Below are positions 1-64,000 of a DNA stretch of 64,000 nucleotides, one piece after another (within the stretch, counting starts at the first letter, position 1; each line of letters starts with the position of its first letter). The translations under genes and the position numbers were made by a program. Location of the stretch: NCBI GenBank assembly GCA_021825295.1, contig JAKAHV010000009.1, positions 1-64,000 on the forward strand, written 5' to 3'. The stretch is from Nitrospirota bacterium (GTDB taxonomy: Bacteria > Nitrospirota > Thermodesulfovibrionia > Thermodesulfovibrionales > JdFR-88). The notes beneath the pieces are model-generated. The model worked only from the letters and a program-made list of their open reading frames with translations. It was not told the origin of the DNA and searched no databases.

Positions 1-740
1 TAAGTTTCACTATTTCCATATTGCTGTCCTCCGGGGCTGCGATGGCGAACGGCACTATTACCGCGACCTTCATTTATAACGGAAGCGGGGTAAACCAGCC
101 GCTATCGGGGGCCTATGTATATCTTCATACATATCCGCCGCTCGGCTCTCCGATCATGCAAAGATATTTCAGGAACGCGCAGTACATACTTGGGCCGTCG
201 GACGCAAACGGGAACATCTCGGTGAGCGTCCCGGAGGGGACTTACCGCATCAGGATAACCAGGAGGGCGCCGCTTACGTCCACGCCCACCCAGTCCCAGG
301 CGTATGGGCCGCCCAGGACGGGAGACTATACCTGGTATGACCCCGGGGCCACGGTAACCGTCGCAACCGGCTCAGTCGTCAACCTTGGGACCGTATACGC
401 CCAGGTATTCGGCTCCGCTCCGATTACCATCACGGGGAGGCTGTTAAGCGGGAGCAATTATCCCATTCCGGGTTACTTCGTATATGCAACGTTCAGCCCC
501 TGTACAATCGGCAGCAGGCAGCGCCACTGGGGCAGTTGCCCGACGGAATATCCCGCCATCCTTCCCACGGACGCAAACGGCAATTTCACCATATATCTGA
601 GAGACCCTGGGACCCTTTATATTTACGGCAGCGCACGCCCCCATGGCGCCGAGGACAATAAACCCGTATGTCTGCCCGGTTGCTGCCCGGTGACTGTAAC
701 AGCGGGGGAAAATCTGAACCTGGGGAACATAATATGGTGA
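1..740 (+). CDS. Exported carboxypeptidase-regulatory-like repeat protein, 5' end outside window
   Basis: The reading frame is open from base 3 and reads as the end of a signal peptide (SFTISILLSSGAAMANG), so the true start lies upstream; the TTG at 21 is only the first possible start in view. The mature part has two beta-sandwich-like segments of the carboxypeptidase-regulatory (CarboxypepD_reg) type. Each has a nonpolar opening strand and the signature DANGN-(I/F)-x3-V/L-P-x-GTY or its DPGTLYIYG variant. Cysteines cluster near the C-terminus (CLPGCCPV). The same two-segment layout forms the C-terminal part of the next gene, so the two are tandem paralogues in that region. Role is inferred only as a secreted or surface structural protein; no enzyme motif is visible. 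Confidence 0.7.
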   Translation, partial: SFTISILLSSGAAMANGTITATFIYNGSGVNQPLSGAYVYLHTYPPLGSPIMQRYFRNAQYILGPSDANGNISVSVPEGTYRIRITRRAPLTSTPTQSQAYGPPRTGDYTWYDPGATVTVATGSVVNLGTVYAQVFGSAPITITGRLLSGSNYPIPGYFVYATFSPCTIGSRQRHWGSCPTEYPAILPTDANGNFTIYLRDPGTLYIYGSARPHGAEDNKPVCLPGCCPVTVTAGENLNLGNIIW

Positions 741-790
741 AAAATCAGGGATTCTCCGGGATTAAAAATATCCAAAAGGGTTTTAACATC

Positions 791-2482
791 ATGAAAAAGA
801 CGCCTATGGGGTTTGCCATATTCATCTTTTCAGTGTTGTCTTTTGCCTCGCTTGTCTGCCTGCCGGGGCAGGCGGAAGCCTCCAACACCTACTACTACAT
901 CCTCACATGGGGCTCCTACGGCACGGGCAACGGGCAGTTTAATTTTGTGCCTCAATATACCCCGTATAACACCGTGGTGGGCGTTGTAGTGGATGCCTCA
1001 GGCGATGTGTATGTCTCCGATGTAGGAAACAACCGCATCGAGAAGTTCGACTCTAACGGCAATTATCTGGCCCAGTGGGGCTCCACCGGCACAGGCAACG
1101 GGCAGTTTAATCAACCGGATGGCCTGGCGATGGACGCCTCTGGAGATGTCTATGTCGTAGACACGGGCAACAGCCGCATAGAGAAATTCGACCCAAACGG
1201 GGCATTTCTGGCCAAGTTTGGCTCCTACGGAGCAGGCAACGGGCAGTTTAATCGTCCCTACAGCGTCGCGTTGGACGCCTCCGGAGACATCTATGTTGTG
1301 GATTCGGGCAACAACCGCATCGAGAAATTCGACCCGAGCGGCAATTATCTTACCCAGTGGGGCTCCTCCGGCTCCGGCAACGGACAGTTCAACGTCCCCT
1401 CCGGCATAGCGGTCGACGCCTCCGGCAACGTCTACGTCACCGATACGGGCAACCAGCGCGTCGAGAAATTCGACTCCAGCGGGACATATCTGACCCAGTG
1501 GGGTTTTGGCGTGGGCTACAGCGTGGCCGTGGACGGCCTTGGCCATGTCTTTGTCGCCAATTATTACGGCAACAGCATCCAGAAATTCGATTCAAACGGC
1601 AACTTGCTGGGCCAGTTCGGCACCGCCGGCTCAGGCAACGGCCAGCTGTACTGGCCGACGGGAGTGGGCCTTGACTCCATCGGCAACGTATATGTCGCCG
1701 ATACTGAAAACAACCGCATGGAAAAATTCAGCGCTGGCAGCACAATGACGGCGACGTTCGAGTACAAGGACGCCAATGGGGTCGTCACTCCTCTTGCAAA
1801 CGCATATGTATACCTTCAGGACGGCTCCAAGCTGCCCCCCATGGAAAAATTTTATAATGCCGCCAAGTATATCCTGGGGCCATCGGACTCAAACGGCTAT
1901 TTCTCAGTCGATGTCCCGCCGGGCACCTATTATGTCCAGATACGGCAGAAGGCCGCTTGCCATTATACAGGATGCACCAGTTACACTTATGAAGCTCCGC
2001 CCATTCCAGGCGACTATGTCTGGCATTCAACAAACCCGCCCACCGTCACCTTTAGCTACAACCAGATCCTGAACATGGGGACCATATACGCCGGCATCTA
2101 CGGACAGCCGGTGACCATATCGGGGACGGTGAAGGGCGCATCGGGCGCCCCCCTTGCGGGATGGGCCGTGAAGGCGGCTACCGTGCCGTGCGAATCGGGC
2201 AACTGGGCCTACGCCCACTCCTTCAACGAGTGCGGGTCCGTCAAATACCCGGCCTGGACCGACGCAAACGGCAACTACACCATCACCATCAAGGACCCCG
2301 GGACCTATTACGTCTACGCGAGCCCGACCCTGAATTTCGCGAACACCAGCTACCCTGGCGGCTACCCCACATGCCAGACGGCCGCCGGGTGCGAGGCCTG
2401 CGGGGACTATTACTATTTCAACTGCCCGGTGAGCGTCACCTCATCCGTGACGGGAGAGAATATCACGGTGCCGGGTTATTGA
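791..2482 (+). CDS. Secreted NHL-repeat protein with C-terminal carboxypeptidase-regulatory-like domains
   Basis: 563 aa. I chose ATG 791 because it opens a clear signal peptide (MKKTPMGFAIF, cut after AEA near residue 31) and has AAAAGGG ten bases upstream; longer in-frame starts run into the previous gene. Residues ~38-320 are six NHL-type repeats of about 47 aa, each with a GSYGTGNGQFN loop, an AVDASGDVYV strand and a (D/T)GNNRIEKFD strand, expected to form a six-bladed propeller. From ~325 to the end are two beta-sandwich segments closely matching the upstream protein (ILGPSDSNG, WTDANGNYTI). NHL propellers bind proteins or carbohydrates; the ligand here is unknown. Likely extracellular or cell-surface. 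Confidence 0.8.
   Translation: MKKTPMGFAIFIFSVLSFASLVCLPGQAEASNTYYYILTWGSYGTGNGQFNFVPQYTPYNTVVGVVVDASGDVYVSDVGNNRIEKFDSNGNYLAQWGSTGTGNGQFNQPDGLAMDASGDVYVVDTGNSRIEKFDPNGAFLAKFGSYGAGNGQFNRPYSVALDASGDIYVVDSGNNRIEKFDPSGNYLTQWGSSGSGNGQFNVPSGIAVDASGNVYVTDTGNQRVEKFDSSGTYLTQWGFGVGYSVAVDGLGHVFVANYYGNSIQKFDSNGNLLGQFGTAGSGNGQLYWPTGVGLDSIGNVYVADTENNRMEKFSAGSTMTATFEYKDANGVVTPLANAYVYLQDGSKLPPMEKFYNAAKYILGPSDSNGYFSVDVPPGTYYVQIRQKAACHYTGCTSYTYEAPPIPGDYVWHSTNPPTVTFSYNQILNMGTIYAGIYGQPVTISGTVKGASGAPLAGWAVKAATVPCESGNWAYAHSFNECGSVKYPAWTDANGNYTITIKDPGTYYVYASPTLNFANTSYPGGYPTCQTAAGCEACGDYYYFNCPVSVTSSVTGENITVPGY
909..1740 (+). repeat. Tandem ~141-bp coding repeats (NHL propeller blades)
   Basis: Six in-frame units begin near 909, 1078, 1219, 1360, 1498 and 1617. 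The central spacing is exactly 141 bp. The first unit is longer by nine codons and the fifth is shorter. Nucleotide identity between central units is high, for example around TGGGGCTCC and GGCAACGGGCAGTT, which suggests recent duplication or gene conversion. Confidence 0.8.
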
Positions 2483-2527
2483 TCCGTACACCCCTGCCTG
2501 AAGCAGGCGGAGGTAAAAGTATCAGGT

Positions 2528-2556
2528 GAAAAGGGCCGCCACTGGCGGCCCTTTTC
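2528..2556 (+). terminator. Perfect hairpin terminator after the NHL-repeat gene
   Basis: Thirteen-base arms GAAAAGGGCCGCC and GGCGGCCCTTTTC are separated by ACT. The flanking A and T tracts let it act in either direction. It lies 46 bp after the NHL-repeat stop codon. Confidence 0.8.
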
Positions 2557-2604
2557 ATGCGTGCCGGACCGCTGCCCCACTCAAACCGGCGTCTCCCTTT
2601 TGGT

Positions 2605-2610
2605 TATAAT
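2605..2610 (+). promoter_or_regulatory. -10 hexamer TATAAT, start codon 7 nt downstream
   Basis: A perfect TATAAT ends seven bases before ATG 2618, so transcription would begin at or next to the start codon. No -35 match and no Shine-Dalgarno sequence are visible. The same geometry recurs at other genes in this window. Confidence 0.5.
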
Positions 2611-2617
2611 AGTAACG

Positions 2618-2824
2618 ATGAAGGATGTTTTCGAGAAAAAGAAGTTTTCCGAGAGCACCGGCAAGCTTCACATCCCGTGCCCTCACAAGGATAAGTCCGG
2701 GGTTGAGGTGCATGTGGTGATAAAGGGCGGCTACTGTTACCGGTCTGACCAGTGCATGGTGCTCGATTGCAAGTACCATCGCCTGCAGTCGGACATCAAG
2801 AGCCTGCTTTCGATAATGTGGTAG
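2618..2824 (+). CDS. Small cysteine-containing protein of unknown function
   Basis: 68 aa, starting MKDVFEKKKF. I prefer ATG 2618 over the longer frame from 2561 because the extra 19 codons overlap the terminator region and the TATAAT hexamer. Four cysteines lie in CPHKDKSG, GYCYRSDQC and LDCKYH, a spacing that could bind zinc or an iron-sulfur centre. No signal peptide or membrane segment is seen. It stands alone between a terminator and the PPC-domain gene. I do not recognise the family. Confidence 0.6.
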   Translation: MKDVFEKKKFSESTGKLHIPCPHKDKSGVEVHVVIKGGYCYRSDQCMVLDCKYHRLQSDIKSLLSIMW

Positions 2825-2876
2825 GGGTTGATTAAGGCCGCAGGATGGAAGAAATTTTATTGTTCGGGGGAGACAC

Positions 2877-3311
2877 ATGAAATATCAAGCGGGCCGGACG
2901 GGAAGGGCCTTTGTGGCAAAATTCGAGGACGGGGAGGACTTTCTTCAATCCCTGGCAGGTCTCGCAAGGAAGGAAGAAATCCGCTGCGCGGTCTTTTTTC
3001 TCGTGGGCGGCGCGAAAGGCGGCAGGGTGGTCCTGGGCCCCAAAGGGGATGAGATGCCCCCGGAGCCGGTCTGGGGCGAAATAGCCGGCAACAGCGAGAT
3101 GCTCGGGACGGGCACGATATTCTGGGACGAAACCGGGCCTAAGGCCCATCTTCACATGGCCGCCGGGCGGGGCGAAAGCGTAAAAGTCGGCTGCCTGAGG
3201 GAGAAATCGAGGACTTTTCTTGTGTTGGAGGCGGTCATACTGGAAATTACGGGGATTGATGCGTCAAGGCAGGTGGACCCTGCCTCCGGTCTGGCGCTGC
3301 TCAGGCTTTAA
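2877..3311 (+). CDS. PPC (DUF296) domain protein
   Basis: 144 aa, almost all a single PPC domain (plants and prokaryotes conserved, DUF296). Visible signatures are the FFLVGGAKGG strand-turn (residues ~42-51), the HLHMAAGRG segment (~91) matching the family's conserved histidines, and the closing strand EAVILEITG. Stand-alone prokaryotic PPC proteins of this size form trimers and are often annotated as DNA-binding, though the bacterial role is unsettled. GGGGGAG sits just upstream of ATG 2877, which decides the start. It follows the small Cys gene after 52 bp and precedes a nitroreductase by 25 bp, so the two may be cotranscribed. Confidence 0.8.
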   Translation: MKYQAGRTGRAFVAKFEDGEDFLQSLAGLARKEEIRCAVFFLVGGAKGGRVVLGPKGDEMPPEPVWGEIAGNSEMLGTGTIFWDETGPKAHLHMAAGRGESVKVGCLREKSRTFLVLEAVILEITGIDASRQVDPASGLALLRL

Positions 3312-3336
3312 AAACCAATGGGAGGGGGATTTTTGA

Positions 3337-3852
3337 ATGAACGTTCTTTCCGTCATTATGGGGAGAAGGAGCATCAGGAATTTTGAGGAAAAGCCGGTTC
3401 CCCGGGAGGCCATGGACAGGCTCATAGATGCCCTGTTGTGGGCGCCGAGCGCGGGGAACCTCCAGTCGAGGAAGTTCTATTTCGTGACGGACGCCGCTCT
3501 CAGACGAAAACTCGCGATGGCCGCATATGGGCAGGCTTTCATAGCAAGGGCGCCGCTCGTCGTGGTTGCCTGCGCGGACAAGGAGGCGGTCTCGGGGAGA
3601 TACGGAAGGCGCGGCATAGATCTCTATTGTGTGCAGGACGCGACCCTTAGCGCCATGTGCATGATGCTCGAGGCCTGTGAGCTTGGTCTGGGCAGCGTCT
3701 ATGTGGGTGCCTTCAGCGAAAAGGAGGTCGGCAAGGCCCTGGGGCTGCCCGAATACATCAGGCCCGTGGCCCTCCTGCCCGTGGGCTATCCACTCATAGT
3801 GCCCGATGCGCCTGCCAGGGTGCGGGCGGAAGAAGCGGTGGTTTTCAAATGA
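3337..3852 (+). CDS. Nitroreductase-family flavoprotein
   Basis: 171 aa, the size of short nitroreductase-like FMN enzymes. The N-terminal GRRSIRNFEE matches the phosphate-binding RRS motif, WAPSAGNLQ the substrate/flavin loop, and GLGSVYVGAF with LLPVGYP the C-terminal FMN contacts. The family reduces nitro groups, quinones or related electrophiles with NAD(P)H; the substrate here cannot be read. GGGAGGGGG lies about eight bases before ATG 3337. Codon use resembles its neighbours. Confidence 0.85.
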   Translation: MNVLSVIMGRRSIRNFEEKPVPREAMDRLIDALLWAPSAGNLQSRKFYFVTDAALRRKLAMAAYGQAFIARAPLVVVACADKEAVSGRYGRRGIDLYCVQDATLSAMCMMLEACELGLGSVYVGAFSEKEVGKALGLPEYIRPVALLPVGYPLIVPDAPARVRAEEAVVFK

Positions 3853-3906
3853 GTCTCGTATCCGGGGCGGGCGCCTGTTTTTGAAGGTGGTGACCCCGGT
3901 CACAGG

Positions 3907-3931
3907 TTTTATCCCGGCTGCGGGGATAAAA
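3907..3931. repeat. Inverted repeat after the nitroreductase gene
   Basis: Nine-base arms TTTTATCCC and GGGATAAAA flank a seven-base loop, with GTGACC-CCGGTCAC just before. It could be a weak terminator for the nitroreductase gene or an operator upstream of the gene at 4016. Confidence 0.4.
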
Positions 3932-4015
3932 TCATAATGATAGGCGGGTAAATACCGGCGATGGATAAAAAATGCAGCGGGAAGTAATATGGGATTTTTT
4001 TATGAGGAGAGGTGC

Positions 4016-4576
4016 ATGGTAAAGAAAGCGGGCTTGGTGGTTTTTGGCGCCGCGCTCCTGGTATCAGCAGGGTTGGTTGGCACCAGCAGCGCCAGAGTAA
4101 ACCTGAGCATCGGAATAGGTATCGGGACCCCGACGGTCGTGTACCCTGCGGCGCCGCCCGTGGTGTACCCGGCGCCGCCGCCCGTGGTGATCCCGGCGCC
4201 GCCAGAGATGGCCGTGATTCCGGGCACGTATGTCTACTATGCGCCCGATGTGGACGTGAATCTCTTCTTTTACCACGGTTTCTGGTGGCGTCCGTACAGG
4301 GGCTGCTGGTACAGGTCCCGTTACTACAGGGGGCCGTGGGTATATACCGTCCCGGCCAGGGTCCCGCGTCCGGTAATGTATCTGCCCCCGCACTGGCGCG
4401 GAAGGCCGGAGCGTTACGAGCGTGTCCCCTATGGGGAACTAAGGGGCCACTGGAGGCGCTGGGAGCGCGACAGGCACTGGGACAGAGACGACAGATGGCG
4501 CGATCACGACCGCGGCTGGCACGACGGGGACGACCACGGCTGGCATCACGGCAGGGGCGACCGCGACGACGATTGA
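4016..4576 (+). CDS. Exported Tyr/Pro-rich protein with Asp/His/Arg tail
   Basis: 186 aa from ATG 4016, chosen for the GAGGAGAGG ribosome site and because it opens a signal peptide (MVKKAGLVVFGAALL, cut near SSA). Residues 40-65 are Pro/Ala/Val repeats (VYPAAPPVVYPAPPPVV). Then follows a Tyr/Trp-rich block including FFYHGFWWRPYRGCWY and YYRGPW. The last ~45 residues are a charged tail of repeating RD, HD and HG dipeptides that could bind metal. A clear paralogue lies at 48910-49425 with the same aromatic block but a Gly/Met tail. Function unknown; periplasmic or surface location inferred. Confidence 0.7.
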   Translation: MVKKAGLVVFGAALLVSAGLVGTSSARVNLSIGIGIGTPTVVYPAAPPVVYPAPPPVVIPAPPEMAVIPGTYVYYAPDVDVNLFFYHGFWWRPYRGCWYRSRYYRGPWVYTVPARVPRPVMYLPPHWRGRPERYERVPYGELRGHWRRWERDRHWDRDDRWRDHDRGWHDGDDHGWHHGRGDRDDD

Positions 4577-4598
4577 CGGAAACAGCAACTGATTTTTA

Positions 4599-4634
4599 AG
4601 AGGCGGGTCCCGGCCGGGACCCACCTCTGTTTTT
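4599..4634 (+). terminator. Rho-independent terminator
   Basis: AGAGG-C-GGGTCCCGG pairs with CCGGGACCC-A-CCTCT, followed by G and five T. It lies 22 bp after the stop of the Tyr/Pro-rich gene. This is one of the clearest terminators in the window. Confidence 0.85.
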
Positions 4635-4700
4635 ATATGCCCGCCGGTGTCACCCATCCAGGCGTTCTCAATAAAATGCCGGTTTTGCTTGCCTCAGAAA

Positions 4701-4720
4701 GCTGATAAGATTTAATCAGC
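4701..4720. promoter_or_regulatory. Inverted repeat in the promoter region of the ChaN-like gene
   Basis: GCTGAT and ATCAGC flank AAGATTTA, 27 bp before ATG 4748. It overlaps a possible -10 (TAAGAT), so it could be an operator. No regulator is identifiable. Confidence 0.3.
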
Positions 4721-4747
4721 CTTATTTGTCCACGGAGGCAGGCGGGC

Positions 4748-5608
4748 ATGAAAAAAATAATCGTATTTACGGCGGCCCTTCTCATATTCGTTTTTTCCCC
4801 CCTGTTCGCATCCGCGGCAAAGATACCGGATATGCGGGTGCTCCGGATACGTGACCGACAGGTCATCAGTTTCAGCCGGATGATAGAGGAAATAAGGGGG
4901 GCGGATGTCATCCTCCTTGGGGAAAGCCATACCAGCGTGGCGGACCACAGGGCGCAGCTTGCAGTCATCAGTGCGCTGCATGGCGACGGGACGCGTTTTG
5001 CCATAGGGCTTGAGATGTTCAGGGCGGACAGCCAGGTGGAGCTGGACCAATGGGTCAACGGGGCGCTGCCGCTAAAAACCTTCCTGAAAATATACTACGA
5101 CAACTGGTCGGCCCCCTGGCCCTTGTACCGGGACATCTTTCTCTACGCCAGGGAGTTCCGCATACCCATGGCCGGCCTGAACCTGCCGCCTGAGATAAGC
5201 GATAAGGTCTTTACGAGCGGGTTTGACTCTCTCTCGCCCTCCGAAAAAAAGCAGATCCCTCCGGGTATCACCTGCACCGTGGACAAGGAATACATGCGCT
5301 TCATAGACGAGATGTACAGGTTGCATGAATCGATGGGCGGAAAGTCCTTTAACGACTTCTGCGAGGCCCAGATGCTCTGGGACTCGGTGATGGCATGGCA
5401 CATCGTCAACCGTCTGAGGGGCGCGCCCGGGCTTAAGATGGTGGTGCTCACCGGCATAGGGCACGCGTGGAAGAAGGGGATACCCGCGCAGATCGGGAAG
5501 ATTTCAAATTACCGCTGTGCGGTGGTGCTGCCCGGGATGCCAAACGGGAAACCCGACAGCGCAGTGACGCCCGGCGACGCCGATTATATCCTGATGGACG
5601 TGAACTGA
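4748..5608 (+). CDS. ChaN-like (DUF399) haem-iron uptake family protein
   Basis: 286 aa with an N-terminal signal peptide (MKKIIVFTAALLIFV, cut after ASA near 25). There is no lipobox cysteine, unlike many ChaN lipoproteins. Family signatures are VILLGESHTS (~60), GLEMFRADSQ (~93), PLYRDIFLYAREFRIPMAGLN (~125-145) and VVLTGIGHAW (~240), where conserved Glu and His residues line the EreA/ChaN-type pocket. ChaN proteins are periplasmic and associated with haem or iron uptake, but no transporter genes adjoin here. A GGAGG site lies upstream. The 3' end is convergent, eight bases from the HD-GYP gene on the other strand. Confidence 0.8.
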   Translation: MKKIIVFTAALLIFVFSPLFASAAKIPDMRVLRIRDRQVISFSRMIEEIRGADVILLGESHTSVADHRAQLAVISALHGDGTRFAIGLEMFRADSQVELDQWVNGALPLKTFLKIYYDNWSAPWPLYRDIFLYAREFRIPMAGLNLPPEISDKVFTSGFDSLSPSEKKQIPPGITCTVDKEYMRFIDEMYRLHESMGGKSFNDFCEAQMLWDSVMAWHIVNRLRGAPGLKMVVLTGIGHAWKKGIPAQIGKISNYRCAVVLPGMPNGKPDSAVTPGDADYILMDVN

Positions 5609-5615
5609 CGGGCGG

Positions 5616-6899
5616 TCAGACCCATACGAATATGCTCGTCCTGGATGGGTTCAGAAAATCGCAGCTCTTGAGCAATTCCAAGTGTTTTTCGGTCAGGACC
5701 GTGTCTTTCGTCAGGAGTAAAACGCCGGTGTCCGTCCTGAAATCCCTTGAAAGCCGCAACCCGGGCCTTAAATTCTCCAGTCCCAGGGCCGACTCGCCGC
5801 CTTTGTTCGCGCGATAGCCGGTAAATTCGGCCATGTAATGGGCTATCAGATATGCAAGTTCGGGTTCCAATACGGTGACTGACCTTTTTCTGGTCTCAGC
5901 GCCTATTTCGTCCATGGTAAGGCCGCCGCTTAAGAGCCTGTCCAGCAGGTCCGCGCCGGCTATTATCTGCGAGCCAAGCGGGATTTTCTCCCCCTTCAGG
6001 CCGTCCGGGAAACCGGAGCCGTCAAAGTTTTCGTGGTGGTGCCGGATAAGCACCCCCAGGTCCCTGAATTCCTCTATCATTCCTATGGCGGACTGTCCCA
6101 TGACGGGATGGCTCTTATACTGGAGCAGTCCGTCTCCGGAGAGGTCTTCCGGCCTCGCGATGGCGATGGCGTCCGGCATCCCTATTTTGCCTATATCGTG
6201 CAGGCGGGCCGCCAGAACTATCCGGTCCAGCGCCTGCTTCTCCATGCCAAGTTTCGATCCTATCCTCTGCGTGATGGCGGCCACGTTTTCCGAGTGCCCG
6301 TGGGCGGCGCCGCCCCTTATATCGACCAGATTGGAGAAGGCGGCAATGAACTCCTCGATCTTCTGGCCCAGCCGCCGGTTCAGCTCCGACAATTTCTTGT
6401 TCTGCCTGGAAAGCTCTATCGTCTGCTGCTGGACGTCCATCTGCAGCTCATCGCTCCACCTCTTCAGCTCCTCGTTCTGTTTTCTGGTAAGCTCGGTGAG
6501 GCGCCTGTTTTCCCGGAGCAGCCTGTATCTGTCCAGGGCGTCCCTGGCCACCATCAGCAGCTCCGCGTCCTTCCAGGGTTTTTCGAGATACCTGTAGGCG
6601 CCGCCCTTGTTTATCGCGTCGACAGCGGCCGTGATATCGGCATACCCGGTGAGGATGATCCTTATGGCGTCCGGGGCGATTTCCCGGGCCAGCTTCAGAA
6701 ATTCCGAGCCGCTCATACCCGGCATCCTCTGGTCCGATATGATCAGGGCGATCTCGTTTTCCTTCAGGATTTCGAGGCCTGCCCTGCCGGATGCGGCGGT
6801 AAGCACCTCGGTCTGCTCGTCCATGAAGAGCCGTTTGATGGCCCGCAGGACGTTGTCCTCATCGTCAACAATCAGGGTTTTCAGTACAGGCTCAGGCAT
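5616..6899 (-). CDS. Response regulator with HD-GYP output domain
   Basis: 427 aa. Residues ~8-122 form a receiver domain with the acidic pair in LIVDDED, the phospho-acceptor aspartate in LIISDQRMPG (~55) and the conserved lysine in YLEKPW. A coiled coil (~130-185) joins it to an HD-GYP domain (~185-385) with ARLHDIGKIG and HHHENFDGSGFP. The usual GYP is GFP here, with metal-binding residues intact. HD-GYP proteins hydrolyse cyclic di-GMP, so the output is probably a change in second-messenger level, although some RpfG-like members act otherwise. The start overlaps the stop of the histidine kinase upstream by eight bases, so the two are a translationally coupled two-component pair. Confidence 0.9.
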   Translation of the reverse strand: MPEPVLKTLIVDDEDNVLRAIKRLFMDEQTEVLTAASGRAGLEILKENEIALIISDQRMPGMSGSEFLKLAREIAPDAIRIILTGYADITAAVDAINKGGAYRYLEKPWKDAELLMVARDALDRYRLLRENRRLTELTRKQNEELKRWSDELQMDVQQQTIELSRQNKKLSELNRRLGQKIEEFIAAFSNLVDIRGGAAHGHSENVAAITQRIGSKLGMEKQALDRIVLAARLHDIGKIGMPDAIAIARPEDLSGDGLLQYKSHPVMGQSAIGMIEEFRDLGVLIRHHHENFDGSGFPDGLKGEKIPLGSQIIAGADLLDRLLSGGLTMDEIGAETRKRSVTVLEPELAYLIAHYMAEFTGYRANKGGESALGLENLRPGLRLSRDFRTDTGVLLLTKDTVLTEKHLELLKSCDFLNPSRTSIFVWV

Positions 6900-9204
6900 T
6901 TGGCACCTCCGGCTGCGTATCTTCAGGTCCGATCGGTATCTTGACGGTAAAGGCCGTCCCGGTCCCCGCCGCGCTCTCCACGTTTATCTCTCCACGATGC
7001 TTTTTCACGATATCATAGGCGATGCTCAGGCCGAGCCCCGTCCCTTTGCCCACCTCCTTTGTGGTAAAAAAGGGGTCGAATATCCTCGGGATGTTTTCTG
7101 ACGGTATTCCGCAGCCCGTGTCCGAGACGCGGATATAGACGTATTGCGGGTCTCGCCAGCTCTTGACCTTGATCCGCCCGCTCTTCTCTATCGCCTGGGC
7201 GGCGTTTACGAGCAGGTTTAAGAATACCTGGTTGAGCTGCCCCGGATTGCACTTCACAAGGGGCAGGCCGCCGAACTCCTTTTCAAGCTCCGCCTTGTAT
7301 TTAAGCTCGTTCCATACGATATTGATGGTGCTGGCGAGGCCCGCGTTTATGTCGGCGTATTTGAACTCGGATTCGTCCACATGGGAGAAATCCTTCAGGT
7401 TGCGGACTATCTGGCGCACGCGGTCCGCGCCGTCCAGGGACTCCGCTATCAGCGTGTCGACATCCTTTGTGACGCTGTCAATCTTCAGCAGCCGGCCGGC
7501 CTCGTTCACACGGCCAAGGGCGGCAGCCGGGTCCTGCCCCTTCGCCATCGCCCCCATCGCCTCCGCCTGGGCCTCAATATAGTCCTTCAGCCTGGAGACG
7601 TATTTGGAGAATGAATTCAGATTGCTCATCACGAACGCTATCGGATTGTTTATCTCGTGGGCCACTCCCGCCGCAAGCTGGCCTATCGAGGCCATCTTCT
7701 CCTGCTGCAGCATCTGCGACTGCGCGCTCTTCAGTTCCGAGTACGCCGTGGCCAGTTCCCCGTTGCTCAGGCCGAGCATCTGCATCATGTTGTTGAAATA
7801 TTCCCCGATCTGGTAGATGGGGTCCTTCGTGGCCTCCATGAAGACGGGGCATTCCACGCAGTTTTTTATTTTTTGGGCAAAAGCCCCCTGGACCTCGCCG
7901 CCGCAGAACGTGCCCTCCATCTGCCAGCACCTTGCGGCGCCCCGGCCGTAACAGGGGCAGCCGTTCTTCATGCACGAAAGCACCTCGTAGCATTTTGGCA
8001 GGAAGGGGTTCTCGAACCTTACCTCGAACCCCTTCCCGTCAACCACCTTCTGCATCAGGGCCGATATGCCGTCCAGGGCCGTCTCCAGTTTTTCCTTGTT
8101 CTCGATTATCAGGGCGGTCTTCTCAGCCAGTTCATAATGGGCGTTTTTCAGCTTGTTGTTGTTGATCTCGAGCAGGTGCATCATGTTGTTGAAATGCTCG
8201 CCGATCTCATAAACCGGGTCTTTCGTGGCCCCCCTGAAGACGGGGCATTCCACGCAGTTTTTTATTTTTTTGGCAAACGCCCCCTGGACCTCGCCGCCGC
8301 AGTACGTGCCCTCCTTCTGCCAGCACCTTGACGCGCCCCGGCCGTAACAGGGGCAGTCCTCCTTTTTGCACGAAAGCATCTCGTAGCACCTGGACAGATG
8401 GGGATTTTCGAACCGCACCTCAAAACCCTTGCTCTCCACCACCTGCTTGATCAGGGCCGATATGCCGTCCAGGGCGGTCTTCAGTTCTTCCCGGCTCCGG
8501 CTTATCAGTGCGTTTTTCTCCTCCAGTTCGTGGGCCTTCTTGAGGGCCGTCGAATCATAGAGGGTCAATACCCTCCCGAGGCGTTCCCCGCCGGTTTCTC
8601 TCAGGTCCCCGCCGGTTTCTCCCAGTTCATAGAAATTAAGGACAAACCATCTGCCGGTGTTTTTCTGGTGCGCCTCGATCTTGTCCGCGTGAAACGCGTC
8701 GATTCCGCTTTGATGCAGCAGGATCCAGATGTTTCTGCCGATTATCTGGGAGAAATCCTTGTCCAGGACCTTTTTGGCGGAATAATTGCACCTGCTGACC
8801 GCGTCGTCCCGGTCCAGGAGGAAGACAGCGTCTCCAATGCGGTCCATTATTATTTCCCACTCCATCCTCACCTTTTCCACCTGCCTGAAAAGGAGCATGG
8901 ATTCGCGGCTGTCTCTGACAAGCCTGCCTGATTCGGGGTCGAGGCCCGCTAGCAGGGTGATGGCCGGGGCGGCGGCCCCGTTTGGCTTATTGTCGAACGA
9001 AAGGTCGAATGATATCTCCGCGCTGTCTTTTCTGCCGGCGTCCGCCGGCTGCCCCGCCTCCCTGCGGCCCTGAAGTTCGAGGACCTCCTCGCGGCTCTTG
9101 CCGATGAGTTCCTCCGGGCTCAGGCCAAGTATTTCGGAGGCGGCAAGATTGGCGAAGACACAGCGTTTTTCCTCGTCAAAGCATAACAATCCGGATCTGA
9201 CCAT
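6892..9204 (-). CDS. PAS sensor histidine kinase with duplicated cysteine-rich modules
   Basis: 770 aa, with no transmembrane segment seen. Order: a short PAS-like start (1-60), a second PAS (~115-215), two copies of a ~110-residue cysteine-rich module (~232-342 and ~364-474), a HisKA dimer with GVAHEINNP (~513), then HATPase_c with the N box (NLLVNAAQA) and G boxes (DTGCGIP, GTGLGLS). Each cysteine module has CYE-x6-C-x4-CPCYGRG, RCWQ, GTxCGGEVQG and KNCVECPVF. This resembles the so-called two-CW arrangement seen in some sensory proteins; metal, haem or redox sensing is inference. An in-frame stop nine codons upstream and GGGAG before ATG 9204 fix the start. It is coupled to the HD-GYP regulator. 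Confidence 0.88.
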   Translation of the reverse strand: MVRSGLLCFDEEKRCVFANLAASEILGLSPEELIGKSREEVLELQGRREAGQPADAGRKDSAEISFDLSFDNKPNGAAAPAITLLAGLDPESGRLVRDSRESMLLFRQVEKVRMEWEIIMDRIGDAVFLLDRDDAVSRCNYSAKKVLDKDFSQIIGRNIWILLHQSGIDAFHADKIEAHQKNTGRWFVLNFYELGETGGDLRETGGERLGRVLTLYDSTALKKAHELEEKNALISRSREELKTALDGISALIKQVVESKGFEVRFENPHLSRCYEMLSCKKEDCPCYGRGASRCWQKEGTYCGGEVQGAFAKKIKNCVECPVFRGATKDPVYEIGEHFNNMMHLLEINNNKLKNAHYELAEKTALIIENKEKLETALDGISALMQKVVDGKGFEVRFENPFLPKCYEVLSCMKNGCPCYGRGAARCWQMEGTFCGGEVQGAFAQKIKNCVECPVFMEATKDPIYQIGEYFNNMMQMLGLSNGELATAYSELKSAQSQMLQQEKMASIGQLAAGVAHEINNPIAFVMSNLNSFSKYVSRLKDYIEAQAEAMGAMAKGQDPAAALGRVNEAGRLLKIDSVTKDVDTLIAESLDGADRVRQIVRNLKDFSHVDESEFKYADINAGLASTINIVWNELKYKAELEKEFGGLPLVKCNPGQLNQVFLNLLVNAAQAIEKSGRIKVKSWRDPQYVYIRVSDTGCGIPSENIPRIFDPFFTTKEVGKGTGLGLSIAYDIVKKHRGEINVESAAGTGTAFTVKIPIGPEDTQPEVPNA
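7781..8510 (-). repeat. Internal duplication of a cysteine-rich module in the histidine kinase
   Basis: Segments 7781-8114 and 8177-8510 are near-identical direct repeats offset by exactly 396 bp (132 codons). Long blocks match at the nucleotide level, for instance GGGCATTCCACGCAGTTTTT. This points to a fairly recent tandem duplication rather than ancient domain repetition. Confidence 0.85.
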
Positions 9205-9513
9205 CCACAGAGACTCCCGGTAGAAAATTCAGCGCCAACCCGCTATAGTTTACTTATCGAATTTTTTGCTGAAAAAGTTTACTTTTGGAAATTCGTATTA
9301 AAATTATCAGGATATCCGCCGGGTTCTTAAGAGAGGGAACAGGCGGACGGATCACGCCGCGCCGCTGCCAATTTTTCGCCATTCGCCCCTGGAAGAATCT
9401 TAAAATTAAACGAAGCCGTTTGTATGCGACCGGAAGGGAAAACGCGTGACCGAACGAAAGGACCGGGCGGCTATCAAGGACCGGGCGGATATCAGGCATA
9501 AAGCGGGTAGCAG
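9205..9513. other. Intergenic region upstream of the histidine kinase
   Basis: No convincing gene is seen. An AT-rich stretch holds two direct copies of AGTTTACTT (9247-9255 and 9276-9284), which could be regulator sites for the leftward kinase. Near the far end is an 18-bp tandem repeat (9458-9475 and 9476-9493, one mismatch) with core AAGGACCGGGCGG, just beyond the rluD stop. A third copy of that 18-mer is at 21848-21865. Confidence 0.4.
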
Positions 9514-10458
9514 CTATACGGCGGATTTCCTCAGCTCTTCGAGGACGTCGGACATGTCGGACGGCAGGGGGCTTTCGAACTCCAGCGTCTCACGGGTGAC
9601 CGGGTGGGTAAATCCCAGGAGGCGGGCGTGGAGCATCTGTCTGGGTATCTGTATTTTCCGCCCCTCGATCTCCAGACTGGTCTTCCTGCCGTATGTCCTG
9701 TCCCCCAGCACGGGATGCCCTATACTGGCGAAATGGACCCTTATCTGATGGGTCCGCCCGGTGCCGAGCCTGGCAAGCACAAGGCTTGCGGCCGGAAACC
9801 TGAAACTTTCCGCCACCCTCCAGCTTGTGACGGCCTCCTTCCCCCGGCTCGTCCTGGTGGACATCTTCTTCCTGTCCGTCCTGGAGCGGCCTATCCTCAG
9901 GCTTATCACGCCTTCCTCTTCCTTCATCTCTCCCCATACGAGCGCGGCATACTCGCGTCTTATCGAGCGGGATTTGAACTGCTCAAGGAGTCCGTAATAC
10001 GTCCTGTCCTCAAGGGCTATGACCATAAGCCCCGTCGTGTCCTTGTCGAGCCTGTGGACTACGCCCGGCCTGAGAGGCGCCCCCACGCCCGCGTGCTTGC
10101 CCCCCGTGCGATACAGGAGGGCGTTTAAGAGGGTGCCCTTCCGATGGCCGGCGGCAGGGTACACCACCATCCCCGCGGGCTTGTCCACGACTGCGAGGTA
10201 GTCGTCCATGTAGCGGACATCCAGATCGATCGGCTCCGGAAGCAGGCCGCCGGCTTCAGGGCCGGGGACTTCCACTTCCACCACTGCGCCCGCCCGCGGC
10301 CTGCCGCCGGCCTTGGAGGGCGGAATGCCGTCCATGAGGACCTTACCCTCTTCGATGAGCTTTTTTGCCTGGGAGCGTGTAATGCCGGCCCGCCCGGCTA
10401 CGACGGCGTCAAGCCTGCCTGGCTGCCCGCCTGGTGGGATTTTGAAACGCAAGCGCAT
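9514..10458 (-). CDS. rluD: RluD-type 23S rRNA pseudouridine synthase
   Basis: 314 aa, the standard length for RluC/RluD. An S4 RNA-binding domain (~12-70, ITRSQAKKLIEEGKVLMDG) precedes the synthase domain (~85-290). That domain has the catalytic aspartate in GVVHRLDKDTTG (~135), the LGTGRTHQIRVH motif and GHPVLGDRTYG. RluD isomerises uridines in helix 69 of 23S rRNA; assignment to RluD rather than RluC is by S4 presence and overall pattern only. It is the last gene of the long leftward operon, 15 bp after rapZ. Confidence 0.9.
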   Translation of the reverse strand: MRLRFKIPPGGQPGRLDAVVAGRAGITRSQAKKLIEEGKVLMDGIPPSKAGGRPRAGAVVEVEVPGPEAGGLLPEPIDLDVRYMDDYLAVVDKPAGMVVYPAAGHRKGTLLNALLYRTGGKHAGVGAPLRPGVVHRLDKDTTGLMVIALEDRTYYGLLEQFKSRSIRREYAALVWGEMKEEEGVISLRIGRSRTDRKKMSTRTSRGKEAVTSWRVAESFRFPAASLVLARLGTGRTHQIRVHFASIGHPVLGDRTYGRKTSLEIEGRKIQIPRQMLHARLLGFTHPVTRETLEFESPLPSDMSDVLEELRKSAV

Positions 10459-10473
10459 TTTTTAACCGGGGGC

Positions 10474-11316
10474 CTACAGGTCCCTGTGGACTACGTTTAC
10501 CGGAAGCTCAATGTCCGCCAGGCTGGCGGCTATCATCTCCGCTATGACGGGCGAGCGGTGTCTCCCCCCCGTGCAGCCTATGCATATGGTGAGACTGGTC
10601 TTGCCCTCCTGCCTGTAATGCGGTATGAGGAAGACAAGCAGGTTTTCGAGCCTGCGCACAAAATCGATGGTGAGGGGGTCGCCCGAGACGAATTTTTTGA
10701 CCGCGTCGTCCCGGCCCGAGAGCTCCTTGAGCCCGGTGACGAAGAAGGGGTTTGGCAGGAACCTGGCGTCGAAGACCATGTCCGCGTTCGGCGGCACGCC
10801 GAACTTGAAACCGAAGGACATTATCTGCACCTGAAAAACCGGGCCGCCTCCCCCGACGAAAGACGTTATGATCTGCCTCAGTTGCTGCGGGGTGAGGGCC
10901 GTGGTGTCTATGACCTTGTCGGCCTGCTGCCTCAGGGACGCCAGGGCGGAGGTCTCCGCCTCTATGCTCTTTTCGATGCTTTCCCCCTGCAGGGGGTGGG
11001 GCCTCCTGGTCTCCTTGAACCTCCGGATAAGAACGTCATTCTCCGCTTCGAGGAAGATGACCATTATCCGGAGGTGTTCGCGGAGGGACTTGATGACGGC
11101 GTCGATCCCGCGGAGAAATCCGCGCTCCCTTATGTCGACCCCTACGCCGATTTTATGGACGTCCTTTTTCTGGGAGGCCACCCTCATGAACTCTCTCATG
11201 AGCTGCGGCGGGAGGTTGTCGACGCAAAAAAAATCGTTGTCCTCAAGCGCCCTGAGGGCCAGCGTTTTGCCGGAGCCCGACAGGCCGGTTATTACAACGA
11301 TAAAGGGCGAGGGCAT
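10474..11316 (-). CDS. rapZ: RapZ-family nucleotide-binding protein / RNase adapter
   Basis: 280 aa, typical for RapZ (YvcJ). The N-terminal Walker A is GLSGSGKT (residues 10-17), followed by DNDFFCVDNLPPQL, a family hallmark. The C-terminal domain has CIGCTGGRHRSP, which in RapZ binds the amino sugar and RNA. In Escherichia coli RapZ steers RNase E to the GlmZ sRNA; outside enterics the role is less certain. It lies three bases after hpf, and the rpoN-hpf-rapZ order matches enterics, where ptsN lies between; ptsN is absent here. Confidence 0.92.
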   Translation of the reverse strand: MPSPFIVVITGLSGSGKTLALRALEDNDFFCVDNLPPQLMREFMRVASQKKDVHKIGVGVDIRERGFLRGIDAVIKSLREHLRIMVIFLEAENDVLIRRFKETRRPHPLQGESIEKSIEAETSALASLRQQADKVIDTTALTPQQLRQIITSFVGGGGPVFQVQIMSFGFKFGVPPNADMVFDARFLPNPFFVTGLKELSGRDDAVKKFVSGDPLTIDFVRRLENLLVFLIPHYRQEGKTSLTICIGCTGGRHRSPVIAEMIAASLADIELPVNVVHRDL

Positions 11317-11319
11317 TCT

Positions 11320-11853
11320 TTATTTGACGGGCTCTATGAGCCCGTAGTTGCCGTCGGCGCGCTTGTATATGATGTTCAGCGCGCCTGAGGCCGCGTCGGT
11401 GAAGACAAAAAAACTCTTGTCCAGCAGTTCCATCTGCAGCGATGCCTCCTCCGGCGTCATCGGCTTGATTCCGAAGCGCTTCATCTTTATTATCCTGCCG
11501 CCCTCGTCCGCGGGGGCACCAGTGCCGGACGCGCCGGTGCCGGCAGTCCTGCTGTTTTCGCCCTTCCTGCGCGCGGTCAGCTTCCCCTTGTATTTCTGGA
11601 CCTGCATATCGAGCTTGTCCACCACCTCGTCTATCGCGGAGTATATGTCTCCGGTCGAGCTTTCCGCCCATATGAGTATCCCGTTTACGTTCAGAAGGAT
11701 TTCCGCCTTGTGCACGTTTTTCTCCAGGATGAGAGTGACCTTCGCCTCGGTTATGTTGGACAGGAACCTGTCAAACTTAGCGACTTTCTCCTCCGCGTAA
11801 CTCTTGAGGGCAGGCGTAAGCTCAAGGTGTCTCGCTGTGGTTACTATGTTCAT
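11320..11853 (-). CDS. hpf: Long-form ribosome hibernation promoting factor
   Basis: 177 aa from ATG 11853, chosen because GGAGG lies eight bases upstream and the HPF fold starts at once (MNIVTTARHLELTPALKSY). The N-terminal domain (~1-100) binds the 30S mRNA channel. A linker rich in Gly, Ala and Thr (~100-120) leads to a C-terminal dimerisation domain with SFFVFTDAASGALNIIYKR and GLIEPV. Long HPF dimerises 70S ribosomes into 100S particles in stationary phase. It follows rpoN by 20 bp. Confidence 0.93.
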   Translation of the reverse strand: MNIVTTARHLELTPALKSYAEEKVAKFDRFLSNITEAKVTLILEKNVHKAEILLNVNGILIWAESSTGDIYSAIDEVVDKLDMQVQKYKGKLTARRKGENSRTAGTGASGTGAPADEGGRIIKMKRFGIKPMTPEEASLQMELLDKSFFVFTDAASGALNIIYKRADGNYGLIEPVK

Positions 11854-11873
11854 GGTTGTTTTCCTCCTTCTTG

Positions 11874-13349
11874 CTAGTCGAACCGTTTTCTCTGGTTTTG
11901 GGGAGCGATGCACAGCTCTTTGCGGTACTTGGCCACTGTCCTTCTGGCTATTTCGATGCCCCCGGCCTTGCAGAGGGCCACGATCTCCTGGTCGCTCAGG
12001 GGATTTTTCTGGTCTTCCTCGGATATCATCTTTTTTATCATGTCTTTCACCGACGTGGAGGAGACCTTCCCGTCGCTTCCCTGCACGCCGCTTGAGAAGA
12101 AGAATTTCAGGCTGAAGAGCCCGTGGTCGCATGCAAGATATTTACTGGCCGTGGCCCTGCTTATGGTGCTTTCATGAAGGCTGAGTTCTGTGGCCATGTC
12201 CCTGAGATTCAGGGGTTTCAGATACATGCGTCCCTTTTCGAAAAATTCCCGCTGGAATTTAAGTATGCTCTCGGCGACCCTGTAGATCGTCTTGTTCCTC
12301 TGGTCCAGGCTCTTTAAAAGCCACACGGCCTGGCGGAGCTTGTCGTCGATGAAGTGTTTTTCCTCCTTGGGGAGGTTGTTGCGCTGCGAAACGAGCTTCT
12401 TGTAAAAATGGGAGAGCCTCAGTTTAGGCATCCCTTCGTCGTTGAGGACCACCTGGAACTCCCCCGCGGTCTTCACTATGTAGACGTCCGGGGTAATGTA
12501 GACGGGCTGGGAACTCGAATAGTTCCTGCCCGGCTTGGGCTCCAGTTTTTCTATGACCCTGACTGCGCCCAGTATCTCGTCCAGCGTGCAGTTATACTGT
12601 TTGGCAAGCTGGTTGTATCTCTTTTTTTCGAGGTCCTGGAGGTTGGAGACTATCAGGGACTGGGCAAGACTGCCGCCCAGGCCGAGGCGCTCAAGCTGCA
12701 GGATAAGGCATTCCTTCAGATCGCGGGCGCCCACCCCGGTGGGGTCGAAGCCATGGACGAGTTTTACCGCCAGGCCTGCCTCCTCCGCCGTGCAGCCCGC
12801 AATTTCCGCTATGTCCGCATCGGTGGCCCTCAAGTAGCCGTTTTCGTCGATATTGCCGATTACGGCCTCCGCTGCGCCGAGGAGGCCCGCTGGGACGGTT
12901 GAAAGCCTCAATTGCCAGTGCAGATGCTCCTGAAGATCGCCCTCCTTGCTCACGAAGTTCTCGAAACTGGTCTGCGCGACAGTCCCCGGATTGAAATATC
13001 CGAGGTCCCTGCCGTCAAACCCGCGTTCCTCGAAATAGTCGTCCGATTCCGAGAGGCTCATGAGCTTTTCCAGCGGCGCTTCCGTCTCGTCGAAATCATG
13101 GGTTTCCGTCCCCCCCTCCGCCTCCGCCTTTTCCAGGGTGCTTTCCGCGGCTGCGGCCCCGCCTTCTTCCTCGGGGAAAGCGCCTTCCTCGGCCGTCTCC
13201 TCCAGGAATGGATTTTCCATCAGCTCGTTTGTCAGGAAAGGGGATAGCTCAAGCTGGGGCATCTGCAGGAGTTTTATCGCTTGCTGAAGCTGGGGGGTAA
13301 GGATCAGCTTCTGAAGGAGTTTTATCTCAAGACGGTTGTCCAGAGCCAT
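11874..13349 (-). CDS. rpoN: RNA polymerase sigma-54 factor
   Basis: 491 aa. Start ATG 13349 opens the region I activator-interacting helix (LQKLILTPQLQQAIKLLQM); the longer frame from 13406 runs back into lptB. An acidic region II (~50-110, EEEGGAAAAESTLEK) precedes the core-binding and helix-turn-helix regions. The RpoN box ARRTVAKYR sits ~24 residues from the end and contacts the -24 element. Sigma-54 needs AAA+ enhancer-binding activators, none of which is encoded in this window. One base separates it from the lptB stop. Confidence 0.95.
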   Translation of the reverse strand: MALDNRLEIKLLQKLILTPQLQQAIKLLQMPQLELSPFLTNELMENPFLEETAEEGAFPEEEGGAAAAESTLEKAEAEGGTETHDFDETEAPLEKLMSLSESDDYFEERGFDGRDLGYFNPGTVAQTSFENFVSKEGDLQEHLHWQLRLSTVPAGLLGAAEAVIGNIDENGYLRATDADIAEIAGCTAEEAGLAVKLVHGFDPTGVGARDLKECLILQLERLGLGGSLAQSLIVSNLQDLEKKRYNQLAKQYNCTLDEILGAVRVIEKLEPKPGRNYSSSQPVYITPDVYIVKTAGEFQVVLNDEGMPKLRLSHFYKKLVSQRNNLPKEEKHFIDDKLRQAVWLLKSLDQRNKTIYRVAESILKFQREFFEKGRMYLKPLNLRDMATELSLHESTISRATASKYLACDHGLFSLKFFFSSGVQGSDGKVSSTSVKDMIKKMISEEDQKNPLSDQEIVALCKAGGIEIARRTVAKYRKELCIAPQNQRKRFD

Positions 13350-13350
13350 T

Positions 13351-14076
13351 TCAGAGCCTGAATTCCTCTCCGAGGTACGTTTCCCTGACCCTGGGTTCCG
13401 CCACAAGCTCCCCCGGAGGGCCCTCGAAGAGTATTTTGCCCTCGCTGATGATGTAGGCCCTGTCCGTGATGGAGAGCGTGTCTCTCACGTTATGGTCTGT
13501 TATAAGTATTCCCAGGCCCTTTTGCTTCAAATATTCTAACATCTTCTTCAATTCTATTATAGCAATTGGGTCTATCCCGGTGAAAGGCTCATCGAAGAGC
13601 ATGAAGTCCGGCCGGGTGGCGATGGAGCGGGCTATCTCGGTCCTTCGCCTCTCTCCTCCGGAGAGCCGAAACCCTTCCCTCCCGGCAAAATCCCCGAGAT
13701 TGAACTCCGCAAGGAGCCTTTCTATCTCCTCTTCCATGCCGGTGCCTTCCAGGTCCGTCAATTCGAGGACCGCCCGGAGGTTGTCCCTGACCGTGAGCTT
13801 CCTAAAGATCGAGGGCTCCTGCGGCAGATAACTTATGCCCAGCCTGGCCCTCCGGTACATTGGCAGGCCGCTGATGTCTTTGCCGTCAAGCTCTATCCTG
13901 CCGCCTTCCGGCTTCAAAAGGCCGGCTATCACGTAAAAAGTGGTCGTCTTTCCGGCTCCGTTCGGACCCAGCAGGCCGACCGTCTCGCCCGAACGGACCT
14001 CTATGCCGATGCCTTTGACGACCGTGCGCCGGCCGTACTTTTTACTGATGTCTATGGCCTTCAGCACATGTGTCAT
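13351..14076 (-). CDS. lptB: LPS export ABC transporter ATPase
   Basis: 241 aa from ATG 14076, whose ATGA overlaps the lptA stop. Walker A is GPNGAGKTT, the signature is LSGGERRR, Walker B is FMLFDEPFTG and the switch histidine is in ITDHNVRDTL. The PIAIIELKKMLEYLK stretch after Walker B and the short length match LptB rather than generic ABC ATPases. LptB2FG pulls LPS from the inner membrane; lptF and lptG are not in the window. Coupled with lptC and lptA upstream and rpoN downstream, as in many proteobacteria. Confidence 0.94.
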   Translation of the reverse strand: MTHVLKAIDISKKYGRRTVVKGIGIEVRSGETVGLLGPNGAGKTTTFYVIAGLLKPEGGRIELDGKDISGLPMYRRARLGISYLPQEPSIFRKLTVRDNLRAVLELTDLEGTGMEEEIERLLAEFNLGDFAGREGFRLSGGERRRTEIARSIATRPDFMLFDEPFTGIDPIAIIELKKMLEYLKQKGLGILITDHNVRDTLSITDRAYIISEGKILFEGPPGELVAEPRVRETYLGEEFRL

Positions 14077-14627
14077 TTGTTCTGCATTATGACCTTGCTG
14101 TTTTGAACGTCCATCCGGTCGGAAGATACATAATAGGTTATAATTACCCCGGTCACCACCGTGCTGCCCTGGACGATCTTCGGGTTCTCTGTGAATACGA
14201 CCCTGTCGTCCGCCTTCGTGTAGCGGGCCTTGCCGGAGGTGATGACCCGGTCTTCCTTGATGAGTTTCACACTGCCTATCGCGTCTATGGTTTGAACGCC
14301 GCCCTCTTCGCCATAGTGGACCACCATCTTGTCGGCGTAAAGCCACATATTGCCGTTTCTGGCCTGGACCCTTCCGGAGAAGACGGCTGTGTGGGCGCTT
14401 GAATCGGCCGAAAGCCTGTCCGATGTTATCACGATAGGCCCCTTCTTCACGCTCTCCCCCCCGCCCCCGATGCCCTTATTGCCGGTTTTCCCCGTCGCGC
14501 CGCCCGCTGCCGCCGGCTTGCCGGCCGTAGCGTTTCCTTCCGCGGCCAATGCGTGTGAAAGGCCGGAAGCCGCGAAAAAGACGGCCAGGACAAGGGGAAA
14601 GACCTTAGTAAAAAACCGCTTTGACAT
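14073..14627 (-). CDS. lptA: LPS transport periplasmic bridge protein
   Basis: 184 aa. A signal peptide (MSKRFFTKVFPLVLAVFF, cut after ALA near 29) is followed by a low-complexity Gly/Ala/Lys linker (~30-60) and an OstA-like beta-jellyroll. That domain shows VITSDRLSADSSAHTAVFSG, DKMVVHYGEEGG, AIGSVKLIKEDRVITSGKA and FTENPKIVQGS. LptA polymers carry LPS across the periplasm between LptC and LptD. The start overlaps lptC by 23 bases and the stop overlaps lptB by four. The long linker before the jellyroll is unusual but plausible. Confidence 0.9.
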   Translation of the reverse strand: MSKRFFTKVFPLVLAVFFAASGLSHALAAEGNATAGKPAAAGGATGKTGNKGIGGGGESVKKGPIVITSDRLSADSSAHTAVFSGRVQARNGNMWLYADKMVVHYGEEGGVQTIDAIGSVKLIKEDRVITSGKARYTKADDRVVFTENPKIVQGSTVVTGVIITYYVSSDRMDVQNSKVIMQNK

Positions 14628-15144
14628 CGCCTTCCAATCTCACTTTCTTCTGCTGGTTGGCGTCGAGCCCCCGCCCCTCGATCTCGATGCCTTTTTTCTC
14701 TAGGACCACCGGGTCGTTTTTGCCCGTGTTGAGCGTTCCGCCCGGCACGATCCGGACGGAGTTGGTCTTCAGGTCGAACCCTTTCACCTGGCTTTTGATG
14801 GCACCGTCCAGCGTAAGGATGTTAGAGTCCAGGTTGAGCTCGCCGCCGCTTGCGTCCAGTTTTGCGTTTTCAGACGGTATGTCTATCGAGACGCCGCTTA
14901 AGCGCGCCGTCTGCCCGTCGCCTGTAAAGACCGCCTTTTTCGAGGTGGCCACCCAGAGCGTCCTGTTGTCCTTGATGTTTATGACGCTCACGCCGGTGAG
15001 CGAGCTGTAGAGCACCGCTGCCTTGCCTGCCGGAGCCGATGCCGCGCTATCCGCCTTCCTCTTTTCATGGAGATACATAAAGGCAGAGAAAACCCCCGCC
15101 GACACTAAAAGGAGCACCGGCGCCATCTTCCGGAAACGGGCCAT
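14605..15144 (-). CDS. lptC: LPS export system protein LptC
   Basis: 179 aa with a single N-terminal membrane anchor (MAPVLLLVSAGVFSAFMYL) and a periplasmic LptC/OstA-like fold. Typical phrases are LWVATSKKAVFTGDGQTARL, GGELNLDSNILTLDGAI and FDLKTNSVRIVPGG. LptC receives LPS from LptB2FG and passes it to LptA. GAGGAGTGA lies ten bases before ATG 15144. It follows aroE by 27 bp. Confidence 0.88.
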   Translation of the reverse strand: MARFRKMAPVLLLVSAGVFSAFMYLHEKRKADSAASAPAGKAAVLYSSLTGVSVINIKDNRTLWVATSKKAVFTGDGQTARLSGVSIDIPSENAKLDASGGELNLDSNILTLDGAIKSQVKGFDLKTNSVRIVPGGTLNTGKNDPVVLEKKGIEIEGRGLDANQQKKVRLEGDVKAVFY

Positions 15145-15171
15145 AGAATATTCACTCCTCTTTCAACCCTC

Positions 15172-15993
15172 TCAAAAATTCTCCAGCAATGCCCTGCGCA
15201 TCACATCGTGGGGAGGACGCACGCCCGTCCATAGCTCCGATGCGAGCACCCCCTGCCACAAGAGCATCCCAAGCCCGTTGAACGTCTTCAGGCCGGCCTT
15301 TCCCGCCTCCCGCAGGAAGGCCGTCTCTTTGTAAATGAGGTCGCCCGCAACGCAGCCCCGCGGAAATCCCGCGGGATTCGCTGGCAGCGGGTCGGTCTCC
15401 TTCAGCCCAAGAGGCGTGGCGTTTATGAATAAATCCATGCCGCCCGTGTCGTGCACGCCGGCGGCCGCCCTTACGTTATTTCTGATCCTGCTTAAATCCG
15501 ACACGAGCTTATTGAGTTTATTGCCGTCCACATCGAATATGCTCAGGCTCGCGGCCTTCTCCGAGAGGTAATAGCTGATGGCCCTCGATCCCCCGCCGGC
15601 GCCGCAGACGAAGACGTTTTTGCCTGAGACGTCAATACCCTCATCCGCCAGCATCTGCATGAAACCCCTGCCATCGGTATTAAAGCCCTTGAGCCTGCCG
15701 CCGGTGTTCACGATCGTGTTCACGGCCCCTATGAAAGCGGCCTCCTCGTCGATTTCGTCCAGCAGGGCAATGACCTTTTCCTTGTGCGGGACGGTAATGT
15801 TTGCGCCCCTCATTCCAAACGCCCGTATGGCCGCCACCGCGGCAGTCAGGTCTTCGGGCCTTACCTCCAGAGCGAGATAGCAGAAATCGAGCCCCATGCG
15901 CTCGAAGGCGGCGTTGTGCATATCGGGCGACAGGCTGTGTCCGGCCGGATAGCCGAAGAGCGCCAAAAGCTTCGTTCTGGCCGTTATCTTCAT
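15172..15993 (-). CDS. aroE: Shikimate dehydrogenase
   Basis: 273 aa, normal for AroE. The N-terminal substrate domain has GYPAGHSLSPDMHNAAF and MRGANITVPHKEKV, including the catalytic lysine. The NADP domain has FVCGAGGGSRAISYYL, and INATPLGL with GLGMLLWQG close the site. It reduces 3-dehydroshikimate in aromatic amino acid synthesis. The start overlaps the upstream DUF512 gene by four bases, and GAGGG precedes the ATG. The canonical Rossmann GAGGAARA is GAGGGSRA here. Confidence 0.94.
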   Translation of the reverse strand: MKITARTKLLALFGYPAGHSLSPDMHNAAFERMGLDFCYLALEVRPEDLTAAVAAIRAFGMRGANITVPHKEKVIALLDEIDEEAAFIGAVNTIVNTGGRLKGFNTDGRGFMQMLADEGIDVSGKNVFVCGAGGGSRAISYYLSEKAASLSIFDVDGNKLNKLVSDLSRIRNNVRAAAGVHDTGGMDLFINATPLGLKETDPLPANPAGFPRGCVAGDLIYKETAFLREAGKAGLKTFNGLGMLLWQGVLASELWTGVRPPHDVMRRALLENF

Positions 15994-17291
15994 AGACCCT
16001 CTCCAAGCGCCCTCAGGAGTCCGCCCGGGGTCGCCTCTATAAGCCTGGCTTTTATGCCCAGGGCCGCCTCCATATCCGAAATCCTCACGTCGTCCAGGAA
16101 CATGTCTTCTCCTTCCCTCACCACTGTTTCAGGCACAAGTAGTATATCATGCGAGGCGGCTTCTTCCCCCAGGCTGCCCAGGATGTCCCTGCCGGTGAGA
16201 AGTCCGGTGACGGTGACTGAAGGCCCGAAAAAGCTGTTCGTCACGGGGACAAGCGATATTCGATGCCCCTTTTTGCCCAGCCGGTCGGTGAATTTTTTCA
16301 GATAGGGATGAAACGAGACGCCGGTAAAGGTCAGGTATTTAAGCCCGGTGGGCTCCACCGGCTTCTGTTTTTTGGCCTCCTGCAGGAAGAGCGGCACCAT
16401 GCCCACGCCGTTTTCTATCTGCGGCAGGTCGCCGTATTCGGCCACGGGGGGCAGCGCCAGACCGGCCTTGATGTAGAGCTCGTCCGCGCCGCAGACGATG
16501 TTTTCGCCGTGCTTTTTCCTGAAACGCCTCTGAAAGCGCTCTATTATTGAGATGGTCTTTACCGCATCTTCCTTTTCCACCGGCCGCACGCCCGCCTTTG
16601 CATGGGCGGCCTTTGCATAGGCCGTAAGGCCGACCGGCACGACGGCCACGGACATGACATAGGGGTGGAAGAGGTAAAGGTCCTGTATCGTCCTTGCCAG
16701 GTTCTGCCCGTCATTTATGCCCGGACAGAGGACTATCTGGGTGTGGACCCGGAGCCTGTTGTCACGGAAGAATTTCAGGTCCTTCATTATGTCGGGGGCC
16801 CGCAGGTTTCCCAGGAGCCGCCTTCTTATCCCGTTGTCGGTGCTGTGAACGGATATGTACAGGGGGCTCAGCCTCTGCCTCGCTATGCGCCTTTTATCGC
16901 CCTCGGTGAGGTTCGCCATCGTTATATAGTTGCCGTAGATGAAAGACATCCTGTAGTCTTCGTCCTTTAAGTAAAGGGTCTTCCTCATGCCCCTGGGAAG
17001 CTGGGAGACGAAGCAGAATGAGCAGTGGTTGCCGCACCTTTTGACGGGGAAATGCTTCAGCGCTATCCCGGGGTCTTCCCCTTCGGGTACATCCAGCGTT
17101 ATCCGGCCCGCCCTTTCCGTCTGCAGCGCGAGCCTGGGACCGGCCTTGTGGAAGAGGTAGTCTATCATGTCCGAAACCTTGTTGCCGTTTACGCTTAGAA
17201 GCGTGTCGCCGGCTTCGATTCCGGCCCTGCCGGCAATGCTGCCCGGCGCCACGCCTTCTATCTCAACCCCGCATTTTTCTCTCTGATGCAA
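15990..17291 (-). CDS. DUF512 radical-SAM protein with N-terminal PDZ-like domain
   Basis: 433 aa. Residues ~8-60 are PDZ-like (GSIAGRAGIEAGDTLLSVNG). A radical-SAM core follows with the CxxxCxxC cluster ligands in KRCGNHCSFCF (~84-94), then a DUF512 C-terminal region with NSFFGPSVTVTGLLTG and LLVPETVVREGEDMFLDD. The family is widespread in anaerobes; its substrate is not established. The likely start is TTG 17291, just after AAGGA and inside pgsA, because the PDZ fold begins within ten residues. Overlaps pgsA by 29 bases and aroE by four. Confidence 0.85.
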   Translation of the reverse strand: MHQREKCGVEIEGVAPGSIAGRAGIEAGDTLLSVNGNKVSDMIDYLFHKAGPRLALQTERAGRITLDVPEGEDPGIALKHFPVKRCGNHCSFCFVSQLPRGMRKTLYLKDEDYRMSFIYGNYITMANLTEGDKRRIARQRLSPLYISVHSTDNGIRRRLLGNLRAPDIMKDLKFFRDNRLRVHTQIVLCPGINDGQNLARTIQDLYLFHPYVMSVAVVPVGLTAYAKAAHAKAGVRPVEKEDAVKTISIIERFQRRFRKKHGENIVCGADELYIKAGLALPPVAEYGDLPQIENGVGMVPLFLQEAKKQKPVEPTGLKYLTFTGVSFHPYLKKFTDRLGKKGHRISLVPVTNSFFGPSVTVTGLLTGRDILGSLGEEAASHDILLVPETVVREGEDMFLDDVRISDMEAALGIKARLIEATPGGLLRALGEGL

Positions 17292-17823
17292 TCCTTAGTC
17301 CTCTTTCCACGTATTGCAGGCCGGAGACCGCCGTCAGCGCGGCCGCCAGCCAGATGAGCGTCTCGATTACGGCCGCCGTGATGAAGCCGTAGTTTATCCT
17401 GAAGAGCACGGCCGTCAAAAGGGTGAACTGGGCGGCTATGGCGAGCTTGCCGGTGCGTGTGGGCTCGATGCGGACGGAGCCGCCGGCAAGGCTTAGCAGC
17501 CCCCATCCCAGTATAACTATTATATCCCGGCTGAGCACCGCAATTGCAAGCCATATGGGGATAAGCCCCAGGATGAGGAAAACTATGAAGGACGTTATGA
17601 GCATGAACTTGTCGGCCAGGGGGTCCAGGACGGAGCCCAGATCGGTGGCCTTGCCGGCCAGGCGGGCTATCGTCCCGTCGAGCTTGTCCGTTATGGCCCC
17701 GGCCAGGAAGATGTAGAAGGCGTAGTCGAACCTGCGGTAGGACAGGGCCGTCGCGAAACAGGGGATGAGAATTATCCTCATGAGCGTCAGGATGTTGGGG
17801 ACGTTCAGAGGGAGGTTCAGCAC
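17263..17823 (-). CDS. pgsA: CDP-diacylglycerol-glycerol-3-phosphate phosphatidyltransferase
   Basis: 186 aa from GTG 17823, preferred because GAAGGG lies upstream and because LNLPLNVPNILTLMRI is the usual opening. The longer frame overlaps the TPR gene. The CDP-alcohol phosphotransferase motif is complete: DKLDGTIAR followed by G and two spaced aspartates in LGSVLDPLADK. About five membrane helices are visible. The enzyme makes phosphatidylglycerol phosphate at the inner membrane. Starts ten bases after the TPR gene. Confidence 0.9.
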   Translation of the reverse strand: MLNLPLNVPNILTLMRIILIPCFATALSYRRFDYAFYIFLAGAITDKLDGTIARLAGKATDLGSVLDPLADKFMLITSFIVFLILGLIPIWLAIAVLSRDIIVILGWGLLSLAGGSVRIEPTRTGKLAIAAQFTLLTAVLFRINYGFITAAVIETLIWLAAALTAVSGLQYVERGLRIASERKMRG

Positions 17824-17833
17824 GGCGGGCCCT

Positions 17834-18958
17834 TCAGGGTATGTTGACTGGGACCTTTCTGAAATCGGGCCTCCTGAGCCCCAGTCTCCGGTAGCAGGTT
17901 GTGTCCAGACTGTCGCCCGTCTCCCCTTTAAAAAAATCAAGACAGGCCGAGGCATGGCAGGCCTCTATGGCAAATCCATGCCGCCTTGAGATTTCAAGCG
18001 CCCTGGCGGCCAGCTCTATCGGCTTTTTTCCGCCCCCCTTCATCGCCGAAAACTCGGCTTCCGACAAAAGGCAGTATATTTTGCCTCTCGGGTCCCTGGT
18101 CCGGGCGAAAAACCCTTCCGCCTCCTTGAGGGCTTTCAGCGCGGGAGCTGGCCTGCCGGTCATCACCAGGGACTTGCTCGTGCTCCAGAGCGTGTACGAG
18201 GAGCTTACGATATCGCCAATCCGCCTGTAAATCCGCAGGGCCTGCCTGAAATGTTTCAGCGCCTCTTCATGTCTGCCCGTCATCCTGAGGGCGTTGCCGA
18301 TGCCGCAGAATGAGTAGGCGAGTCCGAAGGGGTCCTTGAGCTTTTTAAAAAGCGTGTTTGCCTTCGTGTAACAGGCAAGAGAGGTCTTGTAGGCCCCCTT
18401 TATCCTGTTTGCCCCGCCTAGCCCGTTCAGGCAGAATCCGACGGCATGCTCGTCCCCAAGAGCGGCGAACATTTTCCTGGCCTCAAGCAACGTCTCTATT
18501 GCCCGCCCTATGTCTCCTTTTATCCTGAAAGTGCCCCCCTTCGACCAGAGCACGAAGGCGAGCGCCTCCTCGTCCTTCAGGCGTTTATATGCCTTTTCGG
18601 CCTCGCGCAACAGCGAGAGGGCCTCTTTCCAGTCTCCAAGGGCCCTGTAGGCAAGAGACAGGCTCACCGTCGCATCGGGCAGAAGCGTTTTGGCCCCTTC
18701 TGCCAGAGAAATATCTGCCGGGGAAATGCCGCCCGCGAAGCTTATCGCCTTCTCATAATGGGCGATGGCCTTCTCGAAATTGCCAAGCATCCTCCAGTTG
18801 TGGCCGGAGAGCAGATGGCACCTGTAAGCCCCTTCGAAATCCCGGGGCCCGCATGTCTTCAAGGCCCGGTTGACGATGGAGAGGGACTGCCGGTAGTGCG
18901 CCTTCTCCCTCAGCGCGTCCGCCTCTTCAAGCCTGGATTTCAGGCGGTCATTTATCAC
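17834..18958 (-). CDS. Tetratricopeptide-repeat protein
   Basis: 374 aa with no signal peptide. Most of the length is TPR-like helical repeats of 34-40 residues: AHYRQSLSIVNRALK, GNFEKAIAHYEKAI, GDWKEALSLLREAEKAYK, GDIGRAIETLLEARKMF, GAYKTSLACYTKANTLF and GRHEEALKHFRQALRIY. The conserved GLGGANR and GIGNALRMTG between repeats resemble MalT/NB-ARC-associated TPRs. A cytoplasmic scaffold role is inferred. The start overlaps the rpe stop by four bases (ATGA), so the two are coupled. Confidence 0.8.
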   Translation of the reverse strand: MINDRLKSRLEEADALREKAHYRQSLSIVNRALKTCGPRDFEGAYRCHLLSGHNWRMLGNFEKAIAHYEKAISFAGGISPADISLAEGAKTLLPDATVSLSLAYRALGDWKEALSLLREAEKAYKRLKDEEALAFVLWSKGGTFRIKGDIGRAIETLLEARKMFAALGDEHAVGFCLNGLGGANRIKGAYKTSLACYTKANTLFKKLKDPFGLAYSFCGIGNALRMTGRHEEALKHFRQALRIYRRIGDIVSSSYTLWSTSKSLVMTGRPAPALKALKEAEGFFARTRDPRGKIYCLLSEAEFSAMKGGGKKPIELAARALEISRRHGFAIEACHASACLDFFKGETGDSLDTTCYRRLGLRRPDFRKVPVNIP

Positions 18959-19653
18959 CTCAGGGCCTGCTTTTTGCCCCGCCGGAGGTTTTGCACAAGG
19001 GCCTTGTAATCGCCGGACAGGTAGAACGCCGAACCCATCACCAGGATGTCCGCGCCGCAGTCCGCCAACGTCCGGAAGTTGTCCGGTTTCACCCCGCCGT
19101 CAACCTCGATCAGGGCGGATGGGTTTTTAAGCGCAAGCAGTTTTTTTGTCTCTTTTATCTTTTCGAGCGAGTGGGGGATGAAGGCCTGGCCCCCGAACCC
19201 CGGGTTTACGGACATGATGAGCACAAAATCAAGGTCGTAGACGGCGCTGGCAAGGCATGAAACCGGCGTGGCCGGGTTGAGCGCGACGCCCGCTTTGGCG
19301 CCCTTTTCCTTTATGTGATTCAAAATCCTGTTCAGATGTACGGACGCCTCCATATGGACCGACACGAAATCCGCGCCTGCCCCGATGAAATCGTCAATGT
19401 AGCGCTCGGGCCTTTCTATCATGAGGTGGACATCCAGGGGCAGACTCGTCGTCTTTCTTATCGCCTCCACGATAAAGGGGCCGATGGTCATGTTGGGCAC
19501 GAAATGGCCGTCCATGATGTCAACATGCAGCAGGTCGGCCCCGGCTTCCCCCGTTGCCTCTATCTCCCTGGCCAGGGACATGAAGTCGGCCGAAAGCAGG
19601 GACGGCGCAATCAACACTTTTCTTTTTTTCCTGTCAGCGGCGGACTTGTTCAT
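18955..19653 (-). CDS. rpe: Ribulose-phosphate 3-epimerase
   Basis: 232 aa, typical size. The barrel signatures are IAPSLLSADF, LHVDIMDGHFVPN with the metal histidine and catalytic aspartate, VHLMIERPE, MSVNPGFGGQ and EVDGGVKPDN. It interconverts ribulose-5-phosphate and xylulose-5-phosphate in the pentose phosphate pathway. It carries a short basic N-terminal extension (NKSAADRKKRK). Overlaps the PASTA gene by four bases. Confidence 0.95.
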   Translation of the reverse strand: MNKSAADRKKRKVLIAPSLLSADFMSLAREIEATGEAGADLLHVDIMDGHFVPNMTIGPFIVEAIRKTTSLPLDVHLMIERPERYIDDFIGAGADFVSVHMEASVHLNRILNHIKEKGAKAGVALNPATPVSCLASAVYDLDFVLIMSVNPGFGGQAFIPHSLEKIKETKKLLALKNPSALIEVDGGVKPDNFRTLADCGADILVMGSAFYLSGDYKALVQNLRRGKKQALR

Positions 19654-20339
19654 TTCAGCTCCAGAAAGACCTTCTGTCCCTCCGTTATCTCGGAGCCGGG
19701 CGCCGGCTTTTGCGATGCCACCAGCGCAGCGGCCGCACCCGGGTTGCCCGTTGAACTTCCGAACACGGGCTCCAGCCCGAGGGCCTGGCAGAGGCTCCGG
19801 GCTTCCTCCATGCTCATCAGCCTGAAATCAGGGCACCAATAGCTTACATTAGGGGGGCCGTCGCTCGCAACAAGGGTTACCGGGCCGGCCTTTTCGCCCG
19901 GCTCCGGGTCCTGGGCTATGATATTGCCCGCCTGGACCCTGTACGAATGGACCTGGATCGTCTTCGTTACGCCAAGCCCGTCCTTGCCAAGAAACGCCAG
20001 CGCGTCCGTCAATTTCCGGCCGAGCACGGAGGGCATCCGGGCGGTCTCGGGGCCTTCGCTGATGATTACCCTTACCGCGGAGCCGATCCTCACCGTCTGC
20101 CCGGTTTCCGGCTGCTGGCTGATGACGCCGCCCGGAGGGATTATGGGATCGAACCCCTTGCCCTCTATCCGCAATCCCAGCCCCAGGTCCCGGAGCATGC
20201 CCCTTGCGGCCTCCGTCGCGCGGCCTTTCATCTCCGGGACGGCAACTTTTTTATTGAGGAGAATGACCTTGTACGTCACGAAGCCGGAGGCAACCCCCAA
20301 AAAAAGAAACAGAAAAAAATAAAAGATTTTCTTCAGCAT
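19650..20339 (-). CDS. Membrane-anchored PASTA-domain protein
   Basis: 229 aa. A single N-terminal transmembrane helix (FYFFLFLFLGVASGFVTY) is followed by three PASTA repeats of about 65 residues, at ~32-95, ~98-165 and ~166-229. They are recognisable by VPEMKGRATEAARGML, MPSVLGRKLTDALAFL and CPDFRLMSMEEARSLC and by the PPGGVISQQPETG-type turns. PASTA domains bind peptidoglycan stems or muropeptides. There is no kinase or transpeptidase domain here, so this is a stand-alone sensor or scaffold. Placement between rsmB and rpe recurs in some anaerobic diderms (established only as general recollection). Overlaps rsmB by seven bases. Confidence 0.85.
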   Translation of the reverse strand: MLKKIFYFFLFLFLGVASGFVTYKVILLNKKVAVPEMKGRATEAARGMLRDLGLGLRIEGKGFDPIIPPGGVISQQPETGQTVRIGSAVRVIISEGPETARMPSVLGRKLTDALAFLGKDGLGVTKTIQVHSYRVQAGNIIAQDPEPGEKAGPVTLVASDGPPNVSYWCPDFRLMSMEEARSLCQALGLEPVFGSSTGNPGAAAALVASQKPAPGSEITEGQKVFLELK

Positions 20340-21727
20340 AGTTTCTTTAATTTTGCCATAAAAAACCCGTCCATGTCCTGGCGATGCGGATACGTCCTCA
20401 AAAAACCGTCGCTCATAAGCGGCCGCAGATATGGCGGGACATCCTCATCGAAAGCGAAACATCCCTTCATGGCCTCGAGGAAGCCCCTTATTACCATTTC
20501 ACCTTCCTCGGGCTCCGTGGAGCAGGTTGAATAGACGAGCGCGCCGCCGGTCTTGAGCGCCCTGGCGGAGGCAAAGAGCATCCGCAATTGCCTTGCGCCA
20601 AACCCGGCCAGTTCTTTTTCGCTGTGGCGGTATTTTACATCCGGGTTTCTTCTGATGACGCCCAGGGAGGAGCACGGGGCGTCTATAAGGACCCGGTCAA
20701 AGTACCCCGGCCGTGCATGAACCGGGCCGCCTTCATCCGTTATATCGGCCTCGACGGCCGAAACCGAGCGCAGCCCGAGCCGGGTGAGGTTTTCCCGGAG
20801 TTTTTGGAGCCTGCCCGGGTCGATATCGGCCGCGGTGATATGACCGGAGTCCTTCATGAGCTCGGCGATATGGGTTGTCTTGCCCCCGGGCGCCGCGCAG
20901 GCGTCAAGGATTTTTTCTCCCGGCCTGGGGGCAAGCAGAAATCCGGCCAGTTGCGCGGCCTCGTCCTGGGCCGTGCAAACAGGGTGAATAAATTCGATAT
21001 CCCGGAAGGCGACCCGCCGGGCGCTTTCTCCTCCTCCTCCTCCTCCTCCTCCTCCTATCTTTACCCCGGCCGGGCTGAATGCCGTGGGTGCGGCCTTAAT
21101 GCCCTCCCGGGAGAGCATCCGGAGGGTTTCCTCGCGGGTCTTTTTGATCGTGTTGACCCTGAGCACAAGCGGAGGGATGCGGTTGTCTGCGCGGGCAAGC
21201 GCAAGCGCATCCTCCGCGCCGAACCTGCGGATCCATCTCCCGATGAGCCATCGGGGATGGGAAGTGAGGGTGCTTATCGCGTTTATCCGGGCTGCCGCGC
21301 CGGCGGCCGGGCTTTCAGCGTCCGCCTTCAGCCTGGCAAGTTCCTCTTCGAGAGTTTTTTTGCTCCTGACAACGTTTCTGAGGACCGCGTTTACGAGCGC
21401 CGGGCTGCCGCCCCTGGAACTTTTCTCAAGATTGACCGACTCGTTGACTGCGGCCCTCTCCGGCACGCGGGTAAAGAATATCTGGTAGACCGCGAGCCTC
21501 AGGTTATCGGCCGTCCGGCTGCGCGGCGGCCTGTTTACAAATTCCGAAATCAGGTGGTCCAGGAGGCCCTTATGCCTTAAAACGCCATAGACCAGCTCCA
21601 TCAAAAAGGCCCTGTCCCTGCGGGAAAGGGCCTCCTCCAGGGGGGAAAGGGCCTCCTTGGGCAGGACCCTGCCCGTGCCTATCAGGCCCAGGGTTTCAAG
21701 CGCATCCGTGCGCGCATCGGAGGGCAT
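20333..21727 (-). CDS. rsmB: 16S rRNA m5C967 methyltransferase
   Basis: 464 aa from ATG 21727. The N-terminal ~140 residues are NusB-like (RDRAFLMELVYGVLRHKG). The methyltransferase half has the SAM motif LDACAAPGGKTTHI, catalytic motif LIDAPCSSLGVIRRNPD and second cysteine STCSTEPEEGE. It methylates C967 of 16S rRNA. A run of nine glycines encoded by a GGA trinucleotide tract interrupts the middle (~residues 224-232) where homologues vary. No Shine-Dalgarno precedes ATG 21727; TATCAT lies six bases upstream, so it may be leaderless. A start at 21796 is possible but adds an unconserved tail. First gene of the long leftward operon. Confidence 0.92.
   Translation of the reverse strand: MPSDARTDALETLGLIGTGRVLPKEALSPLEEALSRRDRAFLMELVYGVLRHKGLLDHLISEFVNRPPRSRTADNLRLAVYQIFFTRVPERAAVNESVNLEKSSRGGSPALVNAVLRNVVRSKKTLEEELARLKADAESPAAGAAARINAISTLTSHPRWLIGRWIRRFGAEDALALARADNRIPPLVLRVNTIKKTREETLRMLSREGIKAAPTAFSPAGVKIGGGGGGGGGESARRVAFRDIEFIHPVCTAQDEAAQLAGFLLAPRPGEKILDACAAPGGKTTHIAELMKDSGHITAADIDPGRLQKLRENLTRLGLRSVSAVEADITDEGGPVHARPGYFDRVLIDAPCSSLGVIRRNPDVKYRHSEKELAGFGARQLRMLFASARALKTGGALVYSTCSTEPEEGEMVIRGFLEAMKGCFAFDEDVPPYLRPLMSDGFLRTYPHRQDMDGFFMAKLKKLC
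21028..21056. repeat. Trinucleotide tract (CTC)n inside rsmB
   Basis: About 9.7 uninterrupted CTC units (GGA on the coding strand, glycine). Such tracts change length by slippage in whole codons, so rsmB would stay in frame. Confidence 0.85.
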
Positions 21728-21733
21728 GCAGAT

Positions 21734-21739
21734 ATGATA
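21734..21739 (-). promoter_or_regulatory. Candidate -10 (TATCAT) for the rsmB-rluD operon
   Basis: TATCAT on the minus strand ends six bases before ATG 21727. No -35 or Shine-Dalgarno is evident. It fits the leaderless pattern seen at other genes in the window but with a weaker hexamer. Confidence 0.3.
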
Positions 21740-22006
21740 ATCCAATCGGAGGGTTTGGGGTATAATGACGGTTGCGGTTTCAATTTTATGAAACAATATC
21801 TTCAGTTTTTTTAAAAAAATACGGGGGACTTTCCTGCTCCCGCTCTCAAGGACCGGGCAGATATCAGCCCTATGCTCTACGGGAATCCGGGTGATCTGTT
21901 GTTAATAGCTACTGACAGATAGGGCCCCCGCAAATCTGGCGCAGGCCGGGCATGGTTCGCTTATTTTCTTGTTTTGTAATAATATATCAGGCGGGTTTCC
22001 AATGAA
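21740..22006. other. Divergent intergenic region between rsmB and dxr
   Basis: No gene is seen. It contains a rightward TATAAT (21761-21766) without a good -35, a copy of the 18-bp sequence AAGGACCGGGCAGATATC (21848-21865) also found near 9458-9493, and an AT-rich stretch (21961-21990) directly before dxr that may hold its promoter. Confidence 0.35.
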
Positions 22007-23185
22007 ATGAAGAACATTGCAATCCTGGGGTCAACCGGCTCAATCGGTAAAAGTTCGCTCCAAGTGGTTGAAAAATACCCGGAGCGTTTCAGGGTGGTCG
22101 CGCTCGCGGCCTGCAAAAACCATGAACTTCTTCTGGAGCAGGCGGAAAAATTCAAGCCGCGGGTGGTTGCGCTTTCGGACCCGGAGGCGGCCCGCGCCCT
22201 CAAGGGCCGGATCAAAAACGGGCCGGCCGTTTTAAGCGGCGAAGAGGGGCTCCTGAGGGTGGCCGCTTGCGAGGGCGCCTCTTTCGTGATCTCGGCCATT
22301 GTGGGGTTTGCGGGGCTGGCGCCGACCCTGGCCGCCATAAGGGCCGGCAAGGACGTAGGGCTTGCCAACAAGGAGGCCCTGGTCACGGCGGGCGACCTGG
22401 TAATGTCCGAGGCCAAAAAATACGGCGTCAGGATACTGCCCGTGGACAGCGAGCACAGCGCGGTCTTCCAGTGCCTGAACGGCAGCGGAGAGGATTTCCA
22501 GGGCAGCATAATTCTCACCGCCTCGGGCGGCCCTTTCCTTGGCAGGCGCGCGGAGGACCTGGAGGGCGTCACCGCCAGGGAGGCGGTCAGCCACCCCAAC
22601 TGGCAGATGGGCAGGAAGATATCCGTGGATTCGGCCACCCTCATGAACAAGGGACTTGAGGTCATAGAGGCCCATCACCTCTTCAATCTGCCCGCGGAGC
22701 GGATAAGGGTCCTTGTCCACCCGCAGAGTATCGTGCATTCGATGGTGGAGTTCCCGGACGGCTCGATCATCGCCCAGCTCTCCGTGCCGGACATGAAGGC
22801 GCCTATCGCATACGCGCTTTCCTGGCCCGGCAGGCTCCCCGGGGTCATCCCTTCCCTGGACCTGACACGCTTCGAGAGGCTTTCATTCTCCAAACCCGAT
22901 ACCGGGGCTTTCCCGTGTCTGCTCTATGCCTACCGGGCGCTTAGGGAAGGCGGCACGCTTCCCGCCGTCCTGAACGCCGCGAACGAGGCGGCCGTAGAGG
23001 CGTTTCTGGCAGGGGAAATAGGGTTCAACGATATTCCTGCTATAATAAATGAAACGATGCAGTTGCACACCCGCAGGGACCTGACCGATGAGAAGCGCGT
23101 TATCGAGGCGGACTCCGGCGGGCGCAAATCCGCTTCGGTCCTCATCGAGAAAATTAAACGCGATAAAAGGAGAAAGACTTTTTGA
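22007..23185 (+). CDS. dxr: 1-deoxy-D-xylulose-5-phosphate reductoisomerase
   Basis: 392 aa, normal length. The NADPH loop is ILGSTGSIGKSSL, the metal/substrate region is PVDSEHSAVFQCL with ASGGPFLG, and SVDSATLMNKGLE and HPQSIVHSMVEF follow. It commits DXP to the MEP isoprenoid pathway. Two ATGs lie five bases apart (22002 and 22007); only the second is in frame. The Shine-Dalgarno is weak. The stop overlaps the start of rseP by four bases, a common dxr-rseP pairing. Confidence 0.95.
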   Translation: MKNIAILGSTGSIGKSSLQVVEKYPERFRVVALAACKNHELLLEQAEKFKPRVVALSDPEAARALKGRIKNGPAVLSGEEGLLRVAACEGASFVISAIVGFAGLAPTLAAIRAGKDVGLANKEALVTAGDLVMSEAKKYGVRILPVDSEHSAVFQCLNGSGEDFQGSIILTASGGPFLGRRAEDLEGVTAREAVSHPNWQMGRKISVDSATLMNKGLEVIEAHHLFNLPAERIRVLVHPQSIVHSMVEFPDGSIIAQLSVPDMKAPIAYALSWPGRLPGVIPSLDLTRFERLSFSKPDTGAFPCLLYAYRALREGGTLPAVLNAANEAAVEAFLAGEIGFNDIPAIINETMQLHTRRDLTDEKRVIEADSGGRKSASVLIEKIKRDKRRKTF

Positions 23186-24276
23186 TTCTTGTTTGGGCCG
23201 CCATCCTCCTGGGGGTTCTGATATTCGTCCACGAATTCGGTCATTTCCTCTTTGCGAAGATACTCGGGGTAAAGGTGCTTAAATTCTCCCTGGGTTTCGG
23301 CCCGAAGGTGGCCGGGTTCAAAAAGGGCGGCACCGAGTACATGATATCCGCGCTGCCGCTTGGCGGGTATGTGAAGATGCTCGGCGATGAGCAGGGCGAG
23401 GAGCTTGCGCCGGAGGAGAAGGCCTTTGCATTCAATTCCCAGCCTGTATGGAAGAGGGTGCTGATCGCCGTTGCCGGGCCCTTTTTCAATATCCTTCTGA
23501 CTTTCTGCATCGTGGCGACCGTCCTGGCGGCGGGTCTTCCGGTCAATGTCCCCAAATTAAGCGATATTACCCCAAAGATAGGGGCCGTAATGAAAGGCTC
23601 GCCTGCCGAAAAGGCCGGCCTCGAGGCGGGCGACATAATAACCAGTATAAACGGCAAGCCGGTCACCACCTGGATCGACCTCGTGGAGGATGTAAGCTCC
23701 AGGCCCGGCCAGCGGCTCAAGGTCGGGGTGAAAAGGGGCGCCCGCGCGCTTACGCTCACGGTCCAGGCCGAGGCGGTAAGTGTAAAGACCCTTGGGGGGC
23801 GGCAGGTGGTTATCGGAAGGCTGGGCATAGAGAGGGCGGGGGATGCCATACCCTTTCATATAATAAAGGCCAACAATCTTCTGGGCGTGCCTTTCAAGGC
23901 GGCCGTTGCCACGTGGAGGCTCGGGGCCTTCGTCATGGACGCGATAAAGAGCCTGATAACCGGCGCTTTTTCGATAAAGACAATCGGAGGCCCGATTTCG
24001 ATAGTGCAGGAGTCCGGCAAGGCGGCATCCATGGGGGTGTTCTCCTACCTTGTGTTCATGGCCTTCATAAGCATAAACCTTGCGGTGCTGAACCTCCTGC
24101 CCGTGCCGATCCTTGACGGCGGCCATGTGCTTTTCCTGGCTATTGAGGCCGCCAGGGGCAAGCCCCTCAGCGAGACAGTCCAGGTAAACCTTCAGAGGGT
24201 GGGGCTCTTCATCCTGGTGACGCTCATGGCCTTCGCCATAAGAAACGACATCATGAGGCTAATCGGGGGCGGTTAG
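23182..24276 (+). CDS. rseP: RseP-type site-2 intramembrane metalloprotease
   Basis: 364 aa from TTG 23182, which overlaps the dxr stop as TTGA. The zinc site is HEFGH near residue 19 in the first membrane helix, with the second motif NLLPVPILDGGH near 315. A PDZ domain lies at ~115-190 (GSPAEKAGLEAGDIITSINGKP). Four membrane helices are expected. RseP/RasP cleaves anti-sigma factors and remnant signal peptides in the inner membrane. One PDZ is present rather than the tandem pair of E. coli, as in many other phyla. Confidence 0.94.
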   Translation: MILVWAAILLGVLIFVHEFGHFLFAKILGVKVLKFSLGFGPKVAGFKKGGTEYMISALPLGGYVKMLGDEQGEELAPEEKAFAFNSQPVWKRVLIAVAGPFFNILLTFCIVATVLAAGLPVNVPKLSDITPKIGAVMKGSPAEKAGLEAGDIITSINGKPVTTWIDLVEDVSSRPGQRLKVGVKRGARALTLTVQAEAVSVKTLGGRQVVIGRLGIERAGDAIPFHIIKANNLLGVPFKAAVATWRLGAFVMDAIKSLITGAFSIKTIGGPISIVQESGKAASMGVFSYLVFMAFISINLAVLNLLPVPILDGGHVLFLAIEAARGKPLSETVQVNLQRVGLFILVTLMAFAIRNDIMRLIGGG

Positions 24277-24753
24277 TTGAAGCCGGCCCCGGTAAAGATA
24301 CAGACTTCGGCGGGAGGTGTCGTCTACAGGCTGACCCCGGAGGGGCCGGAAGTGGCGCTTGTCGCGGTGAAGGGCGGAAAGGTATGGACGCTTCCAAAGG
24401 GCACTGTCGACAAAGGGGAAAAAATCGAGCAGACCGCCCTTCGCGAGGTCTCCGAGGAAACCGGCCTTAAGGCCCGGCTGGATAACAGGCTTGGCGAAAT
24501 CACATACTGGTACTACCTCAGCGAGGAGAAGGCCAGGTGCAAAAAGACCGTCCATTTTTATCTCATGAGATACTTAAGCGGGGACACCGGCGGCCACGAC
24601 CTGGAGGTTGACGACGCGGCGTGGTTTCCCATCGGGGAAGCGCTGAAGGCTGCCACCTATAAAGGGGACCGCGAGATCCTGGAGAAAGCAAAAGAGATGC
24701 TGGAGAAAAAACGGAAGGGCGCGGTCCGCGAGGGGCATGGGAAAAATCCTTAG
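24277..24753 (+). CDS. Nudix hydrolase
   Basis: 158 aa from TTG 24277, immediately after the rseP stop. The Nudix box is complete: G-x5-E-x7-REVSEETGL in the segment from GTVDKGEKI (~48-70). The opening TSAGGVVYRL and the late DAAWFPIGEALK resemble diadenosine-polyphosphate (Ap4A) or nucleotide-cleaning Nudix enzymes. The substrate is not decided by sequence alone. Its last 17 bases overlap the following adenylyltransferase gene. Confidence 0.88.
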   Translation: MKPAPVKIQTSAGGVVYRLTPEGPEVALVAVKGGKVWTLPKGTVDKGEKIEQTALREVSEETGLKARLDNRLGEITYWYYLSEEKARCKKTVHFYLMRYLSGDTGGHDLEVDDAAWFPIGEALKAATYKGDREILEKAKEMLEKKRKGAVREGHGKNP

Positions 24754-25216
24754 CAGGCGGGCGCTCAAAAGGGAGCTTTCGCAGTTGAAGGCGCGGCGGT
24801 CACCGGCCTCCGGGTTGCGGATAGTCTTTACAAACGGATGCTTCGATATCATCCACGCCGGGCATGTCCGCTATCTGAAAAAGGCGAAAAAGATGGGTGA
24901 GGTGCTTGTTGTGGGCATGAATTCCGACCGGTCGGTATCGAAGATAAAGCCTGGCAGGCCCGTAAACGGCCAGAAGGAGAGGGCGGAGGTCCTCGCAGCC
25001 CTTGAAATGGTGGATTATGTCGTGGTATTCGATGAGGAGACCCCCTATGAGCTTATCGGATATATCAAACCGGACATACTCGTAAAAGGCGGCGACTGGA
25101 AAAAAAAGGATATCGTGGGTTCGAATATCGTGCCGGTTACCCGCTCTCTGCCCTATGTGGAGGGTTTTTCGACAACCGGCGTGATAGACAAGATCAGGCG
25201 GCTGCGGAAGGCGTAA
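24737..25216 (+). CDS. rfaE2: Heptose-1-phosphate adenylyltransferase-like protein (RfaE2 / HldE C-terminal type)
   Basis: 159 aa cytidylyltransferase-fold protein. The HxGH motif is in TNGCFDIIHAGHVRYL (~31-46), followed by VVGMNSDRSV, KGGDWKKKDIVG and the end GFSTTGVIDKIRRL that is typical of RfaE domain II. The family activates D-glycero-beta-D-manno-heptose-1-phosphate to the ADP sugar for the LPS inner core. The kinase half of HldE is not fused and not present in the window. Fits with the LPS-export genes nearby. Confidence 0.87.
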   Translation: MGKILSRRALKRELSQLKARRSPASGLRIVFTNGCFDIIHAGHVRYLKKAKKMGEVLVVGMNSDRSVSKIKPGRPVNGQKERAEVLAALEMVDYVVVFDEETPYELIGYIKPDILVKGGDWKKKDIVGSNIVPVTRSLPYVEGFSTTGVIDKIRRLRKA

Positions 25217-25256
25217 ATGAACAGAAACCTACCCCAAAAGTCCTCAGTTTCGCAAA

Positions 25257-28200
25257 GTGGTCCTGTTAAAGGCCTTTAATGAGTTCAAAAAAATAGCTCT
25301 CCCCTCCCTGGCCGCCTCCGCGCGGATACATTCCCTGAGGGGTTCCGCCGCGGCCCTGTTGCTGGCAATGGCCGCGCGGCAGCGAAGTGGGAAGCCGGTC
25401 CTCTGCGCCGCCCGCAGGGAGTCCGACGCCCAAAAACTCCAAAGGGACGTAAGCTTTTATCTTTCCCTCACGGGCGGCAATATGGCGGAGGTCTTCCTGC
25501 TGCCCGAACCGGACGGCCCCGAGATATCGGGCAGGCGCGCGGAGTTTGCGGTTTCGGGGAAAGCCCCCAAGATAGTCATCGCGTCAAAGGCCGCGCTTTC
25601 CGCCCCGCTGTGGACCTCCGGCCTGCTTGAAGACATCAGGATACAGCTTTCATATCCGGGGTCGTTTGAAAGGCAGAAACTCGAAGGTAGGCTGACCGCG
25701 ATGGGCTACAAACCCGCCCCGCTTGTGAGCCTGCCCGGACAGTTCAGGATGAAGGGCTGGATACTGGATGTATTTCCGGCAGGGATGGATGACCCCGTGA
25801 GGGTGGAGTTCTTTGGCGACGACATCGACAGCATGAAGCTCTTCGATGTCGAAAGCCAGCTCCATACGAAGGAAGTCTTCCGGCTCTCCATCCTGCCTGC
25901 AAGGGAACCGGACAGGGGAGAGCCGGCTGACCTGAACAATTACCGTACGTTTGCCATCGAAGACGCATCCGGCATGCCAGGGGAGACCATCGTGCTTTCT
26001 AGTCTTCCTCTGAAGAATCGGGCAAGTCTTCCACTGAAAAGCGGCGCGGGCGAAGACAGCAAGACCAGTCTCGCTGAGGCTGGCCTCCCCGAGGCCAGTC
26101 CGGAGGCCAGCCTCCCGCTTGCCGGTTACGGCCTGCTGCACGACGAGAGGCGCGACATAACGGAGCTTCCGGCGGTTGTGAGAAGGCTGAGAAATTCCGG
26201 TGCGGAAATTCTCTTTGTTCTTTCCTCCCCCGCACAGGCCGAAAGGGTAAAAAACATCCTCTGGGAAGACGGGCTGCACATGCCCGTGCTGGAGCCCGGA
26301 GATGTCCCCGCATATGAAGGGAGCCTTTGCGCGACGTCATTTCCCGGCGGGCTTTCGGCCGGGTTCGCCCTGGGCCTTCCGGAGGGGGAGGGTCCTTCCG
26401 GCCGGAGACCAGCGCTTTTCATCGTTACGGACAGGGAACTCTTCGGGGAGAAGCCGGCATGGAAGCCGATGAGAAAATCCCGCATCTCCGGCCTCCTCCA
26501 GACGATTGACGACCTGCAGGGGGGCGATTACGTCGTTCATAACGAGCATGGCATCGGCAGGTTTCTTGGATTCGCGCGTCAGGCCGCCCAGGGGGAGGGC
26601 GCCGCGCCGAAAACGGACATCCTGGTTATCGAATACGCCGAGGGGGCAAAGATATACCTTCCACTTTACGGGATAGAAAAGATACACAAGTACAAAAGCC
26701 CCGAGGGCCTGAAACCCCAGCTTGACCGGCTCGGGGGAAAGGCCTGGGAACGCAGGAAGGCAAAGGTCAAAAAGCGGCTCAAGGAGATAGCGGGAAAGCT
26801 CCTTAAAATCTACGCCGAAAGGGAAGTCACAAAGGGGTTTGCTTTCAGCCCCGATACGGAGCTTCACAGGGAATTTGATGATTTCTTTCCTTACGAGGCC
26901 ACACCCGATCAGGCGCGCGCGATTGCCGAGGTGAAGAAGGACATGGAGGAGCCCAGGCCGATGGAGCGGCTCCTGTGCGGGGACGTAGGCTACGGGAAGA
27001 CGGAGGTCGCCATGCGGGCGGCCTTCAAGGCGGTCTATGACGCGAAACAGGTGGTGGTCCTGGTGCCGACAACCCTCCTTTGCGAGCAGCATTTCAGGAC
27101 CTTTTCCGCCAGGTTCGCGGCCTTTCCGGTGCGCATAGACTTCGCAAGCAGGTTCAAGCCGAAGGCCGAAAACCGGCTCGCCTTCGAGGCGTTCGAAAAG
27201 GGCGAGGTGGACATACTCATTGCCACGCACTCAGTCCTCAGGGCCGGCCTTAGTTTTAAAAACCTGGGGCTCCTCGTGATAGACGAGGAGCACCGCTTCG
27301 GCGTCGCGCAGAAGGAGAAGATAAAGGAGCTAAGCAGGGGTGTGGACGTGCTCATGCTTACGGCCACGCCGATACCCAGGACATTCCAGATGTCGCTTGC
27401 GGGCATCAGGGACATGAGTGTAATAGAAACGCCCCCCGAGGAGAGGCTGGCGGTCAAAAGCACCATCGCGGTCTTTGGCAGGAACGTGATAAGGGAGGCC
27501 GTTGCCGCCGAGCTGTCAAGGGGCGGGCAGATTTTCTTCGTCCACAACCGGATAGAGGACATTGAAAAGGTAATGGGCCTGTTGAGGGGGATTTTCCCGA
27601 ACGCCCGGATTGGCATGGCCCATGGGCGGATGAAGGAAAACGAGCTTGAGCGCGTGATGATAAAATTCATGGACGGCGAACTCGACGTTCTGCTGTCGAC
27701 CGCCATAATAGGCTCGGGGATCGATATACCGACGGCCAACACCATAGTCGTGGACAGGGCCGATATGATGGGCCTGGCGGACCTCTACCAGCTCAGGGGG
27801 AGGGTAGGCAGGGGAAACGTCGCCGCCCACGCGTGGTTCCTCATCCCGGGCGGCGACATCATAACCGAAGACGCCAGGAAGAGGCTGGAGGCGCTTGAGG
27901 AGCTCAACTATCTGGGCGCGGGCTTCAGGGTGGCGATGAAGGACCTGGAGATAAGGGGGGCCGGCAACATGCTGGGAGCGGAGCAGTCGGGTTATATAAA
28001 CGACTTGGGCTTCGAGATGTATATGGAGCTTATGGAGCAGGCGGTGGCGGAGCTTAAAGGGGTGGAGATAAGAGAAAAGGTCATGCCTTCGGTTGAGCTG
28101 AAGGTGGACGCCCTGATACCGGAGTCCTATATCGAGGACATCGCGCTGCGGCTGGGTTTCTACCGGAGGATCGCGGCCTCCTTGGACCCCGGCCAGTTGA

Positions 28201-28517
28201 GAAAGATCGCGCAGGAGTGCCAGGAGAGGTTCGGGCCGCTTCCGGACGAGGTAAAAAACCTGATACAGGTCATGTCCCTGAGGATAGCCTCCGAACGCGC
28301 GCAGGTGGCCAGGATTGAGCAGACAGGCGGCAGGGCGAGGTTTTATCTCTCCCCCGGGGCCTCCCCGCCGGTGGACGACCTTTTGAAGAGTTTTGAGGGG
28401 AGGCTGAGATTCATCCCCGACGGCTTCGAGGTATTCGTCTCCGAACGCATGGTCCTGAGGGACATCATTGCGGTGCTTCATCATTTGACAGGGGACAAGG
28501 ATTTTGTTATGTTCTAA
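25257..28517 (+). CDS. mfd: Transcription-repair coupling factor
   Basis: 1086 aa, slightly shorter than E. coli Mfd. Order: UvrB-homology N-terminal region (to ~330), RNA-polymerase-interacting CarD-like domain (LQGGDYVVHNEHGIGRF, ~420), then the helicase motor. Walker A is GDVGYGKTEVA (~574), DEEH is in LLVIDEEHRFGV (~675), and the motif after it is LTATPIPRT. RGRVGRG marks motif VI, and a TRCF C-terminal domain follows. It displaces stalled RNA polymerase and recruits UvrA. GTG 25257 is the first start after the preceding gene and its Shine-Dalgarno is poor. A low-complexity insert (SLPLKNRASLPL, ~245-285) breaks the N-terminal region. Confidence 0.95.
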   Translation: MVLLKAFNEFKKIALPSLAASARIHSLRGSAAALLLAMAARQRSGKPVLCAARRESDAQKLQRDVSFYLSLTGGNMAEVFLLPEPDGPEISGRRAEFAVSGKAPKIVIASKAALSAPLWTSGLLEDIRIQLSYPGSFERQKLEGRLTAMGYKPAPLVSLPGQFRMKGWILDVFPAGMDDPVRVEFFGDDIDSMKLFDVESQLHTKEVFRLSILPAREPDRGEPADLNNYRTFAIEDASGMPGETIVLSSLPLKNRASLPLKSGAGEDSKTSLAEAGLPEASPEASLPLAGYGLLHDERRDITELPAVVRRLRNSGAEILFVLSSPAQAERVKNILWEDGLHMPVLEPGDVPAYEGSLCATSFPGGLSAGFALGLPEGEGPSGRRPALFIVTDRELFGEKPAWKPMRKSRISGLLQTIDDLQGGDYVVHNEHGIGRFLGFARQAAQGEGAAPKTDILVIEYAEGAKIYLPLYGIEKIHKYKSPEGLKPQLDRLGGKAWERRKAKVKKRLKEIAGKLLKIYAEREVTKGFAFSPDTELHREFDDFFPYEATPDQARAIAEVKKDMEEPRPMERLLCGDVGYGKTEVAMRAAFKAVYDAKQVVVLVPTTLLCEQHFRTFSARFAAFPVRIDFASRFKPKAENRLAFEAFEKGEVDILIATHSVLRAGLSFKNLGLLVIDEEHRFGVAQKEKIKELSRGVDVLMLTATPIPRTFQMSLAGIRDMSVIETPPEERLAVKSTIAVFGRNVIREAVAAELSRGGQIFFVHNRIEDIEKVMGLLRGIFPNARIGMAHGRMKENELERVMIKFMDGELDVLLSTAIIGSGIDIPTANTIVVDRADMMGLADLYQLRGRVGRGNVAAHAWFLIPGGDIITEDARKRLEALEELNYLGAGFRVAMKDLEIRGAGNMLGAEQSGYINDLGFEMYMELMEQAVAELKGVEIREKVMPSVELKVDALIPESYIEDIALRLGFYRRIAASLDPGQLRKIAQECQERFGPLPDEVKNLIQVMSLRIASERAQVARIEQTGGRARFYLSPGASPPVDDLLKSFEGRLRFIPDGFEVFVSERMVLRDIIAVLHHLTGDKDFVMF
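28485..28513 (+). promoter_or_regulatory. Candidate sigma-70 promoter inside the end of mfd
   Basis: TTGACA (28485-28490), a 17-bp spacer, then TATGTT (28508-28513), five bases before ATG 28519. The -35 and spacing are ideal and the -10 is four of six. The transcript would start essentially at the ATG, giving a leaderless or nearly leaderless mRNA. Confidence 0.45.
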
Positions 28518-28518
28518 C

Positions 28519-29298
28519 ATGAAAAAAACGCTTTTGTCTTCCGCTTTTTTTTTGTTTTTTTCCCTTTCCCTCCTTCCGGCCGCGCCCTCGCAGGCAAGTG
28601 AACTGGGCCTGGTGAGGCCGCTTGCGCCGTATTCCGTCTTCAGCACCTTTTCCGCTTTTTCTTTACCAAAGGGCGCCAGCGCAATATCGCTTACCATCGA
28701 GCGCTCGAAAGACCCCAGTTTCTACCGGCACACCCTGGGATTTTCATACGGGATCTCAAGACGGGCGGAGCTGACGGCCGATCTTCCATACGTCGACAGC
28801 CTCGACGCCAACAGCGGATTCGAGGACTTCGGGGGCGCTTTCAAATACAGGTTTTGGGACCAGGGAAGGTACAGGCCGGCTGCGGCGGTGCTCGTTTTCG
28901 GGTATCTGCCCACGGGCCGGGACAACCTTAGCCGCGGCGGTGGGGGTGGCGGCGGCATGGCCCTGAGCCGCAAACTGGGCCCCTTCCTGGCGCATGCAAA
29001 CCTCATCTATACTGTCTCGGGCAAGGATTACCTCAAGGACGAGGTGGATTTCCTCTCCGGGCTGGAGTTCGCCGCCGCACATAATGTCCGGATGCTGGGA
29101 GAGTTCCAGTTGAGAAAGAGCGCCATCGAGAACAAGGTGGATATGGCCGAAGTGCGGTTCGGATACAGGCTTTCAAGCGGCAACATTTTCAACACCTTCG
29201 GCATCGGATTCGACCTTAAGGAGAGGCATCCGGAATTCCGGATCATCTTCTCGATAGGGGCCGCGTTTGACAGGATCGCAAGGGGCCTGCAGAGCTGA
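28519..29298 (+). CDS. Outer-membrane beta-barrel-like protein of unknown function
   Basis: 259 aa from ATG 28519, one base after the mfd stop. A signal peptide (MKKTLLSSAFFLFFSLSLLP, cut after SQA near 29) leads to alternating amphipathic strands such as SAISLTIERS, RHTLGFSYGISRRAELTADL, FEDFGGAFKYRFW and FNTFGIGFDLKERHPEFRI. The pattern resembles transporter-like or DUF3187-type barrels. A poly-glycine stretch (~140-147) sits in a predicted loop. There is no Shine-Dalgarno, while TTGACA-17-TATGTT ends five bases before the ATG. The ligand is unknown. Confidence 0.7.
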   Translation: MKKTLLSSAFFLFFSLSLLPAAPSQASELGLVRPLAPYSVFSTFSAFSLPKGASAISLTIERSKDPSFYRHTLGFSYGISRRAELTADLPYVDSLDANSGFEDFGGAFKYRFWDQGRYRPAAAVLVFGYLPTGRDNLSRGGGGGGGMALSRKLGPFLAHANLIYTVSGKDYLKDEVDFLSGLEFAAAHNVRMLGEFQLRKSAIENKVDMAEVRFGYRLSSGNIFNTFGIGFDLKERHPEFRIIFSIGAAFDRIARGLQS

Positions 29299-29344
29299 CG
29301 CGGCTAAGACCCCCCTTACCCGCCCCGCCCCGCGGCGAAAATTG

Positions 29345-29350
29345 TATAAT
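29345..29350 (+). promoter_or_regulatory. -10 hexamer TATAAT, start codon 8 nt downstream (tatB)
   Basis: A perfect TATAAT ends eight bases before ATG 29359, with no Shine-Dalgarno between. No clear -35 is present. Predicted leaderless start. Confidence 0.5.
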
Positions 29351-29358
29351 ATGTAATA

Positions 29359-29682
29359 ATGTTTGGCGATATCCAGGAACTGCTTGTCATCTTTGTAGTA
29401 GCCCTCCTCGTCGTAGGACCCAAGAGATTGCCGCAGTTCGCAAGACAACTCGGCAAGATCGTAGGGGAGCTTAAGCGCGCATTGATGGAGGCCCGGGTCG
29501 AAATAGACCGGGAGATCGCCTCCGAGGCCCGCAGGCAGGAAGTCCTCGCCAAAAGGACGGCGGAAGAGGCCGGCCAGGAGACTCCGGCGGTGGACCAGGC
29601 CGCGGGCGCCCCGCCAAAAGGACAGGTCCCCGGGCAGGCCGCTGAAGACCTGCGGACGGAGCATAAAGACGCAAATGGCTGA
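29359..29682 (+). CDS. tatB: Twin-arginine translocase TatA/TatB-family subunit
   Basis: 107 aa. An N-terminal hydrophobic helix (IQELLVIFVVALLVVGPKRLP) is followed by an amphipathic helix (QFARQLGKIVGELKRALMEA) and a long polar tail. GPKRLP favours TatB over TatA, but the distinction is often blurred outside proteobacteria. With TatC it exports folded, cofactor-bearing proteins carrying twin-arginine signals. Its end overlaps tatC by eight bases. TATAAT eight bases before the ATG and no ribosome site suggest a leaderless transcript. Confidence 0.88.
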   Translation: MFGDIQELLVIFVVALLVVGPKRLPQFARQLGKIVGELKRALMEARVEIDREIASEARRQEVLAKRTAEEAGQETPAVDQAAGAPPKGQVPGQAAEDLRTEHKDANG

Positions 29683-30463
29683 CAGAAAGATGCCCCTCAC
29701 CGAGCACCTGGGAGAACTCAGGAAGAGGCTGATGGTGTCGTTTGCAGGTTTTTTCATCGCCTTCTGCGCGTGCTTCTACTATTCCGGCGCCATCTTCAAG
29801 ATACTCGTCATGCCGATGAAGTTCTATCCGCGGCTGGACCTCGTTTATCCGTACTATCACCTGATCAGGAGGGCCGGTCCCACGGCGGAGCTGGTCTTTC
29901 TGGCCCCCGCGGAGGCTTTCTGGATGTACATAAAGGTTGCCGCCATTGCCGGCCTGATAGTTTCGCTTCCGCTTATCTTCCATCAGGTATGGAAGTTCAT
30001 CTCGCCGGGGCTCATCCGGAAGGAAAGGAGGCTTGTCGCCCCTTTTGTCCTGGGGGGCTCGGCGCTTTTTGTTCTGGGGGCTGCCTTTTGTTACCTTGTC
30101 GTGCTGCCCTTCGCGCTTGATTTCCTGCTTAATTACAAGACCCAGTACATCAAGCCGATGATATCGGTCGGCAACTACATGGATTTCTGTCTGAAATTCA
30201 TACTGGCCTTCGGGGCCGTCTTCGAGCTGCCCATGATCATAGTGGTGCTGGCCAGGGCCGGGGTGGTCTCCGTGCAGACCCTGGCCAAAAACAGGAAATA
30301 CGCGATCCTGGCCGCCTTCATCGTGGCGGCCGTCCTTACGCCCACACCCGATGCCTTCAACCAGACCCTTATGGCGGTGCCGATGATATTGCTCTACGAG
30401 GTCGGCATAATCGCCGCCAGGATATTCGCCAGGAGGGCCCAGGCTGTCCAATCCGAGGGGTAA
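29675..30463 (+). CDS. tatC: Sec-independent protein translocase TatC
   Basis: 262 aa with about six membrane helices. Signatures are LTEHLGELRKRL at the N-terminus, FHQVWKFISPGL in the first periplasmic/cytoplasmic loops, and FGAVFELPMIIVVLARAGVV near the centre. TatC recognises twin-arginine signal peptides. Coupled to tatB by an eight-base overlap. The start at 29675 (ATGGCTGACAGAAAGATG) could be replaced by the next ATG with no effect on the fold. Confidence 0.95.
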   Translation: MADRKMPLTEHLGELRKRLMVSFAGFFIAFCACFYYSGAIFKILVMPMKFYPRLDLVYPYYHLIRRAGPTAELVFLAPAEAFWMYIKVAAIAGLIVSLPLIFHQVWKFISPGLIRKERRLVAPFVLGGSALFVLGAAFCYLVVLPFALDFLLNYKTQYIKPMISVGNYMDFCLKFILAFGAVFELPMIIVVLARAGVVSVQTLAKNRKYAILAAFIVAAVLTPTPDAFNQTLMAVPMILLYEVGIIAARIFARRAQAVQSEG

Positions 30464-30488
30464 GAGCCTGAAATCCGTTGCGCGCGAC

Positions 30489-30722
30489 GTGCGCGAGGGG
30501 TTTGTGACCGTCAATCCCCTCTTCCTGAAGGCCTTTGAGACCGAAGACCTGAAGGGCCTGTACAATGAGCTTGAAAAATGCCTCTCCGAGATAAGGGGGG
30601 AGAAATTCCCCCACGGGGACATGGAGTCCATAAGGACCAGGAACCTCAGGCTGCAGCGGCTCTACGGCGCATCCATGATCGTAAGGAATTTTGCGAGGGC
30701 AAAGAGAATAATCCTCGTCTGA
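30489..30722 (+). CDS. Small protein of unknown function downstream of tatC
   Basis: 77 aa if GTG 30489 is used. The same frame stays open upstream through codons for SNPRGKSLKSVARDV, which blend with the downstream part, so an earlier start (for example CTG 30444 inside tatC) is possible. Composition is helical and charged: VNPLFLKAFETEDLKGLYNELEKCL and RTRNLRLQRLYGASMIVRNFARAK. No signal peptide or known motif. Position right after tatC suggests cotranscription. Coding status is supported by context and composition only. Confidence 0.5.
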   Translation: MREGFVTVNPLFLKAFETEDLKGLYNELEKCLSEIRGEKFPHGDMESIRTRNLRLQRLYGASMIVRNFARAKRIILV

Positions 30723-30723
30723 T

Positions 30724-30753
30724 TTGACCCCCCGCAGCCCCGTATGCTAATTT
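30724..30753 (+). promoter_or_regulatory. Candidate extended -10 promoter for the HEAT/HD-GYP pair
   Basis: TTGACC, an 18-bp spacer and TGC-TAATTT (30748-30753). The start codon ATG 30765 lies 11 bases downstream with no Shine-Dalgarno, so the leader would be only about five nucleotides. Confidence 0.35.
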
Positions 30754-30764
30754 AAACGCGAATT

Positions 30765-32405
30765 ATGGTCTCGGCGGAGGACATAAAACCCGCACAGGAG
30801 CTGATTCAGGTTTTCCAGCGGGCCAGGAAGAACCTTCGCATCTATCCGGTCAACAACCCCGTCTACTCCAAAACGATCGAGGACGCGTTCGCGCGCGCCG
30901 ATGATTTTCTCGAGGAGCACGGGGACCTCGAGCTGAAGTTCAGGCAAAACGAGATAATGATTGGGGACAAGACCATCTACAGCGCCGACAGGGAGGACAA
31001 CTTCGCCTTCTTTTTCTTCAGGGACGGAGTGCGGGAGCTTTCCTTCAGGCGCGGCCTCACCCTGGATGAAATGAAGGGTTTCCTGCAAGCCATCTCCTTT
31101 GACTTTGAGCGGCAGTCCGAGGACGACGACATAGTGACGATGCTGTGGGAGGGGGATTTCGAGCACATAAAATACGTGGTGGACGGCAGCTTTCTCCTGG
31201 AAGACGAGGTCTACGAAAACCAGGCCACGGCCCGCGCGAAGACGGAGCCCGCCAGCGAGGTTGACCTCAAGCGGATTTACGATGATGTGTTGATGGAGGA
31301 GGCCGCGGCCCGGCAGACGCAGGTGATCCAGGTCACGAAAGCGGACCTCCTTGCGCTTCAGAAGGAGATGGAAAGGGACCAGCAGGACAAGCTCCCAAGG
31401 CTCATCGAAATACTCTTTGAGCTTTTTCGCGGCTCCTCCGCCCAGGAATACGGCGGTATCGTCAATCTCATAAACGAGGCGTTTGAATACTGCGCCAGAA
31501 ACGGCAACCTGCGGATGGCCCTCGGCATACTTGAGGCGGCCAAAAACCCGCCTGGGGGCGCGGAAGACGAAGGCCTCATGAAAGAGGAGCTGAAGCGCGT
31601 CTTCGAATTCGCCTGCAGCCCGGGGATCGTCGGCATGCTGGGGGAGCGGCTGGACTCCGGTGAAATCCTCGATGCCGACGCCTTCGATGAATACGTGCGC
31701 CACCTGGATAAAAAGGCGGTGCCTTCCTTCATAACGATACTGGGCGAGCTTAAGACCATGGAGGCCAGAAAGCAGGTGATAAACGCCCTCGTCTTCCTGG
31801 GGGAAAAGGACATTCATGCCCTGGCTAAAGGCCTCTCGGACGACAGGTGGTATGTCGTAAGGAACATAATCTACATATTCAGGCGGATAGGCGACAAGCG
31901 AGCCCTTGAGTTCCTGTCGAGGGCGGCCCATCACCAGGACGTGCGCGTGAGGATGGAGGTCCTGAAGACCCTTGGAGAGCTGGAGGGCCATGGCATGATG
32001 TCCGTGCTGAAGGAGGCCCTGGACGACCCGGAGACGTCGATAAGGCTGACGGCGGTCAGGGCCCTGGGCAGGATAAAGTCCAACTCCTCGAAGAGGATAA
32101 TCATGGACAGGATCAGCTCGAAACCGTTTCTGGACTTCGAGTTCAATGAGAAAAAGGAATGCTTTGAGGCGCTTGCCAACTGGAACGACCCCGGGACGGA
32201 GGAGTTCCTCCTGAAGGCGCTGAGGTCGACTTCCTTCTTCAAGAGGGCCAGGATGGACGAATTCAGGGCGTGCGCGGCTTACAGCCTGGGGCTGGTGCGG
32301 TGCAGAAGCGCCCTGGAGCCCCTTGAGAAGCTGAAAGGCGCCAAAAACGGGCTGCTGCGCGAATACGCGTACAAGGCCATAAAACGGATCGAATATGGAC
32401 AGTAG
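30765..32405 (+). CDS. HEAT-repeat protein with N-terminal domain shared with the next gene
   Basis: 546 aa, no signal peptide. The first ~130 residues form a domain (RARKNLRIYPVNNPVYSKTI, EIMIGDKTIY, FFFFRDGVRELSFRRGLTLD) that aligns in pattern with the N-terminus of the following HD-GYP protein. A helical middle (~165-330) leads to HEAT-like repeats: VPSFITILGELKTMEARKQV, DIHALAKGLSDDRWYVVRNI, FLSRAAHHQDVRVRMEVLKT and LKEALDDPETSIRLTAVRAL. HEAT arrays are protein-binding scaffolds. The stop overlaps the HD-GYP gene by 11 bases. A joint role in cyclic di-GMP signalling is inferred. Confidence 0.82.
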   Translation: MVSAEDIKPAQELIQVFQRARKNLRIYPVNNPVYSKTIEDAFARADDFLEEHGDLELKFRQNEIMIGDKTIYSADREDNFAFFFFRDGVRELSFRRGLTLDEMKGFLQAISFDFERQSEDDDIVTMLWEGDFEHIKYVVDGSFLLEDEVYENQATARAKTEPASEVDLKRIYDDVLMEEAAARQTQVIQVTKADLLALQKEMERDQQDKLPRLIEILFELFRGSSAQEYGGIVNLINEAFEYCARNGNLRMALGILEAAKNPPGGAEDEGLMKEELKRVFEFACSPGIVGMLGERLDSGEILDADAFDEYVRHLDKKAVPSFITILGELKTMEARKQVINALVFLGEKDIHALAKGLSDDRWYVVRNIIYIFRRIGDKRALEFLSRAAHHQDVRVRMEVLKTLGELEGHGMMSVLKEALDDPETSIRLTAVRALGRIKSNSSKRIIMDRISSKPFLDFEFNEKKECFEALANWNDPGTEEFLLKALRSTSFFKRARMDEFRACAAYSLGLVRCRSALEPLEKLKGAKNGLLREYAYKAIKRIEYGQ

Positions 32406-33789
32406 CCAGGGCAAGGGCCGGATATCCAGGGACATAGTAAACCAGCTTTCCGTCATTGTGCGCACGGCGCAGATACATGATCCGAGGAATGTCGCCGTGG
32501 CCAGCGCGGTCGAAAAATTCGTCTCCGGCGTAAACGGGCTCATGCTTGAGGAAGGCCCCATCGAGATCGAGATAGTGGGGGAGTACTTCTATTTAAACGG
32601 CGAAAGGGTGAAGTTCACGACGGAGCATCTGCTTAATTTCGACTCCCTTCTGCGCGAATTCAAGAGGCGCCGCCTTGGCAGCGTGAAATTTGTGTGCGAG
32701 ACGAAGCCTGAAGAGGTGCAGGCCTTTCTGGGCGCGTTCGTCTCCAGCCAGTACGCGGCCGAGCCGTTCGAGGACCTGAGGGCGAATACCGAAAGGCTTA
32801 AATGCATCAGCGTGGGCGCGCTGAGGAGGATTTCGGAGGGCGCGGAGGACATCAGGAAGGCGGTAAAGCATACCTACTTCAACGCGGTCTCCTTCACCAG
32901 GGGCGTCATGAACAGGATAAAGACGGGCGAGCGCATCAGCATGAAAAAGGCCAAAAGGGTCGTGGAGACGATGGTGGACACGCTGCTGGAAAAGGAGGAG
33001 TTCCTTTTGGGGATGACCGTCATCAAGGACTACGACGAGTACACGTTCCACCACTCGGTGAACGTCAGCATCCTCTCCGTGGCGCTCGGGCAGAGGCTCG
33101 GAATGGACAAGATAAAGCTCATGGAGCTTGGCTTGGTGTCCCTTTTCCACGATATCGGAAAGACGGTGATCCCGAACGAAGTACTGAACAAGCCCGGCGC
33201 CTTCGACGAGGAGGACTGGAAACTCATGGCCCGCCACCCCCTGTCAGGCGTAAAGATCATCTTCAACATGAAGAACTTCGATTCATCCAGCATAAGGGCC
33301 GCCATAACGGCCTATGAGCACCACATCCACCCGGACGGCTCAGGCTATCCCGCGGCAAGGAAGCTCTCCGAGCTTGACCTCTTCAGCAGGATCGTGGCCA
33401 TAGCGGACCAGTACGACGCAATGACCTCTTCCAGGGTCTATGCGAGGGTGCCCATGTCCCCCGACAGCGCGCTTGCCCTCATGGTGAAACGGTCCGCCAC
33501 GCAACTGGACCCCCTGCTTCTGAAATTCTTCATAAACCTTGTGGGCACATATCCGGTTGGCACCCTGGTGATGCTCGATACCAGGGAGCTTGGGATAGTC
33601 ACGGGCGCCAACACGTCCGAGCACCTGAGGCCGAGGGTGACAATCATAACCGATGCTGACGGCAACAGGATAAGCCCCATGGTGGCGGACCTGGCCGAAA
33701 AAGACGGCTCCGGCAGTTATCCGAGGAGCATCGCCAAGGCCGTGGACCACAACAGGTACGGGATCAACCTGGCCGAATACTTCCTTTAA
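32395..33789 (+). CDS. HD-GYP domain protein, predicted cyclic di-GMP phosphodiesterase
   Basis: 464 aa. Residues ~1-125 are the domain shared with the HEAT protein upstream (RTAQIHDPRNVAVASAVEKF, EYFYLNGERVKF, LREFKRRRLGSVKFVCETKPE). The HD-GYP domain (~190-400) has the complete LFHDIGKTVIPNEVLNKPG and HHIHPDGSGYP, plus FHHSVNVSILSVALG with a metal histidine. A ~60-residue C-terminal part follows (VGTLVMLDTRELGIVTGAN). Members hydrolyse cyclic di-GMP or related dinucleotides. No receiver domain, so its input likely comes through the N-terminal domain or the HEAT partner. Confidence 0.9.
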   Translation: MDSSQGKGRISRDIVNQLSVIVRTAQIHDPRNVAVASAVEKFVSGVNGLMLEEGPIEIEIVGEYFYLNGERVKFTTEHLLNFDSLLREFKRRRLGSVKFVCETKPEEVQAFLGAFVSSQYAAEPFEDLRANTERLKCISVGALRRISEGAEDIRKAVKHTYFNAVSFTRGVMNRIKTGERISMKKAKRVVETMVDTLLEKEEFLLGMTVIKDYDEYTFHHSVNVSILSVALGQRLGMDKIKLMELGLVSLFHDIGKTVIPNEVLNKPGAFDEEDWKLMARHPLSGVKIIFNMKNFDSSSIRAAITAYEHHIHPDGSGYPAARKLSELDLFSRIVAIADQYDAMTSSRVYARVPMSPDSALALMVKRSATQLDPLLLKFFINLVGTYPVGTLVMLDTRELGIVTGANTSEHLRPRVTIITDADGNRISPMVADLAEKDGSGSYPRSIAKAVDHNRYGINLAEYFL

Positions 33790-33830
33790 CCCCTCTTGCG
33801 GCGGGGACCCGCCGGTATTGATAATCCCTG

Positions 33831-34406
33831 CTACCAGTTCTCTGCCAGAAGCTCGAAGTGGGCCTGCGGGTGGTCACAGGCCGGGCAGCTGGCCGGCGCC
33901 TCCGGACCCTCGTGGATATAGCCGCAATTTCTGCATTTCCATTTGCGGGGGGCTTCGCGCTTGAATACGCGGGCCTCCTCAAGGTTGCCCAGCAGCGCCC
34001 GGTAACGGCGCTCGTGCTGGCTTTCGGCTACGGCTATCGCCCTGAAGATTGCCGCAATAGCTCCAAACCCCTCTTCGGCGGCAATCCGCGCGAACTCCGG
34101 GTACATCACGGTGTGCTCATGATTTTCGCCCTGGGCGGCGGCCTTCAGGTTGGAGGCGGTGTTGCCTATGACGCCGGCCGGAAAGGAGGCGGTAATCTCG
34201 ACATCTCCGCCTTCAAGGAGCTTGAAGAGACGCTTTGCGTGTTCCTTTTCATTGTCCGCCGTCTCAAGGAAAACTCCCGCAATCTGTTCAAGACCCTCTT
34301 TTTTCGCCTGGGAAGCAAAATACGTGTAGCGGTTTCTGGCCTGGGATTCCCCCGCAAAGGCTGTGAGGAGATTTTTCTCCGTTTTCGTCCCTCTGATGCT
34401 CTTCAT
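33831..34406 (-). CDS. rbr: Rubrerythrin
   Basis: 191 aa from ATG 34406; GGAGG eleven bases upstream and the family opening [26 protein letters not shown] support it over the longer frame. The di-iron four-helix bundle ligands are in [29 protein letters not shown] and [15 protein letters not shown]-terminal rubredoxin-like domain holds Fe(Cys)4 in CRNCGY and CPACDHP. It reduces hydrogen peroxide in anaerobes, using electrons from rubredoxin or ferredoxin. Monocistronic; convergent with the HD-GYP gene. Confidence 0.95.
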
Positions 34407-34520
34407 CGCTTTGCATCGCCTCCGGTTTGTAATTTGGATGATCAGATAATTGTATCCGAATCCCGGGAAAAACGGAAATGTTTCCGGAAGGCGGATGGGA
34501 GCATGGCTAGCGGCATTATT

Positions 34521-34638
34521 GCGAAGCGCGGCTGGCGGCTCGCTGCACGCCCAATGTGGGCCGCACACTCCATCCCGCCAAGGCTGGATTCCGCGTCGGC
34601 CCCCAGGGGCGTTTCGCTCGCCGCCAACCGCACTTCGC
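34521..34638. repeat. Long imperfect palindrome between rubrerythrin and membrane-protein genes
   Basis: Arms of about 31 bases (34521-34551 and 34608-34638; GCGAAGCGCGGCTGGCGGC against GCGAAGTGCGGTTGGCGGC) can pair. The inside has further complementary segments. Upstream, 34486-34505 includes GGAAGGCGGATGGGAGCATG, similar to an arm of the repeat at 50691. The 34407-34782 gap holds no gene that I can support. Confidence 0.6.
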
Positions 34639-34740
34639 CCCCCGTTCTGGCTCCACGCGTTTTATCAAGCTGACTCACTACCGGAAGGCTGAAAGTACGG
34701 AGGTTTCGGCAAGGCGGCATCGTGGGAAAAAGGCAAAAAA

Positions 34741-34764
34741 GGGCGCCCGTGGAAGCGGGCGCCC
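34741..34764 (-). terminator. Terminator of the leftward membrane-protein gene
   Basis: Perfect nine-base arms GGGCGCCCG and CGGGCGCCC with a six-base loop. Followed on the minus strand by six T (34735-34740 on the plus strand are A). Lies 19 bp after the stop at 34783. Confidence 0.85.
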
Positions 34765-34782
34765 ATGTGAAGCGGGCTTTCG

Positions 34783-35457
34783 TCAGGCGGTGGCCGCCTT
34801 ATGACGGCGGGCGGCTCCGGTGACCCTGTTGATTATGGCGGTTTCACTAAGCAGGTTGGCGAAACCAAGCGAAAGCATCGCCACGAGCGAAAGGGCCATC
34901 GGGTTTATGCCGGTCAGTGCGACAACGCCGAGCGCGATAGCGCCTATGCCTACCAGTATCTGCATGCCGGCAGCGGCGAGGACGGCCTCGCGCATGACCT
35001 CGCGAATGGCTTCCCTCTGCTCGGTCATCTGGGTAAGGATGGCATTCATCCGCGCCGTTGAGCCCGCCCCTAGTATCAGCGACGCCCCGAAGACGATTGC
35101 CGCCGCCGGTATGAGGACGAGCGGCTGCACGCCTATCAGCGCCATCACCCCAAGGACGATGCCGGCAATCCCGCTTACGAACTCGGTGGTCATGCCCAGG
35201 CCGAATTGCCTTATGTCAATCGGGACGCGGGCCAGCGAAAACAGGCTGGAGAATCGCGCCGTAATGGTGCCGCCTTCAAAGAGAAGGGCCGAGCCGATGG
35301 CGATTGTCGAAATTGGCAGCATTATCTGCGGGAACCTGTTTGCCAGGCCGATAATCGACAATATAACCGCCCCGATGCTCACAAAACCCTCCGCCAGGAC
35401 GCCGGCGGCCATTACCCCTGTTGATCTCCTTTCCACCAATTCCTGTGCGGTTGACAT
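34783..35457 (-). CDS. Multi-pass membrane protein of unknown function
   Basis: 224 aa with about six hydrophobic helices, including GVLAEGFVSIGAVILSIIGLA, ISTIAIGSALLFEGG, FVSGIAGIVLGVMALIG and MQILVGIGAIALGVVALTG. Between helices four and five is an amphipathic charged stretch (LTQMTEQREAIREVMREAV). Two halves look alike in pattern (GIAGIVLGVMALIGVQPL versus GIGAIALGVVALTGINPM), suggesting an internal duplication. AGGAGG precedes the ATG. It stands alone, with its own promoter and terminator. Family not recognised. Confidence 0.7.
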   Translation of the reverse strand: MSTAQELVERRSTGVMAAGVLAEGFVSIGAVILSIIGLANRFPQIMLPISTIAIGSALLFEGGTITARFSSLFSLARVPIDIRQFGLGMTTEFVSGIAGIVLGVMALIGVQPLVLIPAAAIVFGASLILGAGSTARMNAILTQMTEQREAIREVMREAVLAAAGMQILVGIGAIALGVVALTGINPMALSLVAMLSLGFANLLSETAIINRVTGAARRHKAATA

Positions 35458-35667
35458 TTCGTTTACCTCCTTGATGCGCCTGCACCGCCCCCGGCGGCGG
35501 CAGGGAAATGCGCAAGCGGCAGCCGGGCACCGCTTTTAACCCGCCGCTTGCGCCTGGGTACAGGCTTTTTGCTTTCGAAGGGTTTTCGATTGTTACCGGT
35601 GTGCGTATGCAGCGAAAAGGCGACATCCTGCACTTCCCCGGGGAAAAAAATCTTTCCCCGATTAAAT

Positions 35668-35694
35668 GCTATAACCGGCATGCCCCCTTGTCAA
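35668..35694 (-). promoter_or_regulatory. Candidate promoter for the leftward membrane-protein gene
   Basis: On the minus strand, TTGACA (35689-35694) and TATAGC (35668-35673) lie 15 bp apart, a short spacer. It would give a leader of roughly 200 nt. The 318-base gap to the ferredoxin stop (35458-35775) also holds a GGGGAAA/TTTCCCC inverted repeat near 35640-35659 but no gene. Confidence 0.35.
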
Positions 35695-35775
35695 TCGGAT
35701 ATAAAGGAACGGGTGCGTCAATTTGCGTGGCTGCTGCGCAAGCTCCCAGATTCAACGCCGGAACCGCACCTGCCT

Positions 35776-36057
35776 TTACCGGCCAGCCCAGACCTCTATC
35801 GCCGACTCAGGGCACATCCGGGCGCAGAGCGCGCACCCGGCGCATGCATCCATCCTGACGGCCAGCGCGGTGAGGAAACCGGAGGCGTCCGGTTTATCAT
35901 CCAGCTCGATGACCCCCTTCGGGCAGGCAAGCACGCAATATTTGCAGCCTTTGCAGATCTCCCGCCGTATGGCTATCTTCCCTGCGGGCTTGGGCCCTCC
36001 GGGCATGGGATTTTGGCCGGTCCGCGCAGCCGGTTTGCGTCTGGTCTTCAGTGTCAT
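35776..36057 (-). CDS. 2[4Fe-4S] ferredoxin-type protein
   Basis: 93 aa with two complete cluster motifs, CKGCKYCVLACPKG and CAGCALCARMCPES, each CxxCxxCxxxCP. The basic Pro/Gly-rich N-terminal tail (~1-28) resembles the delta (ferredoxin) subunits of 2-oxoacid:ferredoxin oxidoreductases, for example KorD, but the catalytic subunits are not adjacent. Start ATG 36057 overlaps the recN stop as ATGA. Role as an electron carrier is secure; the partner is unknown. Confidence 0.85.
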   Translation of the reverse strand: MTLKTRRKPAARTGQNPMPGGPKPAGKIAIRREICKGCKYCVLACPKGVIELDDKPDASGFLTALAVRMDACAGCALCARMCPESAIEVWAGR

Positions 36058-37742
36058 AGTGAAAGCCCTCTTTCAATCAGTTCTTTTGCGTGTTTGAGAC
36101 TGACATCGGAGAGTTTGCCTGAAAGCATGCGGGCAATCTCCTCCAGCCTGGCGCCGCCGTCAAGCTGCCGTATTATAACGCTTGTTTCCCGGCCCCGGGG
36201 CGAAAACTCCTTTTCGATTGTGAAGTGGGTGCCGGCCGCCCCCGCGATCTGCGGCTGATGGGTGATGCAGAGCACCTGGTGGGTGCGCGCAAGCTCCTTC
36301 AGTTTCCCGGCCACGTTCCACGATGTCTTGCCCCCGATGCCCGCGTCCACCTCATCGAATACGAGCACCGGCACCCCCTTGCTTCTGAGCGCGCTTTTTA
36401 TGGCGAGCATGAGCCTGGAGAGCTCCCCGCCGGAGGCCACCTTGCCAAGCGGCTTCAGCCCCTCGCCCGGATTGGCATTGAAGAGGAATTCCATCCTGTC
36501 AAACCCGTCCGGGCCGATCTCCCCGCGGGACATATCTATCCTGAACTGCGCCTTTTCCAGGGCAAGGTCCCTGAGGGCGAGGCCCACGGCCTTTTCCGCA
36601 TTTCTGGCGAATTTTTCCCTTTTGGCTGAAAGGGACTCTGCGGCGGCAAGCAGTTTTGCGTCAAGCTCCCGGACTTCCCTTTCCAGGGCGGCCTCGTTTT
36701 CGGCATCAAGGGTCATCTGATCGAGCTCCCGGCGCGTGCGCTCGAGGAAAAGGGCCACCTCCTCGATTGAGCCGCCGTATTTTTTCTTTAGCCTCTTTAG
36801 AAGCTCCAGCCGCTCCTCCAGGTCCGCCAGCCTTTCCGGGTCGGGCTCGTACCTGTCCCTGCCTGAGCGAAGCAGCATGGCCGATTCTTCCAGCAGCGGC
36901 AAGGCCTGGCCGATGAACTCGAGGGGCTGGCCCGCCCTGGGGTCGATTGAGGCCGCCTCATTCAGCGCGGCCCTGGCTTTTTGAAGGTTTTCGAGCGCGG
37001 CGCCCTCGGACTCGTAAAGCAGGGAATATGACGTCTCCATCAGCTCCCGCAGCCGGGTCTGGTTGGAGAGGATATTTATTTCCTCCCCGATAGCGGCGTC
37101 TTCGCCCGCCTTAAGCCCGGCCGATTCTATCTCCTGGCACTGGAAAGCGAGCAGGTCCCGTTTTTGCGCAATCTGTCCGCGGCTTGACCTGGCCGCCTCC
37201 AGTTTTTCCCTTGCCTGTCTGGCCCTGGCGTAAAGCGCGCCCACAAGCATCCTCTCTTCGGAAAGTCCGGCCGAGTCATCGAGTATTTTCATCTGGCTTT
37301 GAGGGGAGAGGAGGCTTTGGTGATCGTGCTGGCCGTGGATGTCGACCAGGTCCCTGCCCAGTTCCGAAAGCGTCTGGACGCCTGTCATGGAGTCATTCAG
37401 ATAGGCCCGGCTCCTGCCGGGCGTGGAGGAGATGACCCGCCTGAGTATTATGCCTCCGGAAGCTGAGACATCGTCCCAGATTCCAAGCTCGTCGAGCAAG
37501 GCGAATCTGCCTTGCGGCCCGTCCATGGAGTCCAGGTCAAAAAAGACCTCCACCGTGGCCGAATCGCTGCCGGAGCGTATCATCTCCTGGCTGGCCCTGC
37601 CGCCAAGGGCAAGCCCAAGTGCGTCCACGATTATCGACTTGCCCGCGCCGGTCTCGCCGGTCAGCACGGTCAACCCCTCCGAAAACGAGACGCGGAGCTC
37701 CCTGATTATCGCAAAATCCCTTATCCTCAGCTCCCTGAGCAT
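36054..37742 (-). CDS. recN: DNA repair protein RecN
   Basis: 562 aa from ATG 37742, preceded by AGGGG; the longer frame overlaps the HIT gene. SMC-like ATPase: Walker A GETGAGKSIIVDAL near residue 33, QHDHQSLLSP, a coiled-coil centre (~150-350), signature LSRLMLAIKSAL and Walker B VLVFDEVDAGIGG, then LCITHQPQIA. RecN acts in double-strand break repair. Followed directly by the ferredoxin gene and seven bases after the HIT gene. Confidence 0.95.
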   Translation of the reverse strand: MLRELRIRDFAIIRELRVSFSEGLTVLTGETGAGKSIIVDALGLALGGRASQEMIRSGSDSATVEVFFDLDSMDGPQGRFALLDELGIWDDVSASGGIILRRVISSTPGRSRAYLNDSMTGVQTLSELGRDLVDIHGQHDHQSLLSPQSQMKILDDSAGLSEERMLVGALYARARQAREKLEAARSSRGQIAQKRDLLAFQCQEIESAGLKAGEDAAIGEEINILSNQTRLRELMETSYSLLYESEGAALENLQKARAALNEAASIDPRAGQPLEFIGQALPLLEESAMLLRSGRDRYEPDPERLADLEERLELLKRLKKKYGGSIEEVALFLERTRRELDQMTLDAENEAALEREVRELDAKLLAAAESLSAKREKFARNAEKAVGLALRDLALEKAQFRIDMSRGEIGPDGFDRMEFLFNANPGEGLKPLGKVASGGELSRLMLAIKSALRSKGVPVLVFDEVDAGIGGKTSWNVAGKLKELARTHQVLCITHQPQIAGAAGTHFTIEKEFSPRGRETSVIIRQLDGGARLEEIARMLSGKLSDVSLKHAKELIERGLSL

Positions 37743-37749
37743 TTTACCC

Positions 37750-38229
37750 CTACTCGTTGAAAACTGGGAAGAGCTTGTCGTACGTGGCAAGCAGATGCTC
37801 CGGCACCACGCGCACTTCATCCAGGACTGCCATGAAGCTGCTGTCCCCGGTCCAGCGAGGCACGATGTGCATGTGCAGATGCTCTTCAATCCCCGCGCCG
37901 GCCGCCTTGCCTATATTCAGGCCGGTGTTGAACCCCTCTGGGCGCATGACCCTGGAGATGCAGGCGATTGAGCGTTTGGTGAGAGCCATGAGCTCATTGA
38001 TCTCGTCGTCTCCGAGCCCCTCCAGGTCCCATGCGTGCCTGAAAGGCACCACCATAAGATGCCCCCCGTTATAGGGGTACTTGTTCATCATCACATAGCA
38101 GAGGCGGCCCCGGTAGAGGAGGAGCGACTGCCTGTCATCATTTTTTTTGGGGTATTCGCAGAATATGCACTCGCCTGTTTTCTTTGAAAGTATGTATTCG
38201 ATCCTCCAGGGGGCCCAGAGTTGTTTCAT
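37750..38229 (-). CDS. HIT-family hydrolase / nucleotidyltransferase
   Basis: 159 aa from ATG 38229. The histidine triad is HLHMHIVPR (~123). The opening is MKQLWAPWRIEYI, and CIFCEYP provides an N-terminal CxxC. It most resembles the Ap4A-phosphorylase-like branch of HIT proteins, which cleave dinucleoside polyphosphates or nucleotidyl adducts. The start overlaps the UDG stop by four bases. Confidence 0.9.
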   Translation of the reverse strand: MKQLWAPWRIEYILSKKTGECIFCEYPKKNDDRQSLLLYRGRLCYVMMNKYPYNGGHLMVVPFRHAWDLEGLGDDEINELMALTKRSIACISRVMRPEGFNTGLNIGKAAGAGIEEHLHMHIVPRWTGDSSFMAVLDEVRVVPEHLLATYDKLFPVFNE

Positions 38230-38948
38230 CCGGCATCCATCCCGAGGAGTTTCAGCACCTGCATTGCATCCTGCCAGGTGAGGGCCTTGTCTTTCCGGTT
38301 CCTGAGGAGGTAGGCCGGGTGGAAAGTGGGCATAAGGGGAATGCCCTCGTAGCTCTTGAAATTCCCGCGGAGTCTGCTTATCTGGACGGTCGTGCCAAGG
38401 AGCGTCTGTGAGGCGACCCGTCCGAGGGCCATAATCGCCTCCGGTGCAATAATCCCGATCTGTTTTTTGAGGAAAGGCAGACATGCCTCTATCTCGTCTT
38501 CTTCCGGGTCCCTGTTGCCCTCCGGCCGGCATTTCACGATATTCGCTATGAAGACGTCCTCCCGGCTGAACCCCATCTTCTCTATCAGGCTAGTAAGGAG
38601 CTTCCCCGCGTCCCCGACAAACGGCCTGCCCTGCAGGTCCTCTTCCCTGCCGGGGGCCTCGCCGATGAACATGAGCCTCGCGGCCGGGTTGCCCTCGCCA
38701 AAGACGATATTGTGCCTGCCGGCCGAGAGCTTGCAACCCGTGCAACCCTTTATTTCTTCATTAAAGAGGGCTTGCAGGGCTTTTTGCTTTTCCTCGCGGC
38801 CCTTTTTTTGTTCCGCCGTCTTAAGACGCCGGGCTTTTGCCTTCGTCCCCGGACGGGCTTTGGGTTCGCAGGGGACCGATTCCACTCCGATTGCGCGGTA
38901 GAATTCGAGCACGCGCCTGATATCCTCTTTTTTCAACGGCTCCCCCAT
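38226..38948 (-). CDS. Family 4 (iron-sulfur) uracil-DNA glycosylase
   Basis: 240 aa. Motif A is GEAPGREEDLQGRPFVG and motif B is PTFHPAYLLR, both typical of UDGa. The four [4Fe-4S] cysteines are in GCTGCKLS, IVKCRPEG and EACLPFL, with the usual 16-residue gap between the last two. It removes uracil from DNA in base excision repair. An N-terminal extension (~1-60) includes a basic Lys/Arg-rich stretch. It overlaps nadK by 16 bases. Confidence 0.93.
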   Translation of the reverse strand: MGEPLKKEDIRRVLEFYRAIGVESVPCEPKARPGTKAKARRLKTAEQKKGREEKQKALQALFNEEIKGCTGCKLSAGRHNIVFGEGNPAARLMFIGEAPGREEDLQGRPFVGDAGKLLTSLIEKMGFSREDVFIANIVKCRPEGNRDPEEDEIEACLPFLKKQIGIIAPEAIMALGRVASQTLLGTTVQISRLRGNFKSYEGIPLMPTFHPAYLLRNRKDKALTWQDAMQVLKLLGMDAG

Positions 38949-39787
38949 CTTAGTTTCTCCCTTAGCACCTGGAAATAATCCCTCTCGAAGGGCATGAGCA
39001 GCTTCGCCTTGTGCCGCGACATGGCGACCATCACGACGTCTCTTTCCCTAAGGCTGAAACCCACCTGGCCGTCCAGCGAAAGATAGACCTCCACGTTTTT
39101 CGTCACAGGCTTTATCTCTATCTCCACGTCCTGCGGCAGCACTATCGGCCTCATGGCAAGGGTGTGGGAGCATATCGGGGTGAGCACTATGCCGGCAACC
39201 GTAGGGTAGAGCACGGGCCCCCCGGCCGAAAGGCAGTATGCCGTAGAGCCGGTAGGGGTCGAGGCGATAAGGCCGTCCGCCCGGAACGTGGTCATGAGCG
39301 CCCCGTTTACGTATGCCTCTATGTCGATGATGCGCTGGGTGGAGCCCTTGTTTATGACGACGTCGTTCAAGACGGAATATTCCGCGATGAGCTCGCCGTG
39401 CCGTTTTATGGAGGCGGCAAGCATCATGCGCTCCTCGGAAGGGCACTCCTCGCATGACAGCGCTTTTTCGACTGCTTCCTTCACACGGTCCCTGCCGACC
39501 TCGGTTATGAAGCCGAGGCCCCCCAGGTTCACGCCCAGTATGGGCACGCCCCTGGCGCATACCAGCCTGGCAACGGAGAGTATCGTGCCGTCTCCGCCCA
39601 GGGTGATGATAAGGTCCGCGGCCTCAGCCACCTTCGCCCTGGGATAACCCGGCCTGCCCAGGACCTTTGCAGCCTCTTCATCGACCAGATATTCGAAACC
39701 CTTTTCCTCGAACCAGGGAAGAAGCTCTTCGAGTATCCTTATGGCTTCCGGGTGTCCTTCTTTAGCTATGATGCCAATCTTTTTCAT
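38933..39787 (-). CDS. nadK: NAD kinase
   Basis: 284 aa from ATG 39787; a TTG one codon earlier is possible. Signatures are ITLGGDGTILSVARL, VLNDVVINKGS, STPTGSTAYCLSAGGP and TPICSHTLAMRPIVLP. It phosphorylates NAD to NADP. GAGGG lies five bases upstream of the ATG, and a TATAAT (39799-39804) inside the tsaE 3' end could be an internal promoter. Operon position next to recN recurs in many bacteria. Confidence 0.95.
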   Translation of the reverse strand: MKKIGIIAKEGHPEAIRILEELLPWFEEKGFEYLVDEEAAKVLGRPGYPRAKVAEAADLIITLGGDGTILSVARLVCARGVPILGVNLGGLGFITEVGRDRVKEAVEKALSCEECPSEERMMLAASIKRHGELIAEYSVLNDVVINKGSTQRIIDIEAYVNGALMTTFRADGLIASTPTGSTAYCLSAGGPVLYPTVAGIVLTPICSHTLAMRPIVLPQDVEIEIKPVTKNVEVYLSLDGQVGFSLRERDVVMVAMSRHKAKLLMPFERDYFQVLREKLRWGSR

Positions 39788-40265
39788 CAATGCCCTCTAT
39801 TATAATCTCTCTCGGCCCCTGGCGGGCAACGGGAGCCCCCCTTGTGACGTTGATCCTCACCATTATGCCCTCGCCTGGCGGCGGCGACAGCCTTTCGGCC
39901 CATTCGATGACGGCTATGCCGCTTGGGCCCGGATATTCATCAAGGCCGGTCTCATGGATGTCCTCCGCGCTTTCAAGCCTGTAGAGGTCTATGTGGTAGA
40001 AGGACATCCCGCCGGAGCCTTCGTGCTCGGCGATTATTGTGAAGCTCGCGCTCGTGATGTCCTCTTCCGGGACCCCGAGGGCCTGGGCCACGCCTTTGAC
40101 AAAGACGGTCTTCCCGCTGCCAAGCTCGCCGAAGAGATAGACCGTCTGGCCGGCCTTCAGGAGCCCCCCAAGCCGCCTGCCGGCGGCCTTCGTCTGCTTC
40201 TCGGTTTTTGAGATTATCCTTATGATGTTTTTTTTAAACCCCCTCCGCCGGCCCTCAGCCCTCAA
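39762..40265 (-). CDS. tsaE: tRNA threonylcarbamoyladenosine biosynthesis ATPase TsaE
   Basis: 167 aa if TTG 40265 is used; it overlaps the stop of the CBS gene as TTGA. No ATG is available in the conserved region. Walker A is FGELGSGKTVFVKG (~37), followed by ITSASFTIIAEHEG, YHIDLYRLES and IAVIEWAERL. With TsaB and TsaD it makes t6A37 of ANN-decoding tRNAs. A GGAGGGGG stretch within the first codons could serve a later, non-canonical start. tsaB and tsaD are not in the window. It overlaps nadK by 26 bases. Confidence 0.88.
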   Translation of the reverse strand: MRAEGRRRGFKKNIIRIISKTEKQTKAAGRRLGGLLKAGQTVYLFGELGSGKTVFVKGVAQALGVPEEDITSASFTIIAEHEGSGGMSFYHIDLYRLESAEDIHETGLDEYPGPSGIAVIEWAERLSPPPGEGIMVRINVTRGAPVARQGPREIIIEGIDEKDWHHS

Positions 40266-40720
40266 GGTTGAGGTTTCATTGCCGCCCTGATTATCTCGTG
40301 CCTGCCTATGATGCCCACCAGCTTTTTGCCCCTTGTCACGGGCACCAGGTTGATGCGCTTTTCGGCCATTACCGTGGCCACGTCTTCCATCGGGGTGTCC
40401 TCCCTGACGGCGATGACGTCCCTCGTGCATATCTCCGCAACCGTGCGCGCGGACATCTTTTTAAGCTCTTTTTCTATTCTCGAGGGCGGCTCCAGAGCTA
40501 TGTATGCGTCAAAGAGGCGAAGCAGGGTCGGTATGTGGAGCCTCTTGTCCTGGCTGATCAGATCGTTTTCGGTAACGATGCCGTACAGATTGCCTTCCCT
40601 GTCGGTCACAGGCGCTCCGCCTATGTTTTTTTCAATGAAAATCCTCCCTAGCTCCTCAACCGTGATTTCGGGAGACACCGTGATGACATCCTGTTTCATG
40701 ATTTCCCTTGCTAGCGGCAT
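40262..40720 (-). CDS. Tandem CBS-domain protein
   Basis: 152 aa made of two CBS domains (~8-58: DVITVSPEITVEELGRIF, GAPVTDREGNLYGIVTENDL; ~96-148: DVIAVREDTPMEDVATVM, LVPVTRGKKLVGIIGRHEII). The pair binds adenine nucleotides and usually regulates a fused or partner protein. There is no fused enzyme or transporter domain. A second, shorter one lies at 49472. It follows pgeF by 11 bp. Confidence 0.9.
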   Translation of the reverse strand: MPLAREIMKQDVITVSPEITVEELGRIFIEKNIGGAPVTDREGNLYGIVTENDLISQDKRLHIPTLLRLFDAYIALEPPSRIEKELKKMSARTVAEICTRDVIAVREDTPMEDVATVMAEKRINLVPVTRGKKLVGIIGRHEIIRAAMKPQP

Positions 40721-40731
40721 CTTGCCTCCTC

Positions 40732-41493
40732 TTACGCCCGGATTTTATTTTCTGTGTTTTTGTTTTTCATGATGAAGCCGCCCTGCCTGCCGCCGCCTTC
40801 ATGGCCCGCATGCATCATTTTCCCGTTCCGGGTATCGCGCCTGTAGGAGTTGAACAGCTCCGGATGGCAGAAGGTGCACATGCCGGACAGCCAGATATTT
40901 TCAGCCTTCACCCCGGCTGCAAGCGCCTGAAGCCTGTTTGCGGCAGCCAGGTCCAGATATGCCTTTCCGCCCTTGATCTGGAAATAGTCCGCCCCTCCGG
41001 GGCCGGCTCCGCCGCAGCGGGCCCTGACCTCCCGCAGCACATCCATTCCAACCTCATAGCAGCAGCCCCCGATGGAGGGCCCTATTGCAATCTTCATGTC
41101 CGCGGGGCGGCTGCCGTAAAGCGCGGCCATCTTTTCGATTGCCGCCGCCAGTATCCCCTTCGCGGTGCCCCTCCAGCCCGCATGGACAGCCCCGATTGCG
41201 CCTGTTTTTTCTTCGGCAAGAAGGACCGGCACGCAGTCCGCGGTCTTGACGCCTATGGCGACGCCGCCCATGCCGGTTATTACGCCATCGGCCCCGGCCG
41301 GTGCCGCCGCCTGCTTGCCGGTCAGGGCAATTATGTCCGCGGTGTGTCTCTGGATGGGCATGAAAAGCGCGTCATCCGCTATTTCAAGAAGCCCGCAGAC
41401 GGCCTTTCTGTCCACGCCCGGGACGATGCCTGTGAAAAATGCGCGTATGCGCCCGCCGAATATGTCAGGGTATATGAGGAAACTCCGGCTCAT
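40732..41493 (-). CDS. pgeF: Peptidoglycan editing factor / multicopper polyphenol oxidase-like (DUF152)
   Basis: 253 aa, the usual YfiH/PgeF length. Signatures are KTADCVPVLL, GAVHAGWRGTAKGIL with the metal histidine, IGPSIGGCCYEVG, and MCTFCHPELFNSYRRD. Members act as purine nucleoside phosphorylases in vitro and as peptidoglycan editing factors in E. coli; which applies here is not shown. Overlaps nnrD by 29 bases. Confidence 0.9.
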   Translation of the reverse strand: MSRSFLIYPDIFGGRIRAFFTGIVPGVDRKAVCGLLEIADDALFMPIQRHTADIIALTGKQAAAPAGADGVITGMGGVAIGVKTADCVPVLLAEEKTGAIGAVHAGWRGTAKGILAAAIEKMAALYGSRPADMKIAIGPSIGGCCYEVGMDVLREVRARCGGAGPGGADYFQIKGGKAYLDLAAANRLQALAAGVKAENIWLSGMCTFCHPELFNSYRRDTRNGKMMHAGHEGGGRQGGFIMKNKNTENKIRA

Positions 41494-43027
41494 CCTTCAT
41501 CGCCTGATTGTTCTTGATGGCTTCAAGGGCGTCCTTGATCGTATCGTGGATGTCGGAGGCGAGCATCGAGTGCAGCCCGCGCTTGCAGGCGGCTATCTCG
41601 CCCGCGAGCCCGTGGGTGAAGACGGAAAGCAGGGCTGCGTCCAGAGGGTTTAACCCCTGGGCGAGGAAGCCCGCGATCATTCCGGTCAGAACGTCCCCGA
41701 CCCCGGCCTTGGCCATGCCGGGGGTGCCCGTGGGATTTATAAAAATCCTCCCGCCGGACTCCGCTATGACCGTGCGCGCCCCCTTCAGGATGACGCAGGC
41801 CCCGGTCTTTTCAGACAGCGAGGCGGCTGCGCCGAGCCGGTCTTCTTCAATCTCCTGGCCTTTCCTGCCCGTAAGCCTCCCCATCTCCCCCGGATGCGGG
41901 GTTATGATGACCGGGGCCTTGACCTCGGCCAGGACACCGGGGTCTCCTCCCAGAGCGTTCAGGGCGTCGGCGTCGAGCACCATCGGGACAGGGCAGGTCC
42001 TGACGATTTCAGGCACCAGCCTGCGGATATCGGGCGTGACGCCAAGGCCGGGTCCCATTGCAAGCACGTCCCCGCGCTCCCGGATAAAGGAGAATATGCG
42101 CTCCATGGCCCCTATCGAGATGGAGCCGTCCCTGGAGGCAAGCGGCAGTGTCATCTCGTCCAGAACGCGGGACTGAAAGACGTCCGCCACCTCTTCCGGG
42201 ATGCCCATGGTGACAAGCCCCGCGCCCGATTTCAGCGCCGCCCTTGCGCAGAGAAGCGCCGCGCCCGTTTTGCCCTTGGATCCCGCAAGCGCAAGGACGT
42301 GCCCGAATGTGTTTTTGAACGAGTTCAGCGGCCTTTCCGGCACGATGAGCGCCATCTGCCCTTTTTCGATGAGTTCGCAGGGGATCGACCGGTCATCGAG
42401 CAGCCCCCGCGGAAAACCAATATCCTCTATAAAGAGCCTGCCCGTGTGTTCGGCCCCGGGATAGAGGACGTGCCCGAGCTTCGGAAGACCGAATGTCACG
42501 GTGAAGTCCGCCCTTACCGCGGTACCCATCACCCGCCCGGTATCCGATGAGATCCCGGAGGGGATGTCCACGGAGATTATGTCCTCTCCGAAACGGTTTA
42601 TCTCCCTGATAACATCGGCGTATCTGCCGGCAACCTCCCTGCCTAGGCCGGTTCCGAATATCGCGTCTATGATCAGGGCCGCGTGAAAATCCTTCTCCCC
42701 GGGGGGCGTAAAAATGACGGGCACGCCGAATTTTTTTGCCGCCTCAAGCTGCGCCCTGCACTCCGGGCTTGCCTTTCTGGCGGTGGAGAGGAAATGCACC
42801 TTCACGTTCCATCCGCTGTTTTTCAGCAGCCTTGCCACTACAAGTCCGTCGCCGCCGTTATTGCCGCCGCCTGCTATCACGATTGTCTTTTGCGGGCGGA
42901 AAAGCTCTTTTATCCTGCCAAGGACCGAAAGCCCGGCCCTCTCCATGAGCACAAGGCCGGGGATGCCGTATTCCTCTATCGTGCGCGCATCTATCATGCG
43001 CATCTGTTCGGCGCTGGCAACTTTCAT
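41465..43027 (-). CDS. nnrD: Bifunctional NAD(P)H-hydrate epimerase / ADP-dependent dehydratase
   Basis: 520 aa. The epimerase domain (YjeF_N, ~1-215) has MERAGLSVLG, VIAGGGNNGGDGLVVARLL and SVDIPSGIS. The dehydratase kinase-fold domain (~225-500) has GSKGKTGAALL, VITPHPGEMGRLTG and GTPGMAKAGVGDVLTGMIAG. The fused enzyme repairs damaged NAD(P)H hydrates. No Shine-Dalgarno precedes ATG 43027; instead TGG-TATAAT ends seven bases upstream, so the transcript is predicted leaderless. First gene of the leftward nnrD-pgeF-CBS-tsaE-nadK-UDG-HIT-recN-ferredoxin operon. Confidence 0.95.
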   Translation of the reverse strand: MKVASAEQMRMIDARTIEEYGIPGLVLMERAGLSVLGRIKELFRPQKTIVIAGGGNNGGDGLVVARLLKNSGWNVKVHFLSTARKASPECRAQLEAAKKFGVPVIFTPPGEKDFHAALIIDAIFGTGLGREVAGRYADVIREINRFGEDIISVDIPSGISSDTGRVMGTAVRADFTVTFGLPKLGHVLYPGAEHTGRLFIEDIGFPRGLLDDRSIPCELIEKGQMALIVPERPLNSFKNTFGHVLALAGSKGKTGAALLCARAALKSGAGLVTMGIPEEVADVFQSRVLDEMTLPLASRDGSISIGAMERIFSFIRERGDVLAMGPGLGVTPDIRRLVPEIVRTCPVPMVLDADALNALGGDPGVLAEVKAPVIITPHPGEMGRLTGRKGQEIEEDRLGAAASLSEKTGACVILKGARTVIAESGGRIFINPTGTPGMAKAGVGDVLTGMIAGFLAQGLNPLDAALLSVFTHGLAGEIAACKRGLHSMLASDIHDTIKDALEAIKNNQAMKDEPEFPHIP

Positions 43028-43034
43028 GGGTAAG

Positions 43035-43043
43035 ATTATACCA
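43035..43043 (-). promoter_or_regulatory. Extended -10 (TGG-TATAAT), start codon 7 nt downstream (nnrD)
   Basis: On the minus strand TGGTATAAT has the full extended -10 consensus. Seven bases separate it from ATG 43027. No -35 is needed for this promoter class. Predicted leaderless start. Confidence 0.6.
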
Positions 43044-43164
43044 TTTCCCACCCGCCCCCCCCTTGATGTATGGGGCTCCGCCTCTTTGATATCCGGGGGA
43101 TTCCGCCCCGCATGTTAAAAGCTGTGTTTAGTAATAAAACAGGGAGGGAAATCCGATTAATTCT

Positions 43165-43941
43165 TTAAGGTATGTTCAAACCATCCAGCAGCGCATAAAA
43201 CGTCTTCAGCGCGGGCGAGTCCGCGGGCAGCTTCAGCACCGGCACGCCCTGCATGTCGTTATCGAAGAGGTTTTTGTCCTCCGGGACTATTCCAGAGACC
43301 TCCACGCCCGCTTCCCGCGCGGTGGCACTCAGCTCTTCCTCATGGCCGGCGGGAGCGCGGTTTATGATGAACAACTGCTTGTCCACGTCCAGTTTCAGTT
43401 CGTCCACGAGGGCGCTTATCCTTTGAGCCGTATAAATCCCCTTCCTGGAGGCGTCGCTTACAACGAGCAGGAGGTCCACCTTGTGTGTCGTCTTCCTGCT
43501 GAGGTGCTCCATGCCCGCCTCGTTGTCTATCACCACGTAGGGGTATTCGTCGGAGAGCTTGTCGGTGTATTTCCTTATTATATTGTTTGCGGCGCAATAG
43601 CAGCCCGGCCCTTCGGGCCTGCCCATCACCAGGAGGTCGAACCCCTCGGACTCTATGATCGACTGCTGGACCTGGTAATCGAATAGCTCTTCCATGCTCA
43701 TCCCGCCCGGCCTCGCTCCGCCCGCGCGGACCGCCGTAAGCGACTCTTCCCTCAGCCTGCCTATGGTCGAGTGGACGTCCACGCCCAGGGCCTCGTTCAG
43801 GCAGGAGTTGCTGTCCGCGTCGACAGCGAGCACCGGCCCCCTTTTCCTTTCGATCAGGTAGCGGACCGTGAGCCCCGCGAGGCTCGTCTTCCCGGTGCCG
43901 CCTTTCCCGGCAAAACCTATGACAAATGAGGCTCTCTTCAA
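43165..43941 (-). CDS. CooC-like MinD-family ATPase
   Basis: 258 aa from TTG 43941, with GGGGG upstream. The deviant Walker A is GKGGTGKTS, the switch regions include VLAVDADSNSCLNEALG and YVVIDNEAGMEHLS, and the metal-binding CxC of CooC is in GPGCYCAANNIIRK (~127). CooC/AcsF proteins load nickel into carbon monoxide dehydrogenase or acetyl-CoA synthase. No CODH gene is in the window, so the client is inferred. A second, more distant CooC lies at 60742-61527. Separated from nnrD by 137 bp of non-coding DNA. Confidence 0.87.
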   Translation of the reverse strand: MKRASFVIGFAGKGGTGKTSLAGLTVRYLIERKRGPVLAVDADSNSCLNEALGVDVHSTIGRLREESLTAVRAGGARPGGMSMEELFDYQVQQSIIESEGFDLLVMGRPEGPGCYCAANNIIRKYTDKLSDEYPYVVIDNEAGMEHLSRKTTHKVDLLLVVSDASRKGIYTAQRISALVDELKLDVDKQLFIINRAPAGHEEELSATAREAGVEVSGIVPEDKNLFDNDMQGVPVLKLPADSPALKTFYALLDGLNIP

Positions 43942-44030
43942 GTTGCAAGGCCCCCTTCCCGAAGAAATAAAAACCGTCTTTTTATTTTAACGTGATTCGG
44001 GCGGGAAAAAAAGGCTCTCCGAATTTTGTA

Positions 44031-44207
44031 GAACCTATCTCAAAATCGATTCCGAAGCGAAAGAGAGAGGAAATCGTGGCAGACAAGGAGAAAAGGAAAA
44101 ATCGCCCGGAGGCGCAACAGCGTTGCGTTGAGGACGATTTTCCCTTGGCGACACCGTATGCTGCGATTTCAGCCTCTTGCAGCCGGAAGCGATTTTGAGA
44201 TAGGTTC
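44031..44207. mobile_element. MITE-like inverted-repeat element, copy 1
   Basis: 177 bp with perfect 18-bp terminal inverted repeats starting GAACCTATCTCAAAATCG. TA at 44029-44030 and 44208-44209 fits a target-site duplication. The arms stay imperfectly complementary for about 60 bp inward, so the element could fold end to end. It carries no transposase. The ends resemble those of IS5/IS427- or IS630-type elements (inference). Copy 2 is at 51935-52110 and is about 85 percent alike by eye. Confidence 0.85.
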
Positions 44208-44220
44208 TAGTGTTTCAGTT

Positions 44221-44424
44221 TGATTTGCCGGTCAATGGCGTATTGAGCGGCATGGCTTATTTTCGTGGCCGATGCCGGCGAAGCGTAGCGGCAGCATCTC
44301 CGGCTGTCTGAGTCGAAGGGGACCAGTCCCCGAAGGCGAGTTTCGGAGATGCAGTCCCGCCAAGGCGGGACAGCGGCAGAAAAGAAGCCCAAAAAAGCAA
44401 AAGCCGCCATTGACCGGCAAATCA
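44221..44424. repeat. Structured repeat with self-complementary arms, copy A
   Basis: 204 bp bounded by perfect 20-bp inverted arms (TGATTTGCCGGTCAATGGCG and its complement at 44405-44424). The core (44242-44404) contains nested hairpins: GCATCTCCG...CGGAGATGC enclosing GGGGACCAGTCCCC, and GTCCCGCCAAGGCGGGAC. The core recurs at 50885-51060 but with different arms. The remaining gap to 44515 shows nothing further. Confidence 0.75.
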
Positions 44425-44514
44425 CATTCCGCAAAAAAATCGGGGGTAGTGGTACAGTTTGTAAGGTATAGGGCCGATGGGGTTATGCGGAGGTCCAATC
44501 CCGGGCGTCTTGTC

Positions 44515-45237
44515 TTACTCGGCTGCTTTTATTACTTTTAGCGTCCTGAGCCTGGCTATGTCTTCCTGGTAGCCGTAGATATGCGCGCCAGAGCTGTAGG
44601 CGTATATCGGCCCGTTCAGGAGCCCTGTCTCGCCCGCAACATAGTTTTTAAGCAGCTCTATGCCCCCGAGGTTAGTGGGAAAACCCGCCCAGAGGTCCCA
44701 TGAGCGGAAATAACAGCTCACGGTAAGGTGCAGCTCATCGTTTACAGGTATCGCCTTGAAATCCAGAAGCCTCAAACACGGCGGGTCCAGCTTCCCGTCG
44801 TTGCCGTAGCACGTGTCATGGTCCTCGGGGTCTCCAATCTCGACTATGGTCTGATTGGTAAGAGGGGTCGTCCTGAGTATTTCTATGACCCGTTCGAGCT
44901 GCGTGCCGCCCTTGGGCATGGGATGGTGTATCCTGCTGGCGTATTTGTATGTCTCGTTTTCACTTAGAGAGGGGTCCATCAGGTAGTTGGCGAAATAGTC
45001 CTCTATGTATTCCATGGTGGTAGGGGCCGGGATATTCGATCCGGGCGGCATCGTCGGCACCATGTCCTGCGACGGGTGCTCGATGAAAACGGCGATCCCC
45101 GGATACTGAAGACGGTACTGTTCCTTCTCGAATGACCCTTTCTGGATTTTCTGGGTGTAGGAGTTGTCAAAGAGGTTATAGATAAGCTGGAACCAGGCGT
45201 CGGATATCGTCTTGGCGTTAATGCACAAAGGGTACAT
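44515..45237 (-). CDS. Thymidylate synthase-fold protein, methanogen type
   Basis: 240 aa from ATG 45237, chosen for GGGAGAG eight bases upstream. The C-terminal half carries thymidylate-synthase features: a cysteine in DPPCLRLLDFKA (~159) at the nucleophile position, then LHLTVSCYFRSWDLWAGFPTNLGG with the conserved Arg-Ser-x-Asp and Asn of the dUMP site, and YAYSSGAHIYGYQ. The overall form matches the short ThyA-like proteins of methanogenic archaea rather than E. coli ThyA. It would methylate dUMP or a related pyrimidine. No folate-domain partner adjoins. Exact substrate is inferred. Confidence 0.72.
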   Translation of the reverse strand: MYPLCINAKTISDAWFQLIYNLFDNSYTQKIQKGSFEKEQYRLQYPGIAVFIEHPSQDMVPTMPPGSNIPAPTTMEYIEDYFANYLMDPSLSENETYKYASRIHHPMPKGGTQLERVIEILRTTPLTNQTIVEIGDPEDHDTCYGNDGKLDPPCLRLLDFKAIPVNDELHLTVSCYFRSWDLWAGFPTNLGGIELLKNYVAGETGLLNGPIYAYSSGAHIYGYQEDIARLRTLKVIKAAE

Positions 45238-45358
45238 GGAAATACTCTCCCGAATTAGATTGCTGTATTTTAGCATATATGGCGCACCGCTGTTTCAGGC
45301 CCAGCCGTCGCGCTCGGCGGGAAATGGGAGGACACCTTGCCAGGCGGCCGAAGCGAGC

Positions 45359-47011
45359 CTATTCGAAGGGGGGCGTGAACTCGAATTTTTCCGAGTCGAA
45401 GAGACCTTTGTCGCTCAGTTTCAGCCCCGGTATCACCAGCAACCCCATAAATGAAAGCGTCATGAAAGGCGCCCGGAGCCCCGAGCCAAACCCCTTGGCG
45501 AGCCTGTCGATCTTCGAATAATCCCCGGCCACTTTCAGCGCGTCCTCATCGGACATCAGGCCGGCCACCGGCAGCGGCAGGACCATCGCCCCCTCATCCG
45601 AAAAAGCGGCAAGCCCACCCCTGTTTTCTATGACCGCGTTCACCGCGCCCGCCATCTCCGCATCCGAGACGCCCACGGCTATTATGTTATGGGAGTCGTG
45701 GGAAACGGAGGCGGCGATGGCCCCTTTCTTCAGGCCGAAATTTTTTATGAACGAAACGGCCGGGGGCCTGTCCTCGTAGCGGTTTATGACGGCGATTTTA
45801 AGGATGTCCCTGGCGGTGTCGGAGACGGCAAACCTGTTTGCCGCCTTCGGTTTTACCAGGAGGCTTCCGGTCACTATCTGGCCGTCCTCGGCGACTATCA
45901 CCTTCAGGCGCCGCCCGGCGATTTTCAGTGCGAAATCGGATGGCCGTTTCCTTTTTGCCCCGAAATTGTTTATGGCGCGCGCCCTGGCCGGGCGGATGAG
46001 CGCCTTGCCCGCTTCCGCCACGGGTTTCCCGTTTACGCACGTCCTTAATATGTTGAAATCCTCAAAATTGTCTATCATAACGTAATCCGCGAAATCGCCC
46101 TCCCGCAAAAGCCCCGCCTGAAGGCGGTAGTGCCTCACAGGGTTCAGGGAGGCGGCCCTGAGGACGCTCATCCTGTCTTTCCCCATGGCGATGGCCCTTT
46201 TGACGATCAGGTTTATGTGACCTTTGACGAGGTCGTCCGGGTGCAGATCGTCGGTTGCGAACATTATGGATTCCGGGTGAAGGTCGATAAGGTCTATGAG
46301 GGCGTCAAAATTCCTGGCCGCAGAGCCCTCGCGTATGAGCACCTTCATCCCCGCCCTTATTTTTTCCGCCCCCTCGGCCGCGGATGTAGTCTCGTGGTCC
46401 GTAGTGGCGCCGGCCCTGATGTATTTGCCCAGCGCCTCTCCCGAGAGCCCTGGCGCATGGCCGTCCACCGGTTTTCCATATTTTAGCGCGGCCCCTATCT
46501 TTTCCTGGATTTGCTTCTCCCCGGTTATTACGCCCGGAAAGTTCATGACCTCGCTCAGGAATCCTATGTCCTCTCTCTTAAGCAGGGCGTCCGTTTCCCC
46601 GGGCCCAAGCGCCGCGCCCGAGGTCTCGAACATCGTCGCGGGGACCGAGGACGGGGCGCCGAAACAGAATTTGAAAGGTACGGCGCCGCCGTTTTCTATC
46701 ATGTAGTCCACGCCTTCCGCGCCGAGGACGTTCGCTATCTCGTGTGGGTCCGAGACGGCCGCCACCGTGCCGTGCACAAGGGCGCGCCTTGCGAACTCCG
46801 CGGGCACGAGCATCGAGCTTTCTATGTGCACATGGGCGTCCACGAGGGGAGGGATTATGAAATTGCCGTAGCGTCCGGAGGTCTTTCTGATTCTGGCGAT
46901 CCGCCCGCCCCGTATCTCCATTTCCGCCGGATAGACGGCCCCGTTTATCACGTCCACGAGGTTTCCCGCGACGGTATTTCCTTCAAAATCACCCTGCCTG
47001 GCGGAGCGCAT
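45359..47011 (-). CDS. ade: Adenine deaminase
   Basis: 550 aa, normal for the bacterial Ade family. The amidohydrolase metal motif is LVDAHVHIESSML (~59). VSDPHEIANVLG, DGHAPGLSGEAL, ATTDHETTSAAE and MFATDDLHPDD follow the family order, and SVSHDSHNIIAVG lies in the C-terminal domain. It converts adenine to hypoxanthine with Fe or Mn. The Shine-Dalgarno is weak (GAAAGAAAG). Monocistronic, 121 bp upstream of the thymidylate-synthase-like gene. Confidence 0.95.
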   Translation of the reverse strand: MRSARQGDFEGNTVAGNLVDVINGAVYPAEMEIRGGRIARIRKTSGRYGNFIIPPLVDAHVHIESSMLVPAEFARRALVHGTVAAVSDPHEIANVLGAEGVDYMIENGGAVPFKFCFGAPSSVPATMFETSGAALGPGETDALLKREDIGFLSEVMNFPGVITGEKQIQEKIGAALKYGKPVDGHAPGLSGEALGKYIRAGATTDHETTSAAEGAEKIRAGMKVLIREGSAARNFDALIDLIDLHPESIMFATDDLHPDDLVKGHINLIVKRAIAMGKDRMSVLRAASLNPVRHYRLQAGLLREGDFADYVMIDNFEDFNILRTCVNGKPVAEAGKALIRPARARAINNFGAKRKRPSDFALKIAGRRLKVIVAEDGQIVTGSLLVKPKAANRFAVSDTARDILKIAVINRYEDRPPAVSFIKNFGLKKGAIAASVSHDSHNIIAVGVSDAEMAGAVNAVIENRGGLAAFSDEGAMVLPLPVAGLMSDEDALKVAGDYSKIDRLAKGFGSGLRAPFMTLSFMGLLVIPGLKLSDKGLFDSEKFEFTPPFE

Positions 47012-47134
47012 GATCGTCTGCTTTCTTTCAGAAATTCCGGAACCTTGCCTCTTCCAGTGCCTGCAAGACGGCAGGATTATTGTAAAAATTTATCAGCCCG
47101 ATTGGCAACAGGTAAATTCCAGGCCCATTCCAGG

Positions 47135-48256
47135 CTAGGCGCCGATCCTAAGCACGGGCTTTATCGTCTTTCCGCTGCGCGCATCCCGGATGGCGCGGTT
47201 GATATCGCGGAAGCCGTAGAACCTGATCAGGCGGTCGAAAGGGAACAGTCCCCTCCGGTATAACCGGATGAGTTTTGGGATGAATTCCTGCGGCACGGAG
47301 TCGCCCTGTATGATGCCGATGCTCTTTCGCCCTCCGGGCAGGGCGCCGCTTGCCCCGGGGCTTGCGATGAGCGCCACCGTGCCATCCGGCTTTAATACGT
47401 CGATGGCCATGCGGTGTATCACGGGGTCCCCTGTTATCTCCAGCGAGTAATCCACGCCTCCGCTGCTGATGCCGTCAACGCGGGAAAGGACGTCTTCCCG
47501 TCTGCTGTCTATCACATCCGTTGCGCCAAGCTCCAGGGCCAGTTTCAGACGCGCCGGGTTGATGTCCACGCCTATTACAGGGGTACCCCCCACGATTCGG
47601 GCGGCCATCACCGCGGCCAGGCCGACCGCTCCCGTGCCGAATACGGCCACGCTTTGCCCCTTCAGGACATGAAGCGAGTTCATCACCGTCCCCGCACCGG
47701 TCTGTATGCCGCAGCCCAAAGGGGCCAGAAGCTCCAGGAGATTATCCATTGGCACCTTTACGATATTGCGTCTTGTGGCCAGTACATGGGTGGCGAAGGA
47801 GGACTGGCCGAAGAAGTGCCCCCGCACGCCGCTTCGGTGCAGGGCGTTGCTGCCGTCCGGCCGCTGGAAACCGAAGTTCAGGTCCCAGAAACGTTCGCAG
47901 CCGGCGGGATGCCCCCTGCGGCATTCGCCGCAGAGGCCGCAGGACTGATAGGACAGGACCACGTGGTCGCCGGGCTTTACGCCCCTCACGCCTTTTCCCG
48001 TCCGTTCCACTACACCTGCGCCTTCATGCCCGAGGACCACGGGCCCGTCCGCGCCGTCCATAAAGTCTATATCCGTATGGCAGATGCCGCTGGCCGCAAT
48101 GCGCACCAGCGCTTCATCGTCGCGGGGGCCTTCGAGTTCCAGGGTCTCGATTTTTAGCGGCCCGCCCGGCCTGCGGAGAACGGCCGCCCTGATCTTCAGT
48201 ATCTGCGCCCCGGAAGTCCCTGCCGTTTTCCTTTTTGTTTCCTTCGCTTTTCTCAT
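47135..48256 (-). CDS. Zinc-dependent medium-chain alcohol dehydrogenase
   Basis: 373 aa. A basic ~20-residue tail precedes the GroES-like domain. Catalytic zinc ligands are in SGICHTDIDF and LGHEGAGVVE, and LLAPLGCGIQTGAG supplies the third. The structural zinc is CGLCGECRRGHPAGC. The NAD fold has VFGTGAVGLAAVMAA. The pattern is closest to aryl/benzyl alcohol dehydrogenases and class III-like enzymes; the substrate is not determined. AAGGG lies 12 bases before the ATG. It is 123 bp from ade, with no shared pathway evident. Confidence 0.9.
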   Translation of the reverse strand: MRKAKETKRKTAGTSGAQILKIRAAVLRRPGGPLKIETLELEGPRDDEALVRIAASGICHTDIDFMDGADGPVVLGHEGAGVVERTGKGVRGVKPGDHVVLSYQSCGLCGECRRGHPAGCERFWDLNFGFQRPDGSNALHRSGVRGHFFGQSSFATHVLATRRNIVKVPMDNLLELLAPLGCGIQTGAGTVMNSLHVLKGQSVAVFGTGAVGLAAVMAARIVGGTPVIGVDINPARLKLALELGATDVIDSRREDVLSRVDGISSGGVDYSLEITGDPVIHRMAIDVLKPDGTVALIASPGASGALPGGRKSIGIIQGDSVPQEFIPKLIRLYRRGLFPFDRLIRFYGFRDINRAIRDARSGKTIKPVLRIGA

Positions 48257-48361
48257 ATCTTTTAAGGCCCTTCTGAAATGGCTATGACCATTTTAGCACC
48301 CGGACGTCCGGATGGTAAGAAGCAATTTTGGGACAGGTTCTATAATGTAATCAGGAGTCAT

Positions 48362-48880
48362 ATGGAGACATTTCAAAGGGAATTGAAATTTTACCGCATG
48401 CCGGGCGGGGCGTTCCGGCTGGCCGCCTCGCAGCTTCTGCCGGTGGCGCCGCCACGGGCGTTTTCTTTTTTTGAAGCCCCCGGAAACCTTGCCCGCATAA
48501 CCCCGCCGTGGCTGGAGTTCAGGCTGCTGGATGATGGCGGCGGCCGCGCTTTCGAGGGGGTGGAGTTCAGGTACACGATAAGATGGCTGGGGCTGCGCAT
48601 CCCGTGGCGAAGCCGCATCGTGAATTATCATCCGCCTGTGGAGTTCACCGATATACAGGTGATCGGGCCGTACCGTGAGTGGGTGCACCTTCATACGTTT
48701 CGTCCGGCGCCGGGAGGGACCCTCATGAAGGACCGTGTGGACTACAGGCTGCCAATGGGCCTGGCCGGAAGGCTGTTGCATATATGGATGGTGGAGAGCC
48801 AGTTGAGGGACATCTTTACCTACCGGGCGGAGCGGATTTGCGAGTGGGCCGCGTCCATTCACGAGGCGGAAAACAGGTGA
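48362..48880 (+). CDS. SRPBCC-superfamily protein (coenzyme Q-binding / cyclase-like)
   Basis: 172 aa from ATG 48362, selected because AGGAG lies five bases upstream; the longer frame from 48278 adds an unconserved tail. The fold signature is an initial helix-grip strand (ASQLLPVAPPRAFSFF), PWLEFRLLD, FRYTIRWLGLRIPWRSRIVNY and WVHLHTFRPAPGGTLMKDRVDY. This resembles bacterial SRPBCC proteins often linked with nucleotide-sugar epimerase homologues. They bind hydrophobic ligands; the ligand is unknown. TATAAT at 48341-48346 may be its promoter. Confidence 0.78.
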   Translation: METFQRELKFYRMPGGAFRLAASQLLPVAPPRAFSFFEAPGNLARITPPWLEFRLLDDGGGRAFEGVEFRYTIRWLGLRIPWRSRIVNYHPPVEFTDIQVIGPYREWVHLHTFRPAPGGTLMKDRVDYRLPMGLAGRLLHIWMVESQLRDIFTYRAERICEWAASIHEAENR

Positions 48881-48909
48881 TATCATTTAATCAGGAAGGA
48901 GATAATCAT

Positions 48910-49425
48910 ATGAGAAGATTTCGCCTCGTGTTTCTGCCGGCAGTGATGGCCCTTCTTTTGCCGGTTTTTTCACCCGCGCGTGGGGGTGCGGCCGAAGTGG
49001 GAATAGGGATATACGTGTCGCCTCCGCCCTATGCGTTTCCCGCGCCGCCAGCGGTGGTCCTGATACCGGGCACCTATTACGTCTATTACGTCCCAGGCGT
49101 GGATTTTGAGATATTGTTTTATCATGGTTACTGGTGGCGTCCCTGGCATCACCGCTGGTACCGTGCCCGCTACTATAACGGGCCGTGGTATTACGACTCG
49201 CGTCCGCCGCGTCCCCTGATAGCCCTTCCGCCGCGTTACCGCCGGGTCCCGCCCCGTTACCGGATACCCTACCCGGACTTAAGGAGAAACTGGAGGGCGT
49301 GGGAGAGGGACCGGTATTGGGACAGGCACAGGCAATGGCCTGAAAGGGGCCCGGAAGGCCGTGGAGGAAGGGGCCCCGGAATGGGCGGTGGAATGGGCGG
49401 CGGAATGGGCCGGGGACGCCGTTAG
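48910..49425 (+). CDS. Exported Tyr/Pro-rich protein with Gly/Met tail
   Basis: 171 aa from ATG 48910 with GAAGGAG upstream. Signal peptide MRRFRLVFLPAVMALLLPV, cut near GGAAE. Residues ~35-110 match the protein at 4016-4576: IPGTYYVYYVPGVDF, LFYHGYWWRPW, YRARYYNGPW, then a shared RNWRAWERDRYWDR. The C-terminus differs: here it is GRGPGMGGGMGGGMG rather than Asp/His repeats. A duplicate pair that has diverged at the tail. Function unknown; periplasmic or surface location inferred. It is 29 bp after the SRPBCC gene. Confidence 0.72.
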   Translation: MRRFRLVFLPAVMALLLPVFSPARGGAAEVGIGIYVSPPPYAFPAPPAVVLIPGTYYVYYVPGVDFEILFYHGYWWRPWHHRWYRARYYNGPWYYDSRPPRPLIALPPRYRRVPPRYRIPYPDLRRNWRAWERDRYWDRHRQWPERGPEGRGGRGPGMGGGMGGGMGRGRR

Positions 49426-49471
49426 GGCAAATCCACTTTAAAACCCCCAGGGGGCTTCGAGGAGGAGAAAG

Positions 49472-49873
49472 ATGACGGACCTTAAGGCAAAGGACATAAT
49501 GTCAAGGCCGGTTGTATCGGCCCGGAAAAACGCATCGGCGCGCGACATCGCGATGCAGATATTGTCCGGCCTGTACAGCGGAATGCCGGTTACAGACGAC
49601 CAGGGAAAGGTATTGGGGGTGGTGACGGAATTCGATCTCTTGAACCGGATACGTGAAGGAAAGGAACTGGTGAAGCTGACGGCGGACGATGTCATGGCCC
49701 AGCCCCCAATAACGGTGGACGTCAACACCCCCGTGGACGAAGTGCTGAAAATAATGACCGAACACAATATCATCAGGGTGCCGGTTACGGAGGAAGGGCA
49801 ACTGGTGGGCATTATCGCGCGGTGCGATATACTGAGGGCCTTCATAGAGCCGGAATTCGCCACCTACATGTAG
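49472..49873 (+). CDS. Tandem CBS-domain protein (short)
   Basis: 133 aa with two CBS domains (~5-60: DIMSRPVVSARKNASARDIA, GMPVTDDQGKVLGVVTEFDL; ~72-128: VMAQPPITVDVNTPVDEVL, RVPVTEEGQLVGIIARCDIL). Likely an adenine-nucleotide sensor acting on an unknown partner. GGAGGAG precedes the ATG. The stop lies 59 bp from the convergent pentapeptide gene. Confidence 0.9.
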   Translation: MTDLKAKDIMSRPVVSARKNASARDIAMQILSGLYSGMPVTDDQGKVLGVVTEFDLLNRIREGKELVKLTADDVMAQPPITVDVNTPVDEVLKIMTEHNIIRVPVTEEGQLVGIIARCDILRAFIEPEFATYM

Positions 49874-49885
49874 GTTTTTTAAAGA

Positions 49886-49950
49886 GGACGCCGGGGATAA
49901 CGGCAAGGCCCGCGGGGGACACGGCCCCGGCTTTATTGGCCCGGCGTCTT
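49886..49950. terminator. Bidirectional hairpin between convergent genes
   Basis: GGACGCCGGG (from 49886) pairs with CCCGGCGTCT (to 49950) across a GC-rich loop that can also pair internally (GCCGGGG with CCCCGGC). It overlaps the last codons of the leftward pentapeptide gene. A T-run follows only on the minus side (49874-49882). Confidence 0.5.
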
Positions 49951-50610
49951 CCGGACTTTTACCCTGCCCATGTCCGCCCCCTCGAATCTTGCCCCGGCCA
50001 GGTCGGCGCCTTCGAGGTTCGCCGCGACCAGGCAGCCGTTATAAAATGCGCTTCCGCGGAGGTTTGCGCCCGAGAGCACCGCGGCGGTGAAATCCGCCCT
50101 GGTGAACTCGCAGTTTTCAAGCGCGGCCCCTGTAAAGTCCGTCCTAACGAGGCTTGCGCCGTAGGCGTTCGCTCCGGATAATCTCGCGGACTTGAAGTCG
50201 CCCGCGCCGCAGTCCGTCTGCCTCAGGTCGGCCCCCGTGAGGTCCGCCCCTGCGGCGCGCACCGCGGTCATGTTTGCAAGATGCAGTTTGGCCGCCCTGA
50301 GATCCGCGCCGGCGAGGTCGGCGCCAGGCATGTGGCAATGGGTGAGGTCCGCGCCCTCCAGCACGGCCTCCCTCAGTATCGCCCCGGTCAGATTGCAGCC
50401 GTTTAGGTTGGCCCCCGAAAGGTCGGCCCCCGTGAAATCGCATCCAGCCAGGTTTGAGCTTTCAAAATTTACGCGCTTCAGAACGGCCCCGCGGAAACTC
50501 ATCGCCGCCAGGGTAAGCCCGCTTAAGTCCGCATCCGATATGTCGTAGCCGTCCGCGGGCCTGTTTTCGGAGGCCAGATAGAGCACTTCCGGCCGGTATA
50601 TCCTGTCCAT
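49933..50610 (-). CDS. Pentapeptide-repeat protein
   Basis: 225 aa, nearly all A(D/N)LxX pentapeptides from ~residue 25 onward, for example DLSGANLNGCNLTGAIL, ADLAGADLRAAKL and ADFTAAVLSGANLRGS. This predicts a right-handed quadrilateral beta-helix of about eight coils. Such proteins can mimic DNA or act as binding platforms; no specific role is visible. There is no signal peptide. TATAAT ends six bases before ATG 50610 with no ribosome site, so a leaderless transcript is predicted. Confidence 0.9.
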   Translation of the reverse strand: MDRIYRPEVLYLASENRPADGYDISDADLSGLTLAAMSFRGAVLKRVNFESSNLAGCDFTGADLSGANLNGCNLTGAILREAVLEGADLTHCHMPGADLAGADLRAAKLHLANMTAVRAAGADLTGADLRQTDCGAGDFKSARLSGANAYGASLVRTDFTGAALENCEFTRADFTAAVLSGANLRGSAFYNGCLVAANLEGADLAGARFEGADMGRVKVRKTPGQ

Positions 50611-50616
50611 GGGTTA

Positions 50617-50622
50617 ATTATA
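50617..50622 (-). promoter_or_regulatory. -10 hexamer TATAAT, start codon 6 nt downstream (pentapeptide gene)
   Basis: Perfect TATAAT on the minus strand, six bases before ATG 50610. No -35 match and no Shine-Dalgarno. Predicted leaderless start. Confidence 0.5.
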
Positions 50623-50656
50623 TATCCACTTGGGGCGGCTTGCGCTTCAAAAAATC

Positions 50657-51100
50657 GGCAGTGCATCAGTTTGGCAATGCAGAGCGTGGCAGAAGGCGGA
50701 TGGCAGTATGGCTCGCATCATTCTCGGCAGCCGTCCATGGCTGCCTCCGAGGCTTTTGCCTGCCGCCGCCATCCGGGCGGCGGCTTCGGCAAAAAAAACC
50801 GCTCGCATGCCCCCATCCGCCTTCTGTCTTACACGCGCTTCTCTTATACCCGTTTGTTTGGAGTCGCCGGGCGATAAAAAACGGATTGAGCGGCATGGCT
50901 TTTTTTCGTAGCCGATGCCGGTGAAGCGTAGCGGTCGCATCTCCGGCTGTCTGAGCCGAAGGGGGCCAGCCCCAAGGGACCAGTCCCCGAAGGCGAGTTC
51001 CGGAGATGCGGCGGAGCGAGGCCATGCAGCGGCAGAACAAAAAGCCCCAAAAAGCGAAAGACGTTTTCTTCGCCCGGCTATGTCAAACTGATGCGCTACC
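50657..51100. repeat. Composite palindromic region between divergent genes
   Basis: Outer imperfect inverted repeats (50657-50676 GGCAGTGCATCAGTTTGGCA; complement at 51081-51100, 16 of 20) enclose two inner units. The first is 50691-50825, bounded by AGAAGGCGGATGG and CCATCCGCCTTCT, with inner hairpins CCGCCGCCATCCGGGCGGCGG-like. The second is the structured repeat at 50866-51078. No gene in the 50611-51186 gap can be supported. Confidence 0.65.
50866..51078. repeat. Structured repeat with self-complementary arms, copy B
   Basis: Core 50885-51060 matches copy A (44242-44404), including AGCGGCATGGCTT, GAAGCGTAGCGG and the GCATCTCCGG/CCGGAGATGC stem. The arms are unrelated in sequence to copy A: GCCGGGCGATAAAAAACG here, pairing with CGTTTTCTTCGCCCGGC apart from one bulge. 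An extra small hairpin (GGGGCCAGCCCC) next to GGGACCAGTCCC looks like a duplicated, compensated stem. Confidence 0.75.
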
Positions 51101-51186
51101 AAAAAATCATTCGCATGGATTTTATTATTTTAAGCGGCCTGTCTGATAATATATGAGCCGCCAATCGGATTTGAAGGGGGACAAGA

Positions 51187-51552
51187 ATGGAACCGCGTAT
51201 ATCCCATGCAGGCTCTAAAATGGAGTTCAGCACGCCGGAGGGCTGCTACATACTCGAGGCCTGGAACAACGGGCAGGACAGGGCCGCCTCCATCGCGCGG
51301 GCGCGCGTCCTGCCCGGCACGGCCACCCGCCCGCACCGGCTGCGGGGGACTGTGGAGAGATACCTTATAACGGAGGGGACCGGAAGGGTGAGGATCGGAG
51401 ACCGGATGGAGCAGGACGTCCGTCCGGGCGATGTGGTCTTCATCCCCGCCGGGTGCGCCCAGCAGATCTCAAACACGGGGGAAAACGACCTTGTCTTTTA
51501 CTGCATCTGCACCCCCGCCTTCGACGCCGCCTGCTACGAGAGCCTGGAATAA
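51187..51552 (+). CDS. Cupin-domain protein
   Basis: 121 aa single cupin barrel. Motif 1 is partly present (RPHRLRGTVERYLITEGTGRV) with one histidine of the usual two, and motif 2 is PGDVVFIPAGCAQQISNTG, where glutamine replaces the typical histidine. The form resembles mannose-6-phosphate isomerase-like or polyketide cupins. Reduced metal ligands suggest binding rather than classic catalysis. GGGGGACAAG lies before ATG 51187. Stands alone after the repeat-rich gap. Confidence 0.85.
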   Translation: MEPRISHAGSKMEFSTPEGCYILEAWNNGQDRAASIARARVLPGTATRPHRLRGTVERYLITEGTGRVRIGDRMEQDVRPGDVVFIPAGCAQQISNTGENDLVFYCICTPAFDAACYESLE

Positions 51553-51934
51553 GGACTGACGAGGGGAAAAGCGCGCTTGGGCCTTCTTCTTTTTTTGTGT
51601 TTTTTTGTTCAAATCAAAAGTCACAACCAACAGTTTTTAAATGATTTTTTTTAGTCAAGCGTTCAACATGTTCAAATGAGCGCCCCGTGTTTTGCAAGTC
51701 CCGGGACAAGATCAAACGCATCCGGGGCGATCTCCCGAATCCCCCGTTTGCGGGATGATGCGGCGAATTTCGTTTTCAATGAACAACGCCCAGCCGGGCC
51801 TATCATAATACGCGGGGCCATGAGATTTTCCAATAAAGTAGTTTGCATAAACCAATTTAAAAAAGTGGCCTTCAGCCGTGAATGTTCAGGTTTACACACT
51901 TTCTCAAGTCCCCCAGAGTTTCGATTTTTGAGTA
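51553..51934. other. AT-rich intergenic DNA before MITE copy 2
   Basis: Contains T-rich tracts (51588-51610, 51652-51659). Overlapping open frames occur on both strands at 51672-51960, but none has a ribosome site, a recognisable family or coding-like composition. The stretch looks like decayed DNA. Confidence 0.4.
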
Positions 51935-52110
51935 GAACCTGTCTCAAAATTGATTCTTAAGCGAAAGAGGGAGGAAATCGTGGCAGACAAGGAGGAAAAG
52001 GGAAATCGCCCGGAGGTGCAGCAGCGCTGCGTTGAGAACGGTTTCTCTTTTGCGACACCGTATGACGCGATTTCAGCCTCTTGCAGCAGAAGCAATTTTG
52101 AGATAGGTTC
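51935..52110. mobile_element. MITE-like inverted-repeat element, copy 2
   Basis: 176 bp, with ends GAACCTGTCTCAAAATTG and CAATTTTGAGATAGGTTC, one mismatch apart. Flanked by TA at 51933-51934 and 52111-52112. The interior matches copy 1 at 44031-44207, including GGAAATCGTGGCAGACAAGG. No transposase. Confidence 0.85.
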
Positions 52111-52197
52111 TAATCATTTACCCCTTCTGCCTTTCATTTCTGAGTCAATGCCACGGATGCAAGAGTATGCCCTGAACTCTACGGTCTTTAAATCTGT

Positions 52198-52203
52198 TAT
52201 AAT
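52198..52203 (+). promoter_or_regulatory. -10 hexamer TATAAT before a structured RNA-like segment
   Basis: TATAAT is followed after seven bases by GTGTGC at 52211, where the intron-like segment begins. The spacing equals that seen at leaderless genes here. No good -35. Confidence 0.35.
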
Positions 52204-52210
52204 TCCGCGG

Positions 52211-52326
52211 GTGTGCGTCCTGAAAGTTGCATCACTCCGCTGGTGAAAGTCCAGACCGGGTAAGCGCCGGAGCGCCCGGAAGCAGGCAGGAGCCATGCTG
52301 CAATCTGCGTAGGGAGGAATAAATCC
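52211..52326 (+). ncRNA. Candidate 5' fragment of a group II intron (or structured leader)
   Basis: The stretch begins GTGTGCG, like the GUGYG 5' end of group II introns. It continues with segments typical of bacterial intron domain I as I recall them: CTGAAAG...TTGCA, CTGGTGAAAGTCCAG (a short hairpin), GGAAGCAGGCAGGAGCCATG and CTGCAATCTGCG. No reverse transcriptase gene or domain V follows, so it would be a remnant. It sits directly upstream of the lipoprotein gene at 52346, whose ribosome site lies just past its end. A self-contained RNA leader is the alternative. Confidence 0.42.
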
Positions 52327-52345
52327 TGTGGAGGGGTTTAAAACG

Positions 52346-53293
52346 ATGGGGCAGGCCAAGCATGTTCTGGTATTTACTGTCTGCTTTTTCACAATGGCCG
52401 CGTTTGCAGGGTGTGCCGGCGCGGCGGCAAATCTGCATCCTGGTAATGGTCCGGTCGAGAGCCTGCGACAAGGATATGAAGTCGTGTATCACCCGAAGCT
52501 TCGGCCGGGAGACTCACTGGATTCCGTGCAGAAAGCACTGGACATAATAGGAGCACCAAAAAGCTGGATCGTCTTCGTTTCCGACGATACTCCCCATTAT
52601 AGATATTGGTATCCAATCCTGCATATTAACATTCATAATGATTCAATCGAGCTCCTGAAGTACAACAGCGTTTATCAAGCAGATAAGTTTCTTTCAAATA
52701 CGGCTTACCAGTTTCCAGGGAGCAAGCTGCCGTTTGGATCTCTCTACTCAAGTTTGTCCAACGATAATTTGCTGAAGTGCACGATTGCGGTCGAAAGAAG
52801 CAAAGAAGAAGGGGACTATCCGTACGTGATTTTTCTTAAAGACATGATCACATTCCGATTCTATAAAGATGACCTGGCAGGGGCAGAGACAATCGCCGAT
52901 GCCCTTTACTTTTTGCAGCAGGAACAGAAAGACAATCGGGACAAACTTGACAAAGAACTCGCTCGTTTCCAGGCGATTGCCGCTCAATACCGTGCGCTGA
53001 AGGTCAAACCGCCGGTTTCCGAGGAACAGCGGAAACTCATCGTACAGGCCAATTATTTCAGTGAGCAAAAGGAATACGGCAAGGCCCTCGATCTTTACAA
53101 GCAGGCCATCGCTGTCGATCCGGTCGCCTATCCGGCGGCCTATTTCAACATGGCCCTGCTCTCGGCTCAAGAGCACCACCCCGCCACTGCCATCTTTCGT
53201 ATGAAGCAGTATCTTTTGCTGGCCCCCGACGCAAAGGACGCGCGCAGCGCACAGGACAATATCTATGAGTGGGAAGCCGCGATGGGAAAATAA
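52346..53293 (+). CDS. Lipoprotein with C-terminal TPR-like repeat, paralogue 1
   Basis: 315 aa from ATG 52346, with GAGGGG nine bases upstream. A lipoprotein signal (MGQAKHVLVFTVCFFTM, lipobox AFAGC at ~23) leads to a domain of unknown type (~30-200). A C-terminal TPR-like part follows: VQANYFSEQKEYGKALDLYK, AIAVDPVAYPAAYFNMALL and IFRMKQYLLLAPDAKDARSA. That last ~90 residues closely match the next gene. Base composition is visibly richer in A and T than in neighbours. Outer-membrane or inner-membrane lipoprotein inferred; role unknown. Confidence 0.75.
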   Translation: MGQAKHVLVFTVCFFTMAAFAGCAGAAANLHPGNGPVESLRQGYEVVYHPKLRPGDSLDSVQKALDIIGAPKSWIVFVSDDTPHYRYWYPILHINIHNDSIELLKYNSVYQADKFLSNTAYQFPGSKLPFGSLYSSLSNDNLLKCTIAVERSKEEGDYPYVIFLKDMITFRFYKDDLAGAETIADALYFLQQEQKDNRDKLDKELARFQAIAAQYRALKVKPPVSEEQRKLIVQANYFSEQKEYGKALDLYKQAIAVDPVAYPAAYFNMALLSAQEHHPATAIFRMKQYLLLAPDAKDARSAQDNIYEWEAAMGK

Positions 53294-53347
53294 ATGAGTC
53301 GAAAATGCAGTGAGGTTTTTAGAATAAACCCTGACGTTGCATTAACG

Positions 53348-53434
53348 ACGAGATTGCCACGGGGGCTGCCGCCCCCTCGCAATGACAACATAAGGCTATT
53401 TGCTGTCATTGCGAGCGAAGCGAAGCAATCTCGT
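53348..53434. repeat. Palindromic intergenic repeat (GAGATTGC / GCAATCTC type)
   Basis: ACGAGATTGCC (53348) pairs with GCAATCTCGT (to 53434), and CTCGCAATGACA (53376-53387) with TGTCATTGCGAG (53404-53415). The GCGAGCGAAGCGAAGCAATC form is a well-known type of dispersed intergenic repeat in many bacterial genomes. It sits between the two lipoprotein paralogues. Confidence 0.7.
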
Positions 53435-53588
53435 AGTTGCAGTAAATGCGGCAAACAGGACTTCACTTTTGGTGAATTCCTCCATAGGTGTTTATTTACG
53501 TTGCAAATACAGCAACTTTAAGGCTTTCTGCATTTTCATATGCTGTTTGTTTGCAACTGTAAGGTAAATCAAAAATAAGGAGCAGGTC

Positions 53589-54521
53589 ATGAAGGTTATG
53601 ATAAAGCGTGTTCTGGTATTAGCTGCCTGCATTTTAATCATGGTTGCATTTGCCGGGTGTGCCGGACCAAACTTCGGTGCGGACAATACGCCTGTAGCCG
53701 TGTATCGCCCGAAGCTTCCGGCCGGCATCAAGACCTTCGACGCCGCGAGGAAAGACCTTGCGAGACTGCTGGAGAACAGAGAGTCCAACCTCGATTTGTA
53801 TTTCGGCAATAACTACCTGGCCCAGCATAATCTCGGCCAGTTGACGCTTTCGTTCGCAGGCATGAAAACGATCGAGGAAGGCGCAATAGCAGCTTCGAGG
53901 TACAACTTTGGCATCTCTTCCCCATATCCTCTCGATATAGAGACGAAAACCATTTCTGTTCAAGACGGCATGCTCAAAGAAAGCTCCCGGCTTTTTGTCC
54001 GCTACGAAGATTTGCCCGATTTGCCGATCACTGTTAAAAAGTTCAAAAATGGTGAAGCAGTTTTTTTAGGTGATAGGCAGGTAGCCATTGGCGGGCTGAA
54101 TGAAGAAGAGGCTCATAGAATTGCCAACGACCTCTTTTTCATGCAGCAGGATTTTAAAAATTTAAAAAAAGAGAACGAACATCGACGTGCCCTTTTCGCA
54201 TCATTTGCGGCGCAATATCGGGGCCTTGCAGTCAAGCCTACCATGCCGGAGAAACAGAGAAAATATGTTGTTCAGGCCAACGCGTTGAACCGGCTCAAAG
54301 ACTATTACGGAGCCATTGCCCTCTATTTGAAAGCCATCGATGTGAACCCTGTTTCCTATCCCGGGGCCTACTTCAATCTGGCCCTGCTCAACGCGCAAAT
54401 CAAGCGCTATAACTCAGCTATCAGGTATATGAAACAATACCTGCTGCTGGCACCCGACGCCAGGGACGCCCGCAGCGCCCAGGACAAGATCTACGAGTGG
54501 GAAATCATGATGAAAAAATAG
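53589..54521 (+). CDS. Lipoprotein with C-terminal TPR-like repeat, paralogue 2
   Basis: 310 aa from ATG 53589; AAGGAG lies six bases upstream. Lipobox VAFAGC at ~24. The N-terminal domain (~30-200) includes KTFDAARKDLARLLENRESN and TISVQDGMLKESSRLFVRYED. It is related to the PH-like or stress-type domain of paralogue 1 only in pattern. The C-terminal TPR-like part (VQANALNRLKDYYGAIALYL, YIRYMKQYLLLAPDARDARS-like) aligns well with paralogue 1. Function unknown. The following coiled-coil gene starts ten bases on, so the three genes are likely one unit. Confidence 0.75.
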   Translation: MKVMIKRVLVLAACILIMVAFAGCAGPNFGADNTPVAVYRPKLPAGIKTFDAARKDLARLLENRESNLDLYFGNNYLAQHNLGQLTLSFAGMKTIEEGAIAASRYNFGISSPYPLDIETKTISVQDGMLKESSRLFVRYEDLPDLPITVKKFKNGEAVFLGDRQVAIGGLNEEEAHRIANDLFFMQQDFKNLKKENEHRRALFASFAAQYRGLAVKPTMPEKQRKYVVQANALNRLKDYYGAIALYLKAIDVNPVSYPGAYFNLALLNAQIKRYNSAIRYMKQYLLLAPDARDARSAQDKIYEWEIMMKK

Positions 54522-54531
54522 GAGCGAACAG

Positions 54532-56073
54532 ATGCGCCACATTATCAGAATCCTCTTGTGCACGATATTGCTGACCGGCATGATATGCGGACCGGTTTAT
54601 GTTCAGGCCCAGTCCGTCCCGGAAGCATCCGGGCCCGCAGTCGACTGCGAGGGAACGATCGATGCCTGGGTATCGAGCGGCTATTATCGTCCCGGCGACT
54701 GTCAATGCATCAACGGACAGCCGGTCTGCGGCAAGTCATCATCAGGGAGGAGTCCGCACGGCAAACATCTTAACTTCGATCAACAAATTAAAATGCAGGT
54801 CGTCGGGACCATATTCGAGAGTCTGCTGACTTCCCTGTTTACCGACAATGCGGCCAACGAGAAGGAGGCCCTTGCCGCAAAGCAGAAGGCCGCTCTTGCC
54901 GCACGGCAGGCGGCGGAGTGGCAGAGAGAAAAAGCCCGGGCAGAACAGGCCGCATACGAAAAAATGATGAAATCCTACAAACAACTGGATGAGGGCCAGG
55001 GAGGCGCCTTTAAGACCCTGTCCGATTCAACCCTGCAATACAAAACCCTGGACAGTGACGCGGAGTCGCTTGAGGCCAATGCCCGAAAGCCTTTTGACAC
55101 CCCCTCAGATACGGCCTCCACCGCTTCCGGGGTACCAGGGCAGGCCACTCCTTTCTTTGGGGACACCATGCCGCTGGCGGATATCCGGTTGCTGGTCAAC
55201 CCTGAGAACGATACCAGCGTTATAGACCTGAGAAAAGCCTCTGCTTATGTGGTAAAGAGTTTAAAGAATGACAGCACGAAGCCGGTTGCCGGGAATAAAC
55301 CGCATAGCGCGAAGGATAACGGCAAGCCCATGATCACTCCCGCCGACTGTGCCAAGCTTAAGCTGAGGCTGAATGGATATATCAGCCAGAGGAGCAAGTT
55401 CGAGAAGACTGTCAACCTGGCGCAGGAGCAACTGAACGAATGGGAAACCGAAAACCGCAATGCCCTGGTGAACGCCGCAAAAGACGGCATCGAATATTTC
55501 ACGGGGCAACTGCTTGAAGGGCTTGCCAACAGAGGAGAAGCGGCGGACCGCCTGCAGCAGATTTATGAGAAGAACGCCCGGCAGATGGCCAGGGACGGCA
55601 TTGATATTGCCGCACTGGAATCGAAGATCAAGCGATTAAAGGCGCTGTCATCCGCGGGCAAAATATCCGAGCTTGCCGGCAACATAAAGGACTGGCAAAC
55701 CTTTATCAAGGATGGGATGTCCGCTCTGATGGCGCAATTGACCTCCTCGAACCAGGAGATCCGGGAAATGCTCAACAATCCCAAAATACAGAAATATTTC
55801 GAGACGGAATCCCCTAAGCTGAACACGCTGCTCGATATTTCCACCATAGCCGCCGCCAACAAGGTCTTCGGCAAATGGGTAGCGGAGAAGGTGCCCATTA
55901 TTGCGGGGGTGCAGCTTTCGGTCAATCAGTCCTACAATGCGCTGGACTGGCTGTTGAGCTTCAAGCGGATGACCGAGGCCAACAAGATCAACGGGAAGGT
56001 CATGGATGCGGCCATGTCGCTTCAACAGCATATTAACGACACTGCCTTTGCAATGCGGGAATGCACACCTTAG
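54532..56073 (+). CDS. Exported coiled-coil protein of unknown function
   Basis: 513 aa from ATG 54532, AGGAG seven bases upstream. A signal peptide (MRHIIRILLCTILLTGMIC, cut after VQA near 26) precedes a small Cys-containing part (VDCEGTIDAW, GDCQCINGQPVCG). Then come an Ala/Lys-rich coiled coil (~115-150, ALAAKQKAALAARQAAEWQR), a low-complexity middle, a second long helical region (~290-440, KFEKTVNLAQEQLNEWETEN) and a C-terminal part with hydrophobic VPIIAGVQLSVNQSYNALDW. No known domain recognised. Same AT-richer composition as the two lipoprotein genes. A periplasmic partner of those lipoproteins is inferred. Confidence 0.7.
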   Translation: MRHIIRILLCTILLTGMICGPVYVQAQSVPEASGPAVDCEGTIDAWVSSGYYRPGDCQCINGQPVCGKSSSGRSPHGKHLNFDQQIKMQVVGTIFESLLTSLFTDNAANEKEALAAKQKAALAARQAAEWQREKARAEQAAYEKMMKSYKQLDEGQGGAFKTLSDSTLQYKTLDSDAESLEANARKPFDTPSDTASTASGVPGQATPFFGDTMPLADIRLLVNPENDTSVIDLRKASAYVVKSLKNDSTKPVAGNKPHSAKDNGKPMITPADCAKLKLRLNGYISQRSKFEKTVNLAQEQLNEWETENRNALVNAAKDGIEYFTGQLLEGLANRGEAADRLQQIYEKNARQMARDGIDIAALESKIKRLKALSSAGKISELAGNIKDWQTFIKDGMSALMAQLTSSNQEIREMLNNPKIQKYFETESPKLNTLLDISTIAAANKVFGKWVAEKVPIIAGVQLSVNQSYNALDWLLSFKRMTEANKINGKVMDAAMSLQQHINDTAFAMRECTP

Positions 56074-56250
56074 ATAGGACCTTTCATTTAGCTTTTGACG
56101 TTCGCCGGAATTAGGTGCGCTTGAATTCGAGGTAGAGCAGAAGATTGAGTGCTTAAGCGGACTGTGAGCGGAGTCGTGCAAGGGGCGGGATTTCTTTCCG
56201 GAAACAGGTCCGTGCGGTAGGCTGAGAATATTTTAATGCCGGCGGACGAT

Positions 56251-57039
56251 CTATTTGAAACTCTCCTTTTCGGACGGGAATTCCCCTTTTTCGACCTCTT
56301 CCCGGAAGGCGCGTATCGCCCTCATCCCCTCTTCCCTCAGGTTTGCGTAGCGCTTCGCGAACCGGGGCAGGAACCGCTCGAAGAGGCCGAGCACATCGTG
56401 GAGCACGAGCACCTGTCCGTCCACGCGGGGGCCGGCCCCGATGCCTATGGTAGGGATGGCGAGGGTTTCAGTAATCCTGCCTGCAAGCTCCATCGGCACG
56501 GCCTCGATGACTGCCGCGAAGGCGCCGGCCTCCTCGAGGGCCCGGGCCTCCTCCATCAGCCTGGCGGCGGCCTTATCGCCCCGCCCCTGGACCTTGAAGC
56601 CCATGCGGTGCACCGCGTGGGGGGTAAGCCCGATATGGGCCATCACCGGTATCTCCGCGCGGGTAAAGGCCTGAACGACGGGGACGGCCTCCATGCCGCC
56701 TTCGACCTTCACCGCGTGCGCCCCGCCCTCCTTTATGAACCTTCCGGCGTTCCTGACGGCCTCCTCCGCGCTTACCTGATAAGAGAGAAAAGGCATGTCG
56801 CCCACCACGAGGGCGTTTGCAACGCCCCTTCTTGCCATCCTGGTGTGGTATATCATCTCGTCCATGGTGACCGGCAAAGTGTTTTCAAGCCCTTGCACCA
56901 CCATTGCGACCGAGTCCCCGACGAGGACGATGTCGATGCCGGCCTCATCGACCATCCGGGCAAACGGATAGTCGTACGCGGTGAGCATCGTGATCTTTTT
57001 CCCCTCGGACTTCTTCTTCAGAAGCTCCTGGATGGTCAT
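56251..57039 (-). CDS. panB: 3-methyl-2-oxobutanoate hydroxymethyltransferase
   Basis: 262 aa, standard length. Signatures are MLTAYDYPFARMVDEAG, DIVLVGDSVAMVVQG, FIKEGGAHAVKVEGG, MAHIGLTPHAVHRMGG-like and PTIGIGAGPRVDGQVLVLHD. It adds a one-carbon unit from 5,10-methylene-THF to ketoisovalerate for pantothenate, so it fits an operon otherwise devoted to folate one-carbon chemistry. Last gene of that operon, four bases after metF. Confidence 0.95.
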   Translation of the reverse strand: MTIQELLKKKSEGKKITMLTAYDYPFARMVDEAGIDIVLVGDSVAMVVQGLENTLPVTMDEMIYHTRMARRGVANALVVGDMPFLSYQVSAEEAVRNAGRFIKEGGAHAVKVEGGMEAVPVVQAFTRAEIPVMAHIGLTPHAVHRMGFKVQGRGDKAAARLMEEARALEEAGAFAAVIEAVPMELAGRITETLAIPTIGIGAGPRVDGQVLVLHDVLGLFERFLPRFAKRYANLREEGMRAIRAFREEVEKGEFPSEKESFK

Positions 57040-57043
57040 TTCC

Positions 57044-57925
57044 CTACAGCAGTCCCGCCTTCCGCATTATGACGGGGACCTTGTCCTCCATGCCGATGGC
57101 CATGATGTGTATGCCGTCGCAGATATTCTCGTCCCTGAGGCGGCGTATGTGCCTTGCGGCGATATCCATGCCGGTCTCAAGGGCCTTTTCCTTGCCCGCG
57201 GCCTTAAGCTCGTTGATGAGGTCTTCGGGCACGCGTATGCCGGGTACGTTCTTGTTCAGGAAGTTCGCCATCCCGGCGCTCTTCAGTATCACGAAGCCGG
57301 CCAGGACCTTCACCGGGAACCGCCTGGCGAAGGTCATGAACTCCTTGAACTTGTCTATATCGTATATGGCCTGGGTCTGGAAGAATTTCGCGCCGGCCCT
57401 GATCTTCTTCTCGAACTTGGCAAGCTGGGGGGCCAGCGGATTTGCCTCCGGGGTCACGACCCCGCCCTGGAAGAAATGCGTGCCGCCCTTCAGGCCGTTT
57501 CCTGCCATGTCCCTGCCGTTGTTGAGGGAGTCCACCGCCGTCAGGAGCTGGACGGATTCCAGGTCGTACACCGGTTTTGCCCCCTTGTGGTCGCCGGCCA
57601 GCACATGGTCGCCCGTCATGCACAGGACGTTTCTTATGCCGAGCACATCGGCCCCCAGGAGGTCCGATTGCAGGCCGATGCGGTTTCTGTCGCGGCATGT
57701 CATCTGCAGTATGGGTTCGGCGTTGTGCTCAAGGACTATCCTGCAGATTGCCAGCGAGCAGATGCGCATGACCGCCGACTGGTTGTCGGTCACGTTCAGG
57801 GCGTCGACCTTGTCCTTCAGGATATCTATGTCATGGTGCAGCGCCGCTATATCGGTGCCCTTCGGCGGGCCGACTTCCGCGGTCACGACGAATTTGCCTG
57901 AATTAAGCGCCTCCTGGAAGCTCAC
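57044..57925 (-). CDS. metF: 5,10-methylenetetrahydrofolate reductase
   Basis: 293 aa TIM-barrel flavoprotein. Signatures are FVVTAEVGPPKGTD with the catalytic glutamate, DALNVTDNQSAVMRI, EPILQMTCRDRN, LCMTGDHVLAGDHKGAK and AKFFQTQAIYDID. The AEVGPPKG form and lack of a C-terminal regulatory half match the acetogen and anaerobe MetF that pairs with MetV. It interconverts methylene- and methyl-THF in the Wood-Ljungdahl methyl branch. The start overlaps metV by four bases (ATGA). Confidence 0.93.
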   Translation of the reverse strand: MSFQEALNSGKFVVTAEVGPPKGTDIAALHHDIDILKDKVDALNVTDNQSAVMRICSLAICRIVLEHNAEPILQMTCRDRNRIGLQSDLLGADVLGIRNVLCMTGDHVLAGDHKGAKPVYDLESVQLLTAVDSLNNGRDMAGNGLKGGTHFFQGGVVTPEANPLAPQLAKFEKKIRAGAKFFQTQAIYDIDKFKEFMTFARRFPVKVLAGFVILKSAGMANFLNKNVPGIRVPEDLINELKAAGKEKALETGMDIAARHIRRLRDENICDGIHIMAIGMEDKVPVIMRKAGLL

Positions 57926-58587
57926 TTCTTCTTCTCCTCCCTCGCTGTCAGTTTTCTGGGTTTTACGGAGGCGGACCAGTCCTTGGCCGCGAGCGTGCCG
58001 GCCTTGAACTCCTCAAGCCTTCCGGTCTTCTCCATCCTCTCGTATATGCGGACCCACGCGCAGGGTATCTCCGCGCTGACCTCGCAGTGGCCGTCCTTGG
58101 TGCCGCCGCAGGGGCCGTTCAGTATCCCCTTGGGGCAGGTCGTGACAGGGCATATACCGCCGGTCTTGTCCAGGATGCACTCGCCGCAGAGGGAGCAGCG
58201 CTCGTCGAACATCTGCAGCCTGGTCATGTTCCCGAGGAACATGCTGTCGTTGGCGGGGTAGACCGCCTTGTCCTCGAACATCTCGACCGCGGACTGGGTG
58301 CCCGCGCCGCAGGACATCACTATTATGCAGTCGGCCTTGCCCAGCTCTTCCTTGAATTTCTTCAGCTCAACCTTCGTGCCGAGCACCTGGCAGCCCGTCT
58401 TTGCAACGAAGGCGCCCGCTACCGCGCGTCCCTCGCCCTCCAGAAGCCCCTTAAGCTCGTCGAGCTGTTCCTGCCCGCCCGTGCCGCAGAGCGTGGCGCA
58501 CTCCGAGCACCCGAGCAGGAAGAAGCTCCTGTATCCCTTTACGTTCTCCAGAAGTTCTTTCCGGTCTTTTTTCTGAGTTATGATCAT
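57922..58587 (-). CDS. metV: MetV-type methylenetetrahydrofolate reductase partner, cysteine-rich
   Basis: 221 aa. The N-terminal half has LGCSECATLCGTGG and ADCIIVMSCGAGTQSAVEMF. The C-terminal half has CSLCGECILDKTGG, CPVTTCPKGILNGPCGG and HCEV, a zinc- or Fe-S-binding pattern typical of the MetV / MTHFR C-terminal family. In acetogens MetV joins MetF and links methylene-THF reduction to other electron carriers. Here the four-base overlap with metF supports a complex. The electron donor is not identifiable. Confidence 0.88.
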   Translation of the reverse strand: MIITQKKDRKELLENVKGYRSFFLLGCSECATLCGTGGQEQLDELKGLLEGEGRAVAGAFVAKTGCQVLGTKVELKKFKEELGKADCIIVMSCGAGTQSAVEMFEDKAVYPANDSMFLGNMTRLQMFDERCSLCGECILDKTGGICPVTTCPKGILNGPCGGTKDGHCEVSAEIPCAWVRIYERMEKTGRLEEFKAGTLAAKDWSASVKPRKLTAREEKKK

Positions 58588-58603
58588 CTCGACAAAACCT
58601 CCT

Positions 58604-59506
58604 TTACCTGATGCCCGCTTTGGCCGAAAGCACGGTGTTCTTCATGAGCATCGTAATCGTCATGGGCCCCACGCCTCCGGGCACGGGGGTGATCGCCCCG
58701 GCTACTTCCCTGGCCGCCTCGAAGTCCACGTCGCCCTTGAGGATGGGGACCATCCTGCCGGTCTTCTCGCTCTTTTTTTCGCCCACCCGGTTTACGCCCA
58801 CATCTATCACGCAGGCCCCGGGTTTTATCCACCCCGGCTTCACAAGGCCCGGCACGCCGGCGGCCACGATAAGGATGTCCGCGCGCCTGCAGTGCGCCTC
58901 CATGTCCCTGGAGCCGGTATGGACGACCGTGACCGTGGAGTTTGCGCCTTTCCCCTTCTGCATCATCATGATGGCGATGGGCTTGCCCACTATGTTGGAA
59001 CGCCCGACAACCACGACCTCCGCCCCCGATGTGGCAACGCCGGAGCGCACTATAAGCTCCTGTATGCCGGCCGGGGTGCAGGGAGAAAACCTCGCCTCCG
59101 AGCCTCCGATTACGAGCCTGCCGATGTTCACCGGATGGAAGCAGTCCACGTCCTTGTCCGGGTCGATTGCGTTTAAGACCCTTTTTTCGTTGATGTGCTT
59201 TGGAAGCGGCAGTTGCACGAGGATGCCGTGTATCTTCGGGTCCCTGTTGTATTTATCGACGAGGGAGAGCAGGTCGGCCTCGGAGATGTCCTCCGGCTGG
59301 TCGTCCTGGATGGAATAAAAGCCCAGTTCGTGCGCGGTCTTCTGCTTGCCCGTAACATAGCTTACAGAGGCAGGGTTCTTGCCCACCAGTATGGTCACCA
59401 GGCCGGGGACGACCCCGTGCTTATCCTTCATCAGGGCGACTTCCTTCTTCAGCTCCTCCCGTATCTCGGCCGCTATTTCGTTGCCGTTGATTATCTTTGC
59501 CGCCAT
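58604..59506 (-). CDS. folD: Bifunctional methylene-THF dehydrogenase / methenyl-THF cyclohydrolase
   Basis: 300 aa. Signatures are VGKNPASVSYVTGKQKTA with the conserved Tyr and Lys, GILVQLPLPKHIN, VVVGRSNIVGKPIAIMM and PGGVGPMTITMLMKNTV. It converts methylene-THF to formyl-THF, the step before metF in the methyl branch. AAGGAGGT lies eight bases before the ATG. It is 17 bp upstream of metV. Confidence 0.95.
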   Translation of the reverse strand: MAAKIINGNEIAAEIREELKKEVALMKDKHGVVPGLVTILVGKNPASVSYVTGKQKTAHELGFYSIQDDQPEDISEADLLSLVDKYNRDPKIHGILVQLPLPKHINEKRVLNAIDPDKDVDCFHPVNIGRLVIGGSEARFSPCTPAGIQELIVRSGVATSGAEVVVVGRSNIVGKPIAIMMMQKGKGANSTVTVVHTGSRDMEAHCRRADILIVAAGVPGLVKPGWIKPGACVIDVGVNRVGEKKSEKTGRMVPILKGDVDFEAAREVAGAITPVPGGVGPMTITMLMKNTVLSAKAGIR

Positions 59507-59569
59507 TACAAAAGACCTCCTTGGGTTTTATTGATTGATTTTTAACTTTTCATGAACGAATAGAAGTCA

Positions 59570-60130
59570 TCAGCCGCGCCTGCCCACAAGCGAGAGCATC
59601 TCTTCCCTCGTCGTGGCCCTGCTCCTGAATATGCCGCGCACCGCGGACGTGATGGTCCTTGAGCCCGGTTTCTTTATCCCCCGCATGTTCATGCAGAGGT
59701 GCTCGGCGTCTATTATGACCATCGTCCCCTTGGGCCTTACCCGCTCCATTATCAGGTCCGCAAGCTGGGAGGTGAGCCTCTCCTGCACCTGCGGACGGTT
59801 GGCGAAATGTTCGAGGGCCTTCGCCAGCTCGCTCAGCCCGACGATCCTGCCCTCGGGAATGTAGGCTATGTGCGCCTTGCCGATGAAGGGCAGCAGATGG
59901 TGTTCGCAGACCGAGTAAAAAGGGATGTCTTTCAGCAGGACCATCTCGTCGTGCGACTCCCCCTCGATGGGCTTCAGAAGCTCCTCGGAGGGCGTCTTCA
60001 GGCCGGAGAATATCTCCTCGCACATCCTGGCCACCCGCTCCGGGGTCTTTCTCAGCCCGGGACGGTCCAGGTCTTCCCCGATGCCCTCCAGAAACAGGCT
60101 GACGGCTTTTTTTATCTTCTCTGCGTCCAT
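59570..60130 (-). CDS. folE: GTP cyclohydrolase I
   Basis: 186 aa from ATG 60130, which sits 19 bases inside the upstream cyclo-ligase gene; the longer frame is a shadow of that gene. Zinc ligands are in [21 protein letters not shown] and [21 protein letters not shown] and [12 protein letters not shown] match the family. It makes dihydroneopterin triphosphate, the first step of THF synthesis. It supplies the cofactor used by the rest of this operon. Confidence 0.95.
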
Positions 60131-60729
60131 TGGTCTTCTCCCCCGCCTTCGGCGGCAATCCTGATCGTCCTTTCCTCGGTTATGATCCAATCCATGCGTA
60201 TGTCGTGGGGCGCCATCGGCACTTTGCCCTCGTATATCTGGGCCTCGTAGGCAAGGGCGACCAGCGGGACCGGCCTGGCGCGCCGCGCAAGGAGCTTGTC
60301 ATAATACCCCTTGCCGTAGCCGAGCCTGCCTCCGGAGAGGTCAAAGGCCACACCCGGTACGATCACTATATCCGCCTCGTCTATCCCGGCTGCCGGCTCA
60401 TCGCCTGCCGGCTCGGGTATTCCCATGAACCCCCTGGGCAGCCCGGCTGTGCCCGTGACGCGGTAGAGCTTCAGCTCCGGCCCCTCCACCCTGGGGAGGA
60501 TCACCTTTTTCCCCTCGTCAAGCGACTCCTCGATAAGCGAAAGCGTATCCACTTCATCCCTGAAGGACGCGTAGAAGAGCACGGTGCCCGCTTTTTTAAA
60601 GATATCCAGCGCACGGAGCCTCTGCCTGACGGCCCGGTCCATGCCGGCCTTTCCGGCAGGGCTGATGAGCCTCCTTCGCTCAAGCGCAAGCGCCCTTATT
60701 TCCTTTTTGCCCAGCTTGCTTTGGTCCAT
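60112..60729 (-). CDS. 5-formyltetrahydrofolate cyclo-ligase
   Basis: 205 aa. The family pattern is [16 protein letters not shown] at the N-terminus, [30 protein letters not shown], and the motif [24 protein letters not shown] that binds ATP and folate. It returns 5-formyl-THF to methenyl-THF using ATP. An extra C-terminal tail (~185-205) overlaps folE. It is 12 bp after cooC. Confidence 0.92.
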
Positions 60730-60741
60730 TTGCCCCGCGAT

Positions 60742-61527
60742 TCAGCGGCCGATACGCTTTTCAATCTCTTCCTTTATCCTGCCCGCCTCCTGCCGCAGCT
60801 TTTCCGAGACGAGGTAAGGCGCCTGCCCCTTGATGTCCGCCTCTATGACAAGAGGGTCGTAGCTCAGGGACCCCACGATCTCGACCCCCTCCAGCGCGCT
60901 TTCGATGAACTGCAGGTCCGCGGCGGATTTTACCTTGTTTGCCACGGCAAAGACCCTCTCGACGCCAAGGCCGATGGCCATGTCGCGGACCGCGCGCGCG
61001 GTCTGAAGGCTCCTTTGTCCCGGCTCCACAACGACGATGAAGGCGTTTACGCCCTGGGCGGTACCCCTCGTGAGGTGCTCTATGCCGGCCTCCATGTCTA
61101 TGACCACCACTTCGTCTCTCTCGGTCACCAGGTGTTTCAGGAGCCTTCTTAGCAGGACGTTTTCCGGGCAGTAGCAGCCGGAGGCCGCTTCCTTCGATTT
61201 TCCCGTAACCAGGAGGACTATGTTGTCTCCGTCAAGCCTCAGGCCGAACTCCTCCGGGATGTCGTCAACCCTTGGGTTCAACTTGTAAAGGCCTCCGGGC
61301 GCGCCCGGTCTCTGGCCGGTCCTCTCCTCTATGAGCAGGGGCATCTCGGCGATGGGTTTCAGGGACGCAATCCTGCCGGCGGGCACTCCCAAGGCCGATG
61401 CCAGGTTTGCGTCGGGGTCCGCATCGATTGCCAGGACTTTCCTGCCTTCCCGGCCGTAAAGCCAGGCCAGTGTCGCCGAAAGGGTGGTCTTGCCCACGCC
61501 TCCCTTGCCGGTCACAGCTATTTTCAT
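60742..61527 (-). CDS. cooC: CooC/AcsF-type nickel-insertion ATPase
   Basis: 261 aa. Deviant Walker A is GKGGVGKTTLS (residues 7-17), followed by VLAIDADPDANLASALG and VVVIDMEAGIEHLTRG. The CxC metal site is in ASGCYCPENVLLRR. Long KLNPRVDDIPEEFG and GDNIVLLVTGKSKEA segments match CooC rather than MinD. It would mature CO dehydrogenase/acetyl-CoA synthase, consistent with the folate genes downstream. No Shine-Dalgarno; a promoter with TTGACA and TATAAT ends eight bases before the ATG, so a leaderless mRNA is predicted. First gene of the operon. Confidence 0.92.
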   Translation of the reverse strand: MKIAVTGKGGVGKTTLSATLAWLYGREGRKVLAIDADPDANLASALGVPAGRIASLKPIAEMPLLIEERTGQRPGAPGGLYKLNPRVDDIPEEFGLRLDGDNIVLLVTGKSKEAASGCYCPENVLLRRLLKHLVTERDEVVVIDMEAGIEHLTRGTAQGVNAFIVVVEPGQRSLQTARAVRDMAIGLGVERVFAVANKVKSAADLQFIESALEGVEIVGSLSYDPLVIEADIKGQAPYLVSEKLRQEAGRIKEEIEKRIGR

Positions 61528-61535
61528 GAGAAAAA

Positions 61536-61566
61536 ATTATAACATTGTATAAGGCATTGTTGTCAA
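61536..61566 (-). promoter_or_regulatory. Sigma-70 promoter of the cooC-panB operon
   Basis: On the minus strand, perfect TTGACA (61561-61566) and perfect TATAAT (61536-61541) are separated by 19 bp. Eight bases separate the -10 from ATG 61527, which puts the predicted start point at or within two bases of the ATG. Confidence 0.65.
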
Positions 61567-61624
61567 AGCGAAATTTGCTTTTTGCAACCGTTTCGGATAC
61601 TATTAAATGGACAGCGAGCATATT

Positions 61625-61711
61625 CCCTGCGGCTTGCCGCAGGGCCAAGCGAGCGAATAAGATGAAAAAAAAGTTCCTTACATTAGATTCCCTGCGGCTT
61701 GCCGCGGGGAA
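61625..61711. repeat. Two copies of a short hairpin repeat before argD
   Basis: CCCTGCGGCTTGCCGCAGGG (61625-61644) and TTCCCTGCGGCTTG-CCGCGGGGAA (61688-61711) share a ten-base stem family. The second has a compensated extension (TTCC/GGAA). The 61528-61826 gap holds no gene that I can support. Confidence 0.7.
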
Positions 61712-61826
61712 TATCAATGATTGGCGCCGCGTATTCCCCGTGGGGGACGGGCGGGTGGACTTGCGGGATAAATAGTCCTTGCATGAAAGAGCCCCCGGTT
61801 TCAAACCGCGGAGCATCTTCCAAATT

Positions 61827-63041
61827 ATGGAAATAAAAAAAATAATCGAAGATTCTTCCCGTTATCTGATGAACACTTACGGCAGGCTCCCCGTGGCGCT
61901 CAGGAAGGGCAGGGGTGTGAGAGTCTGGTCCGTCGACGACAAGGAGTACCTCGATTTCGTGGGGGGCATCGCCGTCAATGTGCTTGGCCACTGCCATCCG
62001 AAGGTGGTTGTGGCGATACAGAAGCAGGCCCAGAGGCTCATCCACGTCTCGAACCTCTATCACATGGAAAACCAGGTGAAGCTCGCGCGCCTTCTTGTCG
62101 AGCATTCCTTCGCGGACAAGGTCTTCTTCTGCAACTCCGGGGCGGAGGCGAACGAGGGGGCCATAAAGCTGGCCCGGAAGTTCGCCCGCGAGCGCTATGG
62201 AGAGGGCAGGTTCGGGATAATAACCGCGGTCAACTCCTTCCACGGCAGGACTTACGGGGCGCTTTCGGCCACCGGCCAGTTAAAATTCCATAACGGGTTT
62301 GAGCCGATGCTTCCCGGCTTCACATATGTGCCGTTCGGGGACATAGGCGCCATGCGGGAGGCGTTGGGGAAACAGCCCCCCGAAGGCGTCTGCGCCGTGC
62401 TCCTTGAGCCCATACAGGCCGAGGGTGGGGTGAGAATGCCGCCTCCGGATTATTTAAGGCAGGTGCGGGAGCTATGCGACGCCTCAGGCGTCCTTCTCAT
62501 ACTGGATGAGGTGCAGACCGGGATGGGCAGGACGGGGGAGCTTTTCGCCTACAAGCATTTTGGCGTCAGGCCGGATATCATGACCTTGGCCAAGGGCCTT
62601 GGCGGGGGCACGCCCATCGGGGCCCTTTTGGCGACTGACGAGGTTTCACAGGCATTCACTCCCGGCTCTCATGCGGCGACCTTCGGAGGAAACCCGCTTG
62701 TGTGCGCCTCCGCGATAGCGACCATCCAGGCCCTGCTGGAGGACAACTGCTACCTCATAGAGCACGCCAGGAGGATGGGGGATTATTTCGCCGGGAAACT
62801 GGCCGCGCTGAAGGAATCGGCCCCCGGGCACGTGGCCGGCGCCAGGGGGCTTGGGCTTCTTCAGGCGCTGGAGCTTACCAGGCCCTGCGGCCCGGTCGTC
62901 CTTGAATGCATCGAACGGGGGCTGCTGGTCAACTGCACGGCCGACAGGGTGCTCCGGTTCATGCCTCCGCTTATAGTGCAGGAGCCGGAGATAGACCAGG
63001 CCGTCCGGACCGTGTCGGATGTTCTTCTTGGAAAGTCCTGA
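61827..63041 (+). CDS. argD: Acetylornithine aminotransferase
   Basis: 404 aa from ATG 61827; an in-frame TTG at 61779 would add 16 residues. Class III PLP enzyme with NVLGHCHPKVV, FCNSGAEANEGAIKLARK, HGRTYGALSATGQ and the PLP lysine in DIMTLAKGLGGGTPIG. ILDEVQTGMGRTG precedes it. It transaminates N-acetylglutamate semialdehyde in arginine synthesis. The ribosome site is poor (GGAG at 15 bases). argF follows 30 bp downstream. Confidence 0.94.
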   Translation: MEIKKIIEDSSRYLMNTYGRLPVALRKGRGVRVWSVDDKEYLDFVGGIAVNVLGHCHPKVVVAIQKQAQRLIHVSNLYHMENQVKLARLLVEHSFADKVFFCNSGAEANEGAIKLARKFARERYGEGRFGIITAVNSFHGRTYGALSATGQLKFHNGFEPMLPGFTYVPFGDIGAMREALGKQPPEGVCAVLLEPIQAEGGVRMPPPDYLRQVRELCDASGVLLILDEVQTGMGRTGELFAYKHFGVRPDIMTLAKGLGGGTPIGALLATDEVSQAFTPGSHAATFGGNPLVCASAIATIQALLEDNCYLIEHARRMGDYFAGKLAALKESAPGHVAGARGLGLLQALELTRPCGPVVLECIERGLLVNCTADRVLRFMPPLIVQEPEIDQAVRTVSDVLLGKS

Positions 63042-63071
63042 CAAAGGAGTGTAAAAACAAAAACACAGGAA

Positions 63072-63980
63072 ATGAAAAAAGATTTTCTTGCCCTCTCGGA
63101 TTTTGACGAGACCTGGATAGCGGGGCTCCTGGACCGCGCGATGGAGATGAAAAAAACGCCCGGCTCGGGCGGCTGCCCCCTGATAGGCAAGAGCATAGGG
63201 CTTATATTCGAGAAGGCCTCAACGCGCACGAGGGTCAGCTTCGAGGCCGGCATATATCAGCTCGGGGCCCATTCCATTTACATGAACCCGAACGAGATAC
63301 AGCTTGGCAGGGGCGAGACCGTGGCGGACACGGCCAGGGTCCTCTCCTCCTACCTGGACTGCATCATAATCAGGACCTTCGCCCATGAGCGTGTGGAGGA
63401 GTTCGCGGAAAACTCCAGCGTGCCGGTGGTAAACGGCCTTACGGACAGGCATCATCCCTGCCAGACGCTGGCCGATCTCATGACCATGCTGGAGCAAAAG
63501 GGCCGTCTTGAGGGTCTCAGGGTGGCCTACATAGGGGACGGCAACAATGTGGCCAATTCCCTCATAGAAGGTGCGTCGCTCATGAAGATGGACCTCTCCA
63601 TCGCCTGCCCGGACGGCTACGGGCCGGACCCCCTCATCCTTGAAAAGGCGATGCGCTCGGCCCGCGGCGAGATCGTGGTCCTGAGGGACCCGAAGGAGGC
63701 GGCCGGCAAGGCGGACGTCATTTACACGGACGTCTGGGTCAGCATGGGCCAGGAGCAGAAGGCGGCCGACAAGAAAAGCAGGTTCAAAAACTACCAGATA
63801 AACGAGGCCCTGCTTGCCTGCGCGAAACCGGACGTCATAGTGATGCACTGCCTCCCCGCGCACCGGGGGGAGGAGATAACCTCAAGCGTGATGGACGGCC
63901 CGAGGAGCGCCATATTCGGGCAGGCCGAAAACAGGCTCCACACCGGCAAGGCCCTGCTGGAGAGGCTGCTTACCTCATGA
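63072..63980 (+). CDS. argF: Ornithine carbamoyltransferase
   Basis: 302 aa. Carbamoyl phosphate contacts are in EKASTRTRVSFEAG. The HPCQ element is DRHHPCQTLADL, and the ornithine site has VWVSMGQE and VMHCLPAHRGEEIT with the catalytic cysteine. It makes citrulline. AGGA precedes the ATG closely. The stop overlaps a possible next start (ATGA at 63977). Confidence 0.95.
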   Translation: MKKDFLALSDFDETWIAGLLDRAMEMKKTPGSGGCPLIGKSIGLIFEKASTRTRVSFEAGIYQLGAHSIYMNPNEIQLGRGETVADTARVLSSYLDCIIIRTFAHERVEEFAENSSVPVVNGLTDRHHPCQTLADLMTMLEQKGRLEGLRVAYIGDGNNVANSLIEGASLMKMDLSIACPDGYGPDPLILEKAMRSARGEIVVLRDPKEAAGKADVIYTDVWVSMGQEQKAADKKSRFKNYQINEALLACAKPDVIVMHCLPAHRGEEITSSVMDGPRSAIFGQAENRLHTGKALLERLLTS

Positions 63981-64000
63981 CCCCCGGTACGCTTTCGCTG
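63977..64000 (+). CDS. Possible start of a further arginine-operon gene, cut by window end
   Basis: ATG 63977 overlaps the argF stop as ATGA, the coupling used throughout this window, and reads MTPGTLSL before the sequence ends. Too short to identify. Confidence 0.3.

Follow-up and report, generated by a model that had tools for sequence, protein, structure and literature searches.

Results

TATAAT boxes and their genes in the window

The window analysed here (64,000 nt of a Nitrospirota bacterium, probably of the class Thermodesulfovibrionia, assembly GCA_021825295.1, contig JAKAHV010000009.1, forward strand positions 1 to 64,000) carries five exact TATAAT boxes just 5' of start codons. A preliminary description had placed them at N7 (ATG 2618), N8 (29359), N7 (43027), N6 (50610) and N8 (61527), where N is the number of nucleotides between box and start codon, and had claimed that none of the five genes has a Shine-Dalgarno (SD) site; both statements held, with 0/5 sites showing an SD match, defined throughout as at least 4 nt ending 4–12 nt before the start codon. 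On the forward strand, the box at 2605..2610 precedes a small conserved Cys protein of 68 aa (open reading frame 2618..2824, +), predicted to be leaderless, for which a search of Pfam and NCBIfam profiles at E 0.001 returned no match, and which has a match in 29 of the order's 61 genomes (own genome counted). Thirteen of 20 starts of this family, own copy included, have TAnnnT at N5–9, three of these 13 also with an SD match, and exact TATAAT at N5–7 is found in 9/20. The other forward-strand box (29345..29350) lies ahead of tatB (29359..29682, +; TIGR01410 above cut-off), likewise predicted to be leaderless; TAnnnT at N5–9 is present at 11 of 30 tatB starts (own copy counted).

On the reverse strand, the box at 43035..43040 precedes the predicted leaderless nnrD (41465..43027, −), which encodes an NAD(P)H-hydrate dehydratase/epimerase (TIGR00196 and TIGR00197 above cut-off). 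All five nnrD starts examined in same-family relatives have TATAAT at N6–8; over 30 starts, own copy counted, a box at N5–9 is found in 8 vs 2–5 in control windows, so that conservation in the group as a whole is weak and little above these controls. A pentapeptide-repeat protein (49933..50610, −; seven PF00805 stretches), also predicted to be leaderless, follows the box at 50617..50622 (−), and an ortholog sought in one sample was not found there. The last box (61536..61541, −) lies ahead of a predicted leaderless P-loop ATPase (60742..61527, −; PF01656), called cooC in the preliminary description, a name given by no family model among its profile matches, which is the first in a series of folate and C1 genes. 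Here TTGACA stands 19 nt upstream of TATAAT, a spacing exceeding the usual 16–18, and the spacer between box and ATG is all pyrimidine. Orthologous starts in other genomes have TAnnnT at N5–9 in 27/40 cases, and among those 27 a TTGACA element (at least 5/6 matching, spacer 16–18) accompanies the box in 15 and a TGn in 23.

Three further matches had been described as weaker, and each gained some support from relatives or from promoter elements. Within the 3' end of mfd (TIGR00580) lies TTGACA-N17-TATGTT (28485..28513, +), with TGt ahead of TATGTT and N5 to ATG 28519, the start of a predicted leaderless PF13557-domain protein (28519..29298, +; profile match) directly behind mfd; in the related genome G146 the ortholog is 70% identical and its promoter has identical elements and spacer. 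The second, TATCAT (21734..21739, −; sequence match), stands at N6 from ATG 21727 of rsmB, whose orthologs have no box in G146 and TATAAT at N5 in G111, another relative. The third, TTGACC-N18-TAATTT (30724..30753, +), with TGc ahead of TAATTT, lies at N11 from ATG 30765 of a HEAT-repeat protein, and the G146 ortholog has TTGACC-N18-TAACTT-N8; for this gene a short leader is predicted rather than a leaderless mRNA.

Box excess at gene starts and exclusion of SD sites

The pattern TATAATN{4,10}ATG occurs six times in the window vs a shuffle mean of 1.00 (0/100 shuffles reached six), the sixth match (23041) falling within the dxr reading frame (22007–23185). In the whole genome it occurs 160 times vs 39 for the reversed pattern, and its N5–9 version 120 vs 26 times. 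When gene starts were ignored, an 864 kb sample of the same genome gave 28 TATAAT at N5–8, 2.0-fold over N15–40, and the same raw count for the permuted hexamer ATAATT, which overlaps TATAATT, gave 1.94-fold; the peak became sharp once restricted to called gene starts. Raw counting was judged a blunt test; profiles by position over the called genes of the 864 kb took its place, with starts from a simple in-house caller, which missed tatB of the window. Genes with a 5' gap of at least 40 nt (upstream-gap genes, n = 398) were separated from tightly packed ones (n = 271), expected counts were derived from N20–59, and dinucleotide-keeping shuffles (300 runs) served as a second control.

In this genome-wide comparison with shuffles, which the preliminary description had proposed, a box excess at N5–9 was indeed found: 33 of the 398 upstream-gap genes have a TATAAT-like box there vs 10.8 expected by position and a shuffle mean of 6.2 (maximum 15). 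The counts from N5 to N9 are 7, 7, 8, 7 and 4, with a single box at N10 and none at N11; the spacing is a window of 5–9 nt, not the fixed 6–8 nt first claimed. Among tightly packed genes 2/271 have a box vs 1.9 expected, and the looser TAnnnT gives 10 vs 6.2. In an unprompted ranking of hexamers at N5–9, TATAAT led all hexamers without SD resemblance, and among 214 SD-less genes it ranked above all others (15 vs 0.75). The suggestion that the lineage uses this mode widely stands as a genome-wide excess but has to be reduced in extent, the excess amounting to about 6–10% of upstream-gap genes; in one relative the excess reaches 17–24% of upstream-gap genes.

Boxed genes largely lack SD sites. 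Among upstream-gap genes an SD match was found in 2/33 with a box vs 182/365 others, in 42/60 genes with a box only at N22–50, and in 29/109 genes that have a different AT-rich hexamer where boxed genes have their box. Over four genes followed through many genomes, 4/59 starts with TAnnnT at N5–9 have an SD match vs 43/61 without. Part of this exclusion is mechanical, since an SD site and a box would have to occupy the same stretch. A search for the anti-SD pattern TGGATCACCTCCTT matched 8 of the order's 61 genomes but not this assembly; as drafts may lack the 16S gene and variant ends would be missed, the absences are given no weight.

Relatives and control genomes

The same profile gave 23 boxes vs 2.6 expected in G111, 27 vs 8.6 in G146 and 11 vs 3.2 in G052, and little signal in G083 (7 vs 3.9; TAnnnT 15 vs 16.6). 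A sample of E. coli (six 50-kb stretches) had a box in 0/160 genes vs 5.2 expected. On plasmid MP1 of D. radiodurans, whose phylum is reported to have boxes of this type (PMC12340547), TAnnnT occurred 10 times vs 1.8 with a peak at N6, and the exact pattern gave no match vs one in the control. Orthologs were compared with G146 in 41 pairs of upstream-gap genes whose starts agree: 4/7 boxed pairs have kept the box, which is present in 0/34 others (Fisher p 3.5e-4, from one related genome). In one of the kept pairs the two genomes differ in start codon, GTG vs ATG, with the box at N5 in both; G146 lacks the boxes of rsmB, C17:15226 and C27:76470.

The preliminary description had assigned these boxes to the first genes of operons. 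In this genome the excess does lie in upstream-gap genes, but the sites do not appear to be confined to operon heads: some boxes sit at the end of the preceding gene, as at 28519 behind mfd, and in G111 11 of 193 tightly packed genes have a box vs 0.9 expected, so that operon heads are probably not their sole location. If these genes are first in their transcripts, promoters inside operons would be needed. In the G111 sample, 4 of 29 divergent pairs share 40–88 nt with two back-to-back predicted leaderless promoters.

Discussion

Our results make it very probable that the −10 boxes described here place the predicted start of transcription on the start codon or immediately beside it, yielding leaderless or near-leaderless mRNAs. 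Bacterial RNA polymerase mostly starts 7 bp past the −10 element, with a range of 6–9 (PMC5730371), and a box at N5–9 places the start codon 6–10 bp downstream of it; this near identity, with the excess, the lack of SD sites and the conservation, makes such mRNAs the best explanation. The core of the original leaderless reading is thus upheld by enrichment, SD absence, conservation and comparison genomes, with its fixed spacing and its restriction to operon-first genes given up and its wide use reduced in extent. Housekeeping-type promoters would place the box 5–9 nt 5' of the start codon, where the main sigma factor would use it, and polymerase would begin the mRNA with the start codon itself, at the A of ATG, or up to about 3 nt before it. 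As transcription beginning at or near the codon would leave an mRNA without room for an SD site, the ribosome would have to engage the 5'-terminal start codon directly. TTGACA-type −35 and TGn elements are present at part of the sites: a −35 (at least 5/6, spacer 16–18) was found in 5/33 boxed genes, in 11/63 genes with boxes at N22–50 and in 0/33 boxed genes at wrong spacers. The majority of the 33 thus lack a clear −35, which counts against this reading.

That the promoters are real, with leaders of about 4–12 nt so that the start codon lies near the 5' end and not at it, is an improbable alternative, though the likeliest of those considered. A box at N11, as at 30765, would fit it, and so would G146, where counts of 4, 3 and 3 at N10–12 vs 1.7 per position point to short leaders. 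Of 45 spacers of N7–9, 20 are purine-free and 25 have a purine between the seventh base past the box and the start codon, and such purines could be earlier transcript starts. In the present genome, however, the drop at N10 and N11 speaks against leaders of this kind, and even at N9 the preferred start would give a leader of no more than about 3 bases. The leaderless reading is also favored by a pyrimidine at −1 in 53/79 pooled boxed cases vs 389/755 (p 0.009), although the difference shrinks when SD-less genes are the comparison (230/407).

We consider it very unlikely that the AT-rich box is a translation signal, namely a non-SD site, unstructured or bound by S1, within a longer transcript. 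AT-rich stretches 5' of start codons do occur in some phyla, their cause being debated in PMC5397173, but the signal here is the specific hexamer TATAAT, accompanied at conserved sites by TGn and TTGACA, and it was missing from the E. coli sample; nor is it in excess in the tightly packed genes of this genome, which need translation as well, though those of G111 differ. Chance in the AT-rich intergenic DNA of a 58% GC genome, to which the roughly 2-fold raw enrichment shared by an overlapping permutation might have pointed, was rejected as next to impossible on the dinucleotide-keeping shuffles and the conservation of the box in orthologs.

Leaderless and near-leaderless initiation is thus predicted to be used by a minority of genes in this lineage, in coexistence with ordinary SD initiation, and orthologs appear to switch between the two modes with gene context. 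Taken jointly, the evidence leaves us evenly divided on a broader proposal, in which leaderless initiation in Thermodesulfovibrionia would be switchable and not bound to operon heads, with promoters in the 3' end of the upstream gene, back-to-back promoters in divergent pairs, and orthologs (nnrD, tatB) flipping between leaderless and SD or coupled modes with their neighbourhood.

A leaderless start is a known mode, predicted in 21.6% of bacterial species in a set of 4,769 (Lomsadze et al. 2018, as cited by PMC9581028), and extended here, as a prediction, to a lineage in which our searches found no earlier description of it. The leaderless "TA-led" genes predicted by Zheng et al. 2011 (PMC3160421) resemble ours in having a Pribnow-like box close to the start codon at a set distance, in being mostly operon-proximal and in the TAtaaT form found in mid-GC genomes, and differ in that some sites here precede genes directly behind another gene; Nitrospirae are not among the groups found named there, although 8 of its 20 "other bacteria" were not found by name. 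In Deinococcus-Thermus a −10 box adjoining the ORF, as predicted here, drives leaderless mRNA, and a −35 adds strength (PMC12340547); the element there is TANNNT and concerns on average about 30% of ORFs, whereas here it is TATAAT-like at N5–9 with an excess of about 6–10% among upstream-gap genes. That study scanned species across the bacterial domain, and Nitrospirota may be among them. The extensive leaderless transcription of Mycobacterium tuberculosis (PMC3898074) comes from mapped start sites, while ours is a prediction. Among the titles and abstract openings listed, which covered few subscription papers, no report of leaderless genes in Nitrospirota appeared, and an earlier report or supplement is possible; PMC10783764, containing both terms, mentions Nitrospirota where it tabulates types of anti-SD, and PMC3435265 and PMC7291052 contain "leaderless" in their reference lists only.

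These predictions have a practical use in gene-start placement, where tools relying on SD sites can err. They also enlarge the set of bacteria predicted to have leaderless beside SD mRNAs by a lineage that is mostly known through metagenomes, and the cooC-like ATPase, nnrD, tatB and the Cys protein offer promoters that can be traced across genera as they gain or lose leaders.

Results

The preliminary description had placed a TATAAT box just ahead of five start codons, those of a small Cys protein (2618), tatB (29359), nnrD (43027), a pentapeptide protein (50610) and cooC, the name given to a P-loop ATPase gene (start at 61527), none with a Shine-Dalgarno (SD) site. All five boxes are where they were reported, and no SD match accompanies any of them. 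The pattern of TATAAT, a 4-10 nt spacer and ATG occurs six times in the window (shuffle mean 1.00), once internally to dxr. Genome-wide (an assembly of 2.89 Mb in 65 contigs, 91% complete, where the window lies on contig C42) it occurs 160 times, compared to 39 for the reversed pattern.

For a finer test we added 800 kb beyond the window; gene calling by a script that picks starts from coding score and start codon only, ignoring SD and promoter, gave 740 genes. A neighbour plus 100 nt of upstream sequence was available for 726 of them: 398 had an upstream gap of at least 40 nt, 271 were tight (same strand, gap <20 nt) and the remaining 57 were unused. TATAAT-like boxes (TA...T with at most one mismatch) stood at N5-9 (5-9 nt before the start codon) in 33 gapped genes, with a baseline (mean per position at N20-59) of 2.15, while TAnnnT was counted 12, 21, 14, 11 and 10 times from N5 to N9 (baseline 5.9 per position), an excess of 5.6% (TATAAT-like) to 9.7% (TAnnnT) of these genes. 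Shuffling the 30 upstream bases (300 runs) yielded a mean of 6.2 boxes and a maximum of 15, so the enrichment anticipated at genome scale is present in the gapped genes. Tight genes had 2 TATAAT-like boxes vs 1.9, and 10 TAnnnT vs 6.2. When all hexamers were ranked, SD hexamers came out on top, and TATAAT was the highest that is not SD-like.

An SD match of at least 4 nt was found in 2 of the 33 boxed genes, compared to 182/365 others, and in 42/60 genes whose box is only at N22-50. In a control for competition for space, 29/109 genes in which a different AT-rich hexamer occupied N5-9 had one. For four genes followed across genomes, the match was seen in 4/59 boxed starts (three of these four belonging to the Cys protein) and 43/61 without a box.

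The same script was applied to samples of 150 to 864 kb from other genomes. TATAAT-like boxes at N5-9 were found in three relatives, namely G111 (23/122 genes vs 2.6 expected), G146 (27/305 vs 8.6) and G052 (11/76 vs 3.2), as well as in G083 (7/103 vs 3.9), G060, from a different family of the phylum (5/142 vs 1.6), and D. radiodurans MP1 (3/68 vs 0.0; TAnnnT 10 vs 1.8); the E. coli sample had 0/160 vs 5.2. Exact-pattern counts (N5-9) in 148 genomes of the phylum, which are influenced by AT content, included 85 vs 1 for G111, 133 vs 31 for G146, and just 347 vs 282 for G026.

Of 190 reciprocal-best pairs with the G146 sample, 98 were removed because starts disagreed by more than three residues near the N-terminus and 51 because the gap here was <40 nt; in the 41 left, the box was conserved in 4/7 boxed pairs, and 0/34 other pairs carried one. 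For cooC, 80 loci gave 45 with a match and, after removal of 5, 40 usable starts, 27 of them with TAnnnT at N5-9 (3-9 in seven control windows). The corresponding figures, which include the window's own copy, were 13/20 for the Cys protein (controls 0-4), 11/30 for tatB (0-3) and 8/30 for nnrD (2-5). Boxed cooC starts also showed a TTGACA-like -35 at 16-18 nt (15/27; 19 nt in the window's own copy) and TG two bases upstream of the box (23/27). Because box-less nnrD and tatB starts have SD matches (17/22 and 17/19, respectively) and, by eye, the preceding gene frequently stops right ahead of them, the choice between leaderless and SD mode seems to track gene context.

The site before 28519, previously rated as weak, is instead the fullest promoter of the set: the consensus-like element at 28485-28519 (plus strand) consists of TTGACA, a 17-nt spacer, TATGTT with TGt ahead of it, 5 nt and ATG, spans the stop codon at the mfd 3' end and reads into the next gene. 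In G146 the elements and the spacer are the same. In this genome boxes were more frequent before divergent genes (21/148) than before co-directional genes with a gap (12/250), and G111 carried them in 11/193 tight genes vs 0.9. The proposal that operon-first genes are the carriers therefore seems to hold as a preference and not as a limit. In G111, 4/29 divergent pairs had boxes on both sides, these four with 40-88 nt between the genes; at L192:14709-14750, two divergent genes with 40 nt between them each have TATAAT 6 or 8 nt before ATG.

As for individual genes, 2618-2824 (plus strand) encodes a protein of 68 aa containing several Cys and several His residues; Pfam and NCBIfam searches gave no match at E 0.001, and matches occur in 29/61 genomes of the order, possibly a small undescribed family. 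The P-loop ATPase gene (60742..61527, minus strand), whose promoter box recurs in 27/40 related starts, heads a same-strand run at 56251-61527 (minus strand) with 5-formyltetrahydrofolate cyclo-ligase, folD, a methylenetetrahydrofolate reductase-like gene and panB. Methylenetetrahydrofolate reductase is the best, weak, family match of the 57044-57925 protein, whose nearest relatives are mostly Nitrospirae or Thermodesulfovibrionales (top identity 91%). These relatives make the host a member of Nitrospirota, probably in the class Thermodesulfovibrionia, as opposed to Deinococcus or the actinobacteria. The pentapeptide-repeat protein (49933-50610, minus strand) scores over the Alr5209 family cut-off.

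Discussion

Bacterial RNA polymerase is reported to prefer starting 7 bp past the -10 element, with a range of 6 to 9 (PMC5730371). With a spacer of N5-N8 the first base of the start codon falls inside this range, and with N9 one base outside, so that a transcript from such a box would have no leader, or one of 1-3 nt. A pyrimidine just before the start codon was found in 53/79 pooled boxed cases vs 159/348 SD genes and 230/407 others. G at -14 (44/79 pooled cases vs 54/122 for boxes at N22-50 and 10/26 within-gene controls) gives a modest hint of extended -10 boxes. By analogy with known leaderless systems, ribosomes might handle such messages in the same manner. That genes can be leaderless, with a Pribnow box at their start, is established (PMC3160421, PMC12340547), and our literature search, of incomplete coverage, found no report of them in this phylum. 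What we predict is a known kind of gene start in a new lineage.

Follow-up and report, generated by a model that had tools for sequence, protein, structure and literature searches.

A mobile, non-coding hairpin element with a conserved fold in Thermodesulfovibrionales and in several other phyla

The attC sites of integron cassettes are conserved in their fold rather than in their sequence, form imperfect hairpins and have one preferred strand. REP sequences and REPINs are likewise hairpins, dispersed between genes and not coding for protein, and according to PMC6006769 and PMC8266576 it is the folded single-stranded DNA that is recognised. The element described here occurs twice in the window, the 64,000-nucleotide stretch that was analysed (positions 1 to 64,000 of contig JAKAHV010000009.1 from a Nitrospirota bacterium), and by analogy would seem to work most like REP or attC hairpins, yet it fails defining features of both. 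With attC sites it shares fold-level conservation, an imperfect hairpin and a single preferred strand; it is, however, dispersed rather than placed in a cassette array, and many genomes rich in its copies have no integron integrase. Membership of the attC class was ruled out, as RYYYAAC and GTTRRRY boxes were present at the ends of 0/101 and 0/18 copies. REP sequences and REPINs, which are 20-40 bp long according to PMC3733652, resemble it as dispersed intergenic hairpins, but the present element measures about 200 nt and has several conserved internal loops. They are moved by TnpA-REP (RAYT) Y1 transposases, whereas Y1 transposases show no association with this element (38/61 genomes with the element against 77/116 others, p=0.62). 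The structured RNAs of Rfam offer a further comparison: covariation and conserved internal loops are common to both, but wobble pairs are unusually rare in the element, and searches against 4227 families, run at the gathering threshold and with a permissive one for copy 2, covered the window, copy 2 and 17 loci from other groups and returned only a tRNA.

The two loci are clearly related, as a sequence-only reading of this DNA had proposed for their cores: within the window, 44239-44406 (copy 1) and 50882-51063 (copy 2) align at 79% identity (E=8e-42). The same reading had regarded the outer arms as unrelated; once the copies are oriented and aligned, however, GCCGGTCAAT..GGCG and GCCGGGCGATaaaaaaCGG fall together as variants of a single GCCGGGCRAT..GGCG arm. 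Each arm does pair with its own partner, as had been noted, and in copy 1 the pairing is perfect over 20 bp. The small inner stem that had been taken for a compensated difference between the copies is in reality a difference in unit number, since the inner palindrome is a single unit in copy 1 but is doubled in tandem in copy 2, as GGGGCCAGCCCC and GGGACCAGTCCC. The very different appearance of copy 2 on its left is explained by a further hairpin module in the left half of the surrounding unit. The features of the two loci are as follows.

44206-44223, + strand: left terminal repeat of copy 1, diverged, TCTAGTGTTTCAGTTTGA, with 2-3 mismatches to GGTAGTGCNTCAGTTTGA.
44221-44240, + strand: left arm of copy 1, TGATTTGCCGGTCAATGGCG, 100% complementary to 44405-44424.
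44242-44404, + strand: core of copy 1, a rod hairpin with conserved internal loops (model R1, alignment and fold).
44405-44424, + strand: right arm of copy 1, CGCCATTGACCGGCAAATCA, complementary to the left arm.
50649-50656, no strand assigned: left target-site duplication, AAAAAATC.
50657-50674, + strand: IS1-type terminal repeat at the left end of the copy 2 unit, GGCAGTGCATCAGTTTGG.
About 50690-50830, no strand assigned: extra hairpin module, CAGAAGGCGGATGG...CCATCCGCCTTCTG (inverted repeat 50690-50710 / 50806-50826, and fold).
50865-50884, + strand: left inner arm of copy 2, CGCCGGGCGATAAAAAACGG (inverted repeat and alignment).
50885-51060, + strand: core of copy 2, a rod hairpin whose tip bears two inner palindromes in tandem (model R1 and fold).
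51061-51084, + strand: right inner arm of copy 2, ACGTTTTCTTCGCCCGGCTATGTC (inverted repeat and alignment).
51083-51100, - strand: IS1-type terminal repeat at the right end of the copy 2 unit, reading TCAAACTGATGCGCTACC on the + strand.
51101-51108, no strand assigned: right target-site duplication, AAAAAATC.

A matching right end for the terminal repeat of copy 1 was not found and is either lost or unrecognisable. The covariance model R1, built on 16 copies of the core from f1, the family of the host, matched both loci in a search of the host's own genome, copy 1 at 44239-44403 (E=1.3e-29) and copy 2 at 50882-51060 (E=1e-39). The core of copy 1 carries an extra short palindrome, AGTCCCGCCAAGGCGGGACAG, at 44351-44374, where other copies have CGGAGCGAGGCCATGCAG, and the same palindrome is seen within other hairpin repeats of the genome. 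Further repeats are present in the window. Members of a second palindromic family, about 190 bp long with TAGAACCTATCTCAAAATCG / CGATTTTGAGATAGGTTCTA termini, lie at 44029-44209 and 51922-52112 (86% identity), one of them directly adjoining copy 1, and five more loci of the genome hold copies. Direct repeats at 7773-8133 and 8169-8529 are 84% identical over 361 bp, and the repeats at 990-1729 form an array whose period is about 141 bp.

Copy 2 is part of a larger unit of 444 bp (50657-51100) that is bounded by 18-bp terminal repeats and flanked on both sides by a perfect 8-bp target duplication. Ends of the GGTAGTGCATCAGTTTGR type occur at 50 sites in the genome (<=2 mismatches) against 2 control sites, and form the terminus of most copies of the hairpin there and also of other repeats. 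Perfect 8-bp duplications accompany 6 of about 15 terminal-repeat units, copy 2 among them, where a match of >=7/8 would be expected by chance in about 0.3% of units. Full elements with GGTAGTG...TCAGTTTG ends and 8-bp duplications are found in a congener (G002) and in a member of another family of the same order (G023), and encode an IS1-like transposase; the G002 proteins have IS1 as their best NCBIfam match (E 3e-16 and 4.5e-15), below the curated cut-off, and their DDE_Tnp_IS1 score is just under that of Pfam. No match to an IS1-like transposase was obtained in the host's own draft genome (2.89 Mb, 91% complete). In this genus the outer unit appears to behave as an IS1-type MITE, with which it shares its terminal repeats, common also to the full IS1-like elements, and its 8-bp duplications. 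It differs from such a MITE in that the IS1-type ends are clear only in this genus's copies, and not in all of them, and in that the inner fold of the hairpin is conserved far beyond these ends. The hairpin would also travel here as cargo of miniature elements, copy 2 being one, that are presumably made by a transposase of the IS1 family; outside this genus the ends of the element are not fixed. The module at 50690-50830 recurs in other units with IS1-type ends, at four further loci.

Arms and core together form a single rod hairpin of about 200 nt, and a single strand of copy 1 folds with a z of -7.7 relative to shuffles. The top strand is predicted to begin with the outer arms and to continue in stems split by internal loops that are rich in purines (GAGCG/AGCGAAA; GCGAA/GAG with AGCGGA; CTGTYTGA/GAGTTT) and whose positions are conserved better than any others across families. 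On inspection, the register of the CTGTYTGA/GAGTTT loop does not fit a canonical kink-turn. When copies were collected and their pairs tested, as the sequence-only reading had suggested, 34/36 core pairs were found to have changed on both sides among 101 sequences from other families, none of which had been used in building the model. Compensated cells numbered 643 against 170 +/- 15 in shuffled alignments, and 93% of cells were paired against 75% after shuffling and 33-42% with the partners slid, figures that lean towards structure, the alignment being fitted to the model and the shuffles ignoring relatedness. Given the effect size and the slid controls, a chance origin of the covariation is implausible. 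The arms provide a less biased test of pairing because they lie outside the model: in other families an arm pairs better with its own partner than with a swapped one in 96% of comparisons (mean -21.7 against -10.0 kcal/mol), and in the host's genome, where arms are largely shared among copies, in 73%. Changes in the stems would be tolerated if the partner changes too, while the loops would be held by recognition.

The family is represented by 18 near-full copies in the host's own genome. Full-length matches to the model were obtained in 61/177 genomes of the order Thermodesulfovibrionales, in 36 genera, and the model is specific, since in a phylum-wide sample 40 of the 43 genomes with matches belong to this same order. 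An exact 25-base stretch of the f1 core had no match in GTDB, because the letters of the stems vary, and a pattern centred on the loops succeeded where it failed, matching at least 119 stretches where about 0.03 would be expected by chance in the collection searched (by arithmetic from information content). Among these matches are Desulfobacterota, Betaproteobacteria and Acidithiobacillus; Bacillota contribute a few and Armatimonadetes a single one. When 80 loci were searched with the model, it gave 66 matches, several of which were partial or weak. Viral contigs gave no match, and neither did plasmids when queried with one betaproteobacterial copy. No description of the sequence or family was found among the openly accessible papers searched. 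The element, mobile and non-coding, is dispersed over dozens of related bacterial genomes and occurs in several phyla besides.

The sequence-only reading had likened the compensated differences to covariation in a structured RNA; the covariation is strongly supported, but the RNA nature fares less well. Compensated pairs across diverse copies are what such an RNA would display, and a DNA hairpin would give the same. In 99/101 copies the top strand folds more stably than the complementary one, and among clean pairs G-T (37/2305, about 2%; 1.6%) exceeds A-C (11); on both grounds one strand is likely to be the folded form, and the standing of a symmetric cruciform is lowered accordingly. This strand-specific stability and wobble excess, with the strong covariation and the conserved internal loops, would also be expected of a structured RNA that acts as a transcript, be it a regulator, a processing signal or something guide-like, and is spread by mobile elements. 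G-T pairs are, however, scarce beside those in tRNAs of the same loci (31/485, a count that ARAGORN may tilt towards standard pairs). Where the neighbouring genes are co-oriented, the folded strand lies antisense to them in 37 cases and sense in 12 (p=5e-4, with genes called mechanically as the longest ORF). A second, partly overlapping set points in the same direction, with 19 to 5 at moderate GC and 23 to 12 in total. The genes on both sides are often only 20-60 bp away, which leaves little room for a promoter, and Rfam holds no match. The low G-T content and the antisense bias thus favour folded single-stranded DNA over transcribed RNA as the active molecule, and a functional transcript, the main rival, is considered rather unlikely.

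For two copies in the genome labelled G024, sister species lack the element, and at the empty sites both the arms and any palindrome are missing (the empty site of one locus, L177, was excluded for poor alignment); arms and core would therefore have arrived together. No clear target duplication was seen at these sites. The whole hairpin was probably gained as a unit at both, clean loss in 3 + 2 relatives being less likely. The other possibility raised by the sequence-only reading, insertion of a mobile core into the loops of palindromes already in place, fails at these two resolved sites. In its favour stands one core-less terminal-repeat unit of the host's genome (C4:43033-43303), which has an uninterrupted palindrome and a perfect duplication, but the core is flanked by AGCG repeats, and deletion between them would explain this product as well as insertion does; insertion of the core alone is rated highly improbable. 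An ordinary palindromic MITE with an unselected fold, its arms and stems kept matched by template switching in palindromes during replication, would account for the many arm alleles, for the varying perfection of the palindrome among copies and for the expansion of short palindromes and tandem units in the loops, and ends and duplications of the MITE type are real in this genus. Such switching would erase the unpaired loops as well, yet these are better conserved across families than any other positions; it also leaves the strand-specific stability unexplained and does not accommodate a fold conserved so far beyond the IS1-type ends, and is judged improbable.

The best explanation, and one held to be probable if only modestly so, is that both loci are copies of one mobile non-coding element that is recognised and moved as a folded strand, most likely of single-stranded DNA. 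Such DNA would become exposed in replication or transfer and would be recognised and moved by a trans-acting enzyme, by analogy with the recognition of REP and attC hairpins. No mobilising enzyme for the hairpin itself was found among the three kinds tested, namely Y1 transposase, reverse transcriptase and integron integrase, none of which has a convincing association with the element. Reverse transcriptase shows none among the 61 and 116 genomes of the order with and without it (p=0.52). Integron integrase shows a weak one (p=0.016, by a statistic that ignores descent) and is absent from 35/61 genomes with the element, including five that are rich in copies. As separate observations, another repeat is inserted within the stem of the element at three loci of a sister species (G001), and at two loci of G024 the arms are flanked on the outside by more inverted repeats, as if hairpins were nested in larger palindromes.

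It is possible, and is put forward tentatively, that these repeats constitute an undescribed family, spanning phyla, of mobile single-stranded DNA (or RNA) rods that are recognised by structure through their loops and served by an enzyme system distinct from those of REP/RAYT and integrons. The case shows how an unrelated insertion sequence can take up an inner hairpin as its cargo. A fold that persists across phyla while its sequence does not implies that some protein, not yet named, recognises it. The covariance model, together with over a hundred natural stem variants, offers a ready means to find that protein and a way to test between folded single-stranded DNA and RNA as the active form.
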